The notes below the pieces were generated by a model. It was not told where the DNA came from. It made no database searches and saw nothing but the letters and a program-made list of their open reading frames with translations. Shown in pieces: positions 1 through 64,000 of a stretch of 64,000 nucleotides of DNA. The position numbers and the translations under genes are program-made. Origin of the DNA: Parachryseolinea silvisoli (GTDB lineage: Bacteria; Bacteroidota; Bacteroidia; Cytophagales; Cyclobacteriaceae); contig NZ_JAIOAO010000001.1 in the NCBI RefSeq assembly GCF_021190955.1, positions 1,488,001 through 1,552,000 of the forward strand, given 5' to 3'. How positions within the stretch are numbered: position 1 is the stretch's first letter; every line of letters starts with the position of its first letter.

Positions 1-135
1 AGCGATCAAAGTGTTCTTCGTAGTTCATAATAGTCAATCGTAGCTATCCAAATCTACTTCAATTCTGTCGACTTAGCCACAGCCGGTCCGTGATTTTAGG
101 TTCAGTTTTATTCTCGTTAATCCATTACCTCCTTA

Positions 136-175
136 TCCAAGATTTAGCTAAATCAATCCAAGATTTGGCTAAATC
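136..175. repeat. tandem operator-like direct repeats upstream of SDR gene
   Basis: Two 19-bp copies lie at 136-154 and 157-175 and differ at one base. The period is 21 bp, about two helical turns. Each copy contains a palindromic core, GATTTAGCTAAATC (perfect in copy 1, one change in copy 2). They sit just upstream of a possible -7 box (GATCTTTG, 194-201) of the gene starting at 222, so a dimeric repressor or activator site pair is likely. The cognate regulator is not known; the downstream AraC protein is one candidate. Confidence 0.6.
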
Positions 176-221
176 TGCGTTGGTACACTGCGCGATCTTT
201 GTGTTGTAAAAAAACACAAAC

Positions 222-1115
222 ATGAAAGTATTTGTCACAGGAGCTACAGGCTTCATTGGTTCTGCCCTTGTTAGGGAATTAACAGATGCCGGCCATCAGG
301 TATTGGGACTGGCGCGGTCAGAGGCTTCTGCTCAGGCGCTTCTCGCGGCAGGCGCCCAGGTTCACCGGGGCGATCTTGAAAATCTGGAAAGTTTAAAAAG
401 AGGAGCCGCCACCGCAGATGGCGTGATCCATGCTGGTTTCGTTCATGATTTTTCTCGATTCAAAGAGGTGTGCGAGATAGATCGCCGCGCGATTGAAGCC
501 ATCGGCTCGGTGCTCGTTGGCTCGAACCGGCCATTCATTGTTACTTCTGGCACAGCGCTGGTCAGCCCAGGCCGCCTGGCCACCGAAAATATGGTCAGCG
601 CACACGATCGGGAAAAGTTCCCGCGTGTTTCCGAAGATACAGGGCTGGCCTTCGTAGCGCAGGGTGTACGTGCTATGGTCATGAGGCTCTCTCCTTCCGT
701 CCATGGTGAAGGCGACGTCCATGGTTTCGTGCCGATGTTCATCAACACGGCACGTGCAAAGGGTGTGGCTGCCTATATTGGCGAAGGCCTAAACTGCTGG
801 AATGCCGTCCACCGTCTGGATGCTGTCCGACTCTACCGGTTAGCACTGGAGCGCGGCGAGGCAGGTGCGCGGTATCATGCTGTCGGCGACGAAGCGATTA
901 CGCTCAAAGCCATCACGGAGGCAATAGGCGCAAAACTCAACATGCCAGTGGCGTCTATCGCTCCGGAGCAAGCATCTGCTCACTTTGGAACGTTTGCTCA
1001 TTTTGTCGGCATAGACTGTCCCGCCTCGAGCAAGATTACGCAGCAGCAATTAGGATGGCAGCCATCGCACGCGTCGCTTGCCGACGACCTGACTGGGAAA
1101 ATTTACGTCAAATAA
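222..1115 (+). CDS. SDR-family NAD-dependent epimerase/dehydratase-like oxidoreductase
   Basis: The 297-residue protein begins with a Rossmann fold whose dinucleotide motif GATGFIG is at residues 7-13, followed by an acidic/basic turn (LARSE) typical of extended short-chain dehydrogenases. I see no classical YxxxK catalytic pair in the expected place, so it resembles the atypical NAD(P)-binding SDRs rather than a sugar epimerase. Substrate unknown; cytoplasmic. The start is the first ATG after a duplicated operator-like repeat. The AraC-type regulator begins 20 bp downstream on the same strand, so the two are probably co-transcribed. Confidence 0.8.
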   Translation: MKVFVTGATGFIGSALVRELTDAGHQVLGLARSEASAQALLAAGAQVHRGDLENLESLKRGAATADGVIHAGFVHDFSRFKEVCEIDRRAIEAIGSVLVGSNRPFIVTSGTALVSPGRLATENMVSAHDREKFPRVSEDTGLAFVAQGVRAMVMRLSPSVHGEGDVHGFVPMFINTARAKGVAAYIGEGLNCWNAVHRLDAVRLYRLALERGEAGARYHAVGDEAITLKAITEAIGAKLNMPVASIAPEQASAHFGTFAHFVGIDCPASSKITQQQLGWQPSHASLADDLTGKIYVK

Positions 1116-1135
1116 TTGCGTTACCTTGTGGTAGC

Positions 1136-2050
1136 ATGAACAAACAGGTCATACGCGTCAGGTCCATCAGCGAATTCCATGAACTTTTCAGGCTGCAAAA
1201 ACCTGAGCATCCGCTTATCACGATCATCGACCTGGAGGCGCTGGGGCCGCCGGTGGAGGGTTCCTATAGTAGGGTGTTCGATTTTTATTCAATCTCCTTA
1301 AAGAAGAACTTTTACCTAAAAATGTTGTATGGACAACAGCCGCATGACTTTGACGAGGGTGTGCTGCATTTTATGGCACCGGGTCAGGTGCTAACAATAC
1401 AGGTTGAAAAAGATTACGTACACAGCCCTTCCGGATGGATGATCTTATTCCATCCGGATCTGTTGTGGAATACACCGTTGGCCAAAACGATCAAACAATA
1501 TGAATATTTCGGCTATGCAGCAAACGAGGCCTTGCATCTTTCCGACAAAGAAGAGACGATGATCACTGCCATTGCCAAAAGTATGCAACAAGAGTATCAC
1601 AGTGCGATCGACAAGTTTAGCCAAAGCGTGATCATTGCACAGCTGGAGTTACTGCTAACCTATGGAGATCGATTTTATCAGCGCCAATTCATTACGCGCA
1701 AGATGTCCGGCCACGATATACTCAACCGACTGGAGGAATTGCTCGACCACCATTTTAATAGCGGTGCACTGATAGAAAAAGGGTTACCGACCGTTGTCGA
1801 CATTGCCGAATCGCTACACATTACGCCCGACTATTTGAGCAGCCTGCTAAAATCACTGACCGGGCAAAGTACACAACAGCATTTGCACAATAAACTGATT
1901 GAATTGGCCAAAGAAAAACTATCTACCACTGACTTATCGATCAGTGAAATTGCCTATCAGCTGGGCTTCGAACACCTGGCTTCCTTCAGCAAACTTTTCA
2001 AGACAAAGACCAACCTCTCACCGTTGGAGTTTCGAAGATCGTTTAACTGA
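1136..2050 (+). CDS. AraC-family transcriptional regulator
   Basis: This 304-residue protein has an N-terminal cupin-like sensor region and a C-terminal AraC double helix-turn-helix over about the last 100 residues. The first helix set is in VVDIAESLHITPDYLSSLLK; the second contains the family signature ISEIAYQLGFEHLASFSKLF. I chose the ATG at 1136 because an upstream in-frame ATG at 1055 lies inside the SDR gene and adds 27 residues unlike the family. It probably controls the adjacent SDR gene, perhaps through the repeats at 136-175 (inference). Confidence 0.85.
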   Translation: MNKQVIRVRSISEFHELFRLQKPEHPLITIIDLEALGPPVEGSYSRVFDFYSISLKKNFYLKMLYGQQPHDFDEGVLHFMAPGQVLTIQVEKDYVHSPSGWMILFHPDLLWNTPLAKTIKQYEYFGYAANEALHLSDKEETMITAIAKSMQQEYHSAIDKFSQSVIIAQLELLLTYGDRFYQRQFITRKMSGHDILNRLEELLDHHFNSGALIEKGLPTVVDIAESLHITPDYLSSLLKSLTGQSTQQHLHNKLIELAKEKLSTTDLSISEIAYQLGFEHLASFSKLFKTKTNLSPLEFRRSFN

Positions 2051-2187
2051 GCTAACTTCATTTTGCTCCCTGATTCTCCTCTAGCCACGCAACTAAATTT
2101 ATTAGTCACGGTTCCGACGCTATGGAATTAACTTAAGTGAAAAAGCATTACGCGATTTCTGTGAAACTTTGCAGAAAATAAACTGAA

Positions 2188-2673
2188 ATGGGATTATCAA
2201 ATTTAGGCATTTTCCATACCGCAATCGGTATCATTGCCATTGGTGCAGCGTTAGTATCGTATGTTAAGTATCGAAAAATAAATCTCGCAGGTAAAAGTGG
2301 GATTATTTATTTCGTCGGAACGGTCATCACGTCTGTAACGGCGCTGGGTTTGAGCAAACATAGAGGCTTTAACCCAGGACATCTGTTTTCGTTGCTGGTA
2401 CTTGTGCTCGTACTGGTAGCTTTGTTTCTTTACGCACAAAAGAAAGGAAACACTAAAGCACGCTATTTTGAGACCTTTTGCCTCTCGTTCAGCTTTTTCC
2501 TTTCTTTGGTTCCCACTGTAAACGAAACATTCACCCGGGTTCCAGTCGGCAACCCGTTAGCCAAAGATGCAAGCGACCCATTGATTGGTAAGACCTTGCT
2601 TGTCCTTCTCGTTCTATTTGTGGCTGGGGCTGTTTACCAGCTAATACAACAAAGAAAAATCAACAAAGGCTGA
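2188..2673 (+). CDS. hypothetical multi-pass membrane protein
   Basis: The 161-residue protein has four to five hydrophobic segments (roughly residues 7-26, 38-56, 66-86, 95-112 and 135-155) separated by short basic loops, so it is an inner-membrane protein. The arrangement and the motif SKHRGFNPGHLFSLL recall small membrane proteins of the DUF2306-like kind, but I cannot assign a family firmly. Neighbours are regulators that do not reveal a function. Confidence 0.6.
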   Translation: MGLSNLGIFHTAIGIIAIGAALVSYVKYRKINLAGKSGIIYFVGTVITSVTALGLSKHRGFNPGHLFSLLVLVLVLVALFLYAQKKGNTKARYFETFCLSFSFFLSLVPTVNETFTRVPVGNPLAKDASDPLIGKTLLVLLVLFVAGAVYQLIQQRKINKG

Positions 2674-2881
2674 CGCGCACTCCGCTCTGCCTATGGAAGG
2701 CAAACGTAAGATTACGTCGTATACCAAAAATTTTTACAGGGCTCATTGACAATAGCACATCCGTGAGCCTGCTGTATTAAAAAATATTTCAGAATTTTAA
2801 CTTAAGTTAAAATCAGGCCGCGGGTGATTGACGAAATTCGTTCTGTTTTGCCCGCTATTTACAAACTGATACGACAATCAA

Positions 2882-3469
2882 ATGGATAACAAAAATGAAA
2901 CCTTATCCCAGTATCTGAGAAATTTCGCAGCAATGGCAGAGGAGGACATCAACAAGGGTCTGCCATTCTGGAAATCCCGGAAAATCAACAAAGGCGACTT
3001 CTTCAACATGCAAAGCATGGTTTGCAGCGACCTGGGACTGGTGGTGAAGGGAATATTCCGTATTTATTATCATGACCAGGATAAGCAAGAGGATAAAAAC
3101 CTCTTCTTCTTTTCAGAAAATCAATTTGTTGTGTCCTTCCGGAGTTTCATTTCACGCAATCCTTGCTGGTACTTTATAGAAGCCATGGAAGATTCTGAAA
3201 TCGTATCCATTTCGTATAACGATCTGAATGGCCTTTACGACTCCAATCCCAACTGGAGTAAATTTGGTAGGTTGCTAGCCGAGTTATTCTTTTCCTACGC
3301 GCAAACACGTACCGAAGAATTTGTTTTCTTTTCGCATGAACAGCGTTACATCCGGTTATTAGAAGAACATCCGAATATCGTAGAGCGCATTCCGGCCTAT
3401 CATATTTCATCTTACCTGGGCATCACTAATCCTTCACTGAGCCGGATCAGGAAGCGTATACAGCGTTAG
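2882..3469 (+). CDS. Crp/Fnr-family transcriptional regulator
   Basis: The 195-residue protein has a cyclic-nucleotide-binding-like beta roll (about residues 30-120) and a short C-terminal helix-turn-helix, YHISSYLGITNPSLSRIRKR, of the kind common in Bacteroidota Crp-like regulators. The roll lacks the cAMP-binding phosphate cassette, so the ligand is unknown. The recognition helix (NPSLSRIRK) has no Glu at the position that reads TGA in CRP/FNR, so I do not regard it as the reader of the TGAY-N4-RTCA sites found later in the window. Targets unknown. Confidence 0.75.
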   Translation: MDNKNETLSQYLRNFAAMAEEDINKGLPFWKSRKINKGDFFNMQSMVCSDLGLVVKGIFRIYYHDQDKQEDKNLFFFSENQFVVSFRSFISRNPCWYFIEAMEDSEIVSISYNDLNGLYDSNPNWSKFGRLLAELFFSYAQTRTEEFVFFSHEQRYIRLLEEHPNIVERIPAYHISSYLGITNPSLSRIRKRIQR

Positions 3470-3489
3470 AGTTACGCCGCTATTGCGTT

Positions 3490-4350
3490 TTAGGGACACT
3501 CGTATATAAAGGTTTGTGTAAATGTGTATTCTCCCGACGCATTTTTGTTAGTATTCGTCCGCTTTGTCGGGTAGCCATTTTCATTGTACTCATACGTCAT
3601 GGTTCGGGCGTATTGCGCGGGATTGCCTTCGTTGAGGACATAGTCCAGGGGATTATTCTTGCTTAGGGCCGTCAGAATTGGCTCGGGATCGTAGTTGTTC
3701 CACGCGAAATTATTCATCAGGAACTTCCAGTTTACGATGCCGGCATACGGGGTGGGTTTATTGTCGTATGCCTCTACGCTCACTGTCGAGCCGGTACCTG
3801 CCGGACTGGTTGTAATTTCGTAGTACAAGCCGGTGACATTGTCCTGATCGTTGTAATAAATATGCAGGTCCCATTCCAGGTCGCCATTGACATGGCCGGT
3901 TTGCTCCCTTACCCGTTCCAGACGGCCATGGGCATCATAGAAGAAAAAGAGTGTCATATAGTCCTGACTTATTTCATTGTCGATGCTAATGGATACCGAG
4001 ACGGTTGTAGGTTTCGCGTCGATCAGCTTGCCGCCGCCATATTCGTACCCCTGCGTGACGTCTTGCGTGGCCGACGAAGGAACGGTGGCATATTTTACGA
4101 TGTTGTCAGAAATATCGCCAACGTGGCTTAAGGTTCCGTAGACATTGAATCGATTGATGCGCGTGATCTGGCCCTGGACATTGTATTCATATGTCCACGA
4201 TTTCTCGTTGCCGGATAACGTCGTTGCTTCGCCGGTAAGCGCGCACACGGCACCCGCCGGTGTGGGGGTAGAATCTTTATCGTCCTTACAAGCGGCCGAA
4301 AAAAGGGCCAGTAGTGTAAAAAATAATACGCAAGATTGAGGGATTTTCAT
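3490..4350 (-). CDS. YD-repeat-like surface lipoprotein
   Basis: The 286-residue precursor has a lipoprotein signal peptide with the lipidated cysteine at residue 21 (FSAAC), followed by a charged linker KDDKDST. The mature part contains repeated segments such as WTYEYNVQGQITRINR, FYDAHGRLERVRE and TYEYNENGYPTKR, which resemble YD/RHS-type beta-strand repeats. It is probably anchored in the outer membrane or exposed on the surface. A related lipoprotein is encoded at 37243-38280. Function unknown. Confidence 0.65.
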   Translation of the reverse strand: MKIPQSCVLFFTLLALFSAACKDDKDSTPTPAGAVCALTGEATTLSGNEKSWTYEYNVQGQITRINRFNVYGTLSHVGDISDNIVKYATVPSSATQDVTQGYEYGGGKLIDAKPTTVSVSISIDNEISQDYMTLFFFYDAHGRLERVREQTGHVNGDLEWDLHIYYNDQDNVTGLYYEITTSPAGTGSTVSVEAYDNKPTPYAGIVNWKFLMNNFAWNNYDPEPILTALSKNNPLDYVLNEGNPAQYARTMTYEYNENGYPTKRTNTNKNASGEYTFTQTFIYECP

Positions 4351-4847
4351 AGGGTCTTTGTCTTGGGGTACAAAACCCTAAAGCACGGGCATGTGCCTAC
4401 CTTACGCAATGCCCTATTTGGGTATACAAGCCTGATTTCAGTATTTTGTGGTGTAACGGCCTCCCCTCTTATGACGACCAGCGACGAATCGTCGGCGACG
4501 ATCATGTCATTCCTAAGGCAGATGGAAGGTACACTGTCGCCTATCTGGAGCGTGGTAAAATACTGGGCGCTCAAGACTCTCCAGATGGAAAGTACTCGCC
4601 GATTTTCCAATCGACAAGCTCTATGCCCTCTATCACCTTAACAAGTGACCGAAGCGGCAGGAGGTAAGTATTTGATTTCCAACACAAACCCTTGCCATTG
4701 AGGGATGTCGATGGCTTTTTGGGAAGTCTCTGATTTCAGCAACGTCACGGAAAATATACAGTATATTCCTGCCACTCGAAATTGGAAATTGCCAGGGGAT
4801 GGATAACTTGTTGGAAATATTTTTTTTACCAGCAACAAATAAGAGAA
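4351..4847. other. gene-free stretch, nothing recognised
   Basis: About 500 bp between divergent genes. Short open frames exist on both strands, but none has a family-like sequence, signal peptide or convincing start. It presumably holds promoters for the lipoprotein (leftward) and the small protein/sensor kinase pair (rightward). Confidence 0.4.
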
Positions 4848-5180
4848 ATGGCAAACCACATCATTACCATTACAGGAATTGAGAGCAACAATGATCTGAT
4901 ACTGTCGGACGACGGATTAACCACGACAGAGGCCGGCGATACCGTAACATGGCTGATCAACGGCAATTCCGGCGTAGCCTCGATTACCGCCATCACCGAA
5001 ATTGATGGAGTTGATGTATTCACCCCTAACCCCACCCCCCTGAATTCCACTTGCTGGGAGGGAAGCATTAATCCCGTTCCACCTGCCAGCGAAGTGACCG
5101 AAACCTATACCATCAATTACCTGAAAGTAGGCGACGCTACCATTTACACCTCCGACCCAAAAATCAGGGTAAATCCATAG
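4848..5180 (+). CDS. small beta-rich hypothetical protein preceding a sensor kinase
   Basis: The 110-residue protein has no signal peptide or membrane segment and is rich in Thr, Asp, Asn and Pro. Its alternating hydrophobic pattern (HIITITG, DTVTWLING, VASITAIT, TYTINYL) suggests an all-beta fold, and it ends in YTSDPKIRVNP. I chose the ATG at 4848; an in-frame ATG at 4782 would add an unlikely 22-residue extension. It ends 9 bp before the signal-peptide start of the TPR sensor kinase, so the two are probably an operon. Function unknown. Confidence 0.65.
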   Translation: MANHIITITGIESNNDLILSDDGLTTTEAGDTVTWLINGNSGVASITAITEIDGVDVFTPNPTPLNSTCWEGSINPVPPASEVTETYTINYLKVGDATIYTSDPKIRVNP

Positions 5181-5189
5181 CCAACTGCC

Positions 5190-7093
5190 ATGCCCAGCAG
5201 AAGGATTGCGTACTCTTTTTTGTTTTTTCTCTCTTGTCTCGTTTGTTATGACGTTTCCGGTCAGAGTCAAAAATAGCGGACAGTCTGGCGAAGATTTACA
5301 AAAAAGGTACCCTGCAAGACACTGCAAAGTTAGAATTACTGAGGCACCTCGCGTTTAACGAGGTCAAAGACCTCAAACTGGCGCTACACTATGCTGAAGA
5401 GCTCATCAGCCAATCCGCTGCAACAGGCAACCACCTGTACCTGTTCAGAGGTTTTTTTCTGAAGGGCAATACCAAGAAGCTACTGGGCGATCTGGAAGAA
5501 TCGTTGGAGGCCTATCTCAGAAGTATAGATGCCGCCCGTAAAGCTCAGAATTTTCAGGGTGAAGCAAATGCCTATGGGGCAATCGCCGGCATTTACAGTA
5601 GCGCCAGTAATCATCGTAACGCGATGATTTATTTCAACAAGGCTATTTCGATACTACGGCAATCGGATGATTCTGTTTCGTTGGCATCTGCCATCTTAAA
5701 TGCCGGCGATGAATTCCTCACCATCAAGATTTATGACTCTGCATTACTGTACTTCAGGGAAGCAGAGATCATTTTCCAAAAGACCGACTACTTAATCGGA
5801 AAGGCCTATAGTTCGGGCAATATTGGTATGGTGCTCGCCAGTATGGGAGAAGACAACCTGGCCGAACAGAAAATAAAAGAGGCAACCCATATATTGGAGG
5901 AATTAGGAGACTATTATCCCGTTTGTGTCTATCTCCTTTCGATGTCGGATATACATCACCAAAAAGGTGATCAACCAGCAGCGTTGCATTACGCTACGAG
6001 AAGCCTGCTACTTGCCAAGCAATACGGGCTGAAAGAACAAATCAGTGAATCCAGTCTAAAGCTTTCAGAATTGTATATGCACGCCGGCAACGCCGACGAG
6101 TCTTTCAGGCACTACAAAAATCACATTGTTTACCGGGACAGCGTCAATAATCTGGAAGCCGTACAGAACATGGCGGATCTGCGCACGGAATATGAAATTT
6201 CTCAAAAGCAACTGGAGTTATTTGAGAAAGAAGAAATGCTGGCCAGAGAAAAATGGATTCGGAATGCGCTCATCGCTGCATTTTTCGTTATGATTTTTTT
6301 AGCGGCGCTAACGTATCGGAATTTCAAAAATCAACAACGAACGAATCAAAAAGTTACCGAGCAAAAAGAAGAGATCGAACGTAAAAACAAAGACTTAATC
6401 TCGCTAAACGAAGAAAAGAACAACTTGATTAGCATTGTGGCGCATGATTTAAAAAGTCCCGTCAACCAGATCAAAGGCATGATTTCATTGGTCAAGATGA
6501 CCTGCAAGGTCGATGAAGAATCTGCTACTTACTTTGATATGATGGAGCAAAGTAGCGTACGTCTTAGCGATATGATCAACAAAATTCTGAATGTTGAAGC
6601 GATCGAGGCAACACAGCTGAATGTAATCCTCGAGCCGGTTAATTTTTCAGACGTCGTAAGGGCGAACGTGAATCGATCCATTGTGGAAGTAAGCCGAAAA
6701 CAAATACAGATCCAGACCTCCCTCCCGGAAAATATCATAGTAAATTCCGACCTGCGCTATACCGACCAGGTTATTGATAATCTACTTTCGAATGCCATCA
6801 AATTTTCGCCACCGGGAAAGAATATCTATATTACAATTACCCATCACGACACGACGGCATTGTGCGAGATTCGGGACGAAGGGCCTGGCATAAGTGAAAG
6901 TGATAAGAAGAAGTTATTCAAAAAGTATCAGAAATTGAGTGCTACGCCAACGAGTAACGAATCGTCCACCGGCCTGGGGCTATCGATCGTAAAGAAATTT
7001 GTCGATGCAATGGGCGGGGAGATTTGGTGTGAAAGCGAGCCAGGAGACGGCGCAAGTTTTTTTGTCAGGCTCCTCACCTATCCCCGTCAGTGA
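5190..7093 (+). CDS. TPR-repeat sensor histidine kinase, with an apparent frameshift after the signal peptide
   Basis: An ATG at 5190 opens a signal peptide (MPSRRIAYSFLFFLSC...) that runs into a TAG at 5274. From about 5261 another frame is clearly coding without its own ATG: TPR repeats (to about codon 6230), a membrane segment (about 6260-6310), a coiled coil, a HisKA domain (AHDLKSP, His codon 6443) and an HATPase domain (DNLLSNAIKFSPPG, DEGPGI, GLGLSIV). One extra A in the A-run at 5269-5273 would join both frames into a protein of about 634 residues. A TTG start at 5504 is possible but would remove TPRs. No response regulator is adjacent. Confidence 0.75.
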
Positions 7094-7281
7094 TTCTTGC
7101 CCATTAACTCGCCATTGAACAATTGGATGCCAATAGATAAGCCGAAATTAGGTTATGTTTGTTGACATTTTATCAGTTGTTACATAAAGGTTAGTGGCTA
7201 ACAAGTTACGGTTGTCGCCTCTCCAACGGAATGGGGAATGCAACACTGGAAGAAAATCAAAAGTGAAGGTTCTGCTTCACG

Positions 7282-7410
7282 ATCCTTAAAATCCTAAAAG
7301 CTATACCGTTCCGGCGTGTCCATCTACGTTCGGCCTCTGGATTTGCTGACCAGTTGAATGTACATGTGAACTACCTGAATCGGGCGATCAATTGGACGAC
7401 CGTGTTATAA
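7282..7410 (+). pseudogene. remnant of an AraC-type DNA-binding domain
   Basis: In the otherwise gene-free stretch 7094-7542, the frame ending in TAA at 7408-7410 reads FADQLNVHVNYLNRAI. This is the typical first-helix region of Bacteroidota AraC regulators (compare ITPDYLSSLLK in the AraC gene at 1136). No start codon precedes it and the second helix pair is missing, so I read it as a decayed fragment. Nothing else is recognised in this stretch. Confidence 0.4.
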
Positions 7411-7542
7411 TCGATACCTGAGGTCACGGACACTCTTGAAATTCACTGTAATAGTAACTCTGGAAACAAAAAAACGCAAATCTTATGATTTAGCGGCCTT
7501 TTAAAGAGGATTGGAAACTCCAGTGTCGCCGTCCCTGTTCCC

Positions 7543-8135
7543 TTAAGATCCAACATTGCCTGTGCGGACTTCTCCGGCTCTCTTGTAATTGGCTATAATA
7601 ACCGCTTTTGATGTAACATGACTTTCTGTTAATGTAAATGCTGCCGGGATCGCGCCGCTTTCGAACAGCTTTTTTCCTCCACCAAGAATCAAGGGATAAA
7701 TTTTGAGCCGGAGATCGTCCACCATGTCATGCTTAAGCAGCAGTTGAACGAGCTTACCACTACCCCAAACTTGAAGGTCAGAACCCTCCGAATTCTTAAG
7801 CTTTTTGATGTCATCCAGGCTTTTGAGGAAATTGGTATTTTTCCAATCTGATTTTTCTATAGTCTCCGACAGGACGTATTTGGCGCCATCATTGATACCT
7901 GGCCAAAAGTCAGCATGTTGAGGCCAGTAGGACGCAAAAATCTCAAATGTTTTTCTACCCAAAATATAATCTGCAGGTTTCAACTCTTCTGCCAAGATAT
8001 TGGTAAAAACCTCGTCACCATAAGATGCAGTCCAGCCGCCATAGTTGAAGCCTCCTGATGTATCTTCTCCGGGACCGCCGGGTGCTTGCATTACACATCT
8101 ATTGCAATCATCGATAAAACAATTATTCTTCTCAT
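7543..8135 (-). CDS. dihydrofolate-reductase-like (RibD C-terminal family) protein, apparent frameshift near the start
   Basis: The main frame (8091 to 7543) encodes 182 residues of the DHFR-like/RibD C-terminal fold: MQAPGGPGED, ADYILGRKTFEIFASYW, LQVWGSGKLVQLLL and YPLILGGGKKLFESG. Family members start about 15 residues earlier with a beta strand such as MRKIIVLSFITLDGV. That strand is present here from an ATG at 8135 (MRRIIVLSMIAID), but it is out of frame. One missing G next to 8096 (GATGTG instead of GATGGTG) explains the break; repair gives about 197 residues. NAD(P)H-dependent reductase by family; substrate unknown. Confidence 0.75.
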
Positions 8136-8467
8136 ATACTTTTTTTAATTGAAATTTGTGACCCTAAACTTTAATGCCATTACCAGGTACATAATCACTC
8201 TTGAAAGATTTGATTTGTTGCCCGTTTGACAATACAAAATTAGAATTCACTTCAGCATTTGACGCGGTGTAAAAGCGACAACTTAGGGGATGAATTGTGA
8301 CAAGATCTGTTTATAAGCAAAAGACATGCTACGGAGGAATGACGGATACTTTCACGCATGGATACTTACCATGGAAGTCTTAACGCATGTTTCTATATTC
8401 ATTTTAACCAATCGAAGCCATTTGACATCAATTGGATTACTGATAGCAAACAAAAGCCCTCAGACAT
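8136..8467. other. gene-free stretch, nothing recognised
   Basis: About 330 AT-rich bp upstream of the reductase-like gene and downstream of the TonB-type receptor gene. I see no open frame with family-like sequence and no strong hairpin. Confidence 0.4.
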
Positions 8468-11263
8468 TTAAGGTCTGATGATTCTCATACCGCCGCCTGG
8501 GGGCGGACGCATGCCTCCCATCGGGTTGAACTGTTTATTGAGGGAATAGATGAGCGTTAGCATATAGTAGCGACCGAGAGAATTGGTGACCTGTCTTTGG
8601 AAGTAGTTCGCGTCGGCTGTCTGGGATACGCTGGTGCTCTGGTCGAGCACGTTGTTGACGGATAGTTTGAGCTCGCCGCTTTTGGCTTTAAGGATATAGC
8701 GGGATATGGATATATTGAGAAAGGGTATTGTCTGGCTGTAATCGCTGGTTTTGCTTTCGTAGGTAAGATACTCGAGGGACGAGCTCAGCAAATACATGTT
8801 ATCGAGCAGGTGAAGGTTTCCTTCGGTGGTGTAGGTATTGTTATAATACAGCTGGTTGGATGCGGCGTCGAACTCATAGATTGTGGACTGACGGCTGATG
8901 TTTGCGCTGAGACTTATATCGAACATTTCCTTAAAGCGGTAATCGTAGCGAAAGCGTCCGCCGAGCGTGTTTTGGGCGATGGTGCTTTGAAGATCGTCGA
9001 TGACATTCACGCCCTTCTGCTGCGAAGCCATGGCCGTTATGCTGAAGCGGCTGTTGAGCTTTTGGATGGGGAAGCCGAAGGTTGCATTTCCGCTCAGATG
9101 CAGTGTGTTGTTTACGTTTACGGGTTTTGATATACGAACACTCTCTTCTGTATACGATTGCGAGTTAGTGATGGCATTTTTTGTATACGTAATATCCGCG
9201 AAGCCGAAGAAGTTTACGAACGATGCCGGGTTGAACATTATGTAGTTGATGCGTGCGTTATGCGCATAGGCCGGTCGCAGGCCGGGGTTACCCACGGAAA
9301 GGTTCAGCGGATCGCTATTATCCACCACGGGCTGAAGCTGCTGTATGGTCGGCTCCGTTACCGACGTTTCATAGTCGAAGCGCAAGTGCCGTGTAGATGT
9401 GAAGTCGTAATTAAACCGCACTACGGGTAGCACGTTGCGGTACGACTTGGATATCGTAGCGTCGGACAGCATCAGCTCGCCATCGAGAAATGTTTGCTGC
9501 ACGCCCGCCCCTACGGTTACTGTATAGTTAGACCGGTTGATACGAAAGTTGAGTCCGCCGCGGTGATATTGGTAATTACTCTTATACAAGTTACTCAAAC
9601 TATCGTTGAATACGGGCTCACCACTGTTTATGTCGTATACGTTTTTCTCTACGTCGTTCTCGTTGGCGCGGTAGCTGTAGTTCGCTTCCAGGTATTTACG
9701 ACCGCCCAACGGTTCCGTGTACGACAATGTACCGCTGTAGGTAAGGGTGTTGGTGGCCTGGTCGTTGGTTTGCAACGTCTGCACACCGCCCTCCGACTGT
9801 GTATAATAGTTGGTAAGGGCATCGATGCTCCCCTTGCGATCCGTTTCTGTTACGTTCAGCTGCGCGTTTACCGACAAGGTACGTCCTTTCTTTGCAAAAC
9901 GATGTCGCCATAACAGTGAGTTGTTTGCCGTCAGTGACGCGCCGTCGGCAATGGTTCGTTTTTCGTTGTCATTCAAAAGGCTTCCTCCCGTGGCCAGGTT
10001 CTCGCTCGCACTGGTTTCGTCCGTATCGGTTTCGTTGTATGTCACATTCGTTGTGAACTTGAGCGAATTCAGGGAGTCGATCTTATGGTCAATAATAGCG
10101 TTCAGCCGGTGGTTGGTGTTCGTATTGTTCTGGCGGCTGTTCTGGTTGAAGGTGAGGTCGCCGCTGGGTGCGAAGTTGATACGTTCGGTAGTCTGCCGGA
10201 GGTTGTGATTCAGGTGATTATAGAAGTAGCTGGTGCTTAGCTCGGTCTTTTTGGTAAGGTTCTTATTGTAGTTTATTCCACCGGCATAGTTCGTCATGAT
10301 GCCGCTGTTGCGTCCTCCCTGGTTGAGCGATACGCCGGACTGATTATTGGAGCCGATGGTCATGCGCACAATGCCCCCGCCACCTGCTGCCATTTGCTGT
10401 GAACCGCCGGTAAAGCTCATATAGTCGTCTATGCCGAAGCCCTGTTCGTTTATATTGTTGGCCATGCCCAGAAACGACAGTTGCTCCTGCTTTCGGAAGC
10501 GGTTGAGGCTTGCCCTCGCCTGGTAGCAGTCGTTTGTTCCGACACCGCCCATGAGGGTACCGAAGGCGCCATTCCGTTTTTCTTCTTTGAGCTCGAGGTT
10601 TATGGTTTTTTCACGCTGACCGTCGTCCACGCCGGAGAATACGGCCTGGTCGGATTTTTTATCGAACACCTGCACTTTGCTGATGGCATCGGCAGGCAGA
10701 TTTCGTGTGGCGAGCTTGGGGTCCGTGCCGAAGAATTCCTTGCCGTCAACCGTAATGCGTTTTACCTGCTCGCCCTGTGCGCGTATGGTTCCATCGTTGT
10801 CAAGCTCCAGGCCTGGCAGCTTTTTAAGCAAATCTTCTACAACAGCATTCTCGTTCGTTTTAAAGACTTTGGCGTTGAATTCTATCGTATCGCGCTTTAC
10901 ACGCACAGGCGCATCGTCTTCCACCGTTACTTCCCCTAGCTGTCGCGCCTGTGGCTGCATACGCAGATCACCGACATCCACCTGGTCGTCGGCGGGGAGC
11001 GATATCCTCTGCATGAGTGTTGCATAGCTCAGGTAGGTGATCTTGAGTATATATTCCTGGCGGGCTAGATTCCGTATTTCGAAAGCGCCGTCAGCAACGG
11101 TCATGCCGAAGTTTACGAGCGAAGAATCTTTTGCACTCAGTATCATAACTGTTGCCGATGGCAGGGCTGTGCCTGTGGTATCTTTCAGGTGCCCGGTTAC
11201 CGTGAGCTTCTGGGCGATACCGATGTGACTAATAAAAAAAAGCAGGTATAGAAACCATTTCAT
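8468..11263 (-). CDS. TonB-dependent receptor-like outer-membrane beta-barrel protein
   Basis: The 931-residue precursor has a signal peptide (residues 1-17), a carboxypeptidase-regulatory-like beta-sandwich (about 20-100), a plug-like domain (about 120-235, with ITVDGKEFFGTDPKLA and VFDKKSDQAVFSG) and a long barrel domain rich in alternating aromatic strands. The C-terminus is a Gly/Pro/Met tail (MGGMRPPPGGGM) instead of a terminal barrel Phe, a feature of this Bacteroidota outer-membrane family. It probably transports or senses a peptide or metal ligand. The GLPGLI gene lies 105 bp upstream on the same strand, and a divergent two-component system follows. Confidence 0.85.
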   Translation of the reverse strand: MKWFLYLLFFISHIGIAQKLTVTGHLKDTTGTALPSATVMILSAKDSSLVNFGMTVADGAFEIRNLARQEYILKITYLSYATLMQRISLPADDQVDVGDLRMQPQARQLGEVTVEDDAPVRVKRDTIEFNAKVFKTNENAVVEDLLKKLPGLELDNDGTIRAQGEQVKRITVDGKEFFGTDPKLATRNLPADAISKVQVFDKKSDQAVFSGVDDGQREKTINLELKEEKRNGAFGTLMGGVGTNDCYQARASLNRFRKQEQLSFLGMANNINEQGFGIDDYMSFTGGSQQMAAGGGGIVRMTIGSNNQSGVSLNQGGRNSGIMTNYAGGINYNKNLTKKTELSTSYFYNHLNHNLRQTTERINFAPSGDLTFNQNSRQNNTNTNHRLNAIIDHKIDSLNSLKFTTNVTYNETDTDETSASENLATGGSLLNDNEKRTIADGASLTANNSLLWRHRFAKKGRTLSVNAQLNVTETDRKGSIDALTNYYTQSEGGVQTLQTNDQATNTLTYSGTLSYTEPLGGRKYLEANYSYRANENDVEKNVYDINSGEPVFNDSLSNLYKSNYQYHRGGLNFRINRSNYTVTVGAGVQQTFLDGELMLSDATISKSYRNVLPVVRFNYDFTSTRHLRFDYETSVTEPTIQQLQPVVDNSDPLNLSVGNPGLRPAYAHNARINYIMFNPASFVNFFGFADITYTKNAITNSQSYTEESVRISKPVNVNNTLHLSGNATFGFPIQKLNSRFSITAMASQQKGVNVIDDLQSTIAQNTLGGRFRYDYRFKEMFDISLSANISRQSTIYEFDAASNQLYYNNTYTTEGNLHLLDNMYLLSSSLEYLTYESKTSDYSQTIPFLNISISRYILKAKSGELKLSVNNVLDQSTSVSQTADANYFQRQVTNSLGRYYMLTLIYSLNKQFNPMGGMRPPPGGGMRIIRP

Positions 11264-11368
11264 TGTATAGGTTTTTCATTAAGCAATGGCTTGTGAAAAG
11301 GAGTAGTATTGCCGGCACGCGCCGCGGCGCGTAGACATGCTTATTGCCGGTCTTTTATCGTTATACTA

Positions 11369-12097
11369 TCAGGGTCTGGGACCGGGACCTCTGCCCATAC
11401 GCTGCATTTGCTCCCGGGATATTTTCCGAAATTCCGCTTCCGTAATGCGTTCGCCACCGGTGGGTGCTTTCAGCTCATGCTTCTTCAACGGGCGCGGCGC
11501 CACCTGCTGCGCAGTGATGACTATTTCGCCGGCATTCATATCTACTTGCAACACGCCACCAGGTAATGAATTGAAGCGCTCCGGACCGAGAAACGGCCGT
11601 AGTGCGTCTGTATACCAGGCTACAATTTCCTGTTTGCGTTCTTCACTATAATAGCCCGCCTGCCGGCATGTATAACCAAGGATTGTTTTCGTTTCGGCGC
11701 CTAATTTCCAAGGCAGTACGGACAACGAATCCTGTACCAGGTACTTCTTCCCCATAACATCCTGCTGAACGATGGAAACGGCCAATGCCTGGTCGGTATA
11801 ATATTCACCTTGTGGTCTTCTGAAACGCATGCGCATGCCGCCACCGTCGGCTTCAAACTCGTCTTCATCCTCTTCCACAGGTTTATAGAGCGAAGTGGTT
11901 TCGTTGAAGAAGAGTTCTTCCTGGTGTACGTCGAATTCTGGAATTGCATCTTTCACGGCTTCACGATCGGGCGGCAGGCGGCGATGCAGGTTTATTTTTA
12001 CTTCATATCGTATTACACCGGCAGGAATCTGGCCGGAAACGACGTGCGCTACGGCAAGCGATACCAGGATACTACCGATAATGATTATTTTTTTCAT
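11369..12097 (-). CDS. GLPGLI-family secreted protein
   Basis: The 242-residue precursor has a hydrophobic signal peptide ending near VVSGQ. The core carries the family pattern: LFFNETTSLY, a KYLVQDSL strand, a WKLGAETKTILGYTCRQA segment, WYTDALRPFLGPERFNSLPGGVLQVD (the GLPGLI region) and a C-terminal basic tail. I start at the ATG at 12097; a TTG three codons earlier is less likely. A possible -7 box TAGTTTTA is at 12148-12141. Such proteins often neighbour TonB-linked receptors, as here. Molecular function unknown. Confidence 0.85.
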   Translation of the reverse strand: MKKIIIIGSILVSLAVAHVVSGQIPAGVIRYEVKINLHRRLPPDREAVKDAIPEFDVHQEELFFNETTSLYKPVEEDEDEFEADGGGMRMRFRRPQGEYYTDQALAVSIVQQDVMGKKYLVQDSLSVLPWKLGAETKTILGYTCRQAGYYSEERKQEIVAWYTDALRPFLGPERFNSLPGGVLQVDMNAGEIVITAQQVAPRPLKKHELKAPTGGERITEAEFRKISREQMQRMGRGPGPRP

Positions 12098-12214
12098 ACC
12101 GTCCAATGTGTTTGCGTTGGCTGATTCGTTAATTCAATGATAAAACTACCGCGCGAAAGGGTTCTGCACGGTTAATAGATCTGAAAGGATTGTTAATTAA
12201 GGTTAAAGCGGCTC

Positions 12215-12242
12215 GTTGCGCCGGCGGATCGCATTACCTTTG
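12215..12242 (+). promoter_or_regulatory. Bacteroidota-type promoter of the sensor kinase gene
   Basis: TTG at 12215-12217 and TACCTTTG at 12235-12242, 17 bp apart, match the -33/-7 promoter consensus of Bacteroidota (TTTG/TAnnTTTG). Transcription would start near 12247, which excludes the upstream in-frame ATG at 12216 as translation start. Confidence 0.55.
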
Positions 12243-12380
12243 TATAACCGGTGCGTCGCCGCTTTAAGGTATTACGACGGCACGATGCAACGGTTGGTAT
12301 CAGATACAAAACAACGTTCACGTGCGGTGTGCCGAGTGCAGGAAAAAAACTTTGGTCATGGAACAGGGAGCGCAAAAAAC

Positions 12381-13928
12381 ATGAAGCGAAACAACAACAT
12401 CGTAACCGTAACGCTGATGATCTGCAGTCTTGCGCTGCTGGTCGTGCTGCAATTTTTATGGTTGCAGAGCTCGTATGAAAAAGCATTTCATAGCCTGCGG
12501 CGCGAAAGCGGTATGATCTTCCGGACCACCGTCATGACACTTCGGGACACTACCTTTATGCGCAGCGTAGAGATTCTTCCGACAGATTCGCTGCCACATT
12601 CGGTGGGAACTGTTTTAACGACTGACTCAGCGCGGCCGGCATTCGCGTTCCGGACGAATCATCTAAAGCATCTTCGCGACAATGATGAGCGCGGCTCGGT
12701 AGAAGTCTATACGGCCATTTCACCCAACGACTCTATCAGCCCGGACATGCTTCGGCCGATTGCCGGGCGCCTCCAGACGATCCGTGGTGAAATGATGGCC
12801 GGGCAGGGCAAGAGTTTCATCGTGCGTCTGGCTGCCGACACCCTGAATATGGACACACTGCGTATGCAATATCGCCAGGCACTTGCCAACGCCAACATAC
12901 ACGTCCCTTTCAATATACGCTATGCTGTTGTGCCCCCCACGGAACATGGCCGGCAACCGGGCCCTTTCGTATTTGCCAAGGAGTTCGAGCTGACGCAGGA
13001 AGCCGGGCAACGGAGTGAAAACACCCTGTACGGCGATTCGCTCACGCTGGATGCCGTTCGCATCAGCCCGGTGAGCCGTTACACGGCGTCGCTGGCAAGT
13101 GTCCGTGGCGTTGTCCTGGCACAGATAACACCACAAATTCTATTCGTTCTTTTCCTGACACTACTCACGGCTACCGCATTTCTGGTAATGTTCCGGAACC
13201 TCCGGGCACAGCAACGCCTCATGGAAGCCAAGAACAACTTTATCAGCAACGTTACGCACGAACTCAAAACGCCGGTAGCCACAGTAAGTGTGGCGCTCGA
13301 GGCTTTACGGAACTTTCATGCCATCGACAACCCCACGCTCACGCAGGCATACCTGGACATTGCGCAGCACGAACTGAGCCGGCTGGCGATGATGACGGAT
13401 AAGATCCTGGAAACCTCGGTGTTTGAAAGCAACGGTGTAAACTACCGCCCCGAGAACATAGACCTGGACACTGCCACACAACAGATCATTGCCTCGATGA
13501 AGATGGGGTTTGAAACACGCGGGGCTACAATACATTATATCAAAGAGGGAAACAACTTCGTGCTGCGCGGAGGCGTCATACACATCACGAATGTCATCTA
13601 CAACCTCATTGACAATGCGTTGAAATACAGCCCTAAAAGTCCGATGATTACGGTGTCATTAAAAAATGCGGCAGATTCCGTAAGCCTGTCTGTAAAGGAC
13701 GAGGGACTGGGTATCGCGGCGGAATACCAGAAAAAGATCTTCGAGAAATTTTTCCGCGTACCTACAGGCGATGTTCACAATACAAAGGGCTATGGACTGG
13801 GGCTCAATTATGTGGCGAGCGTAGTCCGCACCCACGGGGGTCGTATCGACGTGCAGAGCGAGCTTGGCAAAGGCAGTTGTTTTACCATTACCCTTCCGCG
13901 GCAAGGCACAACAGCCGTGACATCATGA
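12381..13928 (+). CDS. membrane sensor histidine kinase
   Basis: The 515-residue protein has an N-terminal membrane segment (about residues 8-28), a periplasmic sensor region of about 220 residues, a second membrane segment (around residues 250-272), a HisKA domain with phospho-acceptor His293 (THELKTP), and an HATPase domain with N box NLIDNALKYSP, DEGLGI and GLGLNYV. I chose the ATG at 12381 because it places a normal membrane segment at the N-terminus and lies downstream of the promoter. The last codons overlap the response-regulator start (ATGA). Divergent from the receptor/GLPGLI pair, which it may regulate. Confidence 0.88.
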   Translation: MKRNNNIVTVTLMICSLALLVVLQFLWLQSSYEKAFHSLRRESGMIFRTTVMTLRDTTFMRSVEILPTDSLPHSVGTVLTTDSARPAFAFRTNHLKHLRDNDERGSVEVYTAISPNDSISPDMLRPIAGRLQTIRGEMMAGQGKSFIVRLAADTLNMDTLRMQYRQALANANIHVPFNIRYAVVPPTEHGRQPGPFVFAKEFELTQEAGQRSENTLYGDSLTLDAVRISPVSRYTASLASVRGVVLAQITPQILFVLFLTLLTATAFLVMFRNLRAQQRLMEAKNNFISNVTHELKTPVATVSVALEALRNFHAIDNPTLTQAYLDIAQHELSRLAMMTDKILETSVFESNGVNYRPENIDLDTATQQIIASMKMGFETRGATIHYIKEGNNFVLRGGVIHITNVIYNLIDNALKYSPKSPMITVSLKNAADSVSLSVKDEGLGIAAEYQKKIFEKFFRVPTGDVHNTKGYGLGLNYVASVVRTHGGRIDVQSELGKGSCFTITLPRQGTTAVTS

Positions 13929-14608
13929 GCAAGATCAAAATACTCTACGTGGAAGACGAGCCTTTCCTGGCGCGCATCGTAAAAGAAAGCCTGGAAAGCC
14001 GCGATTTTGAAGTAACGATGGTGGACGACGGCAAAGATGCCATACCCCGGTTCCTGTCGCTGAAGCCCGACATCTGTGTACTCGACGTTATGCTGCCCAG
14101 CAGAGACGGTTATACGCTGGCCAGGGAAATGCGCCGGCTGGCGCCATCACTACCGATCATTTTCGTTACGGCCAAGATACAGACAGAAGATCTGCTGAAA
14201 GGTTTTGAAGCCGGCGGCAATGATTATATACGCAAGCCGTTCAGCATGGAGGAGCTTATTATTCGTGTTACAAACCTGCTACAACTTACACAATCACAAA
14301 AGACCACGACACACGAGAACATTACCATTGGCCGCTACGAGTTCCTGCCACTGCGGTATGAGCTGCGGTATGAGACGACGGTAAAAAAACTCTCGCATCG
14401 CGAGTCTACCCTTCTGCAAACCCTGATCGACAACAAGAACGCCACCGTGCTCCGCAAAGATATTCTCATGAAATTGTGGGGAGACGATTCGTTTTTCAAC
14501 TCGCGCAACCTGGATGTATACATTACCAAGCTGCGCGATTACCTAAAGGAAGATCCATCGGTCCAGATTATCACTATCAAGGGCATCGGTTATCATTTTG
14601 CCGCGTAG
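13925..14608 (+). CDS. OmpR-family response regulator
   Basis: The 227-residue protein has a receiver domain with the acidic pocket (VEDEP), phospho-acceptor Asp54 (CVLDVMLPSRDG), a Thr switch (FVTAK) and the conserved Lys (YIRKPF). A C-terminal winged helix follows, with LSHRESTLLQTLIDNKN and SRNLDVYITKLRDYLKEDPS. The start ATG overlaps the kinase stop codon, so the pair is translationally coupled and forms a complete two-component system. Confidence 0.92.
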   Translation: MSKIKILYVEDEPFLARIVKESLESRDFEVTMVDDGKDAIPRFLSLKPDICVLDVMLPSRDGYTLAREMRRLAPSLPIIFVTAKIQTEDLLKGFEAGGNDYIRKPFSMEELIIRVTNLLQLTQSQKTTTHENITIGRYEFLPLRYELRYETTVKKLSHRESTLLQTLIDNKNATVLRKDILMKLWGDDSFFNSRNLDVYITKLRDYLKEDPSVQIITIKGIGYHFAA

Positions 14609-14938
14609 CGACGACGCGTTTGAGTTCCCTGGTACTTTATCTAACTGTTGGTATACACCATCCTGCCTCCAAATCATCGATGTTTTTAAAAATTCTGATC
14701 TGTTCATAGAATGAGTTTTGGTGACAATCCAATTATTGCTGCACTGGCGATGATAATAGGTTCCGATCTCTGGCGATACCGGTATGAAAAATAAATCCAG
14801 CCTCTTCCATCTGTTGTCGAACAGGTGCCTGCAGATAGGAAACAGTTACTTGTATATCTATTACATTTTTTGAGGCCAGTTCTAACACACTGGTAGAGCC
14901 GATGTCTCAGGCGAGTGAGACGCAATCTTTCGATTCCC
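14609..14938. other. gene-free stretch, no confident gene
   Basis: About 330 bp between two convergent genes. It contains a 27-codon open frame at 14711-14794 (+), starting MSFGDNPIIAALAM, which could be the start of a lost membrane protein but is too short to call. No clear terminator is visible. Confidence 0.35.
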
Positions 14939-15478
14939 TTACTCCACCTCCACCACACTGTGATCAAGAATAAACTGCCTGAGCTGGGGTTCATAAAGCT
15001 CCAATTCGTCTGATTCCACCCGGTACTGGCTGGCGGTCGCCCGAATCTTACCATTCTCATGTACAGCGATCGCATCGCGAACGGTCAATTCCACATGTGC
15101 GTCTGGTTGCTTGCCAAGCAGTGACACGAGTTCGCGCTCAATTTTTTCTTCTTGACCTGGTGCACCGCCACACAAACTGATGAATGAGTAATGACTTACC
15201 ATCCCACGTTCCTTTTGCAGCAATGACTTCATCGGAGTTGCAATCTTACCAGCCCAGATGGGCGAAACGAATGTGACATGGTCGTATGCCGCCAGCGACT
15301 TTCCCAGGTCTTTTACCGTTGGCGTGCGCTTAAAGAAAATATCGAGAAAAACAGAAAATCCGTTCCTGGGTTTCACCGTTTCAATCCCGAGCTTTTCGCA
15401 CTGAAGCTTTTCACTTAAGAATCGCGCCAGCTTTTCATTGTTATGCGTAAAGGAGTAGTACACGATCACGTTTTTCAT
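14939..15478 (-). CDS. flavodoxin-family protein
   Basis: The 179-residue protein begins with the flavodoxin FMN-phosphate loop region (MKNVIVYYSFTHNNEKLARFL) and has the later loop FVSPIWAGKIATPMKSLL and the strand-loop SFISLCGGAPGQEEK. It is probably an FMN-binding electron carrier or NAD(P)H:quinone reductase-like protein in the cytoplasm. Its promoter carries a TGAC-CGCG-GTCA site 23 nt before TACTTTAG, so it appears to be a member of the stress-island regulon. Confidence 0.8.
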   Translation of the reverse strand: MKNVIVYYSFTHNNEKLARFLSEKLQCEKLGIETVKPRNGFSVFLDIFFKRTPTVKDLGKSLAAYDHVTFVSPIWAGKIATPMKSLLQKERGMVSHYSFISLCGGAPGQEEKIERELVSLLGKQPDAHVELTVRDAIAVHENGKIRATASQYRVESDELELYEPQLRQFILDHSVVEVE

Positions 15479-15501
15479 AAGAGTGAGTATGGTTGTGCCG
15501 G

Positions 15502-15544
15502 CTAAAGTAGGTTTGGAGAACGCTACTTCCTATGACCGCGGTCA
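15502..15544 (-). promoter_or_regulatory. FNR/CRP-like operator plus -7 box for flavodoxin gene
   Basis: TGAC-CGCG-GTCA (15533-15544) is a fully palindromic 12-mer. On the minus strand it is followed after exactly 23 nt by TACTTTAG (15509-15502), five of six matches to TAnnTTTG. The operator centre is then near -41.5. The site lies in the divergent region with the Usp gene at 15647; a weaker copy, TGAG-CGAA-ATCA, is at 15571-15582 and may serve that gene. Confidence 0.75.
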
Positions 15545-15646
15545 GAGAGAACTATGACGCTTGTTCGCCGTGAGCGAAATCATCACCTGTCCCGAGCACC
15601 ATCATATCAAACCAGGCCTCCAGTCACGAAATTGTTCAAAAAGCAT

Positions 15647-16465
15647 ATGAAAAATATTCTCGTCCCCTGCGATTTCTCAAAGCCCGCCGAAGATGCGTTC
15701 CGGTTTGCCATCGACATAGCAAAACAGAGTGGCGGTGAAGTGCACGTGTTGTATGTAATTGATATGACATTCTTAAACGGACATCCTACCCTTTCAAACG
15801 CCTATGCCTTCAACGTGAACTTTCTGAAAGACATCGAGCGAGAATCCGATGAAAAATTTCGCGTGATTTGGTCACGCTATGCACCTTTTACAATGAAAGT
15901 AGGTTTCCGGCATGTGATCAGCTCCCTGGTTCCGGAAGTCGATAAATACATTAAAGAATACAATATCGACCTCGTCATCATGGGCACGCACGGCAAAGGC
16001 AACGCCATAGTAGGATCGAATGCCGACAAAGTGGTTCGACGCTCTCCGGTTCCCGTTTTTTCGATTCGATCCTATCCTAAACAAATCCAAAAGATCATAC
16101 TTCCGGTAATGCAGGTCAAACCGGACGGCAAGTTTGTCGATGTGGTAAAGAACCTACAAGAATTCTTTGACGCGCACTTGTATATCGTCTCTATCAACAC
16201 GCCGCTATACTTCAGAAATGATCCAGAGGCCATGCGGGACCTGGAAAAGTTCGCCAGTGGTGTGTTTTCGAATTATACGCTGCATATACGATCCGACTAC
16301 ACGGTAGAGACAGGAATAGCAAATTTCACAACGGAAATAGAAGCGGACCTGATTGCCATGGGTACACATGGTTGGAAGGGCCTTCTACACCTTGTTGTCG
16401 GCAGCGTGGCGGAAGACCTTATAAATCTCCTCAAAACACCGGTATGGACGCTTCACGTGAAATAA
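15647..16465 (+). CDS. tandem-domain universal stress protein
   Basis: The 272-residue protein contains two Usp folds. The first starts MKNILVPCDFSKPAEDAF and has the nucleotide-loop pattern IMGTHGKGNAIVGSNADKV; the second ends IAMGTHGWKGLLHLVVGSVA. I start at 15647, where the canonical Usp N-terminus begins; an upstream in-frame start would add 31 unrelated residues. It is one of four intact tandem Usps in the window (others at 33595, 40123, 61007). By family it has a role in survival under energy or oxygen limitation. Confidence 0.9.
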   Translation: MKNILVPCDFSKPAEDAFRFAIDIAKQSGGEVHVLYVIDMTFLNGHPTLSNAYAFNVNFLKDIERESDEKFRVIWSRYAPFTMKVGFRHVISSLVPEVDKYIKEYNIDLVIMGTHGKGNAIVGSNADKVVRRSPVPVFSIRSYPKQIQKIILPVMQVKPDGKFVDVVKNLQEFFDAHLYIVSINTPLYFRNDPEAMRDLEKFASGVFSNYTLHIRSDYTVETGIANFTTEIEADLIAMGTHGWKGLLHLVVGSVAEDLINLLKTPVWTLHVK

Positions 16466-16470
16466 GTTAC

Positions 16471-16482
16471 TGATACGGATCA
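16471..16482 (+). promoter_or_regulatory. FNR/CRP-like operator upstream of mla-type operon
   Basis: TGAT-ACGG-ATCA matches the island consensus without mismatch and lies 70 bp before the permease ATG. A -7-like TACATTTT follows after 27 nt rather than 23, so activation geometry is less certain here. Confidence 0.55.
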
Positions 16483-16552
16483 CTCCAACGCTTGACAAAC
16501 ATCAGCCTTTACATTTTCAATAGCCGTCATCTTTGGCATACAACATCAGCAT

Positions 16553-17323
16553 ATGGCACAGGATAGAACATATACTAAATTCCTGAACGAACTAGGCGAT
16601 ACAACGCGTTTTACGCTTCGATTCTTTCGTGAGCTTTTTAAACGCAACCAGGAGCTGGAAGAGTTTTTCCGCCAATGCTACTGGATCGGGTATAAATCGT
16701 TGCCGTTGGTAGGTATCACCGCGCTTATCATGGGCCTGGTACTGACTATTCAGTCGCGCCCAACGCTGGTCGAATTTGGCGCGCAGTCCCTATTGCCTGC
16801 GATGGTATCCGTCTCGTTAGTGCGCGAAATCTCACCGGTAATCACGGCCCTGATTTGTGCGGGCAAGATCGGTTCTGGTATTGGAGCAGAGCTTGGTTCC
16901 ATGCGCGTTACCGAGCAGATCGACGCCATGGATGTCTCTGGCACAAATCCTTTCAAATACCTTGTCGTGACCCGTGTGCTCGCGACGACCATCATGCTAC
17001 CGGTACTATCAAACCTTTCGAACGCCATCGGGTTGTATGGTGCCTACCTGGGCGTGAATATCCGGGGGACTGTCAGTTGGCATTTGTATTGGACACAGGT
17101 TTTCAATGCCCTGAGTTTCGGGGATGTCATCCCGTCGCTGATCAAAACATTCTTCTTCGGTTTTGCGATCGGTATCATCGGCTGTTATAAGGGATATCAT
17201 TCGAGCAAAGGCACCGAAGGAGTCGGTCGATCTGCTAATTCCGCCGTGGTGGTGGCCTCCTTGCTGGTATTTATCATCGACCTTATTGCCGTGCAGGTGA
17301 CGGATTTACTTGGGCTAACCTGA
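16553..17323 (+). CDS. MlaE-type ABC transporter permease
   Basis: The 256-residue protein is an MlaE/YrbE-family permease of a lipid-transport ABC system. It shows the amphipathic N-terminal interfacial helix (ELFKRNQELEEFFRQCYWIG), the conserved segment LVREISPVITALICAGKIGSGIGAELGSM, with EQIDAMDVSGTNP after it, and four to five membrane helices. It is first of a three-gene set with ATPase (4-bp gap) and MCE protein (3-bp gap). It probably moves phospholipids between the inner and outer membranes. No mlaB or mlaC gene is visible nearby. Confidence 0.88.
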   Translation: MAQDRTYTKFLNELGDTTRFTLRFFRELFKRNQELEEFFRQCYWIGYKSLPLVGITALIMGLVLTIQSRPTLVEFGAQSLLPAMVSVSLVREISPVITALICAGKIGSGIGAELGSMRVTEQIDAMDVSGTNPFKYLVVTRVLATTIMLPVLSNLSNAIGLYGAYLGVNIRGTVSWHLYWTQVFNALSFGDVIPSLIKTFFFGFAIGIIGCYKGYHSSKGTEGVGRSANSAVVVASLLVFIIDLIAVQVTDLLGLT

Positions 17324-17327
17324 TGCT

Positions 17328-18065
17328 ATGAAAAACGGGCCGGTCATCGATGTGCACAACGTGCATAAGTCTTTTGGAGAAAACCATGTACTCCGGGATT
17401 TCTCCATGACGCTTGCACCAGGAGAAAACTTAGCGATCCTGGGTAAATCGGGATCTGGAAAATCTGTGCTCATTAAATGTATCGTCAGACTTATTCCTTT
17501 CGACCATGGCACCATCGAGGTGTTGGGTGAAGATGTCAATGTCCTCGACCTGGATGCACTCGATGTGCTGCGCGCGCGTGTTGGGTTTCTTTTTCAAAGC
17601 AATGCATTGTATGATTCGATGACCGTACGGGAAAACCTCGAGTTCTCACTGCGGCGCCACTGGAACGCTGACCAACGCAAAAAAGGTGCGGAGGCGGTGG
17701 TATTGGAGGCCCTGACTGATGTGGGCCTGCCGCATACGGTGAACATGATGCCTGTTGAACTCTCGGGCGGTATGCGCAAACGCATCGCACTGGCGCGCAC
17801 GCTCATCCTCCGTCCATCCATTATCTTATACGACGAGCCTACAACCGGACTTGATCCCATTACCTCACGGGAGATCAGTCACCTGATCGTCAACGTGCAG
17901 CAAAAGTATAACACTGCGTCGGTGATTATCTCGCACGACATCAATTGTATCAACATTACTTCCAACCGGGTGGTTATACTCATCGACGGCACCGGCTATG
18001 CGAACGACACGTACGCAAATCTCAGGAATTCCAATGATCCCAGGATAAAAGATTTTTTTGATTAA
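17328..18065 (+). CDS. MlaF-type ABC transporter ATP-binding protein
   Basis: The 245-residue ATPase has a Walker A motif (LGKSGSGKSVLIK), Q-loop region (LFQSNALYDSMTV), signature LSGGMRKRIALARTL, Walker B with catalytic Glu (IILYDEPTTGLDP) and H-loop (IISHDI). The sequence pattern after the Q-loop (NALYDSMTVRENLEF) is typical of MlaF. It powers the permease encoded immediately upstream. Co-transcribed with the permease and MCE genes. Confidence 0.92.
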   Translation: MKNGPVIDVHNVHKSFGENHVLRDFSMTLAPGENLAILGKSGSGKSVLIKCIVRLIPFDHGTIEVLGEDVNVLDLDALDVLRARVGFLFQSNALYDSMTVRENLEFSLRRHWNADQRKKGAEAVVLEALTDVGLPHTVNMMPVELSGGMRKRIALARTLILRPSIILYDEPTTGLDPITSREISHLIVNVQQKYNTASVIISHDINCINITSNRVVILIDGTGYANDTYANLRNSNDPRIKDFFD

Positions 18066-18068
18066 ACT

Positions 18069-19070
18069 ATGAGAAATAAAACACTTGATAATACAAAAGT
18101 TGGAACGCTGGTTATGGCCGGTCTGGTATTCCTGGTGTTTACCCTGTACATGATCGGAAGAAACCGAAATTTATTCGGCGCCACGTTCACCATTAACGCT
18201 GTGTTAACCAATGTCAATGGACTCGTGCCCGGAAACAATGTTAGGTTCAAAGGAATTAACGTCGGAACGGTCAGCAGCATTCGGCTAAACAGCGACACGG
18301 GCATTGTAGTAATACTGAATATTGACCAGGCGATGAAGCCCTATATTAAAGAAAACGTGATGGCGTCGGTCGGCACGGACGGTCTAATGGGCGACAAGCT
18401 CATTAACCTGAACCCAATTGCCGGGCCCGCCGGACCGATCGAAGAAAACGACACCATCTCTTCGTTGACGCCGGTTGAGACCGAAGAAATGCTTCGTACG
18501 TTAAACGCAACCAATAATAACGTTGTGCGAATATCGGCCGACCTGTATGAGATCACGACACGGCTCAAAACGAGCGAAACACTATGGAGTTTGCTCTCCG
18601 ACAGCGTACTCGCGCAAAATCTGAAAGGCGCCGTCGGCGACTTTAAAACCGCAGGGGCAAACACGGCCCAAATGACGCAGACTGCCAAAAATATCGTCGA
18701 GGAACTACACGCCGGTCGGGGGATCTCATACCGACTGTTCGCCGACACCAGCCTGTCCAACAAGCTTGATAATTCGCTGCGTCAGATCCAGCAAGCAAGC
18801 CTGGAGACATCGGCGATGATGGCAAACCTCCATCAGATCGTGGGGGGGCTAAAGCAGGGCGACGGCGCCGCAGGACTCGTCCTGGCGGACACACTGGCCC
18901 GCCAGAGCCTGCTGCACAGCTTGCAGAGCATCGAGCAGGGCGCAGGGCGCTTCAACGAAAACATGGAGGCGTTAAAATCCAACTTCCTTTTTCGAGGCTA
19001 TTTCCGGAGGCAGCAAAAAAAACACCGAGACATCAAAGACACATCCGGCGTGGCGCAACGCAATCCCTAA
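18069..19070 (+). CDS. MlaD-like MCE-domain substrate-binding protein
   Basis: The 333-residue protein has one N-terminal membrane anchor (about residues 14-33) and a single MCE domain (about 38-125) with VLTNVNGLVPGNNVRFKGI and the MASVGTDGLMGDKLINL strand pair. A long helical C-terminal region follows (about 140-310). This is the periplasmic lipid-binding ring component of an Mla-type transporter and completes the E-F-D gene set. The lack of a second MCE domain and the helical tail fit MlaD-like proteins of Bacteroidota. Confidence 0.88.
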   Translation: MRNKTLDNTKVGTLVMAGLVFLVFTLYMIGRNRNLFGATFTINAVLTNVNGLVPGNNVRFKGINVGTVSSIRLNSDTGIVVILNIDQAMKPYIKENVMASVGTDGLMGDKLINLNPIAGPAGPIEENDTISSLTPVETEEMLRTLNATNNNVVRISADLYEITTRLKTSETLWSLLSDSVLAQNLKGAVGDFKTAGANTAQMTQTAKNIVEELHAGRGISYRLFADTSLSNKLDNSLRQIQQASLETSAMMANLHQIVGGLKQGDGAAGLVLADTLARQSLLHSLQSIEQGAGRFNENMEALKSNFLFRGYFRRQQKKHRDIKDTSGVAQRNP

Positions 19071-19331
19071 TAATGAAATTAGTCTGCCTGCCACACCCAT
19101 GACAAATACATGTCGCCCCGGGGCTGGAGGCTCTACGTTGTTCACAGATAACTAAAGCCCTATCAACAGCATACTTGCACTAGTATGCCACCCAAGAAAA
19201 TAAAAGCTGCGGTGGTCCGTGAATTGGCCACCCCTGACGACTGAAGAGATGCCCGGAGCTTACACCTGAAGCCTCAAAATAGCGTTAACGCGAAGCTAAC
19301 AACAGTAGATAATGACAATCTACGGCATGCA

Positions 19332-19343
19332 TGATCCCCGTCA
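19332..19343 (+). promoter_or_regulatory. FNR/CRP-like operator in the 19071-19385 gap
   Basis: TGAT-CCCC-GTCA matches the island consensus and lies 42 bp before the small-protein ATG at 19386. The best -7-like octamer downstream (GATATTCG, 24 nt away) is weak. The rest of the 315-bp gap shows no gene. Confidence 0.5.
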
Positions 19344-19385
19344 CGGCACATACAGGGGTAATACCCTGATATTCGATTAAAAACA

Positions 19386-19568
19386 ATGAAAACAGAATTT
19401 CCTCCACATGCTCCGCACAGCGCACTGTATGGACTCGGTGTTGTGGGTGCGGCAATCTATTACGTCTCTCATGCCACCAGCTTTTGGCTGGGAGCACTCG
19501 GTCTTTTGAAAGCACTCGTATGGCCGGCATTTCTGGTATATGAGGCGCTAAAATCTTTGCATGCTTAA
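19386..19568 (+). CDS. small two-helix membrane protein
   Basis: The 60-residue protein has two hydrophobic stretches (about residues 14-31 and 33-56) after a polar N-terminus with several Pro and His. It starts 42 bp after an island-type operator and ends 14 bp before the FAD oxidoreductase gene, so it is probably translated and co-transcribed with it. I do not recognise the family. Confidence 0.6.
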   Translation: MKTEFPPHAPHSALYGLGVVGAAIYYVSHATSFWLGALGLLKALVWPAFLVYEALKSLHA

Positions 19569-19582
19569 TAACCCCAACAGCT

Positions 19583-21097
19583 ATGGATCGGAAGAGAATT
19601 ATCATCATCGGTGGCGGCATGGCGGGATTGTGTGCCGGCGCGTACTTGCAAATGAACGGCTACGACGTTACTATCTTTGAGAAGAACAGCACGGCGGGAG
19701 GTGTTTGCACCTCCTGGAAAAAAGGAAACTACACCATCGATCTTTGTATTCACTGGCTGGTCGGTAGCGGTCCCGCCAGCAGTTTTTATGAGCGCTGGTC
19801 GGAGCTGATCGATTTGAATGAAGTTAAATTCGTCAATCGCGACGAGTATTTCCGGGTAGAAGACGAGCACGGCAACTACATCCGTGTATTCTCCCACATT
19901 GAGCGGCTCGAGCATGAATTTCTATTACGTGCGCCGGAAGACGAAGACGAGATTCGTATGTTCACGCATGGCCTCCGGTGCCTGGCAACATTCGACATGC
20001 AAACAGAAAAGGCACCCGAATTGGCCAACCTTTGGGACAGGCTAAAGTCGTTTATACGACTGATACCGTACTTGGGAACATTTCAAAAATACATGAATTT
20101 GACCTGCCGGCAGTATAGTGAGCGTTTCAAGAATCCATTGCTAAAAAAGGTTATGCAAAATCTGCCTGGACCAGACATGGGCATCATTTTCGGCATGATC
20201 ACGCTTACCTGGTTCCATAACAAAACAGCGGGGTATCCGATTGGCGGATCGTTGGCCTTTTCGGAAAGAATTCTGGAAGCTTATGTACAGCTCGGAGGCA
20301 AGATTGTTTTCAACGCCGACGTCCACAAGATATTGACAGCAAACAACACGGCCCTGGGGATTGAGTTGGTAAACGGCCAGCGACACACCGCGGACTACAC
20401 CATTTCTGCAGCGGACGGTCATGCCACCATTTTTGAGATGCTGGAAGGAAGGTATACTGATGCAGAGCTCCTAAAGTTTTACCGAACAGCCAAACGCTTC
20501 CCCTCCCTGATCTTTATATCGATTGGCGTCAGAAGAAAACTGTCCAGGTTACCGAATATGACCTTAATCCCGCTACCGGAACCCATTATCGTGGATCCGG
20601 AGACATCCGTCAATGATCTGATTATCCATACGCATAATTATGACCCTACACTCGCCCCTGCAGGCAGCACATTGCTAACGTTTATGCTGGAGACATACAA
20701 CTATGATTACTGGAACGACCTGCACCGGCATGATAAGCGCCGTTACGATAATGAAAAAGCAAGAATCCTGGCCGAAGTTATACAGGTATTGGAAAAAAGG
20801 GTGGGCGACGTTGCCCGGTACGTTGAAATGACCGACGTAGCCACCCCGGTTTCTTTTCGGAATTTCTCCGGTAACTGGAACGGAAGTTTTGAAGGTTGGC
20901 TCATGACCCCGGAAACAGGGCTCAAACATCTCTCTCATACGCTTCCCGGACTCCAAAATTTCTACATGTGCGGTCAATGGGTCGCTGTCGGTGGTGGACT
21001 TCCCGGTGTGTTACTTTCCGGCCGCGATACAGCGCAAATCATTTGCCATAAAGATGGACTGAGATTTGAAGCTGACAAAACTTTAGTTATTGCCTGA
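19583..21097 (+). CDS. FAD-dependent oxidoreductase of the CrtI/retinol-saturase type
   Basis: The 504-residue protein starts with a Rossmann FAD-binding motif (IIIIGGGMAGLCAGAYL, Gly10-Gly15) and an EKN acidic strand end. It continues with the phytoene-desaturase-like segments AGGVCTSWKKGNYTID and GGSLAFSERILEAYVQLGGK, and ends with the C-terminal FAD motif FYMCGQWVAVGGGLPGVLLSGRD. It is probably a desaturase, isomerase or saturase acting on a polyene or lipid. It follows the Mla-type transporter and a small membrane protein, so a lipid substrate is plausible (inference). Confidence 0.82.
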   Translation: MDRKRIIIIGGGMAGLCAGAYLQMNGYDVTIFEKNSTAGGVCTSWKKGNYTIDLCIHWLVGSGPASSFYERWSELIDLNEVKFVNRDEYFRVEDEHGNYIRVFSHIERLEHEFLLRAPEDEDEIRMFTHGLRCLATFDMQTEKAPELANLWDRLKSFIRLIPYLGTFQKYMNLTCRQYSERFKNPLLKKVMQNLPGPDMGIIFGMITLTWFHNKTAGYPIGGSLAFSERILEAYVQLGGKIVFNADVHKILTANNTALGIELVNGQRHTADYTISAADGHATIFEMLEGRYTDAELLKFYRTAKRFPSLIFISIGVRRKLSRLPNMTLIPLPEPIIVDPETSVNDLIIHTHNYDPTLAPAGSTLLTFMLETYNYDYWNDLHRHDKRRYDNEKARILAEVIQVLEKRVGDVARYVEMTDVATPVSFRNFSGNWNGSFEGWLMTPETGLKHLSHTLPGLQNFYMCGQWVAVGGGLPGVLLSGRDTAQIICHKDGLRFEADKTLVIA

Positions 21098-21123
21098 CCC
21101 ATTAGGCCTGCCAGGTAGGCGGC

Positions 21124-21400
21124 ATGACGAGAAACTCGCTCTCCTGGCCTTTCGACGACGAGATTTTTTTATTTTTCTTTTGCGGTAAACGAGAAGAGAT
21201 GGCCGTCGCCCGTGACAGGGTAGAGGACGGGAAAATTCTCACGAAGAAGCTAAGTGAGAAGATACCGGACATCTTTTTCATGGACATTCATATGCTCTGT
21301 AAAGATGGCCTCCAGTGTTTCACAGACATTAGGGCTTATAATCAATATGACGAAAGGCTCGTGATCATCTATTCCTCATTCGACGATCGGCAAAAAGGCT
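21124..21400 (+). pseudogene. response-regulator receiver-domain remnant (plus strand)
   Basis: The open frame from 21124 reads like a receiver domain with damaged ends: an acidic-pocket-like FDDEIFLFF, RVEDGKILTKKLSEKIPDIFFMDIHM with the phospho-acceptor Asp, KDGLQCFTDIRAYNQYDERLVIIYSS. The expected Pro after MDIHM is replaced, the N-terminal beta strand is missing, and the sequence then runs into the antisense of the remnant on the other strand. The conserved C-terminal Lys region is absent. I read it as a decayed fragment. Confidence 0.5.
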
Positions 21401-21650
21401 TGATGAGATATTGTTCAACACCAGTTGCAAACATTGTTCTTTGTCCTTTTCATTTGCTGATGTTGTGTAAACAATAACAGGAATACCGGCAAAGCGACTG
21501 TCGTTCTTAATGCATTTGATGCAAGACTTTCCATCTATCGTCGGCATATTTATATCAAAAAAATGATATCCGGCATGACAACCAGTTCATCCATAAACTC
21601 CAGTACCCCCTGACCGTGTCGGGTATTTACACATCTTGCATGTGGCTATT
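21369..21650 (-). pseudogene. response-regulator receiver-domain remnant (minus strand) with two single-base losses
   Basis: Reading leftward, three frames together give a receiver domain: NTRHGQGVLEFMDELVVMPDII, then FFDINMPTIDGKSCIKCIK and IPVIVYTTSANEKDKEQCLQL, then GVEQYLIKPF with the conserved Lys. The joins need one extra T in the T-run at 21563-21557 and one extra G next to 21421-21422. The N-terminal part of the domain (about 35 residues with the acidic pocket) is missing. It lies tail to tail with the plus-strand remnant. Confidence 0.6.
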
Positions 21651-21680
21651 AACAAGGAAAAATCAGCCTGCAAATAAGAA

Positions 21681-21742
21681 GCCAGCCGCTTCTTGTCGTT
21701 AAGAAGTCGGCTGGCAACCGGTCCTGTCGGAGGGACGACCGG
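21681..21742 (-). terminator. hairpins after porin gene
   Basis: A long inverted repeat at 21681-21715 (arms GCCAGCCG and CGGCTGGC with a TTCTT/AAGAA extension) and a second at 21718-21742 (CCGGTC/GACCGG) lie directly 3' of the porin gene. They probably terminate leftward transcription and insulate the response-regulator remnants. Confidence 0.6.
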
Positions 21743-21749
21743 TGTTGTT

Positions 21750-23129
21750 TTAGAAGGCGATGGTTCCCTGGAACACAAATCCATCAAACTTACCACCTTG
21801 CAGGATATCGCCTGCAGGGTAATCTTTGTATTTCTGTGTCACATACTCACCTTTCAGTAGGATGTTGCGGGTGATAAACCAACCGCCGCCAAATGCCGTG
21901 CGTTCCTGTGATACATCTGCGCGAGTGCCTTGTGATATACCACCAGCAACGGTAGCGTTGGTCGCAGTACCGAAGACCTGTGTGCCGCTCACTTTATTAT
22001 AGCGTGCGCCGACGTAGAACTTTTCTTCTTTGCCAAAGCGGTAAAGCAGGTCCACCGCCATTTGGTCGAATTTGCGTTTTTCAAGCTTGTTAAACTTCGG
22101 TGCGTCGCTCACAGAATTTGCATACTGTATTTCTCCATTTTCGACTGCACTATTTCCTTCAGCAAACTCAACCGTTCCGAACAATTCCAGTCCATGAAAT
22201 TGAACAAAGGGGTTCACCACAAAGCTCGATACATTGTCTGTGAAATTCGGACTAAGGCGCCCGGAGAAAGCGTTGCCTGTTACCGTGGCCGCAGCCGGTT
22301 CCATGACAAACTGGTAGTTTGACCCCGTGCGGTCACCGCGGAACAGGGTGCTGTTTATCGAGCTAGACTTTTGCAGGTATGAGCCGGTAAGACGTACACG
22401 CGTTCTTTCCGCCAACACCTTATCGAAGCCAATTTTACCATATACGGAAGGGCTTCTTTTTTCCTGTGCCGTAACACTGCCCTGAATCTCACCATTGGTC
22501 ATACCACCCATCAGCAAGATGCCGTTCTTTTGCCAGTATAGCTCCGCGCCAATTTCCGTAGCAAAGGCATCCATCGTGTTGTTTTCTATGAAGGGATTCC
22601 AGAAGGCATTACCGCCATCACTGCGACGGAAGTGCGCGTCGCCGTAGTTGATCTCCATATGACCGATTTTCAGCGTAAGATTTTTCCAGAGGTTATTCAG
22701 CAATTCACTGTTGAGAAACCCTACTTTGTCTATTTGGAAGTATCCTGCCTTCACCCACATTTCGTTGTGGTGGTGAGAGGACATATAGGAGATCAGGTTT
22801 ACACGTACACCATCGGCTAATTGAAAGTCAAGGTTCAGGTTCGCTTGAGCAAGAGGAAAACCATTGCCCAGGTCATAAAGCGGCACGCCGCTTTCGTTGC
22901 TATGGCTAAGCGACTGGAAGCTTTGCGTAAAGTTTCCACCTACACGCAACTTTAGTCCGTCGTAGCCGATCGTATCGGTCTTTGATGTTTCGAATACGTT
23001 TACGCCACGTTGGTCGTAGTGGCGGAAGTATTGAATGGGGGCCTGTGCAACGGCCACCTGCACCATCGTGATGAGCAGGAACAGACCGGAGAATCTTCTC
23101 AAAAGGTCTGTGGGGCTGAAATTTTTCAT
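21750..23129 (-). CDS. outer-membrane porin-like beta-barrel protein
   Basis: The 459-residue precursor has a signal peptide (about residues 1-28, ending VAVAQA). The mature chain is a barrel with alternating strands (LKLRVGGNFTQSFQ, LNLDFQLADGVRVNLISYMSS, LKIGHMEINYGDAHFRRSDGG) and a C-terminal aromatic residue (FVFQGTIAF), typical for outer-membrane insertion. The ...NYGDAHFRRSDGG... segment resembles phosphate-selective porin-like proteins of Bacteroidota. YceI is encoded 38 bp upstream, so the two are probably co-transcribed. Confidence 0.75.
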   Translation of the reverse strand: MKNFSPTDLLRRFSGLFLLITMVQVAVAQAPIQYFRHYDQRGVNVFETSKTDTIGYDGLKLRVGGNFTQSFQSLSHSNESGVPLYDLGNGFPLAQANLNLDFQLADGVRVNLISYMSSHHHNEMWVKAGYFQIDKVGFLNSELLNNLWKNLTLKIGHMEINYGDAHFRRSDGGNAFWNPFIENNTMDAFATEIGAELYWQKNGILLMGGMTNGEIQGSVTAQEKRSPSVYGKIGFDKVLAERTRVRLTGSYLQKSSSINSTLFRGDRTGSNYQFVMEPAAATVTGNAFSGRLSPNFTDNVSSFVVNPFVQFHGLELFGTVEFAEGNSAVENGEIQYANSVSDAPKFNKLEKRKFDQMAVDLLYRFGKEEKFYVGARYNKVSGTQVFGTATNATVAGGISQGTRADVSQERTAFGGGWFITRNILLKGEYVTQKYKDYPAGDILQGGKFDGFVFQGTIAF

Positions 23130-23167
23130 ACTAGTTATTGTTTAAAGGTGATAGAGGTACTATTGTA

Positions 23168-23770
23168 TTAGCGGGAAGCCGTCGGGCTTTGGGAAAGCAC
23201 CAGGTTCACGGTGACGGTCACTTCGTCACCGACCTTGATGGTGCCCATCATCGCCGTTGGGGGTTTCATATTGAATTCAGTCATTTTCAGTTTGCGGGAG
23301 AGCGATATTTCCATATCTCCGTTTGCCAGTAATTTACCCCTGGCTTCCACAGTGATGGGTTTTGTTGTGCCCGCCATGGTAAGGTTACCCGAGACCTTAA
23401 TCGTCGTAAGGTTGGCTGCGTCTACGGTAATCTGGGCGTGCGACGCTGTGTAGAGAATATAGGGATGATCATCAGACTTAAATGCCTCGTAGGTTTTGTT
23501 GTCCATCATCCGTCCCTCGGAGCTTTTGATACCCGCCACCGGAATCCTGACGTTTATATCGTCCAGGTTCTTTAGCCGGCTACCTTCCGACTGGAAGTTG
23601 CCCAGACAGTTGATCTTTGTAATCTCCGACTCCCATTCATGCAAGGTCGAGGTACCTTGAATAGAGGCCTTTACGGACTTGACAGAGAGTGTATTCTGTG
23701 CATGTAGAGGATAATACAGGAAGATCGCCAACAGCACCACGAGGGTGATAATCGAATGTTTTGAGTTCAT
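23168..23770 (-). CDS. YceI-family periplasmic protein
   Basis: The 200-residue precursor has a signal peptide (residues about 1-24, YPLHAQ) and a lipocalin-like YceI domain: VKASIQGTSTLHEWESEI, IPVAGIKSSEGRMMDNKTYEAFKSDDHPYI and a closing KVGDEVTVTVNLVLS. The family binds polyisoprenoid-type lipids. I start at the ATG at 23770, where the signal peptide begins. It lies directly upstream of the porin gene. The 423-bp stretch behind it (23771-24193) contains only the terminator described separately. Confidence 0.88.
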   Translation of the reverse strand: MNSKHSIITLVVLLAIFLYYPLHAQNTLSVKSVKASIQGTSTLHEWESEITKINCLGNFQSEGSRLKNLDDINVRIPVAGIKSSEGRMMDNKTYEAFKSDDHPYILYTASHAQITVDAANLTTIKVSGNLTMAGTTKPITVEARGKLLANGDMEISLSRKLKMTEFNMKPPTAMMGTIKVGDEVTVTVNLVLSQSPTASR

Positions 23771-24049
23771 AGCGATATGCGTTAAATGTGATGCTAAAGT
23801 ATAGCGGATGACTAACAACGTATCTGACGGACGTCGGCTACTGTAATGATTTTCAACACTAGTGTCCACTGACAATAATCAGGGCAGGCTGTATTTTTTC
23901 CCTTCAACGGGCTACTTATGCCACAATATGCGACAAACTACAGGCTGGGCAGATGGATACGTACGGCATCCCTGCAGCAGCCGGCATTTTGAGGACACCC
24001 GATCAACAAGCAGAAAGGCCGGCCGGTGCCGGTTTACTATATAGAATAA

Positions 24050-24085
24050 AAGAGCCCTCAAGGTTATCCTCGAAGGCTCTTCATG
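24050..24085 (-). terminator. intrinsic-terminator-like hairpin of the DUF3570 operon
   Basis: An inverted repeat with arms AAGAGCC and GGCTCTT, an interrupted inner stem and a TTAT loop lies about 110 bp beyond the DUF3570 stop. On the minus strand the stem is followed by a short T-rich run (TTTTATTC), consistent with termination of the ApbE/DUF3570 operon. Confidence 0.55.
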
Positions 24086-24193
24086 CTAAGCGGTTGACGC
24101 AGCGGTCGCGCTTCACCGTGTTGTATTCCGGACCTGGCCCAACGATTGAGCTGAATGCGCCAGCAAAAACGAAGTGCTCAGGAAAGGACCGTT

Positions 24194-25369
24194 CTATTTA
24201 AACTTCGCCTGCAAGGAGACTATATTAGAAACTAATCCCGTCTGGCGTGTATAGTGGCCATACCGAATCTCGATCGTATTGAACCTGCCAATTCCTAAAA
24301 TCCCGTCCGCGGAATTAAAGCGAAGTCCAGTTCCTATGAAATGACTATCAAACTTCGACAGATCATAGTCACTCGTATAATGCGTCTCCGTCACCGCGTG
24401 TTGTTTATACGCGGCAAAGTAGTCCACGGCTGACTGGTTATAGTAACGATAGAACGGACTGATGGAAAAGAAGGGCGTGATCTTGATGGGTGTTTCAATT
24501 TCCGCTGTATTGCTCTTCAAGCCCCAGTCATCCTGATAGTAGCGGTAAAAAGCCCTGACCACGACGCGGTCGCCCAGAAAATAGCTCAGGCGGACGCTCG
24601 CAGGAATCTTGAACCGGCTCCCCGGGAGGTTCTCTATACTGACTGTATTATCATTAAAGTAGACTCGGTTGAATGGCAGGCTCAGGAAGCCCTTTTGATA
24701 GGCAAAGTCGAGCAAAAACAACAGCTGTAGTCTGGTGTTAACAATTTGCGACCAGGACAGAGTAGCACTATATGTATTACGTGCTTCCGTTCCACCCTTC
24801 TTCCCTGCACGTTGCTCGATCGGGTAGATTAGGGTAACAACATCCTGGAATGTTTGCAAACGAACACCCAGCTGCCGGCTCTTATCTTTCGAGTCTTTGA
24901 ATGCATTTATGCCGCCGCCCAGGGAGAAATAGTCATACTCAGAGGACACCGAAAAATTAGCACCGATGGTGCTGCCTTTGGTCTCGTTTAACCGCGACCA
25001 GACGATACTGGGATAAATCCGTTGGTCACCTGAGGATGCCGACGAAACGGTAGCAGGATCAATCTTATCGGATGATGCGGACGTGTAGGTATCGATTCCC
25101 AATTCAAAAGTATAGGTGTTGACGCGATGTTTCCGATCCGTCTTAAGGAGGTGGACATCAATCGTGGTCGCAAAATCAGTAAGCTTTTCAGAGCCGACGC
25201 CTCCGGTCACCGCAGCATTGTTGCCGTCCTGGCGATAATAGCTGGAGACAAAATTTACCTCGTCGACTTTGAGTTTTCGGTCTTCATAGCGGGTAGTATC
25301 ACTTCCTTGCGAAAATGCACTGAGGATTGACGCGTATAGCGCCAATATTGTTAAAGGTATTCGAAGCAT
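24194..25369 (-). CDS. DUF3570-family outer-membrane protein
   Basis: The 391-residue precursor has a signal peptide (residues 1-20) and then beta-strand-rich sequence with the DUF3570 layout: VDEVNFVSSYYRQDGNNAAVTGG, KLTDFATTIDV, TYTFELGIDTYTSASSDKID and SSGDQRIYPSIVWSR. It ends with a barrel-like strand and a Lys-Phe-Lys tail (SLQAKFK). It is probably an outer-membrane barrel. It is last in the thioredoxin-ApbE-DUF4266-DUF3570 operon, 11 bp after DUF4266, a combination that recurs in Gram-negative bacteria. Role unknown. Confidence 0.85.
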   Translation of the reverse strand: MLRIPLTILALYASILSAFSQGSDTTRYEDRKLKVDEVNFVSSYYRQDGNNAAVTGGVGSEKLTDFATTIDVHLLKTDRKHRVNTYTFELGIDTYTSASSDKIDPATVSSASSGDQRIYPSIVWSRLNETKGSTIGANFSVSSEYDYFSLGGGINAFKDSKDKSRQLGVRLQTFQDVVTLIYPIEQRAGKKGGTEARNTYSATLSWSQIVNTRLQLLFLLDFAYQKGFLSLPFNRVYFNDNTVSIENLPGSRFKIPASVRLSYFLGDRVVVRAFYRYYQDDWGLKSNTAEIETPIKITPFFSISPFYRYYNQSAVDYFAAYKQHAVTETHYTSDYDLSKFDSHFIGTGLRFNSADGILGIGRFNTIEIRYGHYTRQTGLVSNIVSLQAKFK

Positions 25370-25380
25370 ATTCGTAAGAT

Positions 25381-25596
25381 TTAGTTACAGCCGCATCCAC
25401 CTCCCGGTTTTCCACCGTTCGCCCCGGCGGATCCTTCGCGGTATAGCCCAAAATTATTTTCAAACTTTTGTCCCTTGCGCATCGACAATTCCATATCGGC
25501 GTCGTTGAGGTACATTTTTTGGTATTCTTTGACGGGCTTGCAGGATGTAGCCAGTATCAGGCACACCGTTGCGACCCAGAGAACTTTTCGTTTCAT
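25381..25596 (-). CDS. DUF4266-family small lipoprotein
   Basis: The 71-residue precursor has a lipoprotein signal peptide with Cys19 (ATSC), then YQKMYLNDADMELSMRKG and a Gly-rich C-terminus ending GGGCGCN, the hallmark of DUF4266. The two Cys of the GCGC end could bind a metal or be redox active (inference). It lies between ApbE (6 bp upstream) and DUF3570 (11 bp downstream). No typical flavinylation acceptor motif (SGAT-like) is present. Confidence 0.85.
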   Translation of the reverse strand: MKRKVLWVATVCLILATSCKPVKEYQKMYLNDADMELSMRKGQKFENNFGLYREGSAGANGGKPGGGCGCN

Positions 25597-25602
25597 AGAT
25601 GG

Positions 25603-26553
25603 TTAATGAAGTGAGATATTTTTCGACGTGAATAATTGATTGTCGTCGTCGATGATGATGCAGGCAACGCCTTTCATCTGATTGATCATCGCTAAACCGG
25701 CACGCACTCCCATGACCGTGACGGGGGTAGCAAGCGCATCCGATAACTCCGCCATGGGGCTTATGATCGAGACGCTTTTTATACCTGCCACCGGTAATCC
25801 GGTTTTGGGATCGATGGTGTGCGAGTATCGCTTCCCTCCGATCACTACAAATTTTTCGTAGTTGCCGGAAGTAGCAATAGAACTGTCGGTTAGTGTAAGA
25901 GATGAAAAAGGAACTCTTGAATCGGGATCAGCAATGCCAACCGTCCAGGGTTTACCATCCGCTTGCGTTCCCCACACGGCGAGGTCCCCTGCTGCGTTCA
26001 CCACGCCACTACCTACACCAAGGCTAACGAGAAGTTGTTTGGCACGATCCGCAGCGTAGCCTTTTCCGATGCCACCAAAGCCTATCCGCATGCCTGCGTG
26101 TTTCAGGAACACCGAGCTATTTGCCTCGTCGAGGACGATGTTTTTATAGTCAATAAGCCGGACAGACTGGCGCGCAACTGCCGGATCGGGGAGACTGGTC
26201 ATGGACTGATCAAAATTCCACAGGCGCTTATCCACGGACCCATAGGTAATATCGAACGCGCCCTGCGTGAGTTCGGAAATCCGTATTGAGCGGGCGACCA
26301 GGTCATACACCTCGCGTTCAACCTTAACTGGCCGAACACCTGCCTGCTGATTGATGGCTTGTGTCTGGCTGTCGTCACGAAAGGTGGTGAGCAGGGATTC
26401 AATGCGCCTAATTTCCTGGATTGCGCGATCCAGGCAATGCTCGGCCCAGGCAGCATCCTCGGCCACGACCGCCAGGTTAAACATATTGCCCATGAGCTTA
26501 CACGTCCTGCGGTGCAAGGTCTCCTGAGCTGTTAAAAGCACGTTATTTCCCAT
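25603..26553 (-). CDS. apbE: FAD:protein FMN transferase (ApbE family)
   Basis: The protein of about 316 residues has the ApbE fold: LMGNMFNLAVVAED near the start, IESLLTTFRDDSQTQAINQQAG, a GAFDITYG motif, GGIGKGYAADRAKQLL, NAAGDLAVWG, SHTIDPKTGLPV and the metal-binding end MAELSDALATPVTVMG. It transfers FMN from FAD to Thr/Ser of exported proteins. The start is uncertain: ATGs at 26553 and 26559 overlap the thioredoxin stop; an earlier one at 26610 lies deeper in that gene. No signal peptide is evident. No acceptor protein was recognised in the window. Confidence 0.85.
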   Translation of the reverse strand: MGNNVLLTAQETLHRRTCKLMGNMFNLAVVAEDAAWAEHCLDRAIQEIRRIESLLTTFRDDSQTQAINQQAGVRPVKVEREVYDLVARSIRISELTQGAFDITYGSVDKRLWNFDQSMTSLPDPAVARQSVRLIDYKNIVLDEANSSVFLKHAGMRIGFGGIGKGYAADRAKQLLVSLGVGSGVVNAAGDLAVWGTQADGKPWTVGIADPDSRVPFSSLTLTDSSIATSGNYEKFVVIGGKRYSHTIDPKTGLPVAGIKSVSIISPMAELSDALATPVTVMGVRAGLAMINQMKGVACIIIDDDNQLFTSKNISLH

Positions 26554-26977
26554 GAGCATGTGCGCGCAGTTGTCCGACAAATTCTGTACCCGATCCGTTG
26601 CTGTAGCCATTCCATTCCTGAATTACCTTACCGTCGACAGTCATTAAAAGTGTCAAAGGAAATTTACCGGTAGGATTGTACCGTTCGGCGAGCTTCTCAT
26701 TATGCTCACGTTGTTTGGCATCCAGCTGATTCTTTTTTTGCCGCGGAAAGTCCGCCCGCACAAGAACCAGATTTTCGTCGGCATAGGATTGAAATTCTGG
26801 AGTTTCAAATACCTCGCGCTTCATCTTGATACACGGACCGCACCAATCCGATCCGGAAAAATTCAGTAAGATCAATTTATCGCGCTCACGCGCCAGGGTC
26901 TTAGCCTGTTCGAAGTCGTTCATCCAGATGGGTGACGTACCTAGCACAAATGCCACAACGAAAACAATTGCTTTCAT
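26543..26977 (-). CDS. thioredoxin-family exported thiol-disulfide protein
   Basis: The 144-residue protein has an N-terminal hydrophobic segment (residues 1-19, MKAIVFVVAFVLGTSPIW) and a thioredoxin fold with FSGSDWCGPCIKMKREVF (CxxC active site) and the cis-Pro strand GKFPLTLLMTVDGK. It probably works in the periplasm. It overlaps the ApbE start and belongs to the same operon, so it may keep the Cys residues of DUF4266 reduced (inference). Confidence 0.85.
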   Translation of the reverse strand: MKAIVFVVAFVLGTSPIWMNDFEQAKTLARERDKLILLNFSGSDWCGPCIKMKREVFETPEFQSYADENLVLVRADFPRQKKNQLDAKQREHNEKLAERYNPTGKFPLTLLMTVDGKVIQEWNGYSNGSGTEFVGQLRAHAHGK

Positions 26978-27061
26978 AGCGAATAAAGTTTAAGATGTAA
27001 AATTTAAAAAAGGATATCGGCTCCCGAATACGGGGATACGGAAAGTAAAATGGGCTTCTTG

Positions 27062-27457
27062 TTAGATCTTTGGTGGCTGCCAGACGGCCTTTGCAACGGC
27101 GGGGGTCCAACCACCGCTATAGATAACCCCGGTAATGGTCATGACCAATGCACGCGACGGTATTGTATATACGCGTGTTGCGTCCGGCACGCTCTGTAAA
27201 GAAGCATTGAAGTGATGCACGCGCTTGGAAAACGGTAACTTTTGATGCGCCAGGCTTTTTTTCTTTATGTGGTCTGAGTCTAAATAGTGGAGACTAAGAA
27301 ATTCAAGAAGCGTAATTTTGGGATGGTCGTGGCGGTGTTCTTTAAAATGAGTCCAAATATCAGCAGCATGGGAAAGTTCCGACAGGTTCGTCGACGGCGA
27401 AATGGTTTCCACTACGAAAACGAAGGAAAGTAATATGATTACCAGGCGTCTCACCAT
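27062..27457 (-). CDS. hypothetical exported protein at the head of the ApbE operon
   Basis: The 131-residue protein begins with a hydrophobic segment (MVRRLVIILLSFVFVVETI) and then has His-rich sequence HFKEHRHDHPKITLLEFLSLHY, which could bind metal. The start at 27457 is preferred over an in-frame ATG at 27523 that would precede the signal segment by 22 residues. It ends 84 bp upstream of the thioredoxin gene on the same strand. Family not recognised. Confidence 0.6.
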   Translation of the reverse strand: MVRRLVIILLSFVFVVETISPSTNLSELSHAADIWTHFKEHRHDHPKITLLEFLSLHYLDSDHIKKKSLAHQKLPFSKRVHHFNASLQSVPDATRVYTIPSRALVMTITGVIYSGGWTPAVAKAVWQPPKI

Positions 27458-27843
27458 CTTTCGCGCTATATTCTCAGAACTATTTAACAGAAAAAATCGT
27501 CTTTTATTTTCTATTTGTATCAAAAGACGGGATATTTTTTTTTAAACGTCGTCGTCTACCCGAACGGTAATCCAGGACGAAAGGTTCATCCCAGTCCATA
27601 ACCATAATACGAATAAATTTCCACTGGTGACCTCGCACGCCGGAGAATCTTAATCCATCTACAGAAACATAAACAAACATATCGGAGTGACACCTTTTTA
27701 GTTCTCTTTACTATCGGATCAAGTTGAAACTACCGGAACATCGAGAACATGCTTTTTTGAACTGGCCTGAACTCGATCCTTCAAGCTAAAAAATATGCTC
27801 AAAATAACCCCTTGTCGTCGCTGCCGAAAATCTATTGACATTG
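27458..27843. other. divergent gene-free region, little recognised
   Basis: About 390 AT-rich bp between the ApbE operon (leftward) and the DUF302 operator (rightward). A minus-strand TATGTTTG at 27681-27674 fits the -7 consensus but lies 217 bp from the nearest leftward gene. No island-type operator faces the ApbE operon. Confidence 0.35.
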
Positions 27844-27855
27844 TGATTCTCATCA
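27844..27855 (+). promoter_or_regulatory. FNR/CRP-like operator of the DUF302-DUF892 operon
   Basis: TGAT-TCTC-ATCA is a perfect consensus site 57 bp before the DUF302 ATG. A -7-like TACTTACG (four of six) follows after 25 nt. The sequence around it resembles the site in front of the MBL nuclease (41051-41062), sharing GTGATTCT and ATCATC. Confidence 0.6.
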
Positions 27856-27912
27856 TCGGCACAGGCCCCCGTAATGTGCGTACTTACGCTTATCAAGCAA
27901 CGACTTACCACT

Positions 27913-28383
27913 ATGACTTACTTCTATTCGAGAAACCTAAAAATACCTTTTGACGAAGCAGTTCAAAAGGCGATACAAAGTTTGCAACAACAAGGCTTTG
28001 GGGTCATAACAACCATCGATCTCAAAGAGACACTGAAGCAAAAGTTAAACATCGACTTCAGACAATACCGTATTCTCGTAGCATGCAATCCCCACTTTGC
28101 GTACAAAGCGATAAGCCTTGAATCGCATATTGGGCTTATGCTCCCCTGCAACGTCGTAGTCCAGGAACATGAAAACGGAGAAATTGAAGTGTCCGCGATT
28201 AACCCGCTCGAAACCATTGATAAAACCACCATTACTCCGCAGCTAACGGCAATCGCCGAGGAAGTAAGCAATAGCTTGCGCGCCGCAGTCGACAACCTGC
28301 ATCGCACAAAAACTCAACCCGACCAACCCGATGCCTTGCCCACCGAGCGACAGTCAGAAATGGCTGCACCCGTACACGGCTGA
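27913..28383 (+). CDS. DUF302-domain protein (copy 1)
   Basis: The 156-residue protein is a single DUF302 domain: FDEAVQKAIQSLQQQGFGVITTID, FRQYRILVACNPHFAYKAI and GLMLPCNVVVQEHENGEIEVSAINP with one conserved Cys. The ATG at 27913 matches the start of the second copy at 42614 (MTFYSRKL). DUF302 proteins are often linked to sulfur or oxygen stress, but no reaction is known. It is followed by DUF892 after 110 bp. Confidence 0.85.
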   Translation: MTYFYSRNLKIPFDEAVQKAIQSLQQQGFGVITTIDLKETLKQKLNIDFRQYRILVACNPHFAYKAISLESHIGLMLPCNVVVQEHENGEIEVSAINPLETIDKTTITPQLTAIAEEVSNSLRAAVDNLHRTKTQPDQPDALPTERQSEMAAPVHG

Positions 28384-28493
28384 CGTAAACAAAAATACAG
28401 GTCGTACATGGCGGCACGATCAATTAAAGAACTGGACCTATCATATCTCACGTTTCATTTTCAGCCCTATATTTCTTATACAAAGAAAATACC

Positions 28494-29015
28494 ATGGACA
28501 AACCAATAAAAACCCTGCAAGATGCACTGACCTACCAAATTCAAGGTCTTTTACAGGCAGAGCGCAAAGTTGGCGAAGCTTTTAAGACGTTCAGTCCGTA
28601 CATCAGCTCCGCCGAGGTGAAGGAATTAACAGGGGCATATGTCAGGAATACCGACAATGTCACGTGCAAGCTTGACCGGGCCTTTAACTACCTCATGACT
28701 GAGCCCGTCTTCCGGAAGAATGAAATTGTCGATAAGATGATTGATGAAACCGAGTATCTGCTGACATACACGGCTCCATCCTACCTAAAGGATATCGTCA
28801 TGATCGGGTGCCTGGAAAATATTAATGCTTATAAAGCCAGTGCGCTTCAAACGGCCTACCTCATGGCGATAGAACTGGAACTCGACACCGTGGCGGATTT
28901 ACTACAGCAAATTCTGAGTTGGGAACTTGTGACGAGCAAGCAGCTCACTGATCTTTCCATACATGAATTCAACAAACTAAACGACTCTGTTAACGTCAAG
29001 GGCGATTTGCAGTAG
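28494..29015 (+). CDS. DUF892 (YciE/YciF-like) ferritin-fold protein
   Basis: The 173-residue protein is helical throughout and matches the YciF-like layout: LQDALTYQIQGLLQAERKV, SAEVKELTGAYVRNTDNV, IDETEYLLTYTAPSYLKDIVMIGCLENINAYKASAL and AIELELDTVADLLQQIL. The family has a ferritin-like four-helix bundle and is stress-induced. Not all expected metal ligands are obvious. Its 3' end overlaps the decayed sensor gene on the other strand. Confidence 0.8.
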   Translation: MDKPIKTLQDALTYQIQGLLQAERKVGEAFKTFSPYISSAEVKELTGAYVRNTDNVTCKLDRAFNYLMTEPVFRKNEIVDKMIDETEYLLTYTAPSYLKDIVMIGCLENINAYKASALQTAYLMAIELELDTVADLLQQILSWELVTSKQLTDLSIHEFNKLNDSVNVKGDLQ

Positions 29016-30006
29016 TCCCCTTTACGGTGGTGCCGCTTTCCTCTTCCGCGCGTTTGTGACTGGATAGATCCATGATAGCCGTCAGCAGACAATTGCGATC
29101 GTATAAAGGAACCATGTGCGCATGGATGGATATATAAATCGGCTCACGTCCACGCGGTTGTATGTATACCTCAGTATGTCGTATAGAACGCTCCTCCCTG
29201 CCACAATATCCCTACGTTGCTCGGCATTACGGAAAATACCAAGATCTGCCGCGGTCTTGCGTATGAGCTCCTCGATGCTGTAATTTACAGCGGATGCAAA
29301 GACACTATTGCAATTTAAAATCTTGCCCGTTTCGAATTCACTGATCACAATGGCAATGGGACTTTCATAAAATACTTTCTCAAACAAAGACGTTGCTTCG
29401 TCTGAGCTTCTCTTGTACGCGCACCCGTTTGTTGAAATTATACCAGATCGCAAAGAAAGTTGACACGAGTAGGGCTCCAATGCAAATAAACAACAGTATA
29501 AGGGTACTTCGAAAAGAAGCCGCCCATTTTTCGCTGTCATAATCTTGTCTTCCTAAAAGAACTTCCTCGGTGTTTTTGATCCTCTCGATACGATGTGACA
29601 CGGCATCCCGCAAATTTTCTTTGTTGTTGGATCCCATCAGGACGGAATCAACGTTGATCCAATCCCGTATCACCCGTTCCAGCGAATCGATGCTCGCCTG
29701 TTGCTCAATGTTATCCCGCGTAAAATCTTTTAGATCGTTCAATCGCGTAAACAAGATTCGCTCCGCCTGATCATCACCTTTATATTGGCCATGCTGCGGT
29801 TCTGCCCGGCCGTGTTTCAGTAGCTGGACATCTTTATACGCGGCCGAAATTGCATCAACTTTTCCTATTACGCGGTGGGTGTGGTCAACCCAATCTACAG
29901 CCTCCCGGATTTCCAGGTTGTCCCGGTAACACACGGATCCAAGAATAGCAATGGCAGTAATCAACGATATAAATAACAAGCCTAAAACGGCTTTGAAAGA
30001 AATCAT
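28996..30006 (-). pseudogene. CHASE3-like/PAS sensor protein, two frameshifts and no output domain
   Basis: The first frame (30006 to about 29405) encodes a membrane segment, a CHASE3-like helical sensor with a second membrane segment (STLILLFICIGALLVSTFFA), and a HAMP-like end RVQEKLRRS. A shift near 29400-29406 leads to a PAS domain: LFEKVFYESPIAIVISEFETG, NYSIEELI. A second shift, one G missing in the C-run 29194-29196, leads to IRHTEVYIQP, YISIHAHMVPLYD and LLTAIMDLSSHKRAEEE, then a stop at 28998. No kinase domain follows, so I consider the gene inactive unless it only senses. Confidence 0.65.
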
Positions 30007-30089
30007 AAGTAGCGATACTTAAATAGCAAGATACCATCGGGCGCGCTCGCACCCCACGACGTTTGTCACCTCCTGGAAGACATGCATGG

Positions 30090-31340
30090 TTAGCGGGGCT
30101 CCGCCGCAACGGCTACGGCAGATTTTTCTATTGACGGCCATAGCCCACGTCTCTTACCCCGGAGACGGAACTCCAGGTCAGCGAGCACATTCATATAATT
30201 CATGAACGCTTCATATGGCGACCTGTATGGGCTGAAGTATTGATGAACACCACCGTCCGGGCCGCCTTTTGTTGACATGTAATAAAAATGATCACTTGTC
30301 TGTAAGTGTCGATAGTCTTTAGTCAAGGCCATGTCGTCCTTTTCCATAACCAAATCCTGAAACCTATACAGTGTTTCGAAGGCGTCGCGTTGCATGTCAT
30401 TGCCTAACCAGGCCGACAGGTCGCGGGCCTGGTCTGCCCACGATGACGCCCCGACACACTGTACCACCGGCCCGGCGGGCATCAAATCACACAAAGCCGA
30501 GGGAGTAGCAAACATGAACCGGCCAGATCGTTGCAGCGCTAAAATAAATTCCTGCAGGAATGTAAAAATACCCGAACTGTGCTTCTGATGCTCACCGAAC
30601 GTCTCATAGTCCAGCGCCAAACAAACCAGCTTTTCATGTGCCGGAAGACGATCGATCCAAGATGCAAACTTTTTGCCGGTGAGCGGCCATTCGGCCCAGG
30701 CTTCGTCAGCGTAACGAAACGCGATATCATCGCTCATCCGATGATTTCTTGGAATAAGCGCAAACGACGCCTCCGGGTGCGTGTACAATCCATTCGGCGT
30801 TCTTCCTTGAAGGAAAGCGGGCGCACCTTCGACATACATTCCGGAAAAACCAAGTTCCGATACCAGCTTTCCGATTGCGTCGGAATAGATCAGTTCGGTA
30901 TGGCGAAAAAACGTGGGATCAAAACCGATTACATCCCGGAGTAATTGTTTATGTAGACCGACCTGATGAATAAACTCCTCCTGGCTCTTAAAATAGGCTA
31001 GTGAATGATAATAGGTTTCTCCGAGGAATTCTACCGCCCCGGTATCGGCCAGTTGCCGAAAGCTCAGCAATACCTCCGGTGCATACAGCGCAAACTGCTC
31101 CAACGCTGTACCGGATATGGAGAACGTAACGCGGATATCAGGGTGCCTGGCAATGAGGTTCAACAGCAAAGTGTTTGCAGGCAGGTAACAATCTTTCGCC
31201 ACCTGGCAGACAATGTCCCGGTTGAGATCATCATCAAAATACCTCTGCCCGGAACCTACGTCAAAAAACTGGAATTTCTGCAGTCGACGCGGTTGATGCA
31301 CCTGAAAATACAAATTAAGATAGCGTTGATCCGAGTTCAT
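30090..31340 (-). CDS. glycoside hydrolase family 57 (alpha-amylase-type) enzyme
   Basis: The 416-residue protein shows GH57 conserved regions: YFQVHQPRRL near the N-terminus, VEFLGETYYHSLAYF, FFRHTELIYSD (nucleophile Glu region) and CLALDYETFGEHQ (catalytic Asp region). It is cytoplasmic and probably acts on glycogen or maltodextrin. It overlaps the end of the glycosyltransferase gene by 26 bp; this GT4-GH57 pairing is common in glycogen-type metabolism. Transcription probably starts at the operator upstream of DUF2892 (32275). Confidence 0.85.
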   Translation of the reverse strand: MNSDQRYLNLYFQVHQPRRLQKFQFFDVGSGQRYFDDDLNRDIVCQVAKDCYLPANTLLLNLIARHPDIRVTFSISGTALEQFALYAPEVLLSFRQLADTGAVEFLGETYYHSLAYFKSQEEFIHQVGLHKQLLRDVIGFDPTFFRHTELIYSDAIGKLVSELGFSGMYVEGAPAFLQGRTPNGLYTHPEASFALIPRNHRMSDDIAFRYADEAWAEWPLTGKKFASWIDRLPAHEKLVCLALDYETFGEHQKHSSGIFTFLQEFILALQRSGRFMFATPSALCDLMPAGPVVQCVGASSWADQARDLSAWLGNDMQRDAFETLYRFQDLVMEKDDMALTKDYRHLQTSDHFYYMSTKGGPDGGVHQYFSPYRSPYEAFMNYMNVLADLEFRLRGKRRGLWPSIEKSAVAVAAEPR

Positions 31341-32001
31341 GATAGAGCTGGTTTATGGACGTTGCTGCACGTTTCCAGATGAGTGATTTAGTTTCCCGCT
31401 TGCTGTTGCCGCGTGATGCGTTCGTCAGCACATTGTGCCTAAAAAGATTAATGATCGCATCCGGCAACGCATCGATATCCCCAATTACGGGCACGCCTGC
31501 CTGAACCGCGTCCAGTGGCGTGATGCCAAAGGGGTCTGACACTGACGGCATCACATATACCTGGGTAACGGACAACACCTGACGCATTTGTTCTGCTTTG
31601 AGGAGGCCCGTGAAATGCATCCGGGACGATATCTTCCGATACGCTGCACGCTCCATCATCTGCGGCAGCAGGTCACCTGACCCGGCAACAATAAAGTGTG
31701 CATCAGGAAAACACACCGTGTTTTCACCGATGCTGTATGGCTTTATTTCCGCGGGAACAGCAGTGATCTTTACCGCCGGATTCCACCTTTCTTCGGTGAC
31801 CCGTGCCGTGTTTTGAGATGCATCAACCACAACGACCGAAGCATTGATCAATGGGATCGACTCATCACCTCGTGCTTGAGGCACGACAAAAAGAAGTTCA
31901 ACCCGCTGGTCTTTCAAGGCTGTCGCCAGGCATAAACACGCCGTACCAAGTCCACCGGATATATGTGATGGAAACTCCCATCCGAACATCAAACCTCCCA
32001 T
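31315..32001 (-). CDS. GT4-type glycosyltransferase with two internal in-frame deletions
   Basis: The open frame encodes only 228 residues. The start MFGWEFPSHISGGLGTACL and strand ELLFVVPQARGD fit glycogen-synthase-like GT4 enzymes. Near residue 90 the chain jumps from the N-terminal domain to AHFIVAGSGDLLPQM, losing about 180-200 residues including the acceptor cleft and start of the donor domain. Near residue 174 PVI runs directly into DIDALPDAI, losing about 20 more. The donor-site EX7E motif is DPFGITPLD, so both Glu are Asp. The protein is probably inactive although the frame stays open. Confidence 0.7.
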   Translation of the reverse strand: MGGLMFGWEFPSHISGGLGTACLCLATALKDQRVELLFVVPQARGDESIPLINASVVVVDASQNTARVTEERWNPAVKITAVPAEIKPYSIGENTVCFPDAHFIVAGSGDLLPQMMERAAYRKISSRMHFTGLLKAEQMRQVLSVTQVYVMPSVSDPFGITPLDAVQAGVPVIGDIDALPDAIINLFRHNVLTNASRGNSKRETKSLIWKRAATSINQLYHELGSTLS

Positions 32002-32039
32002 GCATCGTCAGTTTAGTACGACTCACTATGTATTGCGCG

Positions 32040-32222
32040 TTAGTCACGCGTAAAAAACGCCAGAACGACCTTCATCGCGAACAGCATGAGTACCAGAACA
32101 GCCAGGATTACTAATCCTCTGGCGATGGGTCCGGTAATCACCCGACAGGAATAAAATACGACAACCGATACGGCGAGTGTGAGTTTCACTACCGTATCCG
32201 CTGTTTCCAGATTTTTAGTCAT
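32040..32222 (-). CDS. DUF2892-like small membrane protein
   Basis: The 60-residue protein has a short polar N-terminus (MTKNLETADTVVKL) and two hydrophobic helices (about residues 13-30 and 37-57), like the DUF2892/YgaP transmembrane family. The ATG at 32222 gives the family-like start; an earlier ATG at 32246 adds eight residues and lies inside the -7 region. It heads the DUF2892-GT4-GH57 operon and is preceded by a well-placed operator. Confidence 0.7.
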   Translation of the reverse strand: MTKNLETADTVVKLTLAVSVVVFYSCRVITGPIARGLVILAVLVLMLFAMKVVLAFFTRD

Positions 32223-32243
32223 AATCCTCAGCGTTTTGTAATC

Positions 32244-32286
32244 CAAAGGAATACCGCAGCAGCCTAAGAAGCAGTGACGAACGTCA
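32244..32286 (-). promoter_or_regulatory. FNR/CRP-like operator plus -7 box for DUF2892-GT4-GH57 operon
   Basis: TGAC-GAAC-GTCA (32275-32286) is followed on the minus strand, after exactly 23 nt, by TTCCTTTG (32251-32244), five of six matches to TAnnTTTG. The ATG is 21 nt further. Confidence 0.75.
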
Positions 32287-32326
32287 TTGCTTTCGAATAC
32301 ATTCAGCGCGGTTCTTCATCTGATCC

Positions 32327-33388
32327 TTAGATGTGAACTAACTTTTCCAATTTTGCTTTGTTAATGACTTTCAGTCCGTCACCCGAGATTTCGATAAGTC
32401 CTTCATCTTTAAAGTCTGCCAACGTGCGATTCAGCGATTCCGTCGCCGTTCCCACAATGTTCGAAATATCTTTTCGGGCGATTGTAATCAGGCCGTCCTT
32501 TCGATCGCAGGCAAATCGCTCGCCCATCTTTAGCAGCGCATTTGCCACGCGTTGTCGAACAGACTGATACGCGATATCCAGCAACCGCTCCTCGATTTCC
32601 TCCAGATTGTTGGATAGCATTTTAATAAACTTCCGGGCGACATCCTTGCTTGAATAGATTAGGGTGATGAAGTCCATTTTCGGGATGATCGTCACACGAG
32701 CATCTTCGATCACTTCGGCGCTCTCGCTATAAATTTTATCCTCCAGAAGCGGCACAAATCCAAAGAAGTCGCCCTCCTTAAGAATGCCCGTGATCAATTC
32801 TTTTCCGTCGTAGTTCACCTTGTAGGTTTTCACCTGTCCTTTTTCGATAAAGTATAGATCGTTGGGCGTCTGCCCTTCCATAAAAATCAGGTCCTTCCGT
32901 TTGAAAGACCTTACGGGTCTGTTCTCGGACAGTTTCTGGAAATCCCTCAGCTCACGCGTTTTGCTGAAAAATGCGCTAACTTCGGAAGAATTGTTACCGA
33001 AGGCTGTTTTCATCAACTCGCTTTTCTTGAGCCGCATCTCAATAACCTTCAACAAATCTACGCCATCAAAAGGTTTGGTGATGTAGTCGTCTGCACCCAG
33101 ATTCATACCTGCCCGAAAATCACTCTTGTCGGCTTTTGCCGTCAGAAAAATAAACGGTATACTGGCTGTCTCAACATCTTTGTTCAGGATATGCAACACG
33201 CCGTATCCGTCAAGTTCCGGCATCATAATGTCGCACAGAATCAGGTCCGGCTGTAGCCGCTGGGCAAGGTCGACACCAATCTTGCCGTCTGCCGCGTGAG
33301 TAACGTCGTACTTCGCCAGCTGTAAAATGCATGAAATGTTCTCGGCCATTTCCGCATTGTCTTCAATCAAAAGAATTTTGTAATGCAT
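32327..33388 (-). CDS. receiver domain fused to Crp/Fnr-family regulator
   Basis: The 353-residue protein joins a receiver domain (residues 1-120; acidic pocket IEDN, phospho-acceptor Asp53 in LCDIMMPELDG, Thr switch FLTAK, Lys in YITKPF) to a cyclic-nucleotide-binding-like roll (about 150-265) and a Crp-type winged helix (about 275-345). The roll lacks the PRSA cAMP motif. The recognition helix ISNIVGTATESLNRTLADF aligns with the FNR helix ETISR, keeping Glu and Arg that contact TGA. It is therefore the best candidate reader of the TGAY-N4-RTCA sites. Phosphorylation, not a ligand, may control it; the PAS kinase at 38710 is a possible partner (inference). Confidence 0.85.
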   Translation of the reverse strand: MHYKILLIEDNAEMAENISCILQLAKYDVTHAADGKIGVDLAQRLQPDLILCDIMMPELDGYGVLHILNKDVETASIPFIFLTAKADKSDFRAGMNLGADDYITKPFDGVDLLKVIEMRLKKSELMKTAFGNNSSEVSAFFSKTRELRDFQKLSENRPVRSFKRKDLIFMEGQTPNDLYFIEKGQVKTYKVNYDGKELITGILKEGDFFGFVPLLEDKIYSESAEVIEDARVTIIPKMDFITLIYSSKDVARKFIKMLSNNLEEIEERLLDIAYQSVRQRVANALLKMGERFACDRKDGLITIARKDISNIVGTATESLNRTLADFKDEGLIEISGDGLKVINKAKLEKLVHI

Positions 33389-33486
33389 AGGAGGATAAGG
33401 TTTGGGACATTCGTGACCAACAATAGACTACACTAAAGTACTCCGGAATGCCCCGGATGACCCTGAGCCAAGTCATATAAGAAGAG

Positions 33487-33525
33487 TGACTTTTCTCAGG
33501 ATTCGGTCCTTGATGATGCAAATCA
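33487..33525 (+). promoter_or_regulatory. operator pair between REC-Crp gene and Usp gene
   Basis: TGAT-GCAA-ATCA (33514-33525) is a perfect site 69 bp before the Usp ATG at 33595. TGAC-TTTT-CTCA (33487-33498, one mismatch) lies 27 bp upstream of it. Neither has a clear TAnnTTTG box at 23 nt. The location in the divergent region of the regulator gene allows autoregulation. Confidence 0.5.
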
Positions 33526-33594
33526 TTTATTGCGTAAATGCGTGTCATCCCATTCAAATCGGGCAGCCGATAACTTGGTACAAACAATATTCGC

Positions 33595-34440
33595 ATGAAA
33601 AAAATACTGGTACCCTGCGACTTTTCGCCGCCCGCTACAGAGGCGTATACAGTTGCCCTGAACATTGCCGGCCGCTCTCAAGGCGAAATAGTCCTTCTTC
33701 ATGTCGTTACATTACCGACCTTCTACGCGGCTGGATTCGCGGGTGAACCAGCCATATATGACACTGCCTACTATTCGCGCATGGAAACAGACATCAGCCG
33801 AGAGCTTGCTAAATTAAAGACAAAGGGAGAGCAACACCACGTTTCCGTGACGACGGACGTGCAGGTGGGCGGGCTGGTATCCTGCATAACCAAAACCGTA
33901 AAAGAGGAGAACATAGACCTCATTATGATGGGGACTTCCGGAAGTTCCGGCATCGCGGAAATCCTGATCGGCTCGAATGTCGAAAAAGTAGTTCGATTCT
34001 CCCCTGTTCCTGTGCTATCGGTTCGCACAGCCTTCGATTCGACGTCAATTCAGAATATTCTTCTTCCCTCGACGCTAGGTCTGAATCAACACGACTTCAT
34101 GCGCGAACTCAAAAAACTACAACAATTCTTCAACGCTACCATCCATGTGCTACTGGTCAACACACCCGTACATTTTAGACAGAACAGGGATGCCAACCAG
34201 ACGCTGACGGAGTTCGCCCATCATTATCAGCTGACCAACTATAAATTACATTTCAAAAGTTTTTACCAGGAAGAAGAAGGCATCATGACTTTTGCCCATA
34301 CCGAGAAGATGGACCTGATCTCCATGCCGACCCACGCCCGAAAGGGCTTCGCACATTTGTTCAACTCCAGCGTGACAGAAAATATTGTAAACCACATAGA
34401 AAGCCCTATCTGGACATATTGCCTGAAAAAACTGGAATGA
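33595..34440 (+). CDS. tandem-domain universal stress protein
   Basis: The 281-residue protein has two Usp domains: MKKILVPCDFSPPATEAY with MMGTSGSSGIAEILIGSNVEKVVRFS, and a second with a degenerate loop SMPTHARKGFAHLFNSSVTENIV. The second domain has lost the GTHG pattern, which suggests that it no longer binds nucleotide. Divergent from the REC-Crp gene. A shared hairpin terminator follows at 34456. Confidence 0.88.
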   Translation: MKKILVPCDFSPPATEAYTVALNIAGRSQGEIVLLHVVTLPTFYAAGFAGEPAIYDTAYYSRMETDISRELAKLKTKGEQHHVSVTTDVQVGGLVSCITKTVKEENIDLIMMGTSGSSGIAEILIGSNVEKVVRFSPVPVLSVRTAFDSTSIQNILLPSTLGLNQHDFMRELKKLQQFFNATIHVLLVNTPVHFRQNRDANQTLTEFAHHYQLTNYKLHFKSFYQEEEGIMTFAHTEKMDLISMPTHARKGFAHLFNSSVTENIVNHIESPIWTYCLKKLE

Positions 34441-34455
34441 TATAACAAGAAAAAA

Positions 34456-34473
34456 GGCGGAGATTATCCGCCC
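34456..34473. terminator. bidirectional hairpin terminator
   Basis: Inverted repeat GGCGGA-gattaT-TCCGCC with an A-run on its left flank, between the convergent Usp (+) and Hsp20 (-) genes. It can serve the Hsp20 transcript as a rho-independent terminator and probably also the Usp transcript. Confidence 0.6.
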
Positions 34474-34515
34474 TTCTCAAAACCATGAAAACCAGTCGTA
34501 TCCCTATTATTTCTG

Positions 34516-34971
34516 CTAGGAGACAGCTACTTTGTGTACCGGTGCGCCATTTGATTCTTTAGACTTCGGGATCGACACCCGCAGCACGCCATTTTCGTAC
34601 TTGGCATCTACGTTACCCTCCTTGACATTTTCCGGTAATGCGAATGTCCGAATGAAGGAGTTGAAGGAATACTCCTGTCTCGAGTAGCCACCGTGCTTTT
34701 CACTTTTTTCTTCTTTCTTGTCGGCGCTGATTTTAAGCATATGATTCTCGATCACAACATTAAAATCTTTTCGCTCGAGTCCAGGAGCAGCAAGCTCCAG
34801 CGTAAATTCTTTAGGTGTTTCAACAATGTTTGCTGTGGGAACATTTATACCCAAACGCGATGCGAACATATCACTGTCGAGATCAAAAAAATCCCGATCA
34901 ACCAGTGACGAACCAAAGAAATCGGAAAGTAATGAAGGAAGTCCTCCATTTTTTCTAAGTGTTAAGTTCAT
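34516..34971 (-). CDS. Hsp20/alpha-crystallin small heat-shock protein
   Basis: The 151-residue protein has the alpha-crystallin core: VPTANIVETPKEFTLELAAPGLERKDFNVVIENHMLKISA, a KHGGYSRQEYSFNSFIRTFALPENV segment and the closing YENGVLRVSIPK. It is a holdase chaperone of normal length. Its promoter has one of the best operator/-7 arrangements of the window, which parallels the hypoxia control of HspX in the DosR regulon of Mycobacterium. Confidence 0.92.
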   Translation of the reverse strand: MNLTLRKNGGLPSLLSDFFGSSLVDRDFFDLDSDMFASRLGINVPTANIVETPKEFTLELAAPGLERKDFNVVIENHMLKISADKKEEKSEKHGGYSRQEYSFNSFIRTFALPENVKEGNVDAKYENGVLRVSIPKSKESNGAPVHKVAVS

Positions 34972-34995
34972 ATGTGTTTATGTTTTAGTAATAAC

Positions 34996-35038
34996 CAAAA
35001 GTACCCGTGGCCAGAAGGTAGCACGATGACAACCATCA
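34996..35038 (-). promoter_or_regulatory. FNR/CRP-like operator plus perfect -7 box for Hsp20 gene
   Basis: TGAC-AACC-ATCA (35027-35038) lies exactly 23 nt before the minus-strand octamer TACTTTTG (35003-34996), a perfect TAnnTTTG. The Hsp20 ATG is 24 nt further. Confidence 0.8.
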
Positions 35039-35080
35039 GCAATTCGCTGGATTCTCGTCGCCGGGACCAGCGGGCGAACG

Positions 35081-35123
35081 TGACCGCCATCATTCATAGC
35101 CAGCAGCAGTAAGAATATATTGT
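35081..35123 (+). promoter_or_regulatory. FNR/CRP-like operator plus -7-like box for the P-type ATPase remnant
   Basis: TGAC-CGCC-ATCA (35081-35092), then 23 nt, then TATATTGT (35116-35123; four of six matches). The ATG of the remnant is at 35128. The promoter elements look intact although the gene is destroyed. Divergent from the Hsp20 promoter. Confidence 0.6.
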
Positions 35124-35127
35124 ACCT

Positions 35128-35541
35128 ATGTATACTACCATCCAACATTTTTCGGGACTGACGCAGACCGGGCACAATCGGCGCGGGCGCGCTATGGGTG
35201 GACTAAACCCGAAAGCAACCCAGGCATCTCCCTCCTCAGGCGTTTACGAAAAGAGCCGATGCTGGCGTTGCTCACGATCGCATCCGCGTTATACTTTACC
35301 ACGGGGTCTTACGCCGAAGGAATATCAACGATGACGCGTCCCAGGAATTAACCACATCAATGGTTTTTCTCACACTACGCGTCATCATGGCATCCCTCCT
35401 GCTGGTACATATGATTTTCACAATACCTGTAGCCCGCAACTTCTTTCACCTTGTATTTTTGAGTCGGCAGCAATTTTCCGTCTGCTTCCCGGCTGCGTTT
35501 ATTCGGTAGTGTGGATTGAAGCCTATAAGCTATTCAAATGA
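35128..35541 (+). pseudogene. collapsed cation-transporting P-type ATPase
   Basis: After ATG 35128 (MYTTIQHFSGL) and a one-base loss near 35160, the frame reads AQSARARYGWTKPESNPGI, LLRRLRKEPMLALLTIAS and ALYFTTGSYAEGI: the N-terminal cytosolic piece and first membrane hairpin of an SPCA/PMCA-like P-type ATPase. From about 35363 it continues with VFLTLRVIMASLLLVHM, FTIPVARNFFHLVFLS and, after another one-base shift, VYSVVWIEAYKLFK and stop: the last membrane helices and C-terminus. The whole catalytic core (DKTGT, nucleotide domain), about 700 residues, is absent. Confidence 0.7.
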
Positions 35542-35567
35542 TAGAGGATAGAAGTCATGTGCCTTCA

Positions 35568-35611
35568 TGACCTTGCTCATCGAAATTGACACGGCATGAA
35601 GGTTACTTTAT
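35568..35611 (+). promoter_or_regulatory. operator (one mismatch) plus -7-like box for acetyl-CoA hydrolase gene
   Basis: TGAC-CTTG-CTCA (35568-35579) is identical to the minus-strand site of the Usp gene at 41040-41029. After 23-24 nt follows TTACTTTAT, which contains a TAnnTTTG-like octamer (four of six). The ATG is at 35624. Confidence 0.55.
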
Positions 35612-35623
35612 AACAAAAAAACG

Positions 35624-36907
35624 ATGATCACAGACATAAAAGCCGCCGTGGCACAGATACAACCTGGCGACAGGGTGTTTATTCAGGGAGGCGCCGCAAC
35701 CCCGCATTCCCTGTTACAGGAGCTGGCTAATCAATCGAGTCGCTTGTGGGATGTTGAATTGGTCAGCATCAGCCTCCAAGGTGACGCCGTTATTGCCGAC
35801 AAGCGGTATAAAAGCAACTTCCGGATAAACTCTCTTTTTGTATCCGAAAATATCCGGACCGCCGTAAATGACGGCCGAGCGGATTATGTACCGATATTCC
35901 TGAGTGAGATACCACTCTTATTCCGGAATAATGTTCTTCCGCTCGATGTGGCGCTCGTCCACGTCTCTCCCCCCGATAAGCATGGTTACTGCTCGCTCGG
36001 AACGTCTGTTGACATCGCGCTGGCGGCAGTGAGGACGGCCAGGACTATCATTGCCCAGGTCAATCCCAATATGCCGCGCTGCCACGGCGACGGATTGGTT
36101 CACAAAAGCGCATTCCACGCCATGATTGACGTGTGTGATGAACTTCCGGAGGTCGTAACTACGGCTACGGAAATTGCGGCCCGTGTTGCCAGCCATTGCG
36201 CTGCCTTGGTAGAGAACGGCGCAACCCTGCAGATCGGTATTGGCGCTATTCCCGATGCTGTCCTGGCAAGCCTCTATACGCACAAAGGGCTTGGAATTCA
36301 TACCGAAATGTTCTCGGACGGTCTTATACCACTGATCGAAAACGGTATCGTGACGAACGAATACAAAAAAAAGCATCGTGGAAAAACCGTGGCTTCGTTT
36401 GTTCTCGGCAGTAGAAAGCTGTACGAATTCATCGATGACAATCCGTCGGTCATCCTGCTCGGCATCGACTACGTTAACGACACGTCCGTCATCCGCACAA
36501 ACCCGAAGGTGACCGCTATCAATAGCGCCATTGAGGTTGATATTACCGGACAGGTATGCTCTGACTCCATCGGCGCCTATCATTATTCTGGTGTCGGCGG
36601 CCAAATGGACTTTATGCGTGGCGCGGCACTGTCGGAAGGTGGAAAGCCGATTATAGCGCTCGCATCGACGACCCTTAAAAATGAATCAAAAATCGTCTCC
36701 GTTCTCAAGGCTGGCGCGGGTGTGGTCACTACGCGAGCACATGCACACTATATTGTTACCGAGTATGGCGTGGCTTACCTCTACGGCAAAAATATGCGGC
36801 AGCGTGCAAAGGCGCTTATTGAAATCGCTCATCCTAACCATCGGGAAGAGCTCGAACGAAACGCCTTTGAAAGATTCCATAGCTACCAATTCGAACGATC
36901 ATATTAG
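35624..36907 (+). CDS. acetyl-CoA hydrolase/CoA-transferase family protein
   Basis: The 427-residue protein has both family halves: an N-terminal part with RVFIQGGAATPHSLLQEL and LVHVSPPDKHGYCSLG, and a C-terminal part with IGIGAIPDAVLASL, the catalytic-Glu segment GIHTEMFSDG, YHYSGVGGQMDFMRGA and VVTTRAHAHYIVTEYGVA. It moves or hydrolyses CoA from acetyl-CoA or a 4-hydroxybutyrate-like substrate, which fits acetate formation and energy recovery under oxygen limitation. Monocistronic with its own operator. Confidence 0.88.
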   Translation: MITDIKAAVAQIQPGDRVFIQGGAATPHSLLQELANQSSRLWDVELVSISLQGDAVIADKRYKSNFRINSLFVSENIRTAVNDGRADYVPIFLSEIPLLFRNNVLPLDVALVHVSPPDKHGYCSLGTSVDIALAAVRTARTIIAQVNPNMPRCHGDGLVHKSAFHAMIDVCDELPEVVTTATEIAARVASHCAALVENGATLQIGIGAIPDAVLASLYTHKGLGIHTEMFSDGLIPLIENGIVTNEYKKKHRGKTVASFVLGSRKLYEFIDDNPSVILLGIDYVNDTSVIRTNPKVTAINSAIEVDITGQVCSDSIGAYHYSGVGGQMDFMRGAALSEGGKPIIALASTTLKNESKIVSVLKAGAGVVTTRAHAHYIVTEYGVAYLYGKNMRQRAKALIEIAHPNHREELERNAFERFHSYQFERSY

Positions 36908-37242
36908 AATGGCCAGTGTGAGCTCCGTGACCACAGTAATCCTCAACTACGAATCCAGGCCATACCCATGGCCGCCGACCGTCTCCTGGCTGGATCTTCC
37001 ATAAAAGCATCATTCGGAATATTACGGCTATCAGCAGTTATCCGGTGATTATTTTTCAACAGTAACCATCCACTAACACTGTGTACACCAGGCCCAGAGC
37101 AAAGAGACCATTTGTGCCGGAAACACCGGTCTTTCGCTCGCACAAAGAACGGAAATGTCGCCGGCACAATAATATTCAACTCATGGCAGTTGTGATTATC
37201 TTGTCTATAATCTATTACTGTTCATCATATTTCGATAATGCA
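36908..37242. other. gene-free stretch, nothing recognised
   Basis: About 335 bp between convergent genes. Short open frames on both strands do not resemble known proteins, and there is no operator of the island type. Given the decay around it, it may hold remnants too eroded to identify. Confidence 0.35.
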
Positions 37243-38280
37243 TTAGTAGTAAGAAAATAACATTTCACCATTCGATATTAAGCGGCCTTTAGAATCATAC
37301 ACATTCGTAAAAGTAAAGGTATCACCATTTTCGTTCGTTCTGGATAACGTGCTACTCTTGCTTAATACGTATTGCCAAATCCAACTTTCCTCGACCATCA
37401 TCGCCCCGAGGTTATCGACCTCCCTTAGTGGATTTTTTCCCCAGTGATAGGTGTAGGTGAAATAGGAACTAACCCCATTTTGAAACCAGATAACGTTATC
37501 AAATCGATTATAACGAACGGACGCGCCACGAACCGCAACTATACGCCCGCGATGATCGTAGTTGAGATTCACCGGCTGTACATAGGGTCCGACCGGAGTA
37601 AAGAAAACGTAATTATAAGATACAATCTGACCACGACGATTAAACTTAAAATCTCTGTTCACGGACACGTATTGACCATGATCGTAAATACCGACAGAAT
37701 CAATACGACCACGGGTATACGCCACGCGATATACATAGTTATTATACACATCGGTCGCAACAACTGAATCCACCGTCCCGCGCCAGTTATAGAACAGATT
37801 ATAATGCCTCTCGCCAAAAACAAACTCCTTCAGCCGTCCTTTCCCAGCAGGACCGCCATGACATGGCAGGAGATGTATAACAATCTGTGCCGATGATTTC
37901 ACCCCGGCGTCGCTGATAGTTCCTTCTACCATATCAGGAGCCTCAAACAATGCTTCAGAATCATTGCCAAAAACAACAAAGCGCGAAACGACGTACCTTC
38001 CAGGCGGAAGCCTGAGCGGTTCTGTCAGATATCCCGAGCCAGTCGGAACAAGCTTCAGGGAATGATCGGCTACGAATGGTTCACCACTTGCAGTTTCCAA
38101 TGTCACGATCGCTGTCATGCCTGGCGATAACATAGACACGGGCGACTTGACAGACTCGTCAACAGAAGCCAGCACAAACTGGACGGTTTGGAGAGAGGTC
38201 GATTCGACGTCTTCCTGTATACACTGTTCAAACAATACGGCCATCAGGCCAATACCAATAATAAAGGCGATTCTTTTCAT
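37243..38280 (-). CDS. YD-repeat-like lipoprotein
   Basis: The 345-residue precursor has a lipoprotein signal peptide with Cys20 (LFEQC). The first half is a beta-sandwich-like domain (VTLETASGEPFVADHSLKL, PLRLPPGRYVVSRFVVFG). The second half carries YD-like repeats (YRVAYTRGRIDSVGIYDHGQ, FKFNRRGQIVSYNYVF, VNLNYDHRGRIVAVRG). Surface or outer-membrane anchored; function unknown. It resembles the lipoprotein at 3490 in its repeats. No island-type operator precedes it. Confidence 0.7.
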   Translation of the reverse strand: MKRIAFIIGIGLMAVLFEQCIQEDVESTSLQTVQFVLASVDESVKSPVSMLSPGMTAIVTLETASGEPFVADHSLKLVPTGSGYLTEPLRLPPGRYVVSRFVVFGNDSEALFEAPDMVEGTISDAGVKSSAQIVIHLLPCHGGPAGKGRLKEFVFGERHYNLFYNWRGTVDSVVATDVYNNYVYRVAYTRGRIDSVGIYDHGQYVSVNRDFKFNRRGQIVSYNYVFFTPVGPYVQPVNLNYDHRGRIVAVRGASVRYNRFDNVIWFQNGVSSYFTYTYHWGKNPLREVDNLGAMMVEESWIWQYVLSKSSTLSRTNENGDTFTFTNVYDSKGRLISNGEMLFSYY

Positions 38281-38380
38281 CCGAATTAGTTTTTAATTTA
38301 TAGAAAAAATGAAACGGAACGTACAATGAATCCCGGTCGAACGACCAGTTGCGTGGAGCGTAAAACAAATAAAAAGTATA

Positions 38381-38690
38381 CTATCTGCGCGCTACCCCTA
38401 CAGGGAAGCGTCGGGCACGACACATGACAATGAGATCTACACCGATGGTTGCCGCAGAGTTGATAATTCCTTCTTCCTCGCTTCGGTCATTGTAACCCTC
38501 CAACGATTTAACCGCGTGCTGCAGCTGCTGTTTACTCTTCTCAATCAACTTACACCCAAAGAGCCTGTCCTCCAAACGTGGTACCGGCAGGCCGATCAAC
38601 GATATGCAACAATATAATTTTGCTCTTCGAGATACGAGAAATACGTGCTGCAAAATCAACCGCCCACTGGGCGGGTTTGATCACCGCGTC
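38381..38690 (-). pseudogene. universal stress protein remnant
   Basis: Reading leftward from about 38690, one frame gives IKPAQWAVDFAARISR and SKSKIILLHIVDRPAGTTF, the start of a Usp domain, without a start codon. Near 38555 the frame changes to KLIEKSKQQLQHAVKSLEG and SEEEGIINSAATIGVDLIVM, which matches the second-domain segment EEQGILEFSVTVGGNLIAM of the Usp at 40123. The sequence then ends in RRFPVGVARR and stop, without the GTHG loop. So an N-terminal half and a C-terminal half are fused and frameshifted. Confidence 0.6.
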
Positions 38691-38709
38691 ACGTAACGCG
38701 TATTACCCG

Positions 38710-39951
38710 TTATCCTTGTGGTATACTGAAGTAAAATGTACTTCCTTTACCATACGTGCTTGTAAACGACACCTCACCAGAAATCAAATCCACATACCGT
38801 TTAACAATATGTAGCCCCAAGCCTGTTCCCTGGATGTTCCCAGCATTGCTCGCACGAAAAAAGCGATCAAATAGATGTTTCTGGTCATCCGCTGGTATTC
38901 CTATTCCCTCGTCGGTTACATAAAAAAACACGCGGCTGTTTTTACTCTCTGCCGAGACATGAACCTGCTTGCCGGCATCAGAGTATTTGCTGGCATTCGA
39001 AATCAGGTTATACAAGATGTTCCGTAGAGTACGGGTATCGGTCCAGATCTCATCCAGGTCCGGCGGGCAAGCGGTCGTGACGGTTTGACCGTCCTTCAAA
39101 AAAGACTGAACTTCTTCTTTGATCTCATCCAGGAACGACTGTAGGATAATGGGATCAGACTGGATTTCCACCTTCCCCTCTTCCAATTTGCCTAGCGATA
39201 AGAAGTCATTCAGAATTTGTGTGAGTTGATTAACCGATGACTTCACACGATTAATGTGTTTATCCTGCTTATCATACTCTTGCCGATCTTTGTATTGCTT
39301 GATCAGTGACACAGAACTCATGACAGTACTAAGCGGCGTACGGAATTCATGTGATGCGATGGATACGAATTTAGATTTCAATTCATTGAGTTCGCGTTCG
39401 CGCTCGAAGGAACGCCGGACCTCTTCCTCCGCCTTCTTTCGCTCACTAACCTCTTGTTCCAGCTTCACGATGGTCTGATTCAACGCATCCGTGCGCAACT
39501 CCACTTTCTTCTCGAGTTCCGCGGCATACACTATTAATTGCTCCTCGCTCTTACGGAGTGCGTCCTCCACTAACTTGCGTTGCGAAATATCGCTGATGAA
39601 CGCCATGACCAGGATATCTCCCTGCACTTGCGTATAACTCAAGCTGATTTCTACCGGAAACTCAGTTCCGTCGCGACGTAATGCCATTAGGTCGCGGCCG
39701 AAGCCCATACGCCGCGGATGGGGATCGCCGTTAAATGCTTGCCGAAACTTAACATGCCCCTTTCTGTACCGCTCGGGCAACAGTGACTCCAGGGTCACGC
39801 CCGTCAACTCGCCCCGGCCAAACCCAAAGAGCTGCTCCGCTACCGGGTTAGCAAGCGCGATCTCACCAGATTCATTTACCATGATAATGCCCTCAGACAT
39901 ACTCTGAAATATTTCCCGGTAAGCCTCGCTAGTCACAAGTGAAAAATCCAT
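38710..39951 (-). CDS. PAS-domain soluble sensor histidine kinase
   Basis: The 413-residue protein has a PAS domain (about residues 8-125: IIMVNESGEIALANPVAEQLFGF, LRRDGTEFPVEISLS, FISDISQRK), a coiled coil (130-190), a HisKA domain with His201 (ASHEFRTPLSTVMSS) and an HATPase domain (NLISNASKYSDAGK, DEGIGIP, GTGLGLHIV). No membrane segment, so it senses a cytoplasmic signal such as redox or energy state. No response-regulator gene is adjacent; the REC-Crp protein (32327) or the single receiver (48770) could be the target (inference). Confidence 0.88.
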   Translation of the reverse strand: MDFSLVTSEAYREIFQSMSEGIIMVNESGEIALANPVAEQLFGFGRGELTGVTLESLLPERYRKGHVKFRQAFNGDPHPRRMGFGRDLMALRRDGTEFPVEISLSYTQVQGDILVMAFISDISQRKLVEDALRKSEEQLIVYAAELEKKVELRTDALNQTIVKLEQEVSERKKAEEEVRRSFERERELNELKSKFVSIASHEFRTPLSTVMSSVSLIKQYKDRQEYDKQDKHINRVKSSVNQLTQILNDFLSLGKLEEGKVEIQSDPIILQSFLDEIKEEVQSFLKDGQTVTTACPPDLDEIWTDTRTLRNILYNLISNASKYSDAGKQVHVSAESKNSRVFFYVTDEGIGIPADDQKHLFDRFFRASNAGNIQGTGLGLHIVKRYVDLISGEVSFTSTYGKGSTFYFSIPQG

Positions 39952-40122
39952 AACAATCAGCAGGTTTCAAATTCTCCGTGGCCGATGAGGCCAGCCTGCC
40001 AAGATACAACGAAATCCATAGCGATGTCAACGGGGTAATCTTGTCCGGAATGCCGCTTATCGCAGTATTTAGGACCTTTTTATCTTTACCCGCAACAGCA
40101 CTCGCGAAAATTGATCTTCGTT

Positions 40123-40974
40123 TTACGCTTTTTCCGGTTCCGGCTGCCGACTATAGGTCCATACTGCCTGGTGACTATGATTGACAACGTCCTCGGCTAG
40201 ACTGCCGTTAAAGAGGCGCGCGATGCCTCTCCTACCATGGGTACCCATCGCAATCAGATTTCCTCCGACCGTTACTGAAAATTCGAGGATTCCCTGCTCC
40301 TCGTCACTATGATTAAAGACGTGAACAGAATAATCCCGCAGCATGTGGCGTTTGGCAAAGGCATGAAGCTTCGCCAGGGTCTCCGTATCTGAAGAAAAGT
40401 TGAAGGGCGTATTAATCCAGACAAGATAAAGATGTGCATGAAAGAAGTGTTGTAACGCCTTCACTTTCGCTACGAGCTCCTCTTGTCCCTTGTCATCGAG
40501 CGTGTTCGGAAACACGATATTTTTGATAGACCCTTTAATGAAATCCTTTACAATCAGCACGGGCACAGATGACAGGCGAACAACTTTTTCAGCATTCGAG
40601 CCGATAAAAAATTCGCGAACCCCTGAGGCCCCGTGCGATCCCATAATAATTAAATCGATTCCTCCATCCCGGGCATAGTCACGGATAGTGTGCACCATCG
40701 CCCCAAACAAAACCTGTTTTACGATCTTTACCCCGCCCTCCTGATGCTTTTCAGCCACCGCACCTAATCGCTTTTCAGCCTTTTCCTGTAGGTCCTTCAG
40801 CAACTGCGACTCAAAATCAAGTACGGGCATCAGCACCGAATCATGCAGCACAGGAAGCTCGATGACGGTCACCAGGTATAGCGTGCCTTTTGCCTTGCCT
40901 GCTACATCCACGGCAAACCGGAGTGCATGCTCAGCCGTCTTTGAAAAATCGTATGGAACCAGTATTTTCTTCAT
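40123..40974 (-). CDS. tandem-domain universal stress protein
   Basis: The 283-residue protein has two Usp domains, each with the nucleotide loop: IIMGSHGASGVREFFIGSNAEKVV and IAMGTHGRRGIARLFNGSLAEDVV. I start at the ATG at 40974 (MKKILVPYDFSKTAEHAL), the canonical family start; an ATG at 40995 adds seven residues. Divergent from the MBL nuclease gene, with a separate operator for each direction. Confidence 0.9.
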   Translation of the reverse strand: MKKILVPYDFSKTAEHALRFAVDVAGKAKGTLYLVTVIELPVLHDSVLMPVLDFESQLLKDLQEKAEKRLGAVAEKHQEGGVKIVKQVLFGAMVHTIRDYARDGGIDLIIMGSHGASGVREFFIGSNAEKVVRLSSVPVLIVKDFIKGSIKNIVFPNTLDDKGQEELVAKVKALQHFFHAHLYLVWINTPFNFSSDTETLAKLHAFAKRHMLRDYSVHVFNHSDEEQGILEFSVTVGGNLIAMGTHGRRGIARLFNGSLAEDVVNHSHQAVWTYSRQPEPEKA

Positions 40975-40997
40975 AAACATAATGTTTGTTGGCAATT

Positions 40998-41040
40998 CGA
41001 ATGTACCGCGTCATACCCTGGGTTCGATTGAGCAAGGTCA
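40998..41040 (-). promoter_or_regulatory. operator plus -7 box for Usp gene at 40974
   Basis: On the minus strand TGAC-CTTG-CTCA (41040-41029, one mismatch to consensus) is followed after exactly 23 nt by TACATTCG (41005-40998; five of six matches). The identical 12-mer occurs before the acetyl-CoA hydrolase gene at 35568. Confidence 0.65.
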
Positions 41041-41050
41041 TTGAACGACG

Positions 41051-41093
41051 TGATTCTTATCATCCGCCGAGCGGCGGGCAAAGGTGACCTTTA
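41051..41093 (+). promoter_or_regulatory. FNR/CRP-like operator plus -7-like box for MBL nuclease gene
   Basis: TGAT-TCTT-ATCA (41051-41062), 23 nt, then GACCTTTA (41086-41093; four of six matches). The ATG is at 41097, so the transcript would be nearly leaderless if this box is used. Confidence 0.55.
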
Positions 41094-41096
41094 TAA

Positions 41097-42494
41097 ATGG
41101 ACGTACAAATAAAATTTTTAGGCGCCACTGGTACGGTAACCGGTTCGCGCTACCTGCTCGACATTGGCAATTTCAGATTACTGTTTGATTGTGGCCTTTT
41201 TCAGGGGCTAAAGGAGCTCCGCTTGCGAAACTGGGAGCCGTTTCCCGTAAAGCCCGAATCCATCGACGCTATAATTATAAGTCACGCCCATATTGATCAT
41301 AGTGGGTATTTGCCGCGGCTCGTAAAGGAAGGGTTCAAAGGCCCCATATACTGCACACCTCCCACCGCCAGCCTGTTAGAGATCATGTTGCTCGACGCGG
41401 CAAAGCTGCAAGAGGAAGAAGCGCTGTTTGCGCTTAAAAAGGGATATTCGAAACATAATCCACCCAAACCGCTCTATACAACCGAAGACGCAGCCGCCGT
41501 CTTCCCCCTGATCCACGAATACGGGTATTGTGAGAAAGTGAACGTTACAAACAACATCTACTTCGCCTTCAAAGACGCCGGGCATCTCCTCGGTTCGGCC
41601 ATTACCGAACTTATCATTCAGGGCGATACCCAGACCAAAAAAATCGTGTTCTCGGGCGACCTCGGCCGAAACAATGACGCGCTACTCCATCCGCCCACTA
41701 CCGTCGAGACGGCAGATGTTTTACTTGTCGAATCAACCTATGGAAACAAAGATAATCCTGCGGCCGATCCAGAGGCTGATCTGGAGCGGATTGTCAAGGG
41801 CGCACTAGCCAAAAGAGGCGTAGTGCTCATACCGGCATTTGCCGTCGGACGAACACAGCTATTATTATACCATCTCCACCAGTTGATGGAGTCTGGTAGA
41901 ATCCCCGACATACCGGTATATATCGACAGCCCCATGGCCATCTCCGCTACCTATCTGTACTATCGCTATCCGAAATATCATAAGGTTGAATTCAATCAAA
42001 CGGAATTCGCGCAGAAACTGGAAACAAATATGTTGATGTTTGTAAAAACTTCCGAACACTCTAAAAGTCTGAATAAAATTAAAAGCAACGCCATTATCAT
42101 CTCCTCCAGCGGTATGATGACAGGTGGGCGAATACTGCATCACTTATACCATCGACTACCGAACGAGCAGGATACCATCGTAGTTAGTGGCTATCAGGCA
42201 GAAGGTACGCGTGGCCGTGATCTGATCGAACAACGGCCGACCATTCGCATCTTCGGCGAAGAAGTACCGGTAAAGTGCACGATCGAAAACATGACCTCGC
42301 TTTCTGGTCATGCCGACAGGCAGGAGCTATTTAACTGGATGAGCCACTTCAAACAATCGCCTAAATTCGTCTTCGCCGTACACGGTGAAAAAGATAATAT
42401 AAAGCTATACGCCAGCGAGATTACCCGTCGATTCAACTGGAATGTAATACAGCCGGTATATCTGGAATCCATCCAGCTTTTTAAAGGAATATAA
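41097..42494 (+). CDS. metallo-beta-lactamase/beta-CASP RNA-processing exonuclease
   Basis: The 465-residue protein has the MBL metal motif HAHIDH (residues 63-68), DAGHLLGSAI and FSGDLGR. The beta-CASP insert carries LVESTYGNK, PAFAVGRTQLLLYHLHQL, YIDSPMA and SSGMMTGGRILHHL. It ends with the SGHADRQELFNW and FVFAVHGEKDN motifs. The family (CPSF-73/YSH1-like) cuts or trims RNA. Placement among stress genes suggests RNA turnover or ribosome protection during growth arrest (inference). Confidence 0.92.
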   Translation: MDVQIKFLGATGTVTGSRYLLDIGNFRLLFDCGLFQGLKELRLRNWEPFPVKPESIDAIIISHAHIDHSGYLPRLVKEGFKGPIYCTPPTASLLEIMLLDAAKLQEEEALFALKKGYSKHNPPKPLYTTEDAAAVFPLIHEYGYCEKVNVTNNIYFAFKDAGHLLGSAITELIIQGDTQTKKIVFSGDLGRNNDALLHPPTTVETADVLLVESTYGNKDNPAADPEADLERIVKGALAKRGVVLIPAFAVGRTQLLLYHLHQLMESGRIPDIPVYIDSPMAISATYLYYRYPKYHKVEFNQTEFAQKLETNMLMFVKTSEHSKSLNKIKSNAIIISSSGMMTGGRILHHLYHRLPNEQDTIVVSGYQAEGTRGRDLIEQRPTIRIFGEEVPVKCTIENMTSLSGHADRQELFNWMSHFKQSPKFVFAVHGEKDNIKLYASEITRRFNWNVIQPVYLESIQLFKGI

Positions 42495-42538
42495 CATTAA
42501 ATCAAAAATAAAACACAGACCGCGATTTCCCTGTATAA

Positions 42539-42550
42539 TGATAATCATCA
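42539..42550 (+). promoter_or_regulatory. FNR/CRP-like operator of the DUF302-baeRF operon
   Basis: TGAT-AATC-ATCA is a perfect site 63 bp before the DUF302 ATG. No -7 box lies at 23 nt; a TATCTTTA octamer (five of six) lies 47 nt downstream at 42598-42605, which would give an upstream (class I-like) position. Confidence 0.5.
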
Positions 42551-42613
42551 CCGCTCAACACTGACGTTTGCCCTTCACAAAGCCACGTCGACAGCACTAT
42601 CTTTATAAAAAAA

Positions 42614-43054
42614 ATGACATTCTACTCACGCAAACTTACCATGCCTTTTGAAGACGTGCTAAATAAGGTGACAGAAAACCTCACCCGGCAGGGTTTCAGT
42701 GTCATTACTACTCTCGATATGCAAGATATATTTCGGCAGAATCTCGACCGCAACTTCCGAAAATACCGCATATTAGGTGTATATAATGCAACCCTGGCCT
42801 TAAAAGCGATCTACCTGGAATCCCATGCAGGCATTATGCTTCCATGCAATGTTGTAATCCAGGACCTCCCAGAGGGTCAGGTAGAAGTATCGGCTCTCAA
42901 CCCCCTGGAGGCTATCGCCCCGGACCAACAATCGCCAGCGCTTCATGCGGTAGCGCAGGAGATCGGCATTCGGTTACGTGCATCTGTCGACTTCATTGCG
43001 CGCACGCCAGAAGCACCTAGTTTTCCTATACCGAAACGCCCGACAACAACCTAA
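42614..43054 (+). CDS. DUF302-domain protein (copy 2)
   Basis: The 146-residue protein is a clear paralogue of the one at 27913: FEDVLNKVTENLTRQGFSVITTLD, FRKYRILGVYNATLALKAIYLESHAG and IMLPCNVVIQDLPEGQVEVSALNPLEAI. The conserved Cys in LPCNVV is present. It is followed by the baeRF gene after 115 bp, and preceded by its own operator. Confidence 0.85.
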   Translation: MTFYSRKLTMPFEDVLNKVTENLTRQGFSVITTLDMQDIFRQNLDRNFRKYRILGVYNATLALKAIYLESHAGIMLPCNVVIQDLPEGQVEVSALNPLEAIAPDQQSPALHAVAQEIGIRLRASVDFIARTPEAPSFPIPKRPTTT

Positions 43055-43169
43055 GCTTTGTATAAAACGTTGTGCGCGCCATTGTTCTATTCAGTGATTC
43101 GGTTTGAGACGTGAGGAAGCTTCTATCTATCGCGCCGGTAAAAAAGAAATACATCCAACGCAGTGCACC

Positions 43170-44273
43170 ATGATCACAAATGATATCGACGCCCTGATAG
43201 GTCAGAATCAACCCCCGTGTGTCTCGATACTGATTCCTGGCAATAAGAGCGACATTCGAAAGACGTACGACACCTGCAAGAAAGAAATAAAACGAGCGGA
43301 GGCCATGATAAGGTCCTATGCAATACCCGACGCAGTAAAGAAGGCCTTACTATTTAAACTGGAAGACTCGTTCACCAAAATACCGGCAGGCCCTTTCGTC
43401 GGATGGGGCGCTTTTATCTCCCCGGGCCAGTACCAGACTGTCACCTTTCCATTCGAGGTTATCGGTAAGGTCGTCGCAGGAAAGACTTTCGCGTCGCGTG
43501 ATCTATTATACCTACGCCAGCACGCGATTCCCTATTATGTCCTTCACCTCGCAAAGCAAGGGGTACATCTATTTGTGGGGCATCTCAACATACTTCAGGA
43601 AATCATGGACGATCACTTCCCCATGCCGTATAGTGACTGTTTCGAATACCAGTCCGTTTCACCCGATCTTCGCGCCCGTACTCAGAACAAAGCCAACGCC
43701 GATAAGAGCGGTATTCTCAAGTCACGGCTTCAGGCCATTTTCCGCGACGCATCCGGTCAGTTAGCGGCGCGTACCGGGCTGGACGACAAAGTATTTTTGG
43801 CCGGTACACAAGACATGATTCAAACCTTCCAGGAAATGGGCGAACACATACCTATCGCCGGAAAAATCACAGGCACTTTCCATGATACCAACGTTGGATC
43901 ATTATGTGACAGAGCCTGGCTGGCATTTGACCGTACGAGAAAAAAAGACATAGAAGCAGAAATAGCCAACCTAGAGCTCAAAAAAGGTAATTTTTTGGCG
44001 ACAGGCATTACAGAGGCTTGGTCTGCCGTCAACAAAGGAAAGGGTTCTGTATTGCTTGTTGAAAAAGACGTACACCACCGAGGTTACCAAACCCCAGGAA
44101 AAAATACACTCTATCTACAACCACCGAAAAAACCATATTTCACAATAGATGACGTTGAAGACGAACTGATTGCTTCGATTCGCGTAAAAAATGGGGAAGT
44201 AATTCTCACAGAAAATGGGCTGCTTGAACTTTTTAATCATATTGTATTGGTAGATGATGGAGGTATCACCTGA
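43170..44273 (+). CDS. baeRF-family (archaeo-eukaryotic release-factor-like) protein
   Basis: The 367-residue protein starts MITNDIDALIGQNQPPCVSILIP, a typical opening of bacterial eRF1-like (baeRF) proteins, and continues with RKTYDTCKKEIKRAEAMI, FVGWGAFISPGQYQ, YYVLHLAKQGVHLFVGH and the late segment GKGSVLLVEKDVHHRGY with the C-terminal DELIASIRVKNGEVILTENG. Such proteins are predicted to act on ribosomes or peptidyl-tRNA and recur next to Usp/Hsp20 genes. The start at 43170 avoids a 22-residue extension. Confidence 0.7.
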   Translation: MITNDIDALIGQNQPPCVSILIPGNKSDIRKTYDTCKKEIKRAEAMIRSYAIPDAVKKALLFKLEDSFTKIPAGPFVGWGAFISPGQYQTVTFPFEVIGKVVAGKTFASRDLLYLRQHAIPYYVLHLAKQGVHLFVGHLNILQEIMDDHFPMPYSDCFEYQSVSPDLRARTQNKANADKSGILKSRLQAIFRDASGQLAARTGLDDKVFLAGTQDMIQTFQEMGEHIPIAGKITGTFHDTNVGSLCDRAWLAFDRTRKKDIEAEIANLELKKGNFLATGITEAWSAVNKGKGSVLLVEKDVHHRGYQTPGKNTLYLQPPKKPYFTIDDVEDELIASIRVKNGEVILTENGLLELFNHIVLVDDGGIT

Positions 44274-44305
44274 TCCGTTTTTTCGGGGAATCCATCAGGT
44301 AAAAA

Positions 44306-44328
44306 GGCAGCCGAGAGCTGCCCTCTTT
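44306..44328. terminator. rho-independent terminator after baeRF gene
   Basis: GGCAGC-cgaga-GCTGCC (44306-44322), followed by CTCTTTTTT on the plus strand and preceded by an A-run, so it can work in both directions between the convergent baeRF and YtxH genes. Confidence 0.8.
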
Positions 44329-44378
44329 TTTCTTCATACCATCATACGATCATCCGTTAACGCTACAGCATCGATATC

Positions 44379-44633
44379 TCACTCGGTGAATTGCTTCTCA
44401 CGCATCGGGCTGTCGTTATGTGCCAACGCATTTTTCACCTGGGCCGTCACCGCAGTGCAGAGGTCCGAAAACTTCTCATCGATTGTGTCATTCAGCGCGT
44501 CAGCAAGGTCTCCACCTTTCCGAATGATCCTTTTACGGGTATACCGTCCCTCATCGGGTGCAAACAATACGCCCAGCACAGCGCCCGCAGCGACGCCCGC
44601 AAGCACCGCTAAAATTGCCTTTTCCTTTTTCAT
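44379..44633 (-). CDS. YtxH-domain stress membrane protein
   Basis: The 84-residue protein starts with a hydrophobic Gly/Ala-rich helix (AILAVLAGVAAGAVLGVLFAP) followed by the YtxH pattern DEGRYTRKRIIRKG and a helical tail. It is anchored in the inner membrane. Such proteins are general-stress-induced. Its promoter has a perfect operator and -7 box. Confidence 0.8.
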   Translation of the reverse strand: MKKEKAILAVLAGVAAGAVLGVLFAPDEGRYTRKRIIRKGGDLADALNDTIDEKFSDLCTAVTAQVKNALAHNDSPMREKQFTE

Positions 44634-44668
44634 CTTTGTCGGGTTATCAATAAATACTCCTTATGTTA

Positions 44669-44711
44669 CAAATCTACCGGGAGTCCTTCGCCGCGCAAAT
44701 GACCCGGATCA
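44669..44711 (-). promoter_or_regulatory. FNR/CRP-like operator plus perfect -7 box for YtxH gene
   Basis: On the minus strand the site at 44711-44700 (TGAT-CCGG-GTCA) is followed after exactly 23 nt by TAGATTTG (44676-44669), a perfect TAnnTTTG. The YtxH ATG is 35 nt further. Confidence 0.8.
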
Positions 44712-44768
44712 TCAACCAGCTGTGATCCTTATCGAGCATTTGAAAGCGACTAAAATCCGGCCACACCA

Positions 44769-44811
44769 CGATCAATATCATCGTGCGCCCCATCAGTATA
44801 GGGTATTTTAG
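44769..44811 (+). promoter_or_regulatory. operator (one mismatch) plus -7 box for BON operon
   Basis: CGAT-CAAT-ATCA (44769-44780), exactly 23 nt, then TATTTTAG (44804-44811; five of six matches). The site is embedded in a longer inverted repeat, CACGAT...ATCGTG. Divergent from the YtxH promoter. Confidence 0.65.
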
Positions 44812-44861
44812 CTGAGCGCCTGAAAGCGTGAAAATCTATTTACAACAAAATATCTATATGT

Positions 44862-45536
44862 ATGAAAACGAATGAACAACTTCGGACAGATGTTATGGAT
44901 GAGATCAAATGGGACCCTCAGTTGACAAATATCGCCACCGAGATTGGCGTGGCATCGAAAGATGGTGTTATTACATTGACGGGGGAAGTCGACAGCTACT
45001 GGAAAAAGCGCGCTGCCGAAGATGCCGCGAAGCGCGTAGCGGGCGTCAAAGTCGTGGCGAGCGACATCGAAGTTAAACTTAGCAACTGGGGTAAACACAG
45101 TGACAGTGAAGTGGCGGATGCTATTCGCAATGCTTTACGCTGGAACAGTGCGATCAATGAAGACCAAATTGAAATAATGGTCGACAACGGTTGGGTCACA
45201 CTCGACGGCGCGGTCGATTATGCGTTCCAGAAACGATATGCACAATCTTACATCGAAGATCTGGTGGGAGTAGCCGGCGTGACAAACAACATTACGATCA
45301 AACATCAACCCATCGATACAAAAGATATTCAGCGTAAGATCACCGCAGCTTACCACAGGAGTGCGAATATTGACGCACACACGATACACGTGCAAACGTC
45401 CGGCAGCAAGGTAACCCTGACTGGTAGCGTGCGGTCGTGGGCAGAAAAAAAAGAAGCCGAAACGGTCGCATGGTCTGCCCCGGGCGTACTCACCGTGGAC
45501 AACAAAATAGAAATCGACCTGCCCGTGTATGCCTAA
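44862..45536 (+). CDS. triple BON-domain protein
   Basis: The 224-residue protein has three BON domains at about residues 5-70, 80-145 and 150-220. Each carries the pattern V-x-L-x-G-x-V followed by A-x-x-V-x-G-V: [13 protein letters not shown] with [23 protein letters not shown] with [10 protein letters not shown], and [13 protein letters not shown] with [10 protein letters not shown]. There is no signal peptide, so it may be cytoplasmic, which is unusual for OsmY-like proteins. It heads the BON-DUF4136-PNPOx operon. Confidence 0.88.
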
Positions 45537-45552
45537 TTCAATGCTTGGGAGA

Positions 45553-45578
45553 AATGGGCGGAACAACTTCCGCCCATT
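45553..45578 (+). terminator. hairpin after BON gene
   Basis: A perfect inverted repeat with 10-bp arms (ATGGGCGGAA / TTCCGCCCAT) and a CAAC loop, 17 bp after the BON stop. No U-run follows, so it may act as an attenuator or RNA-stability element between BON and the DUF4136 gene. Confidence 0.6.
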
Positions 45579-45619
45579 CATTCCCGCGTGAACAATTCAA
45601 ACAACCCTGTCACAGCGTT

Positions 45620-46201
45620 ATGAAATTCCTATCGATCATCTTCTCTTCCATACTGCTTTCGGCCTGTGCGGCCGACATCATGGTCTATTCAGATCGCGAC
45701 CCCGCGTACGACCTGTCCAATTTTGGCACCTTTGACTGGGCCGAAAAAACTGATGTTGAAAACGGCAAAAACCCACTCTACTACAGTGACCTGAATGACA
45801 GGCGAATCAAGGCGGCTGTAGAAAAAGAACTTTTTTCCCGCGGATACACACGCACGACAAAAAATCCCGACCGGGTGATTCATTACCACATTGTCGTTGA
45901 AGAAGAATCGGTGTTGGCACCCGAGCCTTACGGGTACTTCTACGGACCGTACTGGATGCGTGCACGACTCCATGTTCACACGTATCGAGAAGGAACATTG
46001 ATCATCGACATGCTGGATCCACAAACAAAGAATCTCGTTTGGCGGAGTTGGGCGACGGCTGCCTTGGACATGATCACTGAAAACGAAGTAGAACCGATCA
46101 TCTATCGGGCGGTAGCAAAAATGTTCAAAGAATTTCCGCACTCGAGCCAATCGATACCAGCGGTCGTAGACGCATCAAAAGATCCACAAGACCGTGACTA
46201 A
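45620..46201 (+). CDS. DUF4136-family lipoprotein
   Basis: The 193-residue precursor has a lipoprotein signal with Cys16 (LLSAC) and the DUF4136 layout: YDLSNFGTFDWAEK, RRIKAAVEKELFSRGYTRT, DRVIHYHIVVEEE, TLIIDMLDPQTKNLVWRSWATAAL and AVAKMFKEFP. It is probably attached to the outer or inner membrane. The ATG at 45620 starts the signal peptide; an earlier in-frame start lies in the BON gene. It is followed by the PNPOx gene after 12 bp. Confidence 0.85.
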   Translation: MKFLSIIFSSILLSACAADIMVYSDRDPAYDLSNFGTFDWAEKTDVENGKNPLYYSDLNDRRIKAAVEKELFSRGYTRTTKNPDRVIHYHIVVEEESVLAPEPYGYFYGPYWMRARLHVHTYREGTLIIDMLDPQTKNLVWRSWATAALDMITENEVEPIIYRAVAKMFKEFPHSSQSIPAVVDASKDPQDRD

Positions 46202-46213
46202 ACACGCACTCAT

Positions 46214-46693
46214 ATGACTGGCACACTCACTGAAGATCAAATACGACACCTGCTTTACGCGCAGCTGATCGGACGCATTGGCTGCTGTGCTGACGGCCAA
46301 ATATATGTTGTTCCCGTAACGTACGCCTACCACGACAACTATATCTATGCACACTCGCGGGAAGGGCAAAAAGTGCAGCTGATGCGAAAGAATAGGGCCG
46401 TTTGCTTCCAGGTCGACGCTATCGAAAATATGTGCAACTGGCGGAGCGTAATTGTCTGGGGTGAATATGAGGAACTGGCCTCCGAGACGGAGCGCGACGC
46501 CGGAATGAAGATCCTGCGAGAACGCCTGACACCATTCGCTACCGGTGAAACTGTTCGGCCACACAGTCTCCAACATCCACCGGAGATCATTGAAAAAGAA
46601 CGTAAGGCCGTTGTCTATCGTATCAAGATACAAAAGACCTCCGGCCGCTTTGAAAAAGCGGCTGCGGCTGACATCGATCAGCGTAATTATTAA
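46214..46693 (+). CDS. pyridoxamine 5'-phosphate oxidase-like flavin-binding protein
   Basis: The 159-residue protein has the split-barrel FMN-binding pattern: IGRIGCCADGQIYVVPVTYAY, YIYAHSREGQKVQLMRKNRAVCFQVD and WRSVIVWGEYEEL. The length fits the short flavin-nucleotide-binding subgroup, not true PdxH. Substrate unknown; related genes occur in hypoxia-induced regulons. Last gene of the BON operon. Confidence 0.85.
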   Translation: MTGTLTEDQIRHLLYAQLIGRIGCCADGQIYVVPVTYAYHDNYIYAHSREGQKVQLMRKNRAVCFQVDAIENMCNWRSVIVWGEYEELASETERDAGMKILRERLTPFATGETVRPHSLQHPPEIIEKERKAVVYRIKIQKTSGRFEKAAAADIDQRNY

Positions 46694-46765
46694 TCTGAAG
46701 TAATTCCGAGTAACAACTACCCAGAGTGATTTGTCTTGAAAAGCCAGTCCCGCCGACTGCCAGTG

Positions 46766-47131
46766 TTAACCAGTGTGCTTTGCTGAGGTGTACGCTTTCC
46801 ACGTCAATATCATTCCAACAATAATTAGTCCTAGTAAAATCGCGTAGGTGAAAGGATTGGCGGCTAGTTGTTTTGTTTCAGGAAAAAATACCCTGAACAG
46901 GCCTATAGTCATACCTAACCAAGCCGTGAGGGTTATAAAAATAGTCCAGTCAATTTTCCATGAATTGTGAATGCGGATAATATAAAGTCCGGTTGTAAAC
47001 AGTATGATACCATTTAGATAAATCAACGAAGCAACTACTTCAGACCAGATGTGCAGGTTCACCATTTCAGATGTTGCCATGACACACAGTGTAGGTCCAA
47101 TTACTTTTGCAAGTGCTCTTGAATTTTCCAT
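46766..47131 (-). CDS. hypothetical four-helix membrane protein
   Basis: The 121-residue protein has four hydrophobic segments (about residues 9-22, 32-53, 63-80 and 93-112), likely spanning the inner membrane. The start MENSRALAKVIGPTLCVMATSEMVN is typical of small Bacteroidota membrane proteins, but I do not recognise the family. It has no operator upstream and converges with the PNPOx gene. Confidence 0.6.
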   Translation of the reverse strand: MENSRALAKVIGPTLCVMATSEMVNLHIWSEVVASLIYLNGIILFTTGLYIIRIHNSWKIDWTIFITLTAWLGMTIGLFRVFFPETKQLAANPFTYAILLGLIIVGMILTWKAYTSAKHTG

Positions 47132-47305
47132 AAATTCATTAGAAACATAACGTTCAGCAAAATGAGAATTCCTGAAAGATTCCCATCACTATTCGTCTAC
47201 GATTTGTTTCAGCCATCCCTCCCCCCAGTAGACCAATATGCGTCTTTCCGAATTCGTAACCGCCAAAAAAAACAAGCATTTCATAGTCGCCATTGTTGCT
47301 ATACT

Positions 47306-48493
47306 TCATTCGTGCCGATGCGCGAACATGGGCTGGCCGGGTAATACCTGCAGCTGCTCCATCTCGTGTATCCATCTATCAAGATATTCCAGGATGGTGG
47401 CCAGACCCGCGTTTACGCCATGCTCAACATACGCGCCGGACGCTGCCATTCCGAGGAGCATGCACTGTTCCAGTGGGAGTCCGCCCAGTAGTCCAAAACA
47501 ATATCCAGCATTCAGGTTATCTCCACCACCCGTCAAAACCGTTGGATTAGCTACATAATGCCCGGATAATTCTATAACTTGGTCTTGATGGTAAACTATA
47601 CTCCGATCGGCGGGGTGCACTAGCAAGGTATCAACCTTCATCGACTGGTATACATCTTTACCGGCTTCTAACACGGGCGGAAGCTTCGCCCGATCCTTCA
47701 CGAAATCCATCCCGCGTAGCGCCGCCCAAATTCTTAGGGTTTCATTCTCATTCAATCCCACAGTGACCCGGCCATACGACGAGAAGCAGCTCATGATATC
47801 CAGTACTTCGTCGATTTGTTGTGTTGTCTTTTTGGAGGGATCGGAAAGATCAAAGAGAAACAAAAAGTCTTTGCGCTTCAGGGGCTTAATAACATCATCC
47901 AACACACCTTGCCAGATGTCGCTGGCATGCGGCAGGTTCGCCCAGTCCACGAAGGCAATAAGTGAACTATCTGTGACTGCTTTTACAATACGATCCAGAC
48001 CGGCATGATCTTTAATGTAGGACCAGGTATACCCGTCAAACACTTCCAGTTCTGAAAAAATCAATTTGCCATCGGAAAACTCGATGGCATCACTGATGCC
48101 AGGGTCCAACACGCTGATCACCTCACACAAAGGAGTCATTATTGAAAATAATTCGTGTTGTTGTGGATAGCCCATGGCTCCCAGGCAGTAGCTTTTCACG
48201 CCCAACTGCCCCAGTTCCTGCGCCAGTATTGGGGCATTGCCGCCGATTTTAATACGTTGCGTATCCATCTGCACCTGACCACTCTTTCCGCATGCCATCA
48301 ACAGCCGGTCTGTAAAGTCGCGAATCGTTTCAAAATACTCTGTTCGTGTATTCTGTCGCTCCTTTACGGCCTTCTTAATCTTGTCGATAAATCCATCGAA
48401 TCCAACAAATACTTTTCTCTCCAGCGGGTACAGCAATTGTAATCTGATCTGCTGCTGCAGGTCTCTCAGGGACAATACATCCGTGTTTGTCAT
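47306..48493 (-). CDS. PfkB-family carbohydrate kinase
   Basis: The 395-residue protein is a ribokinase/PfkB-type kinase: VFVGFDGFIDKIK near the start, IKIGGNAPILAQELGQLGVKSYCLGAMG and the phosphate-transfer signature VLTGGGDNLNAGYCFG, in which GGGD stands for the usual GAGD. It is longer than typical PfkB by an N-terminal helix. Substrate unknown. A perfect hairpin lies 40 bp upstream, separating it from the operator at 48651, so its promoter is unclear. Confidence 0.82.
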   Translation of the reverse strand: MTNTDVLSLRDLQQQIRLQLLYPLERKVFVGFDGFIDKIKKAVKERQNTRTEYFETIRDFTDRLLMACGKSGQVQMDTQRIKIGGNAPILAQELGQLGVKSYCLGAMGYPQQHELFSIMTPLCEVISVLDPGISDAIEFSDGKLIFSELEVFDGYTWSYIKDHAGLDRIVKAVTDSSLIAFVDWANLPHASDIWQGVLDDVIKPLKRKDFLFLFDLSDPSKKTTQQIDEVLDIMSCFSSYGRVTVGLNENETLRIWAALRGMDFVKDRAKLPPVLEAGKDVYQSMKVDTLLVHPADRSIVYHQDQVIELSGHYVANPTVLTGGGDNLNAGYCFGLLGGLPLEQCMLLGMAASGAYVEHGVNAGLATILEYLDRWIHEMEQLQVLPGQPMFAHRHE

Positions 48494-48527
48494 CGTATAT
48501 GGGGTTATAGTTCGAGGGAAATAAGTC

Positions 48528-48615
48528 TAAAAGAAAGGCGGATACAATCCGCCTTTCCGCCAACTACAGACGCCTATGTGCGTCCTCAGTACTCGCTAGC
48601 AATTCGCGTGAAGCA
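48528..48615 (-). ncRNA. candidate small RNA with island promoter and intrinsic terminator
   Basis: The promoter at 48620-48662 would start a leftward transcript near 48615. It would end after the perfect 11-bp stem at 48557-48533 and a TTTT run, giving about 88 nt. The transcript contains another hairpin (GACGC-CTATGT-GCGTC, 48569-48584). The only ATG frames are 6-13 codons. It is either a small RNA or the leader and terminator of a gene that has been deleted. Confidence 0.35.
48533..48557 (-). terminator. perfect-stem intrinsic terminator
   Basis: Arms GAAAGGCGGAT / ATCCGCCTTTC (11 bp, no mismatch) with an ACA loop; on the minus strand TTTT follows. It lies between the operator at 48651 and the PfkB gene, on PfkB's own strand. 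Confidence 0.8.
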
Positions 48616-48619
48616 TGCT

Positions 48620-48662
48620 TAAAAGTAAAACGAACCTCATGATACGACGATGACTGCCATCA
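48620..48662 (-). promoter_or_regulatory. FNR/CRP-like operator plus -7 box without an obvious gene
   Basis: TGAC-TGCC-ATCA (48651-48662) is followed on the minus strand, after exactly 23 nt, by TACTTTTA (48627-48620; five of six matches). No protein gene follows before the terminator at 48557-48533. Confidence 0.65.
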
Positions 48663-48769
48663 GCAAGATCCAGGATTGTCATCGTTTGCGTGTTAGATGA
48701 GCGCTCAGCGATCGCACAGTGGGACACGTGATGTGATAATAAGAAAGGATTGTAAGTAACACGATGCGT

Positions 48770-49132
48770 TTACAGAAGACAGTGGTTAACGGTCCGCACC
48801 AGGTCGTCCGCATCAAACGGCTTACGGATATACGCACAGGCGCCGAGATCCATCGCGAGTTTCAGCTCATCCTTTTCGACCTTTGCCGTAAGATATACAA
48901 AGGGTATTGAAGCCGTCAGTGGGTTTCTTTTTAACTGCCGTATTACCTCATATCCATCAATTTGTGACATCATAATATCGCACAATATAATATCCGGCAT
49001 GGGATCATATGTCATCGCAAGCCCTTCCTGTCCGCTGCTGGCGGTTACTACCTTAAATCCTGACAACTCAAGAATTTCCGCGGTATTCTCACGTATTTCG
49101 GGATTGTCTTCAATAACCAGGATAGTTTTCAT
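48770..49132 (-). CDS. single-domain response regulator
   Basis: The 120-residue protein is a receiver domain only: VIEDNPEIRENT, phospho-acceptor Asp52 (LCDIMMSQIDG), YLTAK switch and YIRKPF. It resembles the receiver of the REC-Crp protein (MMPELDGYGVLHILNKD vs MMSQIDGYEVIRQLKRN). It may be a phosphate sink or relay between the PAS kinase and REC-Crp (inference). Confidence 0.88.
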   Translation of the reverse strand: MKTILVIEDNPEIRENTAEILELSGFKVVTASSGQEGLAMTYDPMPDIILCDIMMSQIDGYEVIRQLKRNPLTASIPFVYLTAKVEKDELKLAMDLGACAYIRKPFDADDLVRTVNHCLL

Positions 49133-49414
49133 ACATCTTCATTTTAAGAGAGTTATCCATCTGGGCCGGCTACGATTCACCGTTTCATCGTCCAGCGAGC
49201 CGATGACGGTCCGTGTGCATATTTTGACTAGGGCGTATGAGTAATGAAATCTACATTTTTTTTTAAGAGAAACGCTGCCAACAAACGAAAAAGATTACAC
49301 TATTGATGACGACAATCGCCTTGCAAGTCAATCCGCCTCATGTCATGCTGGAAAGCATGGTACTATCTTACCCCCTGGTTCATATAAAATACAGTACATA
49401 TTGCTATACACGCC

Positions 49415-49984
49415 ATGCCTTTCGTCCGATGCCTCATCTCTGGATTGACTATACTCTTGCTGCTGAGTGTTGGCCCGCAAGCTGCAGCCCAAGCTCCGGC
49501 CGGCAGGTCGGATGAAAAAAAGCTGGCCGCCGGCATATCCATAGGGCAAGTCGGGGATGATCCTTCAATCAGTCTGGAGCTACTCACCCCTACCCTGCTG
49601 ACAAAAAATCTACGTGCACATATCCGATTGAGCCGGACGTGGCTGGAAGCCTATAAAGCAGCCTGCGATCATTCGGCGGCATATTCCACAGCGTCCACTG
49701 GACTGATATTTACTATGCGGCTGTCGAACCAGGTCCGGGGCACCGTAGAGACTGGTTCATTTGTGGTGGCTGGAAACGCAAAATTTTCAAAAAGGCATCT
49801 GTGGTCCGGATACTATGCGGCCTGCGGGGTCGAGTTGTATTCCCTCGATGTTAAACAAAGTCACTTTGGATTTATCATGTCCGCCGGGTATGCATCTTCA
49901 CGAGCGCGGGCTGGTAAACTTGAAGGGCAGCCAACGTATGGAGGCGGCGTGTTCTTTCGTGGCGGGCTACGCTATTATTTTTGA
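49415..49984 (+). CDS. hypothetical exported outer-membrane-barrel-like protein
   Basis: The 189-residue precursor has a signal peptide (about residues 1-24, GPQAAAQA). The mature part alternates hydrophobic and polar residues (GISIGQVGDDPSISLELLTP, LRAHIRLSRTWLEAY, LIFTMRLSNQVRGTVETGSF) and ends with GGLRYYF, a C-terminal Phe typical of outer-membrane barrels. Function not recognised. It converges with the L,D-transpeptidase gene. Confidence 0.6.
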   Translation: MPFVRCLISGLTILLLLSVGPQAAAQAPAGRSDEKKLAAGISIGQVGDDPSISLELLTPTLLTKNLRAHIRLSRTWLEAYKAACDHSAAYSTASTGLIFTMRLSNQVRGTVETGSFVVAGNAKFSKRHLWSGYYAACGVELYSLDVKQSHFGFIMSAGYASSRARAGKLEGQPTYGGGVFFRGGLRYYF

Positions 49985-50002
49985 CGCCCACGTACAAGCT
50001 GG

Positions 50003-51409
50003 CTACTCGGCAGCGCTACTTTCCAGATCGACCGCGAGATGCGCTTTATAGAACTTACGATGCAACTTCAGGTCTTTACGGTAGAGGTCTGGATAATAAG
50101 CTACCCTACCGTCCCGGGCGGTACAGGTAAAATATCGAACGTAAATTGGAATGGGCTGTTTCAACTGCACCACGTGCTTCGTTGCCTCACTGTAGTACCA
50201 ATCCAGCTGAGCAGACCGATCGGAACAGTTCCCCGTAACCAGGTAGTGTGAAAAATCCACAGCCTTTTCCATGCGAATACATCCGTGGCTGAAAGCCCGC
50301 TTGCTTTTTCGGAATAGGCCCCGTGCATTAGTATCGTGCAGATAAATCCCATACGGATTATCAAATTCAAATTTTACAATCCCCAGCGCATTATCATTTC
50401 CCTCACGCTGGCGCAGCCGGACGGGAAAATTTTGTTTGTTAAATTTTGACCAGGCCAGACTATCCAGCACAACAATATTCCCATCGGCGTCCATCACGTC
50501 AAAACGGTTCTTATTTAGAAAACTGACATCCTGCTGTATCAGTGGCAAATATTCTTCGATAGCAATTTTCCGAGGTACATGCCAATACGGATACGTTACA
50601 AAGCACTCGATCGTACTCGAAAGCTCTGGAGTCGGTTTATCACGCTTACCAACGATCACCCTGGATGTCATAATAACGGAATCATGTTCAAAGACATAGG
50701 CCACAAACTCGGGAATATTGACAAGGATGTAGCGATCCGCAAAGGGCGACCGCTGCAATCGCCACCGCTCTAAATTGACTTCAATACTGTTGACTTGTTG
50801 AACAATTTCAGGTGGCACCAGAACAGAATTCGTCAAAAGCAACGATTTATCTCCAGGCATCGAATCAATTAGCATTTTTAATCCAACCTTCAGCGCCCTA
50901 TATCCAGCATAGGACGGCTCAACGGTAGCAAGGGAGGTGTTCAGCGCGCCATGCGCGGCAATGTCCCCCAACAGCAAAAGGGCGAGCGAATCGGCCTTGG
51001 ATCGCATGCCGCCTGTGGTACCGTATCGTAAATCGCCAACCAATAACACAAAAGCATCCGTGAGTAACGCTTCGAAACGACATACATTTTCCGATCGTAC
51101 GCCCTGCTGTTTCAGCGATGCAATTTCAGAATAATGATACCACGCTGGCTGCAAACCATAGTACCGAACATTCCGGATAAATTGCAACAGTGAGTCCGCG
51201 GATTCAGTCCCGAGTTGACTGACAGTCCAAAACAAATGATCTTCTCGCTGTCCGTAAAACTGTCGAATGGTGCGTGCCGTTACGCCGTGATACGTTGGAT
51301 GAAGCGTGTCCGATTCCATGCGGAGCGTACCCTGCGCCATTGTTTTTAAGCTGAGGAACGAAAATATCGCCAATAAAAAAGCCAGATGTATAGGTCTGTT
51401 GATCCACAT
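50003..51409 (-). CDS. L,D-transpeptidase (YkuD domain), YcbB-like
   Basis: The 468-residue precursor starts with a signal segment (MWINRPIHLAFLLAIF). The central region is YcbB-like with FYGQREDHLFWTVSQ, and the YkuD domain contains YILVNIPEFVAYVFEHDS, MTSRVIVGKRDKPTPEL, PYGIYLHDTNARGLFRKSKRAFSHGCIRME (catalytic Cys in SHGCIR) and a C-terminal charged tail. It forms 3-3 cross-links in peptidoglycan. I start at 51409; further upstream in-frame ATGs would precede the signal segment and enter the permease gene. It is downstream of the MacB-like operon. Confidence 0.82.
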   Translation of the reverse strand: MWINRPIHLAFLLAIFSFLSLKTMAQGTLRMESDTLHPTYHGVTARTIRQFYGQREDHLFWTVSQLGTESADSLLQFIRNVRYYGLQPAWYHYSEIASLKQQGVRSENVCRFEALLTDAFVLLVGDLRYGTTGGMRSKADSLALLLLGDIAAHGALNTSLATVEPSYAGYRALKVGLKMLIDSMPGDKSLLLTNSVLVPPEIVQQVNSIEVNLERWRLQRSPFADRYILVNIPEFVAYVFEHDSVIMTSRVIVGKRDKPTPELSSTIECFVTYPYWHVPRKIAIEEYLPLIQQDVSFLNKNRFDVMDADGNIVVLDSLAWSKFNKQNFPVRLRQREGNDNALGIVKFEFDNPYGIYLHDTNARGLFRKSKRAFSHGCIRMEKAVDFSHYLVTGNCSDRSAQLDWYYSEATKHVVQLKQPIPIYVRYFTCTARDGRVAYYPDLYRKDLKLHRKFYKAHLAVDLESSAAE

Positions 51410-51584
51410 TTTGCGGGTGATCTTGCGCCAGAAATATCCGCAGTTTTTCTTTTTTACCTTATGATGCCCGTCAGGATGACAAGTGACTTCCATCAGAAGC
51501 ATAGGAAATATCAAAGGGCGGCCGTGACTGCACTCCGGATCATCGTTCAGGCAATATATCGTCATGCAATGGCCGCGCAGATTG

Positions 51585-52826
51585 TCACTCGTAGTGCAGC
51601 GCATCGATTGGGTTCAACCTGGCTGCCTTACGGGCTGGAAAATATCCAAAGCCGACGCCGATCATGGCAGAAAAACCAAAGCCGATCACAATGGAAGTAT
51701 AGGAGGTAGGAATGAAAAAACCCGTAAACTTATAGATTAAAAAATTACCCAGCACCCCCAGGCCAATACCGACCACGCCGCCGGCAGCGCTGAGGGCCAC
51801 CGCCTCGATCAGGAACTGGGTTAGAATATCACTTTCCCGCGCCCCCAACGCCAGGCGAATGCCGATTTCGCGCGTTCTCTCCGTCACAGACACCAGCATA
51901 ATATTCATAATTCCGATCCCACCTACCAGCAGGGATATACTGGCGATCGCCGCCAACAGAATTGTCAGAATGCCGGTGATCTGACCGGTAATCTCCATAA
52001 GCTCCAACTGTGTCATAACCTCAAAGTCATCCGGTTCGTCCGGCAGAAGCTTATGCGACTCCCGCAGCAAGGCTATTGTCTCTTGTTTGGCATCTTCGAC
52101 ATGATCTTCCGCGATTGCGCTGGCCAGCATACTGTTAAAATTTACATCGCCATAAAGTCTGTTCACCACGGTGGTATAAGGTGCGACCACCATATCGTCC
52201 TGGTCCTGCCCCATAAACTGACCCTGCTCTTCCAGTAACCCTATGATCGTAAAGGGCACTGTATTGATCCGGACCTCCTGTCCGATTGGATCCAGGTTCG
52301 GAAAGAGCTCCTCACGGATCGTTTCGCCGATCAGGCATACTTTCTTCGCCGCCTTTACGTCGGCCAGTGTAAACCCTTCGCCTGAAATTACTTGTAAGGC
52401 CATAATATCAAAATGCTGATCGGATACACCGTAGACAAACGAATTTTTATTCCCCCACGGGCTGATCACCCGGACGCCCAGGCCTACAACCGGTGATACT
52501 CTATTTATCCAAACGGCATTTTGCTGCAACATCTCATAATCCTTCACCGTGATGGGCTTGCCCACGCGAACGACGATCCCTCCTCTTGGTTCCTGTTTGG
52601 CGCGAATCATGACCATGTTTACGCCAAGGCCTTCAATCTGCTTTTCGATCTCGAGCCGTGCACCTTCCCCGGCAGAGATTGTCATGATCACCGCAGCGAC
52701 CCCGATAATAATCCCGAGTGTCGTAAGAAAACTTCGGTTGCGATTTTTAACGATGGCCTCCAATGCGATGTGAACGATCTTCGCGACAAAGGCAAGCGAG
52801 GTTTTTGTGCCCTTCAAAGTATTCAT
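51585..52826 (-). CDS. MacB-type ABC transporter permease
   Basis: The 413-residue protein has an N-terminal membrane helix (LTTLGIIIGVAAVIMTISAGEG), a large periplasmic MacB domain (about 65-270) and three C-terminal helices with IASISLLVGGIGIMNIMLVSVTERTREIGIRLALGAR and the final RLNPIDALHYE. It forms a tripartite efflux pump with the ATPase (4-bp overlap), the membrane-fusion protein and TolC-like protein. Substrate unknown. Confidence 0.9.
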   Translation of the reverse strand: MNTLKGTKTSLAFVAKIVHIALEAIVKNRNRSFLTTLGIIIGVAAVIMTISAGEGARLEIEKQIEGLGVNMVMIRAKQEPRGGIVVRVGKPITVKDYEMLQQNAVWINRVSPVVGLGVRVISPWGNKNSFVYGVSDQHFDIMALQVISGEGFTLADVKAAKKVCLIGETIREELFPNLDPIGQEVRINTVPFTIIGLLEEQGQFMGQDQDDMVVAPYTTVVNRLYGDVNFNSMLASAIAEDHVEDAKQETIALLRESHKLLPDEPDDFEVMTQLELMEITGQITGILTILLAAIASISLLVGGIGIMNIMLVSVTERTREIGIRLALGARESDILTQFLIEAVALSAAGGVVGIGLGVLGNFLIYKFTGFFIPTSYTSIVIGFGFSAMIGVGFGYFPARKAARLNPIDALHYE

Positions 52827-53560
52827 ATCGTCTTGTTGGATGTAGGTAGGTGTACGGGGGTTCTTTGCGCAACCGTCTGGTCGGCGGCAATGATTCCATC
52901 CCGGAACGTGACAATCCGTTTGGCATATTGCGCAATATCGGGCTCATGCGTAATCATGATGATGGTCTTCCCTGCGTCGTTAAGTCGTACGAAAAGCTCG
53001 GCAATCTCAATGCTCGCCTTGCTATCCAGATTTCCGGTTGCCTCATCGGCGAGGATGATGGCGGGATCGTTGACCAGCGCACGTGCGATGGCTACGCGCT
53101 GCTGTTGACCACCCGACATCTGGTTGGGTTTATGATGCAGTCGATCGCCCAACCCAACCTGCTGTAGTGCTTTGGTAGCAATTTCCCGTGGGTTACCGAA
53201 AAGCGACGAGCGATTGTAAACCAGCGGCAACCCGACATTTTCAAGCGCAGTGGTTCGCGGCAGAAGATTATAGCTTTGAAAAATAAAACCGATCTTTTGA
53301 TTCCGCACATCGGCGAGCTCATTCTTATCCAATCCGGTCACGTGAACACCGTCTAAAAAGTATTCTCCGGTAGTGGGTTTATCCAGACATCCGAGAATAC
53401 TGAGCAGCGTTGATTTCCCCGAGCCTGAAGCGCCCATAATGGCCACGAACTCGCCCGGCCCAATAACTAAGTCGACGTCCTTCAGCGCATGGACTTCAAT
53501 GTCCCCGTTTCGAAATATTCGAGACAATTTCTTCACTTCAATTACATTGGGGGCAGCCAT
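52823..53560 (-). CDS. MacB-type ABC transporter ATP-binding protein
   Basis: The 245-residue ATPase has Walker A GASGSGKSTLLSIL, Q-loop FIFQSYNLLPRTTALENV, signature MSGGQQQRVAIARAL, Walker B IILADEATGNLDS and H-loop MITHEP, a LolD/MacB-like pattern. It overlaps the permease by 4 bp and follows the membrane-fusion gene after 2 bp. Confidence 0.92.
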   Translation of the reverse strand: MAAPNVIEVKKLSRIFRNGDIEVHALKDVDLVIGPGEFVAIMGASGSGKSTLLSILGCLDKPTTGEYFLDGVHVTGLDKNELADVRNQKIGFIFQSYNLLPRTTALENVGLPLVYNRSSLFGNPREIATKALQQVGLGDRLHHKPNQMSGGQQQRVAIARALVNDPAIILADEATGNLDSKASIEIAELFVRLNDAGKTIIMITHEPDIAQYAKRIVTFRDGIIAADQTVAQRTPVHLPTSNKTI

Positions 53561-53562
53561 AT

Positions 53563-54786
53563 CTATTTCTTTTCTTCATTAACCCCTCCGATGATCGTAG
53601 CTCCTTCGGGCAATGCGTTTCCTCCAACAACCGACACGATTTGCGACCGTAAACCGGTGGTGATACCCAAGTTCACAAAGGCGAAATCCACTTGCTTACC
53701 GCGCACCTGAAAAAATATAGCCCCTAGCTTTGCAGGAAGTGCTTTACGAAATCCGCCAGTGCTCAACGCACCCTCGTTTTCAAGCGATGCAACAAACGCG
53801 CGTCGTACCGAATCAGGAAGTGCTTCGGCCTTCTTGCGCACGATCGGACGGATTTCCTTGCTCATCGTAACATCCGGACGAAAGCGCAACGCAGCGTTGT
53901 TTAAAATCATGACGTCACGGGCTACTTCAGTTATGAATTCCAGGTTGGCGGTCATACCCGGCAATAAAAAACCCTTGGCGTTGTCTACATCGACCACCAC
54001 TTTATAATTCACGACATTGTTGATCGCAACGGGCTCCAGACGGATTTGACTCACCGTGCCATAAAATTTTTTGTCGGGATAGGTTTGTACAACGAATCGA
54101 ACGGGCATGCCCTTCTGAATGTATCCGATATCGCTCTCGTCGACATCCGCCAGGATTTGCATTTTGGCGAGGTCTTCCGCGATGATAAATAACGTGGGCG
54201 TGGCAAAGCTGGCGGCTACGGTCTGCCCTTCTTCAATGGACCGGCCCGTGACAACACCGGCGATAGGTGAAGTTATCCGCGCATAGGCCAGGTTAACGCC
54301 CGCCGTTCGAACGCCCGCTTCTGCAGCCTTTTTGCTACCGAGAGCCTGCTGGTAGGTAAACTTAGAATCGTTTAGTTCCTTCTCCGTTATTACTTTGCCT
54401 TCGAACAACGCCCGGTTTCGGGTATATTCTTCATCCGCCTGTGCCAGCCTGGTATCCGCTATGGAGAAACTGGCACGTGCGTTCGCCAGCGCAGCATCAA
54501 GGAGCCGCACATCAATTTCGGCCAGCAACTGCCCTGCTCGCACGGTGTCGTTGTAATCTGCATAGATTTTCCGGATCGTGCCCGAGATTTGGGTGCCAAC
54601 CTGCAGCGTATTAATGGCTTCTAATTTACCGGTACTTGTGACAGAAGATTCGATATCACCATGTTCAAGTGAGACGAACGTGTAGCTGCGCTTTTTAGCA
54701 TCAATAGTCGGCTTTACATACCAAAAATATCCAGCAGCCAGGATTACTATGCCGATGACAAACCAAAAAAAATTACGGGTTTTCAT
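53563..54786 (-). CDS. HlyD/MacA-like efflux membrane-fusion protein
   Basis: The 407-residue protein has one N-terminal membrane segment (NFFWFVIGIVILAAGYFWY), a lipoyl-like domain (VTSTGKLEAINTLQVGTQISGTI), a helical hairpin (LDAALANARASFSIADTRLAQADEEY), a barrel with SPIAGVVTGRSIEEGQTVAASF and a membrane-proximal domain. It links the ABC transporter to the TolC-like channel. The start at 54786 (MKTRNFF) is two codons after another ATG (54792); both overlap the TolC-like gene's end. Confidence 0.9.
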   Translation of the reverse strand: MKTRNFFWFVIGIVILAAGYFWYVKPTIDAKKRSYTFVSLEHGDIESSVTSTGKLEAINTLQVGTQISGTIRKIYADYNDTVRAGQLLAEIDVRLLDAALANARASFSIADTRLAQADEEYTRNRALFEGKVITEKELNDSKFTYQQALGSKKAAEAGVRTAGVNLAYARITSPIAGVVTGRSIEEGQTVAASFATPTLFIIAEDLAKMQILADVDESDIGYIQKGMPVRFVVQTYPDKKFYGTVSQIRLEPVAINNVVNYKVVVDVDNAKGFLLPGMTANLEFITEVARDVMILNNAALRFRPDVTMSKEIRPIVRKKAEALPDSVRRAFVASLENEGALSTGGFRKALPAKLGAIFFQVRGKQVDFAFVNLGITTGLRSQIVSVVGGNALPEGATIIGGVNEEKK

Positions 54787-56095
54787 GTCCAACTAATAAT
54801 TGTATATCACAATACTTCGATTTATAGTCTGCAATAGACTGAAAATAACTCAGGCGCGCGCTGACGTAATCAAGCTCCGCACTATTTACTTCCAGCAAGC
54901 TTGCCCTGCCGTAGTGATACCGCTCTTTGACCAGCTTTACAGCTTTTTCGGCCAATTGGATATTGTCCCTTTGCACGGCAATACGCTCTTTTGAATAATT
55001 TAATCGCGACACCAGTTCTGCAAACCTCGCCTCGTTGTAACCGCAGGCGTGATTGAGTTCAATGCGTGCAATTCCTTCTGCAAGAAGAGACTGTTGCACA
55101 CGACTTCGTGTGATCATCCCGTTAAAGAGAGGCACCTGTAACCGCAGCCCTACCGCACTTGTCAGCACCCACTGATATTGCGAAAAGCGAAAGTCGTTTT
55201 GCTGGCTTTGATATTGATACGTGCCCGTGCCGCTCAACACCGGGTAATAAGCAGCACGCGCCATACCGGTCTGCCACTGTGCTAGCAGTACCTGTTGTTC
55301 CCTTTGTCGTAAAACGCTATTGTTCGTTAGTTCACTGGCGTCGGGAATGAGCATGAGCTCGTAATCCTGCAGGTAAAGCGAATCGATCAGGCTTATTGTT
55401 GTTTCAGGAGGAACCCCCAATAACAGCTTTAACGCATTCTGCGCCGGCACTACATGATCGCGGGCATCCAATAAGTCATTCCGAAACACCGCCACACGCA
55501 CGCGCGCCGACGTTTCATCAAACTCGGTCGCCACACCTCTTGCAGTTTTTTCAACGATCAGAAGGTGATTATTTTCGGCATGGTGTAGTGCCTTTTCGCG
55601 GACCCGCACAGTCTCCGTTGCCAGCAAACAGACATAATATGCTTTCTTTACATCGGCGGTAACGGTCTGGCGGATTTGCCTGAGTTGCTCCCGTTGCCAG
55701 GGGAAGTTCTGCTGCGCGTAACTCCGCGCAAAGATATTGTAACGAGAATACAGGGGTACCGTTAGATCTAAATACGCATTAAAATTATTGTCCGCACCGA
55801 TCTTGGTAGCTCCACCAAGGCCGAAGCTTTCTGGGAAGAAAATAACCGGCCTGTCGATGTTGCGCGTGTAGTTTCCGGTTAGCGTAAGACGCGGCATAAA
55901 ATTACCCTTTGCTTCCCGTACCTGTAAATCGGCACGCCGAACCTGATCTGACGCCACCGATATGTCAGCATTATTCCGCAACGCCAATACCACGGCGTCG
56001 TTCTCTGATAACGAAAGCGCCAATGGCGAGGTTTGTGCTTGCAAACCCGAAGCCATCAAACAAAATGCTGCCAAAAGAAAAACGAATTGTTGCAT
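54773..56095 (-). CDS. TolC-like outer-membrane efflux protein
   Basis: The 440-residue precursor has a signal peptide (MQQFVFLLAAFCLMASGLQAQ) and two OEP repeats with long helices (SDQVRRADLQVREAKGNFMPRLTLTG, SRVQQSLLAEGIARIELNHACGYN and RYHYGRASLLEVNSAELDYVSARLSYF). First gene of the exporter operon that runs to the permease at 51585. The start at 56095 begins the signal peptide. Its promoter lies in the divergent region with OsmC, which contains two operators. Confidence 0.88.
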   Translation of the reverse strand: MQQFVFLLAAFCLMASGLQAQTSPLALSLSENDAVVLALRNNADISVASDQVRRADLQVREAKGNFMPRLTLTGNYTRNIDRPVIFFPESFGLGGATKIGADNNFNAYLDLTVPLYSRYNIFARSYAQQNFPWQREQLRQIRQTVTADVKKAYYVCLLATETVRVREKALHHAENNHLLIVEKTARGVATEFDETSARVRVAVFRNDLLDARDHVVPAQNALKLLLGVPPETTISLIDSLYLQDYELMLIPDASELTNNSVLRQREQQVLLAQWQTGMARAAYYPVLSGTGTYQYQSQQNDFRFSQYQWVLTSAVGLRLQVPLFNGMITRSRVQQSLLAEGIARIELNHACGYNEARFAELVSRLNYSKERIAVQRDNIQLAEKAVKLVKERYHYGRASLLEVNSAELDYVSARLSYFQSIADYKSKYCDIQLLVGHENP

Positions 56096-56234
56096 AAAGC
56101 TGGTCATCAGAATATGGATCGAAATTGAACTTATAGAAGGGATACTGAAATGATAACCATCCTCCGCAATAAGGACCTTCGTCGTTACTTCTCCCGTACT
56201 GCATCACGGGCTACGCGCGTTGGCTTGTAATACA

Positions 56235-56299
56235 TGACTATGATCAATGTGTAAGCTGACCAATATCATTCATGCCCGGCACAGAACGTTGCACTTTCG
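56235..56299 (+). promoter_or_regulatory. double FNR/CRP-like operator plus -7-like box for OsmC gene
   Basis: Two perfect sites, TGAC-TATG-ATCA (56235-56246) and TGAC-CAAT-ATCA (56257-56268), have a 22-bp centre distance, about two helical turns. The proximal one is exactly 23 nt before CACTTTCG (56292-56299; four of six matches). This layout would place sites near -41.5 and -63.5. Confidence 0.65.
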
Positions 56300-56303
56300 T
56301 AGC

Positions 56304-56756
56304 ATGGATGCACACAATTACACAGTCAAGGTCGCCTGGAACAGAGACCGCCGCGGGATGATGTGGTCGCCGGATTTTGAATCTCATGGCGGCAATGGAA
56401 ATCGTATTGAAGTGGCCACGCCACCTGAATTTCCCGGGGGCGTTGCCGGGGTATGGTCACCCGAGCACCTGCTGACGGGGGCTGTCGCCAGTTGTTTTAT
56501 GACAACGTTTCTGGCAATCGCCGAAAAATCAAAACTCGAATTTATATCCTTTTCCTGCCACGCAGAAGGAACACTTGATACAGTCGACGGGAAACTGCAG
56601 ATTACGGAGGTGCTACTAGTTCCATCCATTTGCCTGGATTCGGCCGACGATCGCGACAAGGCGGTACGCGTACTGGAAAAGACCGAGCGGGCTTGTCCCA
56701 TCACGCATTCGCTTAAAGCAACGGTAAATGTTAAGATGGTAGTAGAGACACCGTAA
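56304..56756 (+). CDS. OsmC-family peroxiredoxin
   Basis: The 150-residue protein has both catalytic cysteines of the family: Cys64 in GAVASCFMTTFL and Cys131 in TERACPITHSLK, with the FPGGVAGVWSPEHLLTGA lead. It reduces organic hydroperoxides. The ATG at 56304 follows the -7 box closely; an earlier in-frame start at 56247 lies within the operators. Confidence 0.9.
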   Translation: MDAHNYTVKVAWNRDRRGMMWSPDFESHGGNGNRIEVATPPEFPGGVAGVWSPEHLLTGAVASCFMTTFLAIAEKSKLEFISFSCHAEGTLDTVDGKLQITEVLLVPSICLDSADDRDKAVRVLEKTERACPITHSLKATVNVKMVVETP

Positions 56757-56767
56757 GTAAATCTTCC

Positions 56768-57838
56768 CTAGTCAGGGTTGATACGCTTTCCTCCTGTTGG
56801 ATCAGTGCCCAGGATCATTGAAAACGTTTTCCAGCGCACGTTGTGATCAGCGAGCAGCTTCGCAATCCCTACAAACGGGACAAAGAGAATCATGCCCGCC
56901 ACGCCCCACAGGACGCCACCCACAAAAATAGCCACCAGCATAACCAACGTGTTAACATTAAGCCGGCTGCTGACCGCTACCGGAAAAATAATATTGGCTT
57001 CCAGGTATTGTACGAATGCAAAAACTCCTACGACGCCCAATGGATACCAGACGGAGTCATAGGTAATCCAGGCCATCGCCATGGGCAACAGCGAGCCGAC
57101 CAGGATACCAACGTACGGTATAAAAGTAAGAATGGAGGCTATAAATCCAAATAGCACGGCATGGGGCACGCCAAGCAACAGAAGACCGACACTGTTCAGT
57201 ACACCTACAACCAGGTATACGATCGCCATACCTTTTATAAAGCGATAATATGTCTCGATTGTGAGCGTTATCATATGGCGAAGATCTTCCACGCGTGTAT
57301 GCGGGAATATGCGTACTAAAATTTTCATCCAGTATCGTCGGTAGTACAGAATTAGCGCAGCGTACACTGGAACCAGAATCAACAACACAACGGACGAAGC
57401 AGACGCCGATAGCATGCGACCGATAACGCCGACGACACTACCACGCGATTGATCCGACAAGCCGGACAACCATGCTTGCTGTTCCTGGCGGGACAGCCCC
57501 AGTGTTTCCAGCCAAACCATCAGTTCGGTTATTGACGCAGTGACCTTTGCGTGAATGACTGGCCACTCGTCGAGAAATTCAACAAATTGATACACCAGCA
57601 AGCCAACCAGGAGCAAGCCAACCAGCATAAGTCCCGTCAGGCAAAGAATGATTGCCGTCATCGTATGAAGACCTCGGTCCTCGAGCCAGCGGCATAGGGG
57701 GTATAATACAAAACTAATCAGCAGCGCAAAACTGACAGGTATAAAAATACTCTTTCCGAAAAAAAGAATGACACTACCGTAAACAATGTATTGCAATACA
57801 CTTACAGCCAGCGGTCGATGGGGCACGATAGTTCTCAT
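56768..57838 (-). CDS. AI-2E-family (PerM-like) transporter
   Basis: The 356-residue membrane protein has about eight helices and the family segments VLQYIVYGSVILFFGKSIFIPVSFALLISFVLYPL, LILVPVYAALILYYRR, GVPHAVLFGFIASILTFIPYVG and VGGVLWGVAGMILFVPFVGIAKLL. The real substrate of this family is often not AI-2. Its start overlaps the end of the upstream small gene by 4 bp, so it is the last gene of the PEP-synthase operon. Confidence 0.88.
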   Translation of the reverse strand: MRTIVPHRPLAVSVLQYIVYGSVILFFGKSIFIPVSFALLISFVLYPLCRWLEDRGLHTMTAIILCLTGLMLVGLLLVGLLVYQFVEFLDEWPVIHAKVTASITELMVWLETLGLSRQEQQAWLSGLSDQSRGSVVGVIGRMLSASASSVVLLILVPVYAALILYYRRYWMKILVRIFPHTRVEDLRHMITLTIETYYRFIKGMAIVYLVVGVLNSVGLLLLGVPHAVLFGFIASILTFIPYVGILVGSLLPMAMAWITYDSVWYPLGVVGVFAFVQYLEANIIFPVAVSSRLNVNTLVMLVAIFVGGVLWGVAGMILFVPFVGIAKLLADHNVRWKTFSMILGTDPTGGKRINPD

Positions 57839-58263
57839 CCGACCTGATCCTGGTGCATTCGAACGTTCTCCGGCAGAATGAGCGCCTTCAGCGCGACCAG
57901 AGATTTATTTTCAAGTGGACTATCCGCCTGGAAGATACGTGTAATATCGGTTGCCGTGGCAACGATACGTTGCGCAAGGTCCACAGAGAACAATTCTGAA
58001 TGAAGCTTGTAAAAATGTACAAACTGATCAAAGGCGTAGCGTGCCGTCGTCTCCGCGCCCTGCAGCGCATCCAGGGTGGTCAGGATAAAATGCGTTTCAT
58101 CCGAGACAACGGATTTGGTTTTTTCATGGTTACGGGGTAGCCAGTCGCGGCTGATGAGCATTTTTAACTCAGCCACCTCCAGCGGCTTCACATGCTGTTC
58201 AGCCGCAATGGCGTAGAAGATGGTGCCGATTTGTTCGAAGATGTCTCGATTCTCGATTTTCAT
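57835..58263 (-). CDS. hypothetical helical protein between PEP synthase and AI-2E gene
   Basis: The 142-residue protein is mainly helical, without signal peptide or membrane segment. The first part (IFEQIGTIFYAIAAEQHVKPLEVAELKMLI) recalls TerB-like acidic helical bundles, but the match is weak. It starts 11 bp after PEP synthase and overlaps the AI-2E gene by 4 bp, so it is co-transcribed. Function unknown. Confidence 0.65.
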   Translation of the reverse strand: MKIENRDIFEQIGTIFYAIAAEQHVKPLEVAELKMLISRDWLPRNHEKTKSVVSDETHFILTTLDALQGAETTARYAFDQFVHFYKLHSELFSVDLAQRIVATATDITRIFQADSPLENKSLVALKALILPENVRMHQDQVG

Positions 58264-58274
58264 ATTGTTGTTTG

Positions 58275-60659
58275 TTAGATAGTAAGCAATTCTTTTTCTT
58301 CCGCCTGGTGAATGTTCTGTATGCCACGAATCAGCGCGTCCGGATTAAAGGAAACTGAGTCGATACCCAGCGATACCAGGAAACGGGCAAACGCAGGGTA
58401 ATCACTGGGCGCCTGTCCGCACAGCCCGACTTTGACACCGTTATCGTGCGCTGTCTCCACCAGACTGGCGATCAACATTTTTACCGCCTCATTATTTTCA
58501 TCGAACAGGTCACTGACAATCGCTGAGTCGCGGTCCAGGCCTAGCGTAAGCTGCGTCAGATCGTTCGAACCGATTGAGAATCCATCGAAGAGATGCGAAA
58601 ATTGCTTTGCCAGCAAAACGTTGCTTGGAATCTCAGCCATCATATATACCTCCAGTCCATGCTCATGGCGGGTGAGGCCGTGCCGTTGCATCACGACCAG
58701 TACTTGTTCGGCTTCCGCCAGCGTGCGACAAAAGGGTATCATAACCTTGACATTCGAAAGCATCATATCCTGCCGTACTTTCAGGATCGCCGCGCATTCC
58801 AGCCCAAAACCTTCAGTGTACCGTTCGTGATAGTACCGACTCGCGCCCCGAAAGCCTAACATCGGGTTTTCTTCTTCGGGCTCGAACATCTTTCCACCTA
58901 ACAACTTTGCGTATTCATTTGTTTTGAAATCACTCATACGCACGATCACGTCCCGGGGATAGAATGCCGCTGCCACCAGACCAATTGATTCGGCTAGCTT
59001 ATCCACGAAAAATTGCTTCCGGTCTGCATAATGACGGGTGAGCGCGGCGATCTGCTTTTTCTCAGCCCCTTCCGGCAACACATCATAGCGCACCAGCGCC
59101 ATGGGATGGATTTGCAACGTATTACTGATCATAAACTCCATGCGCAATAATCCAACACCCTGATTGGGGTACGATGCGTATAGCAATGCCTTTTCGGGAT
59201 CGGCCAGGATGAGCATGGGCTGCGTTTTTGTAGGCGGTAGCTGGTCGAGCTTCGTCTCCTTCTCTTCCCAAAGGAGCTTTCCGATATATACCTCCCCTAC
59301 GTCGCCATGGGCACAACATACGGTAATCTCCTGGCCATCTGCCAGAAACTCCGTGGCGGATGTTGTCCCGACGACCGCCGGAATACCGAGCTCCCGGGCG
59401 ATGATCGATGCATGGCTGGTCCTACCGCCCTTATTTGTCACGATACAAACCGCCTTCTTTAATAGCGCATTCCAATCCGGGTTGGTAATGTCTGCTACAA
59501 TGATATCGCCGGGTCGTACCTTATCTGAATCTACCAGCGAACGAACGAGGCAAACTCGTCCACTGACAATGGACCGTCCGACCGCCTTTCCCAGAAGTAT
59601 TGGTGTTTGCGTAGTCTTTAATTCATATTCCTTTACGGAGACTTTCCTGGCGCGGGCCAGTACTGTTTCCGGACGTGCCTGCACGATGTAGAGCTTGTTG
59701 GTCGTCCCATCTTTCGCCCATTCAATATCCATCGGCATTTTATAGTGCTTTTCGATCGCCATTGACCAACGTCCCAATACCGCAAGCTCATCATCAGAAA
59801 GAATATACTGATCGCGCTCGGCGGGGGTCGTGGTTTTCCATTCGATCGTTTTGTCGGGCATCTCCGAATATACCAGCTTCTGTTCCTTACTGCCCAGCAC
59901 CCGGTGTACGATCGCCATGCCATGACCTTCAAGCGCCGGCTTAAAGAGATAAAACTCATCCGTGTTGACAGCTCCCTGCACCACACTCTCGCCCAGACCC
60001 CACGCACCTGTTAGGTAGATCAGATTTTGGTTCCCGTTTTCAGGCTCGATCGTGAAGGCGACTCCCGCACTTCCCAGGTCTGAGCGGACCATATGCTGGA
60101 TGCCAACGGAGAGCAACACCTGGAAGTCCGAAAAACCATTGTCAATGCGATATTTGATCGCACGATCATTAAAAAGCGACTCATAGCATTTTTTCACCGC
60201 CACCAATACACTGTCAATACCTTGCACATGCAAATAAGACTCATGCTGCCCGGCAAAACTGGCGCTCGGCGAATCCTCGGCCGTGGCGCTGCTTCGTACA
60301 GCAACCGAATGAATAATATCGGACATCATCAGTGCCTGATATTCCTTGCGTATGGCCTCCTCTACGGCCAATGGCAATGAAGCCTTTCGAACAAGTGCCC
60401 GGCAAGCATCACCGACATCACATAAGTTTCCCAGTGACTCACGATCCAACGTCTTTAGCGTCGCACGCAGCGCCGGCTCCAAATCGTTGACAGTCAAAAA
60501 GGAGGTATAAGCGTCCACTGTTACAGCAAAGCCATTCGGCACCGCGACTCCCAAAGGCTTCAGTGCGGCCATCATCTCACCGAGTGAAGCATTTTTACCA
60601 CCTACAATGGCCACATCGGCCATCGCTACCTGATTGAGGGGTCGAATGAGCTGTTTCAT
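58275..60659 (-). CDS. ppsA: phosphoenolpyruvate synthase
   Basis: The 794-residue protein has the three PEP-synthase domains: an ATP-grasp domain (GGKNASLGEM, SVAVRSSATAEDSPSASFAGQHE), the swivelling phospho-His domain with His416 (TNKGGRTSHASIIARELG), and a C-terminal TIM barrel ending GLCGQAPSDYPAFARFLVSLGIDSVSFNPDA. It makes PEP from pyruvate and ATP. Length is normal. It heads a three-gene operon with a perfect operator/-7 arrangement, which suggests gluconeogenic rerouting during growth arrest. Confidence 0.93.
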   Translation of the reverse strand: MKQLIRPLNQVAMADVAIVGGKNASLGEMMAALKPLGVAVPNGFAVTVDAYTSFLTVNDLEPALRATLKTLDRESLGNLCDVGDACRALVRKASLPLAVEEAIRKEYQALMMSDIIHSVAVRSSATAEDSPSASFAGQHESYLHVQGIDSVLVAVKKCYESLFNDRAIKYRIDNGFSDFQVLLSVGIQHMVRSDLGSAGVAFTIEPENGNQNLIYLTGAWGLGESVVQGAVNTDEFYLFKPALEGHGMAIVHRVLGSKEQKLVYSEMPDKTIEWKTTTPAERDQYILSDDELAVLGRWSMAIEKHYKMPMDIEWAKDGTTNKLYIVQARPETVLARARKVSVKEYELKTTQTPILLGKAVGRSIVSGRVCLVRSLVDSDKVRPGDIIVADITNPDWNALLKKAVCIVTNKGGRTSHASIIARELGIPAVVGTTSATEFLADGQEITVCCAHGDVGEVYIGKLLWEEKETKLDQLPPTKTQPMLILADPEKALLYASYPNQGVGLLRMEFMISNTLQIHPMALVRYDVLPEGAEKKQIAALTRHYADRKQFFVDKLAESIGLVAAAFYPRDVIVRMSDFKTNEYAKLLGGKMFEPEEENPMLGFRGASRYYHERYTEGFGLECAAILKVRQDMMLSNVKVMIPFCRTLAEAEQVLVVMQRHGLTRHEHGLEVYMMAEIPSNVLLAKQFSHLFDGFSIGSNDLTQLTLGLDRDSAIVSDLFDENNEAVKMLIASLVETAHDNGVKVGLCGQAPSDYPAFARFLVSLGIDSVSFNPDALIRGIQNIHQAEEKELLTI

Positions 60660-60696
60660 GATTGGCTGCGTTTTTGGGGATTAACTGGCAGGTAAA

Positions 60697-60739
60697 CAAA
60701 CTTACGTGGTGGCAGCACCGCTATCGATGATGAACATCA
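60697..60739 (-). promoter_or_regulatory. FNR/CRP-like operator plus perfect -7 box for PEP-synthase operon
   Basis: On the minus strand the site at 60739-60728 (TGAT-GTTC-ATCA) is followed after exactly 23 nt by TAAGTTTG (60704-60697), a perfect TAnnTTTG. The ATG is 37 nt further. Confidence 0.8.
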
Positions 60740-60862
60740 CCGCTTGGTGGGATAGAAATCACGCAACAACAGCATGACAAAAAACGCCAAAGGCTTTACA
60801 GCAGATTTGCTTATCCATAAGATATAGACAGGCAATAACGGATTTGTAAACTTAAGCAAAGG

Positions 60863-60952
60863 TCATGGCGAAGAAACCACAACAGTAAGTACAAGTAATA
60901 ATATAGCCAGTCCATGTATCAAGAATATCCACCGTTTCCTATCTTCTGTCAT
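60863..60952 (-). CDS. possible small single-helix membrane peptide
   Basis: A 29-codon frame within the 60740-61006 gap starts MTEDRKRWIFLIHGL and continues with a hydrophobic helix. The charged-then-hydrophobic layout is that of small membrane proteins. It lies 54 bp downstream of the Usp gene on the same strand and could be co-transcribed. No homology is recognised, so it may be spurious. Confidence 0.3.
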   Translation of the reverse strand: MTEDRKRWIFLIHGLAILLLVLTVVVSSP

Positions 60953-61006
60953 ATCTCAGCGCGAGAATAGGATTCGTATGTAGCGGCAAACAACCATCCT
61001 GATGTG

Positions 61007-61828
61007 TTACTTCATAGCATAAGACCACACCGGCAGCGAAAGGTCGTTTACAACATCTTCGGTTACGCTGCCTAATACCAGCCGCAGAAGGCCCTTCCAC
61101 GCGTGGGTACCCATGGCAATAAGCTGAGCATCGACATCCCTGGCATATCGGGCAATGCCACTTTCGACGTTAAAATCCGCGCGAACGCTCAGCCGGTAGT
61201 AATGAAGATGATGGCGTGTTGCCAGCTGCTGCAGATCTTTCAACACCAGGTGATCGGGCCGCAGAAGCATCGGCGTATTGATATGCAGCAGATGCAGTGT
61301 GGCGTCAAACAGCTCCTGCAGTTTTTTTACTTCGGCAACCAATGCGTCATCAATGACGTCGGAACCGATGGGAAAAACAATTTGCTCTATCTTCTCAGGA
61401 GCAGTATGAATGCCAATGACCGGTACGGTTGCATGTCGCACGACCCGTTGGGTATTAGAACCAAAGAACGCACCGGCGTTTCCGCGTGTGCCCATGACGA
61501 TAAGGTCGACCTCTTGGCGTTTGATGTAGTCTTTTATTTCCGCCTCCAGCGAGCTTACGACGTGTTTGAATACAACCCTTGGAAACCAGGCCGCATTTCG
61601 GGACAGCATATCTTTAAACTTCGCCTCCACCTCTAGCTCTCGTTCTTTCAGAAAGTCGAGATTGAACACATAGCTATCCGCTATAGACGGAACGCTACCC
61701 ACGGCGGTAATGTCGACGACATTAAGTACATGAATCTCTCCGCCGCTGCGTTCGGCGATCATCACAGCAAACTTGAAGGCCTCTTCTGCCGGCTTCGAAA
61801 AGTCGCATGGAACTAATATTCTTTTCAT
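61007..61828 (-). CDS. tandem-domain universal stress protein
   Basis: The 273-residue protein has two Usp domains: MKRILVPCDFSKPAEEAFKFAVMIAE with IVMGTRGNAGAFFGSNTQRVV, and a second ending IAMGTHAWKGLLRLVLGSVTEDVV. It is closest in layout to the Usp at 15647 (both keep NVVDIT/VIDMT and SDYTVE/ADFNVE segments). It lies 12 bp after the helical-protein gene, with which it shares a promoter. Confidence 0.9.
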   Translation of the reverse strand: MKRILVPCDFSKPAEEAFKFAVMIAERSGGEIHVLNVVDITAVGSVPSIADSYVFNLDFLKERELEVEAKFKDMLSRNAAWFPRVVFKHVVSSLEAEIKDYIKRQEVDLIVMGTRGNAGAFFGSNTQRVVRHATVPVIGIHTAPEKIEQIVFPIGSDVIDDALVAEVKKLQELFDATLHLLHINTPMLLRPDHLVLKDLQQLATRHHLHYYRLSVRADFNVESGIARYARDVDAQLIAMGTHAWKGLLRLVLGSVTEDVVNDLSLPVWSYAMK

Positions 61829-61840
61829 ATCAGGTTTGTT

Positions 61841-62296
61841 TTATTTCAATTCTTCACCTGCGGCGAGCGTCGTGACATCCGACGACATTCCCCTCTGTAT
61901 AAACTTGAAAAACTCTTCCTTATACACTGCATATTGATCACGCAATGCATCAATCTCTTGCAACAAGCTGTCGTGTACGCGGAAATACTCGAGTTTTGTT
62001 TCGTTGTGAGTCTCCAGCGCAACCGCCAGGCTTGCTTCAAGCAGGCGAAGTTTTGTGATAAAGGAATCTATCAACTCACTCCGATAGTATAAAAATATAC
62101 TTTGAAAGTGATCTATAAGTTTCTTATCCTCCTCCGCAGAGAATTCGGGAGCATACCGATCCAGCAATCGTTGAAAGAATGTAAGCTCAAGTTTCCATAA
62201 AACAGCGGCAGAAATAGCATCCAACGTCCGTCTGTGTTTTGTCAGCAGAGAAGGTTGCAGAATGTATTTGTCGGTTACAGATGTTACTGAGACCAT
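61841..62296 (-). CDS. hypothetical helical protein co-transcribed with Usp
   Basis: The 151-residue protein is predicted to be almost entirely helical (AVLWKLELTFFQRLLDRYAPEF, DSFITKLRLLEASLAVALE, LLQEIDALRDQYAVYKEEFFKFI), without membrane segments, like a coiled-coil bundle. It starts 53 bp after a one-mismatch operator (62349-62360) and ends 12 bp before the Usp gene. Family not recognised. Confidence 0.65.
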   Translation of the reverse strand: MVSVTSVTDKYILQPSLLTKHRRTLDAISAAVLWKLELTFFQRLLDRYAPEFSAEEDKKLIDHFQSIFLYYRSELIDSFITKLRLLEASLAVALETHNETKLEYFRVHDSLLQEIDALRDQYAVYKEEFFKFIQRGMSSDVTTLAAGEELK

Positions 62297-62596
62297 AGCG
62301 TTTATTTTTTACCTCTTGCAAAATGGCATTTCTTTATGGGTACTGCGATGACCAATGTCGCCTTAAATCATGATTTCTGTCAATGGTAGCAAAAAAGACA
62401 ATGATGAATGCGGTAGAGACCGTTATTCGATCAGACATGATTACGTTGTATCCCTCGGCAACGGCACAGAGAAATGAACGGCAAAAGAGCCGAGGTCGTA
62501 ATCGAAAAGGGCGAATGGAGTAGTTTTTGAACCCCTTTATAAAAGGAACCGCTGTTTCCCAAGGAATGGCTAAATTGGCAACCATATTATTCTAAA
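62297..62596. promoter_or_regulatory. divergent region with a one-mismatch operator
   Basis: This 300-bp region contains TGAC-CAAT-GTCG at 62349-62360, one mismatch to the island consensus. On the minus strand CCATTTTG lies 22 nt further, a weak -7 candidate for the Usp operon. A minus-strand frame at 62334-62585 overlaps this promoter and resembles no known protein. Nothing else is recognised. Confidence 0.4.
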
Positions 62597-63313
62597 ATGT
62601 TTCGTCAGGGAAAACCAAGGGCATTTATTCATAACCTTAGATTGGCATCGATGCTTTCGTTTGTTGCCGGTGTTGTGAATATCGCAGGTGTATTGTCAAT
62701 TCACACATTGACAACCAACATCACGGGACATTTTGCCTTCTTTTCAGAATACTTTGTACAAGGCGAGTATCAGATTGCATTGGAGTATGTAAGCTACATT
62801 GCCGCTTTCCTTTTAGGAGCGTTTAGTTGCGGATTTTTAGTAGAAATACTCTTGCAAAAGAAGCCGGCTATATCGCACACCATTCCGATGCTGTTGGAGA
62901 CAGGGATCCTGACTATCACAGCCTTTGCGCATGCATCAATCCCCACCGAATGGCTCGCCCGTTTATTACTGTTTTCGATGGGCTTGCAGAACGCCCTTGT
63001 CACGAAAGTTTCACAGGCGACAGTACGTACCACGCACCTGACAGGCCTGTTTACAGACCTTGGCATCGAACTATCTCAGCTGTTCTTTTACTGGAATACA
63101 CCCTCCACCCAAAAGTTATACAGAAGCATCTACCTGCGATTTGCCATTATAGCATTCTTCTTTTTGGGCGGGGTGATCGGTGGATTTCTGTATACGAAAA
63201 TACGACTCTATACTCTCCTCCTGGCAGCAGCGGGCCTATTAACAGCGCTGGCGTATGACAGTCTTCGTTTGGGGTTTCATTATTCCATTCGGAAAATTAA
63301 ATCCAAACTATAA
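62597..63313 (+). CDS. DUF1275 (YoaK-like) membrane protein
   Basis: The 238-residue protein has six hydrophobic segments and the DUF1275 pattern: LASMLSFVAGVVNIAGVLSIHTLTTNITGHFAFF at the start, LLLFSMGLQNALVTKVSQATVRTTHLTGLFTDLGIEL in the middle. It is an inner-membrane protein of unknown substrate. It lies outside the operator-bearing island. Confidence 0.85.
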   Translation: MFRQGKPRAFIHNLRLASMLSFVAGVVNIAGVLSIHTLTTNITGHFAFFSEYFVQGEYQIALEYVSYIAAFLLGAFSCGFLVEILLQKKPAISHTIPMLLETGILTITAFAHASIPTEWLARLLLFSMGLQNALVTKVSQATVRTTHLTGLFTDLGIELSQLFFYWNTPSTQKLYRSIYLRFAIIAFFFLGGVIGGFLYTKIRLYTLLLAAAGLLTALAYDSLRLGFHYSIRKIKSKL

Positions 63314-63468
63314 GCCAAGGTTGATTCACATTGCCCACGAAAGGAGAGGCTGCTCCGTACTGACAACATCGATACCGAGGCATCTGCCGGGACGTGCCAT
63401 TGTTGTAAATCCTGGTATCGGTGTATTCCCGCGAATTGACGGATCGACTGGATCATGCAGCAAGCGTA

Positions 63469-63912
63469 TTATCTTTTCCTTCGAAGAACAAGGCTATTCA
63501 CGACTGTCCCGATAAGTCCCAAGGTCAACGATACGATCGCCCCGGCTTTGCCTCCGCCAGTTCCGAAACCTCCGGTAATACTCGCCAGATGCACCAAACT
63601 TAGAATAATTGCAATGGCCCCAAGCGCCAGCGCCATGACGGCGCATGACCGGCCACTTCCTGTTCGGACAGATTGTCGATTTTTGACCCGCCAGCCAATA
63701 ACCAGGCTTATCAGCCCTACTACTCCGCCAACAAGGGATTGGGCCCGTGCGGAAGTGAGGCCAGTAACATAGGTGGGTTTCACGTCACTATTGTCGCTTG
63801 TAGCTTCGACGCTATTTTCATGATCGGCTTGTGCAAAGGCATTCTGCAAGGCTGAAACAGAAAATGCAATAGTTACCCAGATCACTATAAGTTGAGAAAT
63901 GGAATTTTTCAT
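63469..63912 (-). CDS. DUF6223-like exported membrane protein
   Basis: The 147-residue protein has a signal peptide or first helix (residues 6-26, ending NAFAQA), then TGLTSARAQSLVGGVVGLISLVIGWRVK, a helix RSCAVMALALGAIAIILSLVHLA, a Gly-rich turn GGFGTGGGKAG and a last helix AIVSLTLGLIGTVVNSLVL with a basic end. The layout matches small Bacteroidota proteins of the DUF6223 type. Function unknown. Confidence 0.7.
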   Translation of the reverse strand: MKNSISQLIVIWVTIAFSVSALQNAFAQADHENSVEATSDNSDVKPTYVTGLTSARAQSLVGGVVGLISLVIGWRVKNRQSVRTGSGRSCAVMALALGAIAIILSLVHLASITGGFGTGGGKAGAIVSLTLGLIGTVVNSLVLRRKR

Positions 63913-64000
63913 TCAATATGTTTTTGCTGGCAAAAAGCAAAATATGAAAAACGTAGTCTTGGAAAATTGCGACATACTACAACTTAAAATCGACAGTAGC

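Follow-up and report, generated by a model that had tools for sequence, protein, structure and literature searches.

A strict two-box promoter pattern before stress and survival genes of a member of the Bacteroidota, recurring before low-oxygen respiration genes in its relatives and probably read by a fused receiver-Crp regulator with an oxygen-sensor-like kinase

The 64,000-nt stretch of DNA analysed here (the window) contains 24 boxes of the form TGAYNNNNRTCA, where 4.5 are expected. This raises a question: what promoters do these boxes belong to, which protein reads them, and in response to what signal? In 100 shuffles of the window we found 4.46 ± 2.11 boxes, with a maximum of 13, and the genome as a whole holds 804 in 7.95 Mb, or about 6.5 per 64 kb. 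A preliminary description of the window had listed 15 perfect copies and four with one mismatch. All of these are present where it placed them, and nine further perfect copies were missing from its list (16493, 23870, 29073, 36510, 46669, 51462, 51484, 57649, and 62371). The first 14 kb, which it had called free of perfect copies, are indeed free of them, as are the first 15.5 kb; its similar claim for 21–27 kb fails, since the copy at 23870 precedes a YceI gene, for which 23770 is the better start. With gene starts revised in this way, 21 boxes are intergenic (11.2 kb in all) and 3 lie within genes (52.8 kb); in the segment from 15.5 to 61 kb the figures are 20 in 7.0 kb and 3 in 38.5 kb. Because the revision puts starts behind promoters, the intergenic count of 21 leans on the revised reading; with the starts as first listed, 14 of the 24 boxes are clear of open reading frames (ORFs). 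Equal density in coding or shuffled DNA, which the preliminary description had said would speak against a regulon, was not what we found: 24 boxes against 4.46, mostly intergenic.

The spacing within and behind the box is equally restricted. When TGA-Nn-TCA was scanned over the window for n = 0–13, n = 6 gave the most matches (52 in total, 19 intergenic), and no other n exceeded 34 in total or 6 intergenic. A TAnnTTTG-like octamer begins exactly 23 nt after the box: among 48 box/orientation pairs, seven octamers with at least 5/6 matches lie at offset 23, and 0 to 3 at any other offset. The twelve octamers reported earlier in this register are as claimed, three with 6/6 matches, five with 5/6, and four with 4/6. 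Of 734 oriented boxes, 108 have an octamer at 23 nt, versus about 6 at a typical offset. Promoters of the primary sigma factor in Bacteroidota have a -7 box, TAnnTTTG, close before the start codon. The octamer register and the near ORF starts agree with this: behind 96 of the 159 tandem octamers from relatives, an ORF of at least 100 aa begins no more than 40 nt on, whereas this holds for only 289 of the 1062 other perfect TAnnTTTG that these loci contain.

The boxes tend to come in pairs. Perfect copies stand exactly 22 nt apart at 16471/16493, 51462/51484, and 56235/56257, and pairs with one mismatch at 41029/41051 and 62349/62371; at the last of these, the best octamer in the 23-nt register reaches no more than 3/6. 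In relatives the unit more often consists of a box, a second box 22 (or 23) bp on from start to start, 23 nt, and TAnnTTTG. The preliminary description, which had proposed a single box 23 nt before the -7 box, was right about the spacing; in most cases, however, two boxes in tandem make up the unit. Around 134 anchored promoters of relatives, a second box occurs at 22 nt in 57 and at 23 nt in 16, against a mean of 1.0 at each other spacing; taking these two counts as separate cases leaves 61 with neither. A single-box model was rejected as the general unit; it fits the promoter at 32275 and three Flavobacteriaceae loci (L093, L099, and L121).

Tandems matching at least 16 of 18 positions number 159 in 80 loci of relatives; shuffling this DNA leaves 1, and reversing it 2. 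Hits with a 23-nt and a 24-nt spacer were scored apart, so that one promoter may count twice, and merging leaves 150 distinct. Many of these loci come from closely related bacteria: the tree contains 15 Hymenobacteraceae, and L086 and L102 are nearly identical. In the window, 17 hits at 15/18 or better represent 15 promoters, versus 0.43 per shuffle on both strands; at 14/18 there are 3 hits against about 1.7–2.1 by chance, and several window promoters reach only 14–15 of 18. The whole genome has 19 promoter matches with at most two mismatches, against 1 in the reversed control, and 34 with at most three, against 3. A scan of genome and relatives against a control had been suggested in the preliminary description; over this genome and 58 relatives it returned 400 promoters, and 20 in the control. 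Chance or base composition is thus ruled out as a source of the boxes, with next to no probability left to it: shuffled, reversed, and spacing controls are all contrary, and we found no point in its favor.

Which genes carry this promoter? Near the center of the window is a gene for a response regulator of 353 aa (REC-Crp, 32327–33388, minus strand) with a receiver, a cNMP-fold domain, and a Crp helix-turn-helix (HTH). Its own tandem at 33433–33498 (minus, 17/18, 23-bp pair; start codon 44 nt on), overlooked in the preliminary description, reads TGAGAAAAGTCA, 11 nt, TGACTTGGCTCA, 23 nt, TACTTTAG, with the boxes TGAG-N4-GTCA and TGAC-N4-CTCA; this suggests that the gene is autoregulated. Around it, tandems precede a universal stress protein (Usp) gene at 33595–34440 (promoter 33514–33578, plus, 15/18; distal box perfect, proximal 4/6), an Hsp20 gene at 34516–34971 (34996–35060, minus, 16/18; octamer 6/6), and an acetyl-CoA hydrolase/transferase gene at 35624–36907 (35546–35610, plus, 15/18). 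A second Usp gene at 40123–40980 (40998–41062, minus, 17/18) and a beta-CASP metallo-hydrolase gene at 41097–42494 (41029–41093, plus, 16/18) are transcribed divergently from promoters that have both boxes in common. Further along are a DUF302 gene at 42614–43054 (42539–42605, plus, 15/18; 23-bp pair, 24-nt spacer), a small gene at 44379–44633, YtxH-like by Pfam (44669–44734, minus, 17/18; 23-bp pair), and a BON-domain gene at 44862–45536 with a weaker tandem (44747–44811, plus, 14/18). A ketohexokinase-like gene at 47306–48493 (48620–48684, minus, 15/18) has its start codon 126 nt after the octamer. The tandems at 51431–51495 (minus, 16/18) and 56235–56299 (plus, 16/18) precede a YkuD L,D-transpeptidase gene and an OsmC gene, with starts revised to 51409 and 56304, and the tandem at 60697–60761 (minus, 17/18; octamer 6/6) a pyruvate phosphate dikinase-type gene at 58275–60659.

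On the other side, a flavodoxin-like gene at 14939–15478 follows a tandem at 15502–15566 (minus, 15/18; start codon 23 nt after the octamer), and mlaE at 16553–17323, then mlaF and mlaD (all by Pfam), follow one at 16471–16535 (plus, 17/18). The tandem of the YceI gene lies at 23794–23858 (minus, 15/18); a second, overlapping register is visible at 23815–23881. No second box was found for 35081 (plus) or 32275 (minus). The latter reads as a single-box promoter (32244–32286, minus; box 32275–32286, octamer TTCCTTTG, no second box at 22 nt) before a glycosyltransferase gene at 31315–32001 and a GH57 gene at 30090–31340, while 35081 is doubtful as a promoter.

REC-Crp belongs to the Crp/Fnr superfamily: PF00027, PF13545, and PF00325 match it, and it has the E..R recognition helix (Pfam Response_reg 9.2e-26, cNMP_binding 8.7e-21, HTH_Crp_2 5.4e-14). 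Residues D53, E317, and R321, the last two in the recognition helix, are invariant in 82 of 82 REC-Crp sequences. With the tandem on its own gene, this bears out the earlier suggestion that REC-Crp is a plausible reader of the boxes. Its type is another matter. FNR has four conserved cysteines that bind a 4Fe-4S cluster; across the 82 sequences only the receiver cysteine C52 is conserved (82/82), and one other alignment column holds 12 cysteines. FNR is therefore excluded, and sensing is not FNR-like. A cAMP-CRP does not fit either: the equivalent of the cAMP phosphate-pocket arginine (R82 in E. coli) is residue 222, a glutamate in 63 and an aspartate in 11 of the 82. FixJ shares the receiver, but its output is a LuxR-type HTH rather than a Crp HTH. 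Among the best 25 of 105 NCBIfam matches listed for REC-Crp, no model comes near its cut-off, and the best on the Crp side is FixK, with 79 bits of a 300-bit cut-off; the fused receiver and the 0.18 bits at the base preceding TGA (115 promoters) likewise set REC-Crp apart from FixK. The best solved-structure match of its Crp part is PDB 2gau, a Crp/Fnr-type protein of P. gingivalis, which unlike REC-Crp has no receiver domain.

REC-Crp is not alone in this genome. Tandems precede its own gene (17/18), a second kinase/REC-Crp operon (C13; 15/18), and a stand-alone Crp-family gene (C7:490401-491120; 17/18), and these two further regulators of the same subfamily probably overlap with REC-Crp in binding. 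The stand-alone Crp also has 2gau as its best solved-structure match, and matches FixK2 (4i2o) at only 5.9e-5. We divided the 59 genomes by the regulators they encode, scoring at most 35 candidates in each, so that a REC-Crp could be missed. Promoters numbered 284 against 6 in the control in the 30 genomes with a full-length REC-Crp, 110 against 11 in the 20 with only a stand-alone relative, and 6 against 3 in the nine with neither; four of the 20 (G039, G047, G050, and G058) had none. The 110 promoters in genomes without REC-Crp contradict it as the sole reader. The main reader could instead be the stand-alone Crp or the second REC-Crp, with the window REC-Crp minor or specialised, a serious contender whose chances we put somewhat short of even. 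Those 20 genomes speak for it, as do the two divergent tandems (17 and 18) on the stand-alone gene and the E and R at the same spacing in its recognition helix. Against it, promoters are denser in genomes with REC-Crp (1.58 versus 1.15 per Mb, uncorrected for kinship), the window cluster surrounds the REC-Crp gene, and this gene has its own 17/18 tandem in each of the window, L042, L043, and L044, where the upstream regions did not align base by base.

The likely partner is a histidine kinase. At 72 of the 80 loci, REC-Crp is preceded within 250 nt, on the same strand, by the gene of a kinase resembling that of the window; at 54 the gap is below 60 nt. The two genes are not adjacent in the window, L043, and L044, and no such kinase was found in L042. 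The window kinase (38710–39951, minus; 413 aa; PAS-HisKA-HATPase by Pfam) has a FixL-like PAS domain, with His66 and Arg86 at the aligned places of the proximal histidine and distal arginine of FixL; this domain matches FixL chains (e.g., 2cmn, 9e-15) behind 10jx (2.9e-18). The similarity between kinases reaches as far as the PAS region at only 35 of 78 loci; in 51 aligned PAS domains the window-type histidine is present in 47 and the arginine in 34. The full FixL haem signature occurs in 17 of 78 kinases, and in L106 the best solved-structure match of the PAS domain is FixL itself (1dp6, E = 1.8e-28). Judged by sequence, the PAS kinase of Saprospiraceae, with its haem signature, appears clearly FixL-like, and that of the genome studied here FixL-related.

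Do the target genes point to oxygen? We assigned genes to tandems with a threshold of 16 in the loci and 15 in the window, leaving out L001–L041; 201 hits, two without a downstream ORF, gave 199 genes, of which the window contributes 15, by a start-codon choice biased to near starts. Loci L122–L151 had been collected by tandem match and were therefore used for gene identity only. The targets include ccoNO, ccoG, hemN, hemA, a heavy-metal P-type ATPase, Usp, and Hsp20; one member per cluster was scanned, and those for ccoNO, ccoG, hemN, and hemA are above the NCBIfam cut-off. Examples are ccoNO at L152:13166-15310 (tandem 15347–15411, 16/18) and hemN at L102:17375-18748 (own tandem, 16/18); in the genome of the window, hemN (L152:15607-16977) lies just downstream of an ATPase gene with an 18/18 tandem. 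A cbb3 oxidase and hemN under the box are what defines a low-oxygen regulon of the FNR/FixK type. The FNR regulon of alphaproteobacteria is reported to include UspA, cytochrome oxidase, a P-type ATPase, and two enzymes of haem synthesis, glutamyl-tRNA reductase and oxygen-independent coproporphyrinogen oxidase (PMC2908626). With ccoNO, ccoG, hemN, and Usp under one promoter and a FixL-like partner kinase, oxygen limitation, the signal favored in the preliminary description, gains support. The same regulon and binding might instead answer to redox state, nitric oxide, light, or energy starvation, which we consider unlikely. In its favor, the genes of the window island (Usp, Hsp20, OsmC, DUF302, BON) serve stress in general, and the strict FixL signature is absent from 61 of 78 kinases; against it, ccoNO, ccoG, hemN, and hemA share the promoter, and FixL is the best solved-structure match of the L106 kinase.

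We therefore propose, with a probability of about 70%, that the boxes bind REC-Crp and its close paralogues, Crp-family activators under the control of phosphorylation, which would work with a FixL-type kinase at low oxygen. When oxygen falls, the PAS kinase would phosphorylate the receiver domain. Two dimers would then occupy the pair of TGA-N6-TCA boxes, which face the same side of the helix at a distance of two turns; relative to a promoter that has the Bacteroidota -7 element, the proximal box would be centered near -41 and the distal one near -63. Once active, the regulator would induce its own gene and the kinase operon; it would also induce the island's genes for stress and energy saving and, at other places in the genome, those for cbb3 oxidase and haem. 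The analysis directly establishes the promoter pattern, its departure from chance, its return in relatives, the genes behind it, and the linkage of kinase and regulator genes. Binding, phosphotransfer, the oxygen signal, activation, and which of the three paralogues acts at each promoter are what we infer; the earlier idea of one regulon with CRP/FNR-kind boxes at a class II-like position is supported. The boxes might mediate repression instead, the proximal one lying over the -33 region. Its overlap with the would-be -33 element suits this, and position alone is indecisive; a fixed register with two boxes two turns apart, however, is typical of activators, as at CRP and FNR promoters, and the presence of this promoter on regulator genes is more readily understood as positive feedback. 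We regard repression as improbable.

The proposed circuit resembles FixL-FixJ-FixK of rhizobia in a PAS kinase with a haem signature (in 17 of 78 kinases), a receiver protein, a Crp/Fnr-type activator without conserved Fe-S cysteines, a TGAY-N4-RTCA core, autoregulation, and the targets ccoNO, ccoG, and hemN. It differs in that the FixJ and FixK roles would sit in one protein, the receiver being fused to the Crp HTH, in having mostly two boxes per promoter and a TAnnTTTG core promoter, in belonging to Bacteroidota, and in that no nitrogenase gene was found among the target proteins scanned. FixK is a Crp/Fnr protein without a receiver, and its box, TTGAY-N4-RTCAA, has outer TT/AA bases that are not conserved here. 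FNR-type boxes end in TTGAT...ATCAA, and these ends are missing too. FNR, ANR, and FnrL of Proteobacteria share the box core and the class II-like position, but here a receiver domain and kinase take the place of Fe-S cysteines. The mycobacterial DosR regulon likewise brings Usp, Hsp20, and metabolic genes under a kinase at low oxygen; DosR itself is a LuxR-type regulator with unrelated boxes. The targets shared with FNR, ANR, and FnrL are the P-type ATPase, hemA, cytochrome oxidase, Usp, and hemN (PMC2908626). Our searches of an open-licence library, with few subscription papers, turned up no title or abstract on the tandem motif, REC-Crp, or FixL in Bacteroidota.

If correct, the promoter grammar would be strict enough for the low-oxygen regulon to be read from sequence alone in many Bacteroidota genomes, and the circuit would offer a defined kinase/regulator pair for testing, with a three-protein cascade shortened to two. 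Promoter-bearing genes that are poorly known, such as the DUF302 gene at 42614, might then have a role in low-oxygen survival. More tentatively, and with odds that we place just under even, there may be a low-oxygen circuit on the scale of the phylum, with promoter rules of its own: in much of Bacteroidota a FixL-type kinase may read oxygen and pass the signal to a merged FixJ-FixK protein, two dimers of which would act together at a promoter with two boxes; in Flavobacteriaceae this may be reduced to one palindrome, able to serve two divergent promoters.

The window holds 24 perfect copies of the box TGAY-N4-RTCA against 4.46 expected (the P. silvisoli assembly as a whole has 804 per 7.95 Mb), and in a comparison of TGA/TCA spacers the 6-nt spacer alone stands out. 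The preliminary description's 15 perfect copies and four with one mismatch were all recovered, and its scores for the octamer TAnnTTTG (the Bacteroidota -7 box) 23 nt downstream of the box were borne out: among twelve octamers, three score 6/6, five 5/6 and four 4/6. It had reported the initial 14 kb to lack a perfect copy; none occurs in the first 15.5 kb. With ORF starts revised using the promoters, on which this count depends, 21 boxes lie in 11.2 kb of intergenic and 3 in 52.8 kb of coding DNA; with starts as listed, 14 of the 24 are clear of ORFs.

Because box pairs lie exactly 22 nt apart, a second box was put to the test at 80 loci encoding a relative of REC-Crp, the window's receiver-Crp response regulator (the best 80 of 576). 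Among 734 oriented boxes, an octamer (at least 5/6) begins at offset 23 in 108 cases, 45 in 80 and 46 in 22 (a typical offset gives about 6), and the logo of the offset-45 set reveals a second box in between. In 134 cases anchored on box and octamer, upstream boxes matching at least 5/6 occur 57 times at a distance of 22 nt and 16 times at 23 nt, against a mean of 1.0 at other spacings. We scored the composite of two boxes and octamer out of 18, six for each element. At 16 or more, the 1.45 Mb of loci contained 159 matches (150 distinct), compared with 1 in shuffled and 2 in reversed sequence; score 15 gave 66 against 11 and 8, and score 14 hardly any excess (110 against 89 and 76). The logos prefer TGATAAAAATCA in the distal box and TGAY-N4-(A/G)TCAT in the proximal one. 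ORFs of 100 aa or more begin within 40 nt past the octamer at 96 of the 159 tandems, compared with 289 of 1062 other perfect TAnnTTTG sequences. Searches of an open-licence library found no published description of the tandem system.

In the window, composites of at least 15 number 17, representing 15 promoters, against 0.43 per shuffle. The 13 kb beyond it contain no tandem at 15 or more, so the island spans about 15.5–60.8 kb. The scans suggested earlier for the genome and its relatives, run with the tandem, gave clear enrichment. The genome contains 34 tandems with at most three mismatches (reversed control, 3) and 19 with at most two (control, 1); 12 and 7 of these, respectively, fall within the window, although it makes up no more than 0.8% of the genome. 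Together with 58 relatives it yields 400 matches against 20 in the control, with at least one in 50 of the 59 genomes, although counts across related genomes are not independent.

If the -7 element is centred near -7, as we assume, the proximal box is centred near -41 and the distal one near -63. One regulator dimer would then occupy the class II position and a second would sit two turns upstream. Divergent genes, for example Usp and beta-CASP (40998–41093), have one box pair in common, each box being proximal to one gene.

In REC-Crp (32327–33388, minus strand), a receiver domain is joined to a cNMP fold and a Crp HTH; D53 of the receiver and E317 and R321 of the HTH are invariant, and the FNR cysteines and the cAMP arginine are both absent. 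Of 105 matching NCBIfam models, the 25 listed all score far below their cut-offs, with FixK the highest on the Crp side (79 bits of 300). The REC-Crp gene itself has a tandem promoter (33433–33498). A second REC-Crp, 52% identical, is encoded with a PAS kinase in an operon on contig C13 (L152:6991–9404; tandem 15/18), and in a tree of 82 proteins the two types fall in different groups. The C13 operon diverges from a Usp gene, with boxes common to both, and adjoins a cbb3 oxidase operon. A stand-alone Crp gene on contig C7 (L157:6142–7463) has divergent tandem promoters, its own scoring 17/18; on the other side, some 700 nt downstream, there is a sigma-70-type gene. Tandems against control number 284:6 in 30 genomes with REC-Crp, 110:11 in 20 with only the stand-alone type and 6:3 in nine with neither; promoter density differs from the last class at p = 1.9e-5 and 0.006, respectively (Mann-Whitney, uncorrected for kinship or genome size class). 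Tandem numbers track the regulators, which on this sequence evidence ties the boxes to the subfamily as a whole rather than to REC-Crp alone. cNMP domains were matched 29 times across the genome; one Crp-like window protein (2882–3469) has only the cNMP domain in Pfam, and no perfect box lies within 12 kb of it. The sole REC-Crp in the tree labelled non-Bacteroidota, from a Thalassovita MAG, branches among Bacteroidota and is perhaps from a misbinned contig.

A kinase resembling the window's PAS-HisKA-HATPase protein (38710–39951, minus strand) was found at 78 of the 80 loci. At 72 it lies upstream of REC-Crp on the same strand, no more than 250 nt away, and at 54 the gap is below 60 nt; at 35 of the 78 loci the match extends as far as the PAS part. 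Ten of 199 genes downstream of tandems (window included) best match this kinase, and at one, L057, the kinase gene's end directly precedes REC-Crp. With tandems on regulator and kinase genes alike, the system would feed back positively through its own promoters. Among solved structures, the Saprospiraceae kinase of L106 best matches the FixL haem PAS (E = 1.8e-28). Of 78 kinases, one being the window's and the others from 77 loci, 17 contain H[DN]xYxxxY with IIGIGR, and 51 aligned PAS domains retain the His in 47 cases and the Arg in 34. For the window PAS, E-values are about 1e-14 to FixL and about 1e-12 to 1e-11 to DosP, with 10jx ranking ahead. From these matches and residues, some members of the family probably bind haem and oxygen; for the window kinase this is a reasonable guess. 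A CHASE3 sensor gene also lies in the window (29380–30006); a Pfam scan gave no kinase or other output domain.

Window genes under tandems encode Usp (two with their own tandem), Hsp20, pyruvate phosphate dikinase, acetyl-CoA hydrolase, ketohexokinase, beta-CASP hydrolase, OsmC, YkuD, DUF302, MlaE, YceI, and flavodoxin-like and YtxH-like proteins. The 199 downstream genes cluster as Usp (43), HemA-containing (12), ccoNO (10), kinases (10), REC-Crp, Hsp20 and CBS domains (7 each), HemN and metal ATPase (4 each) and CcoG (3); many are unclustered singletons without obvious low-oxygen character. Scanned members of HemA, HemN, CcoG and CcoN/CcoO exceed their NCBIfam cut-offs; the ATPase is below its subfamily cut-off, so its identity as CcoI is read from context. 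On C13, which carries Usp, the kinase/REC-Crp operon, ccoNO-ccoP-ccoG, hemN and the ATPase gene, tandems precede Usp, the operon, ccoNO and the ATPase gene; targets elsewhere include two Usp genes (C8) and, among others, a ribosome hibernation factor-like gene (C9). The tandem targets overlap closely with a list of the alphaproteobacterial FNR regulon (PMC2908626). The ORF at 44254–44811 (plus strand) is probably spurious, because it contains a minus-strand tandem (44669–44734) aimed at the YtxH-like gene (44379–44633, minus strand).

Three Flavobacteriaceae loci (L093, L099 and L121) use single boxes. Both L093 and L099 have three palindromes that are each flanked on both sides by a TAnnTTTG-like octamer at 23 nt, an arrangement in which a single palindrome may serve two divergent promoters.
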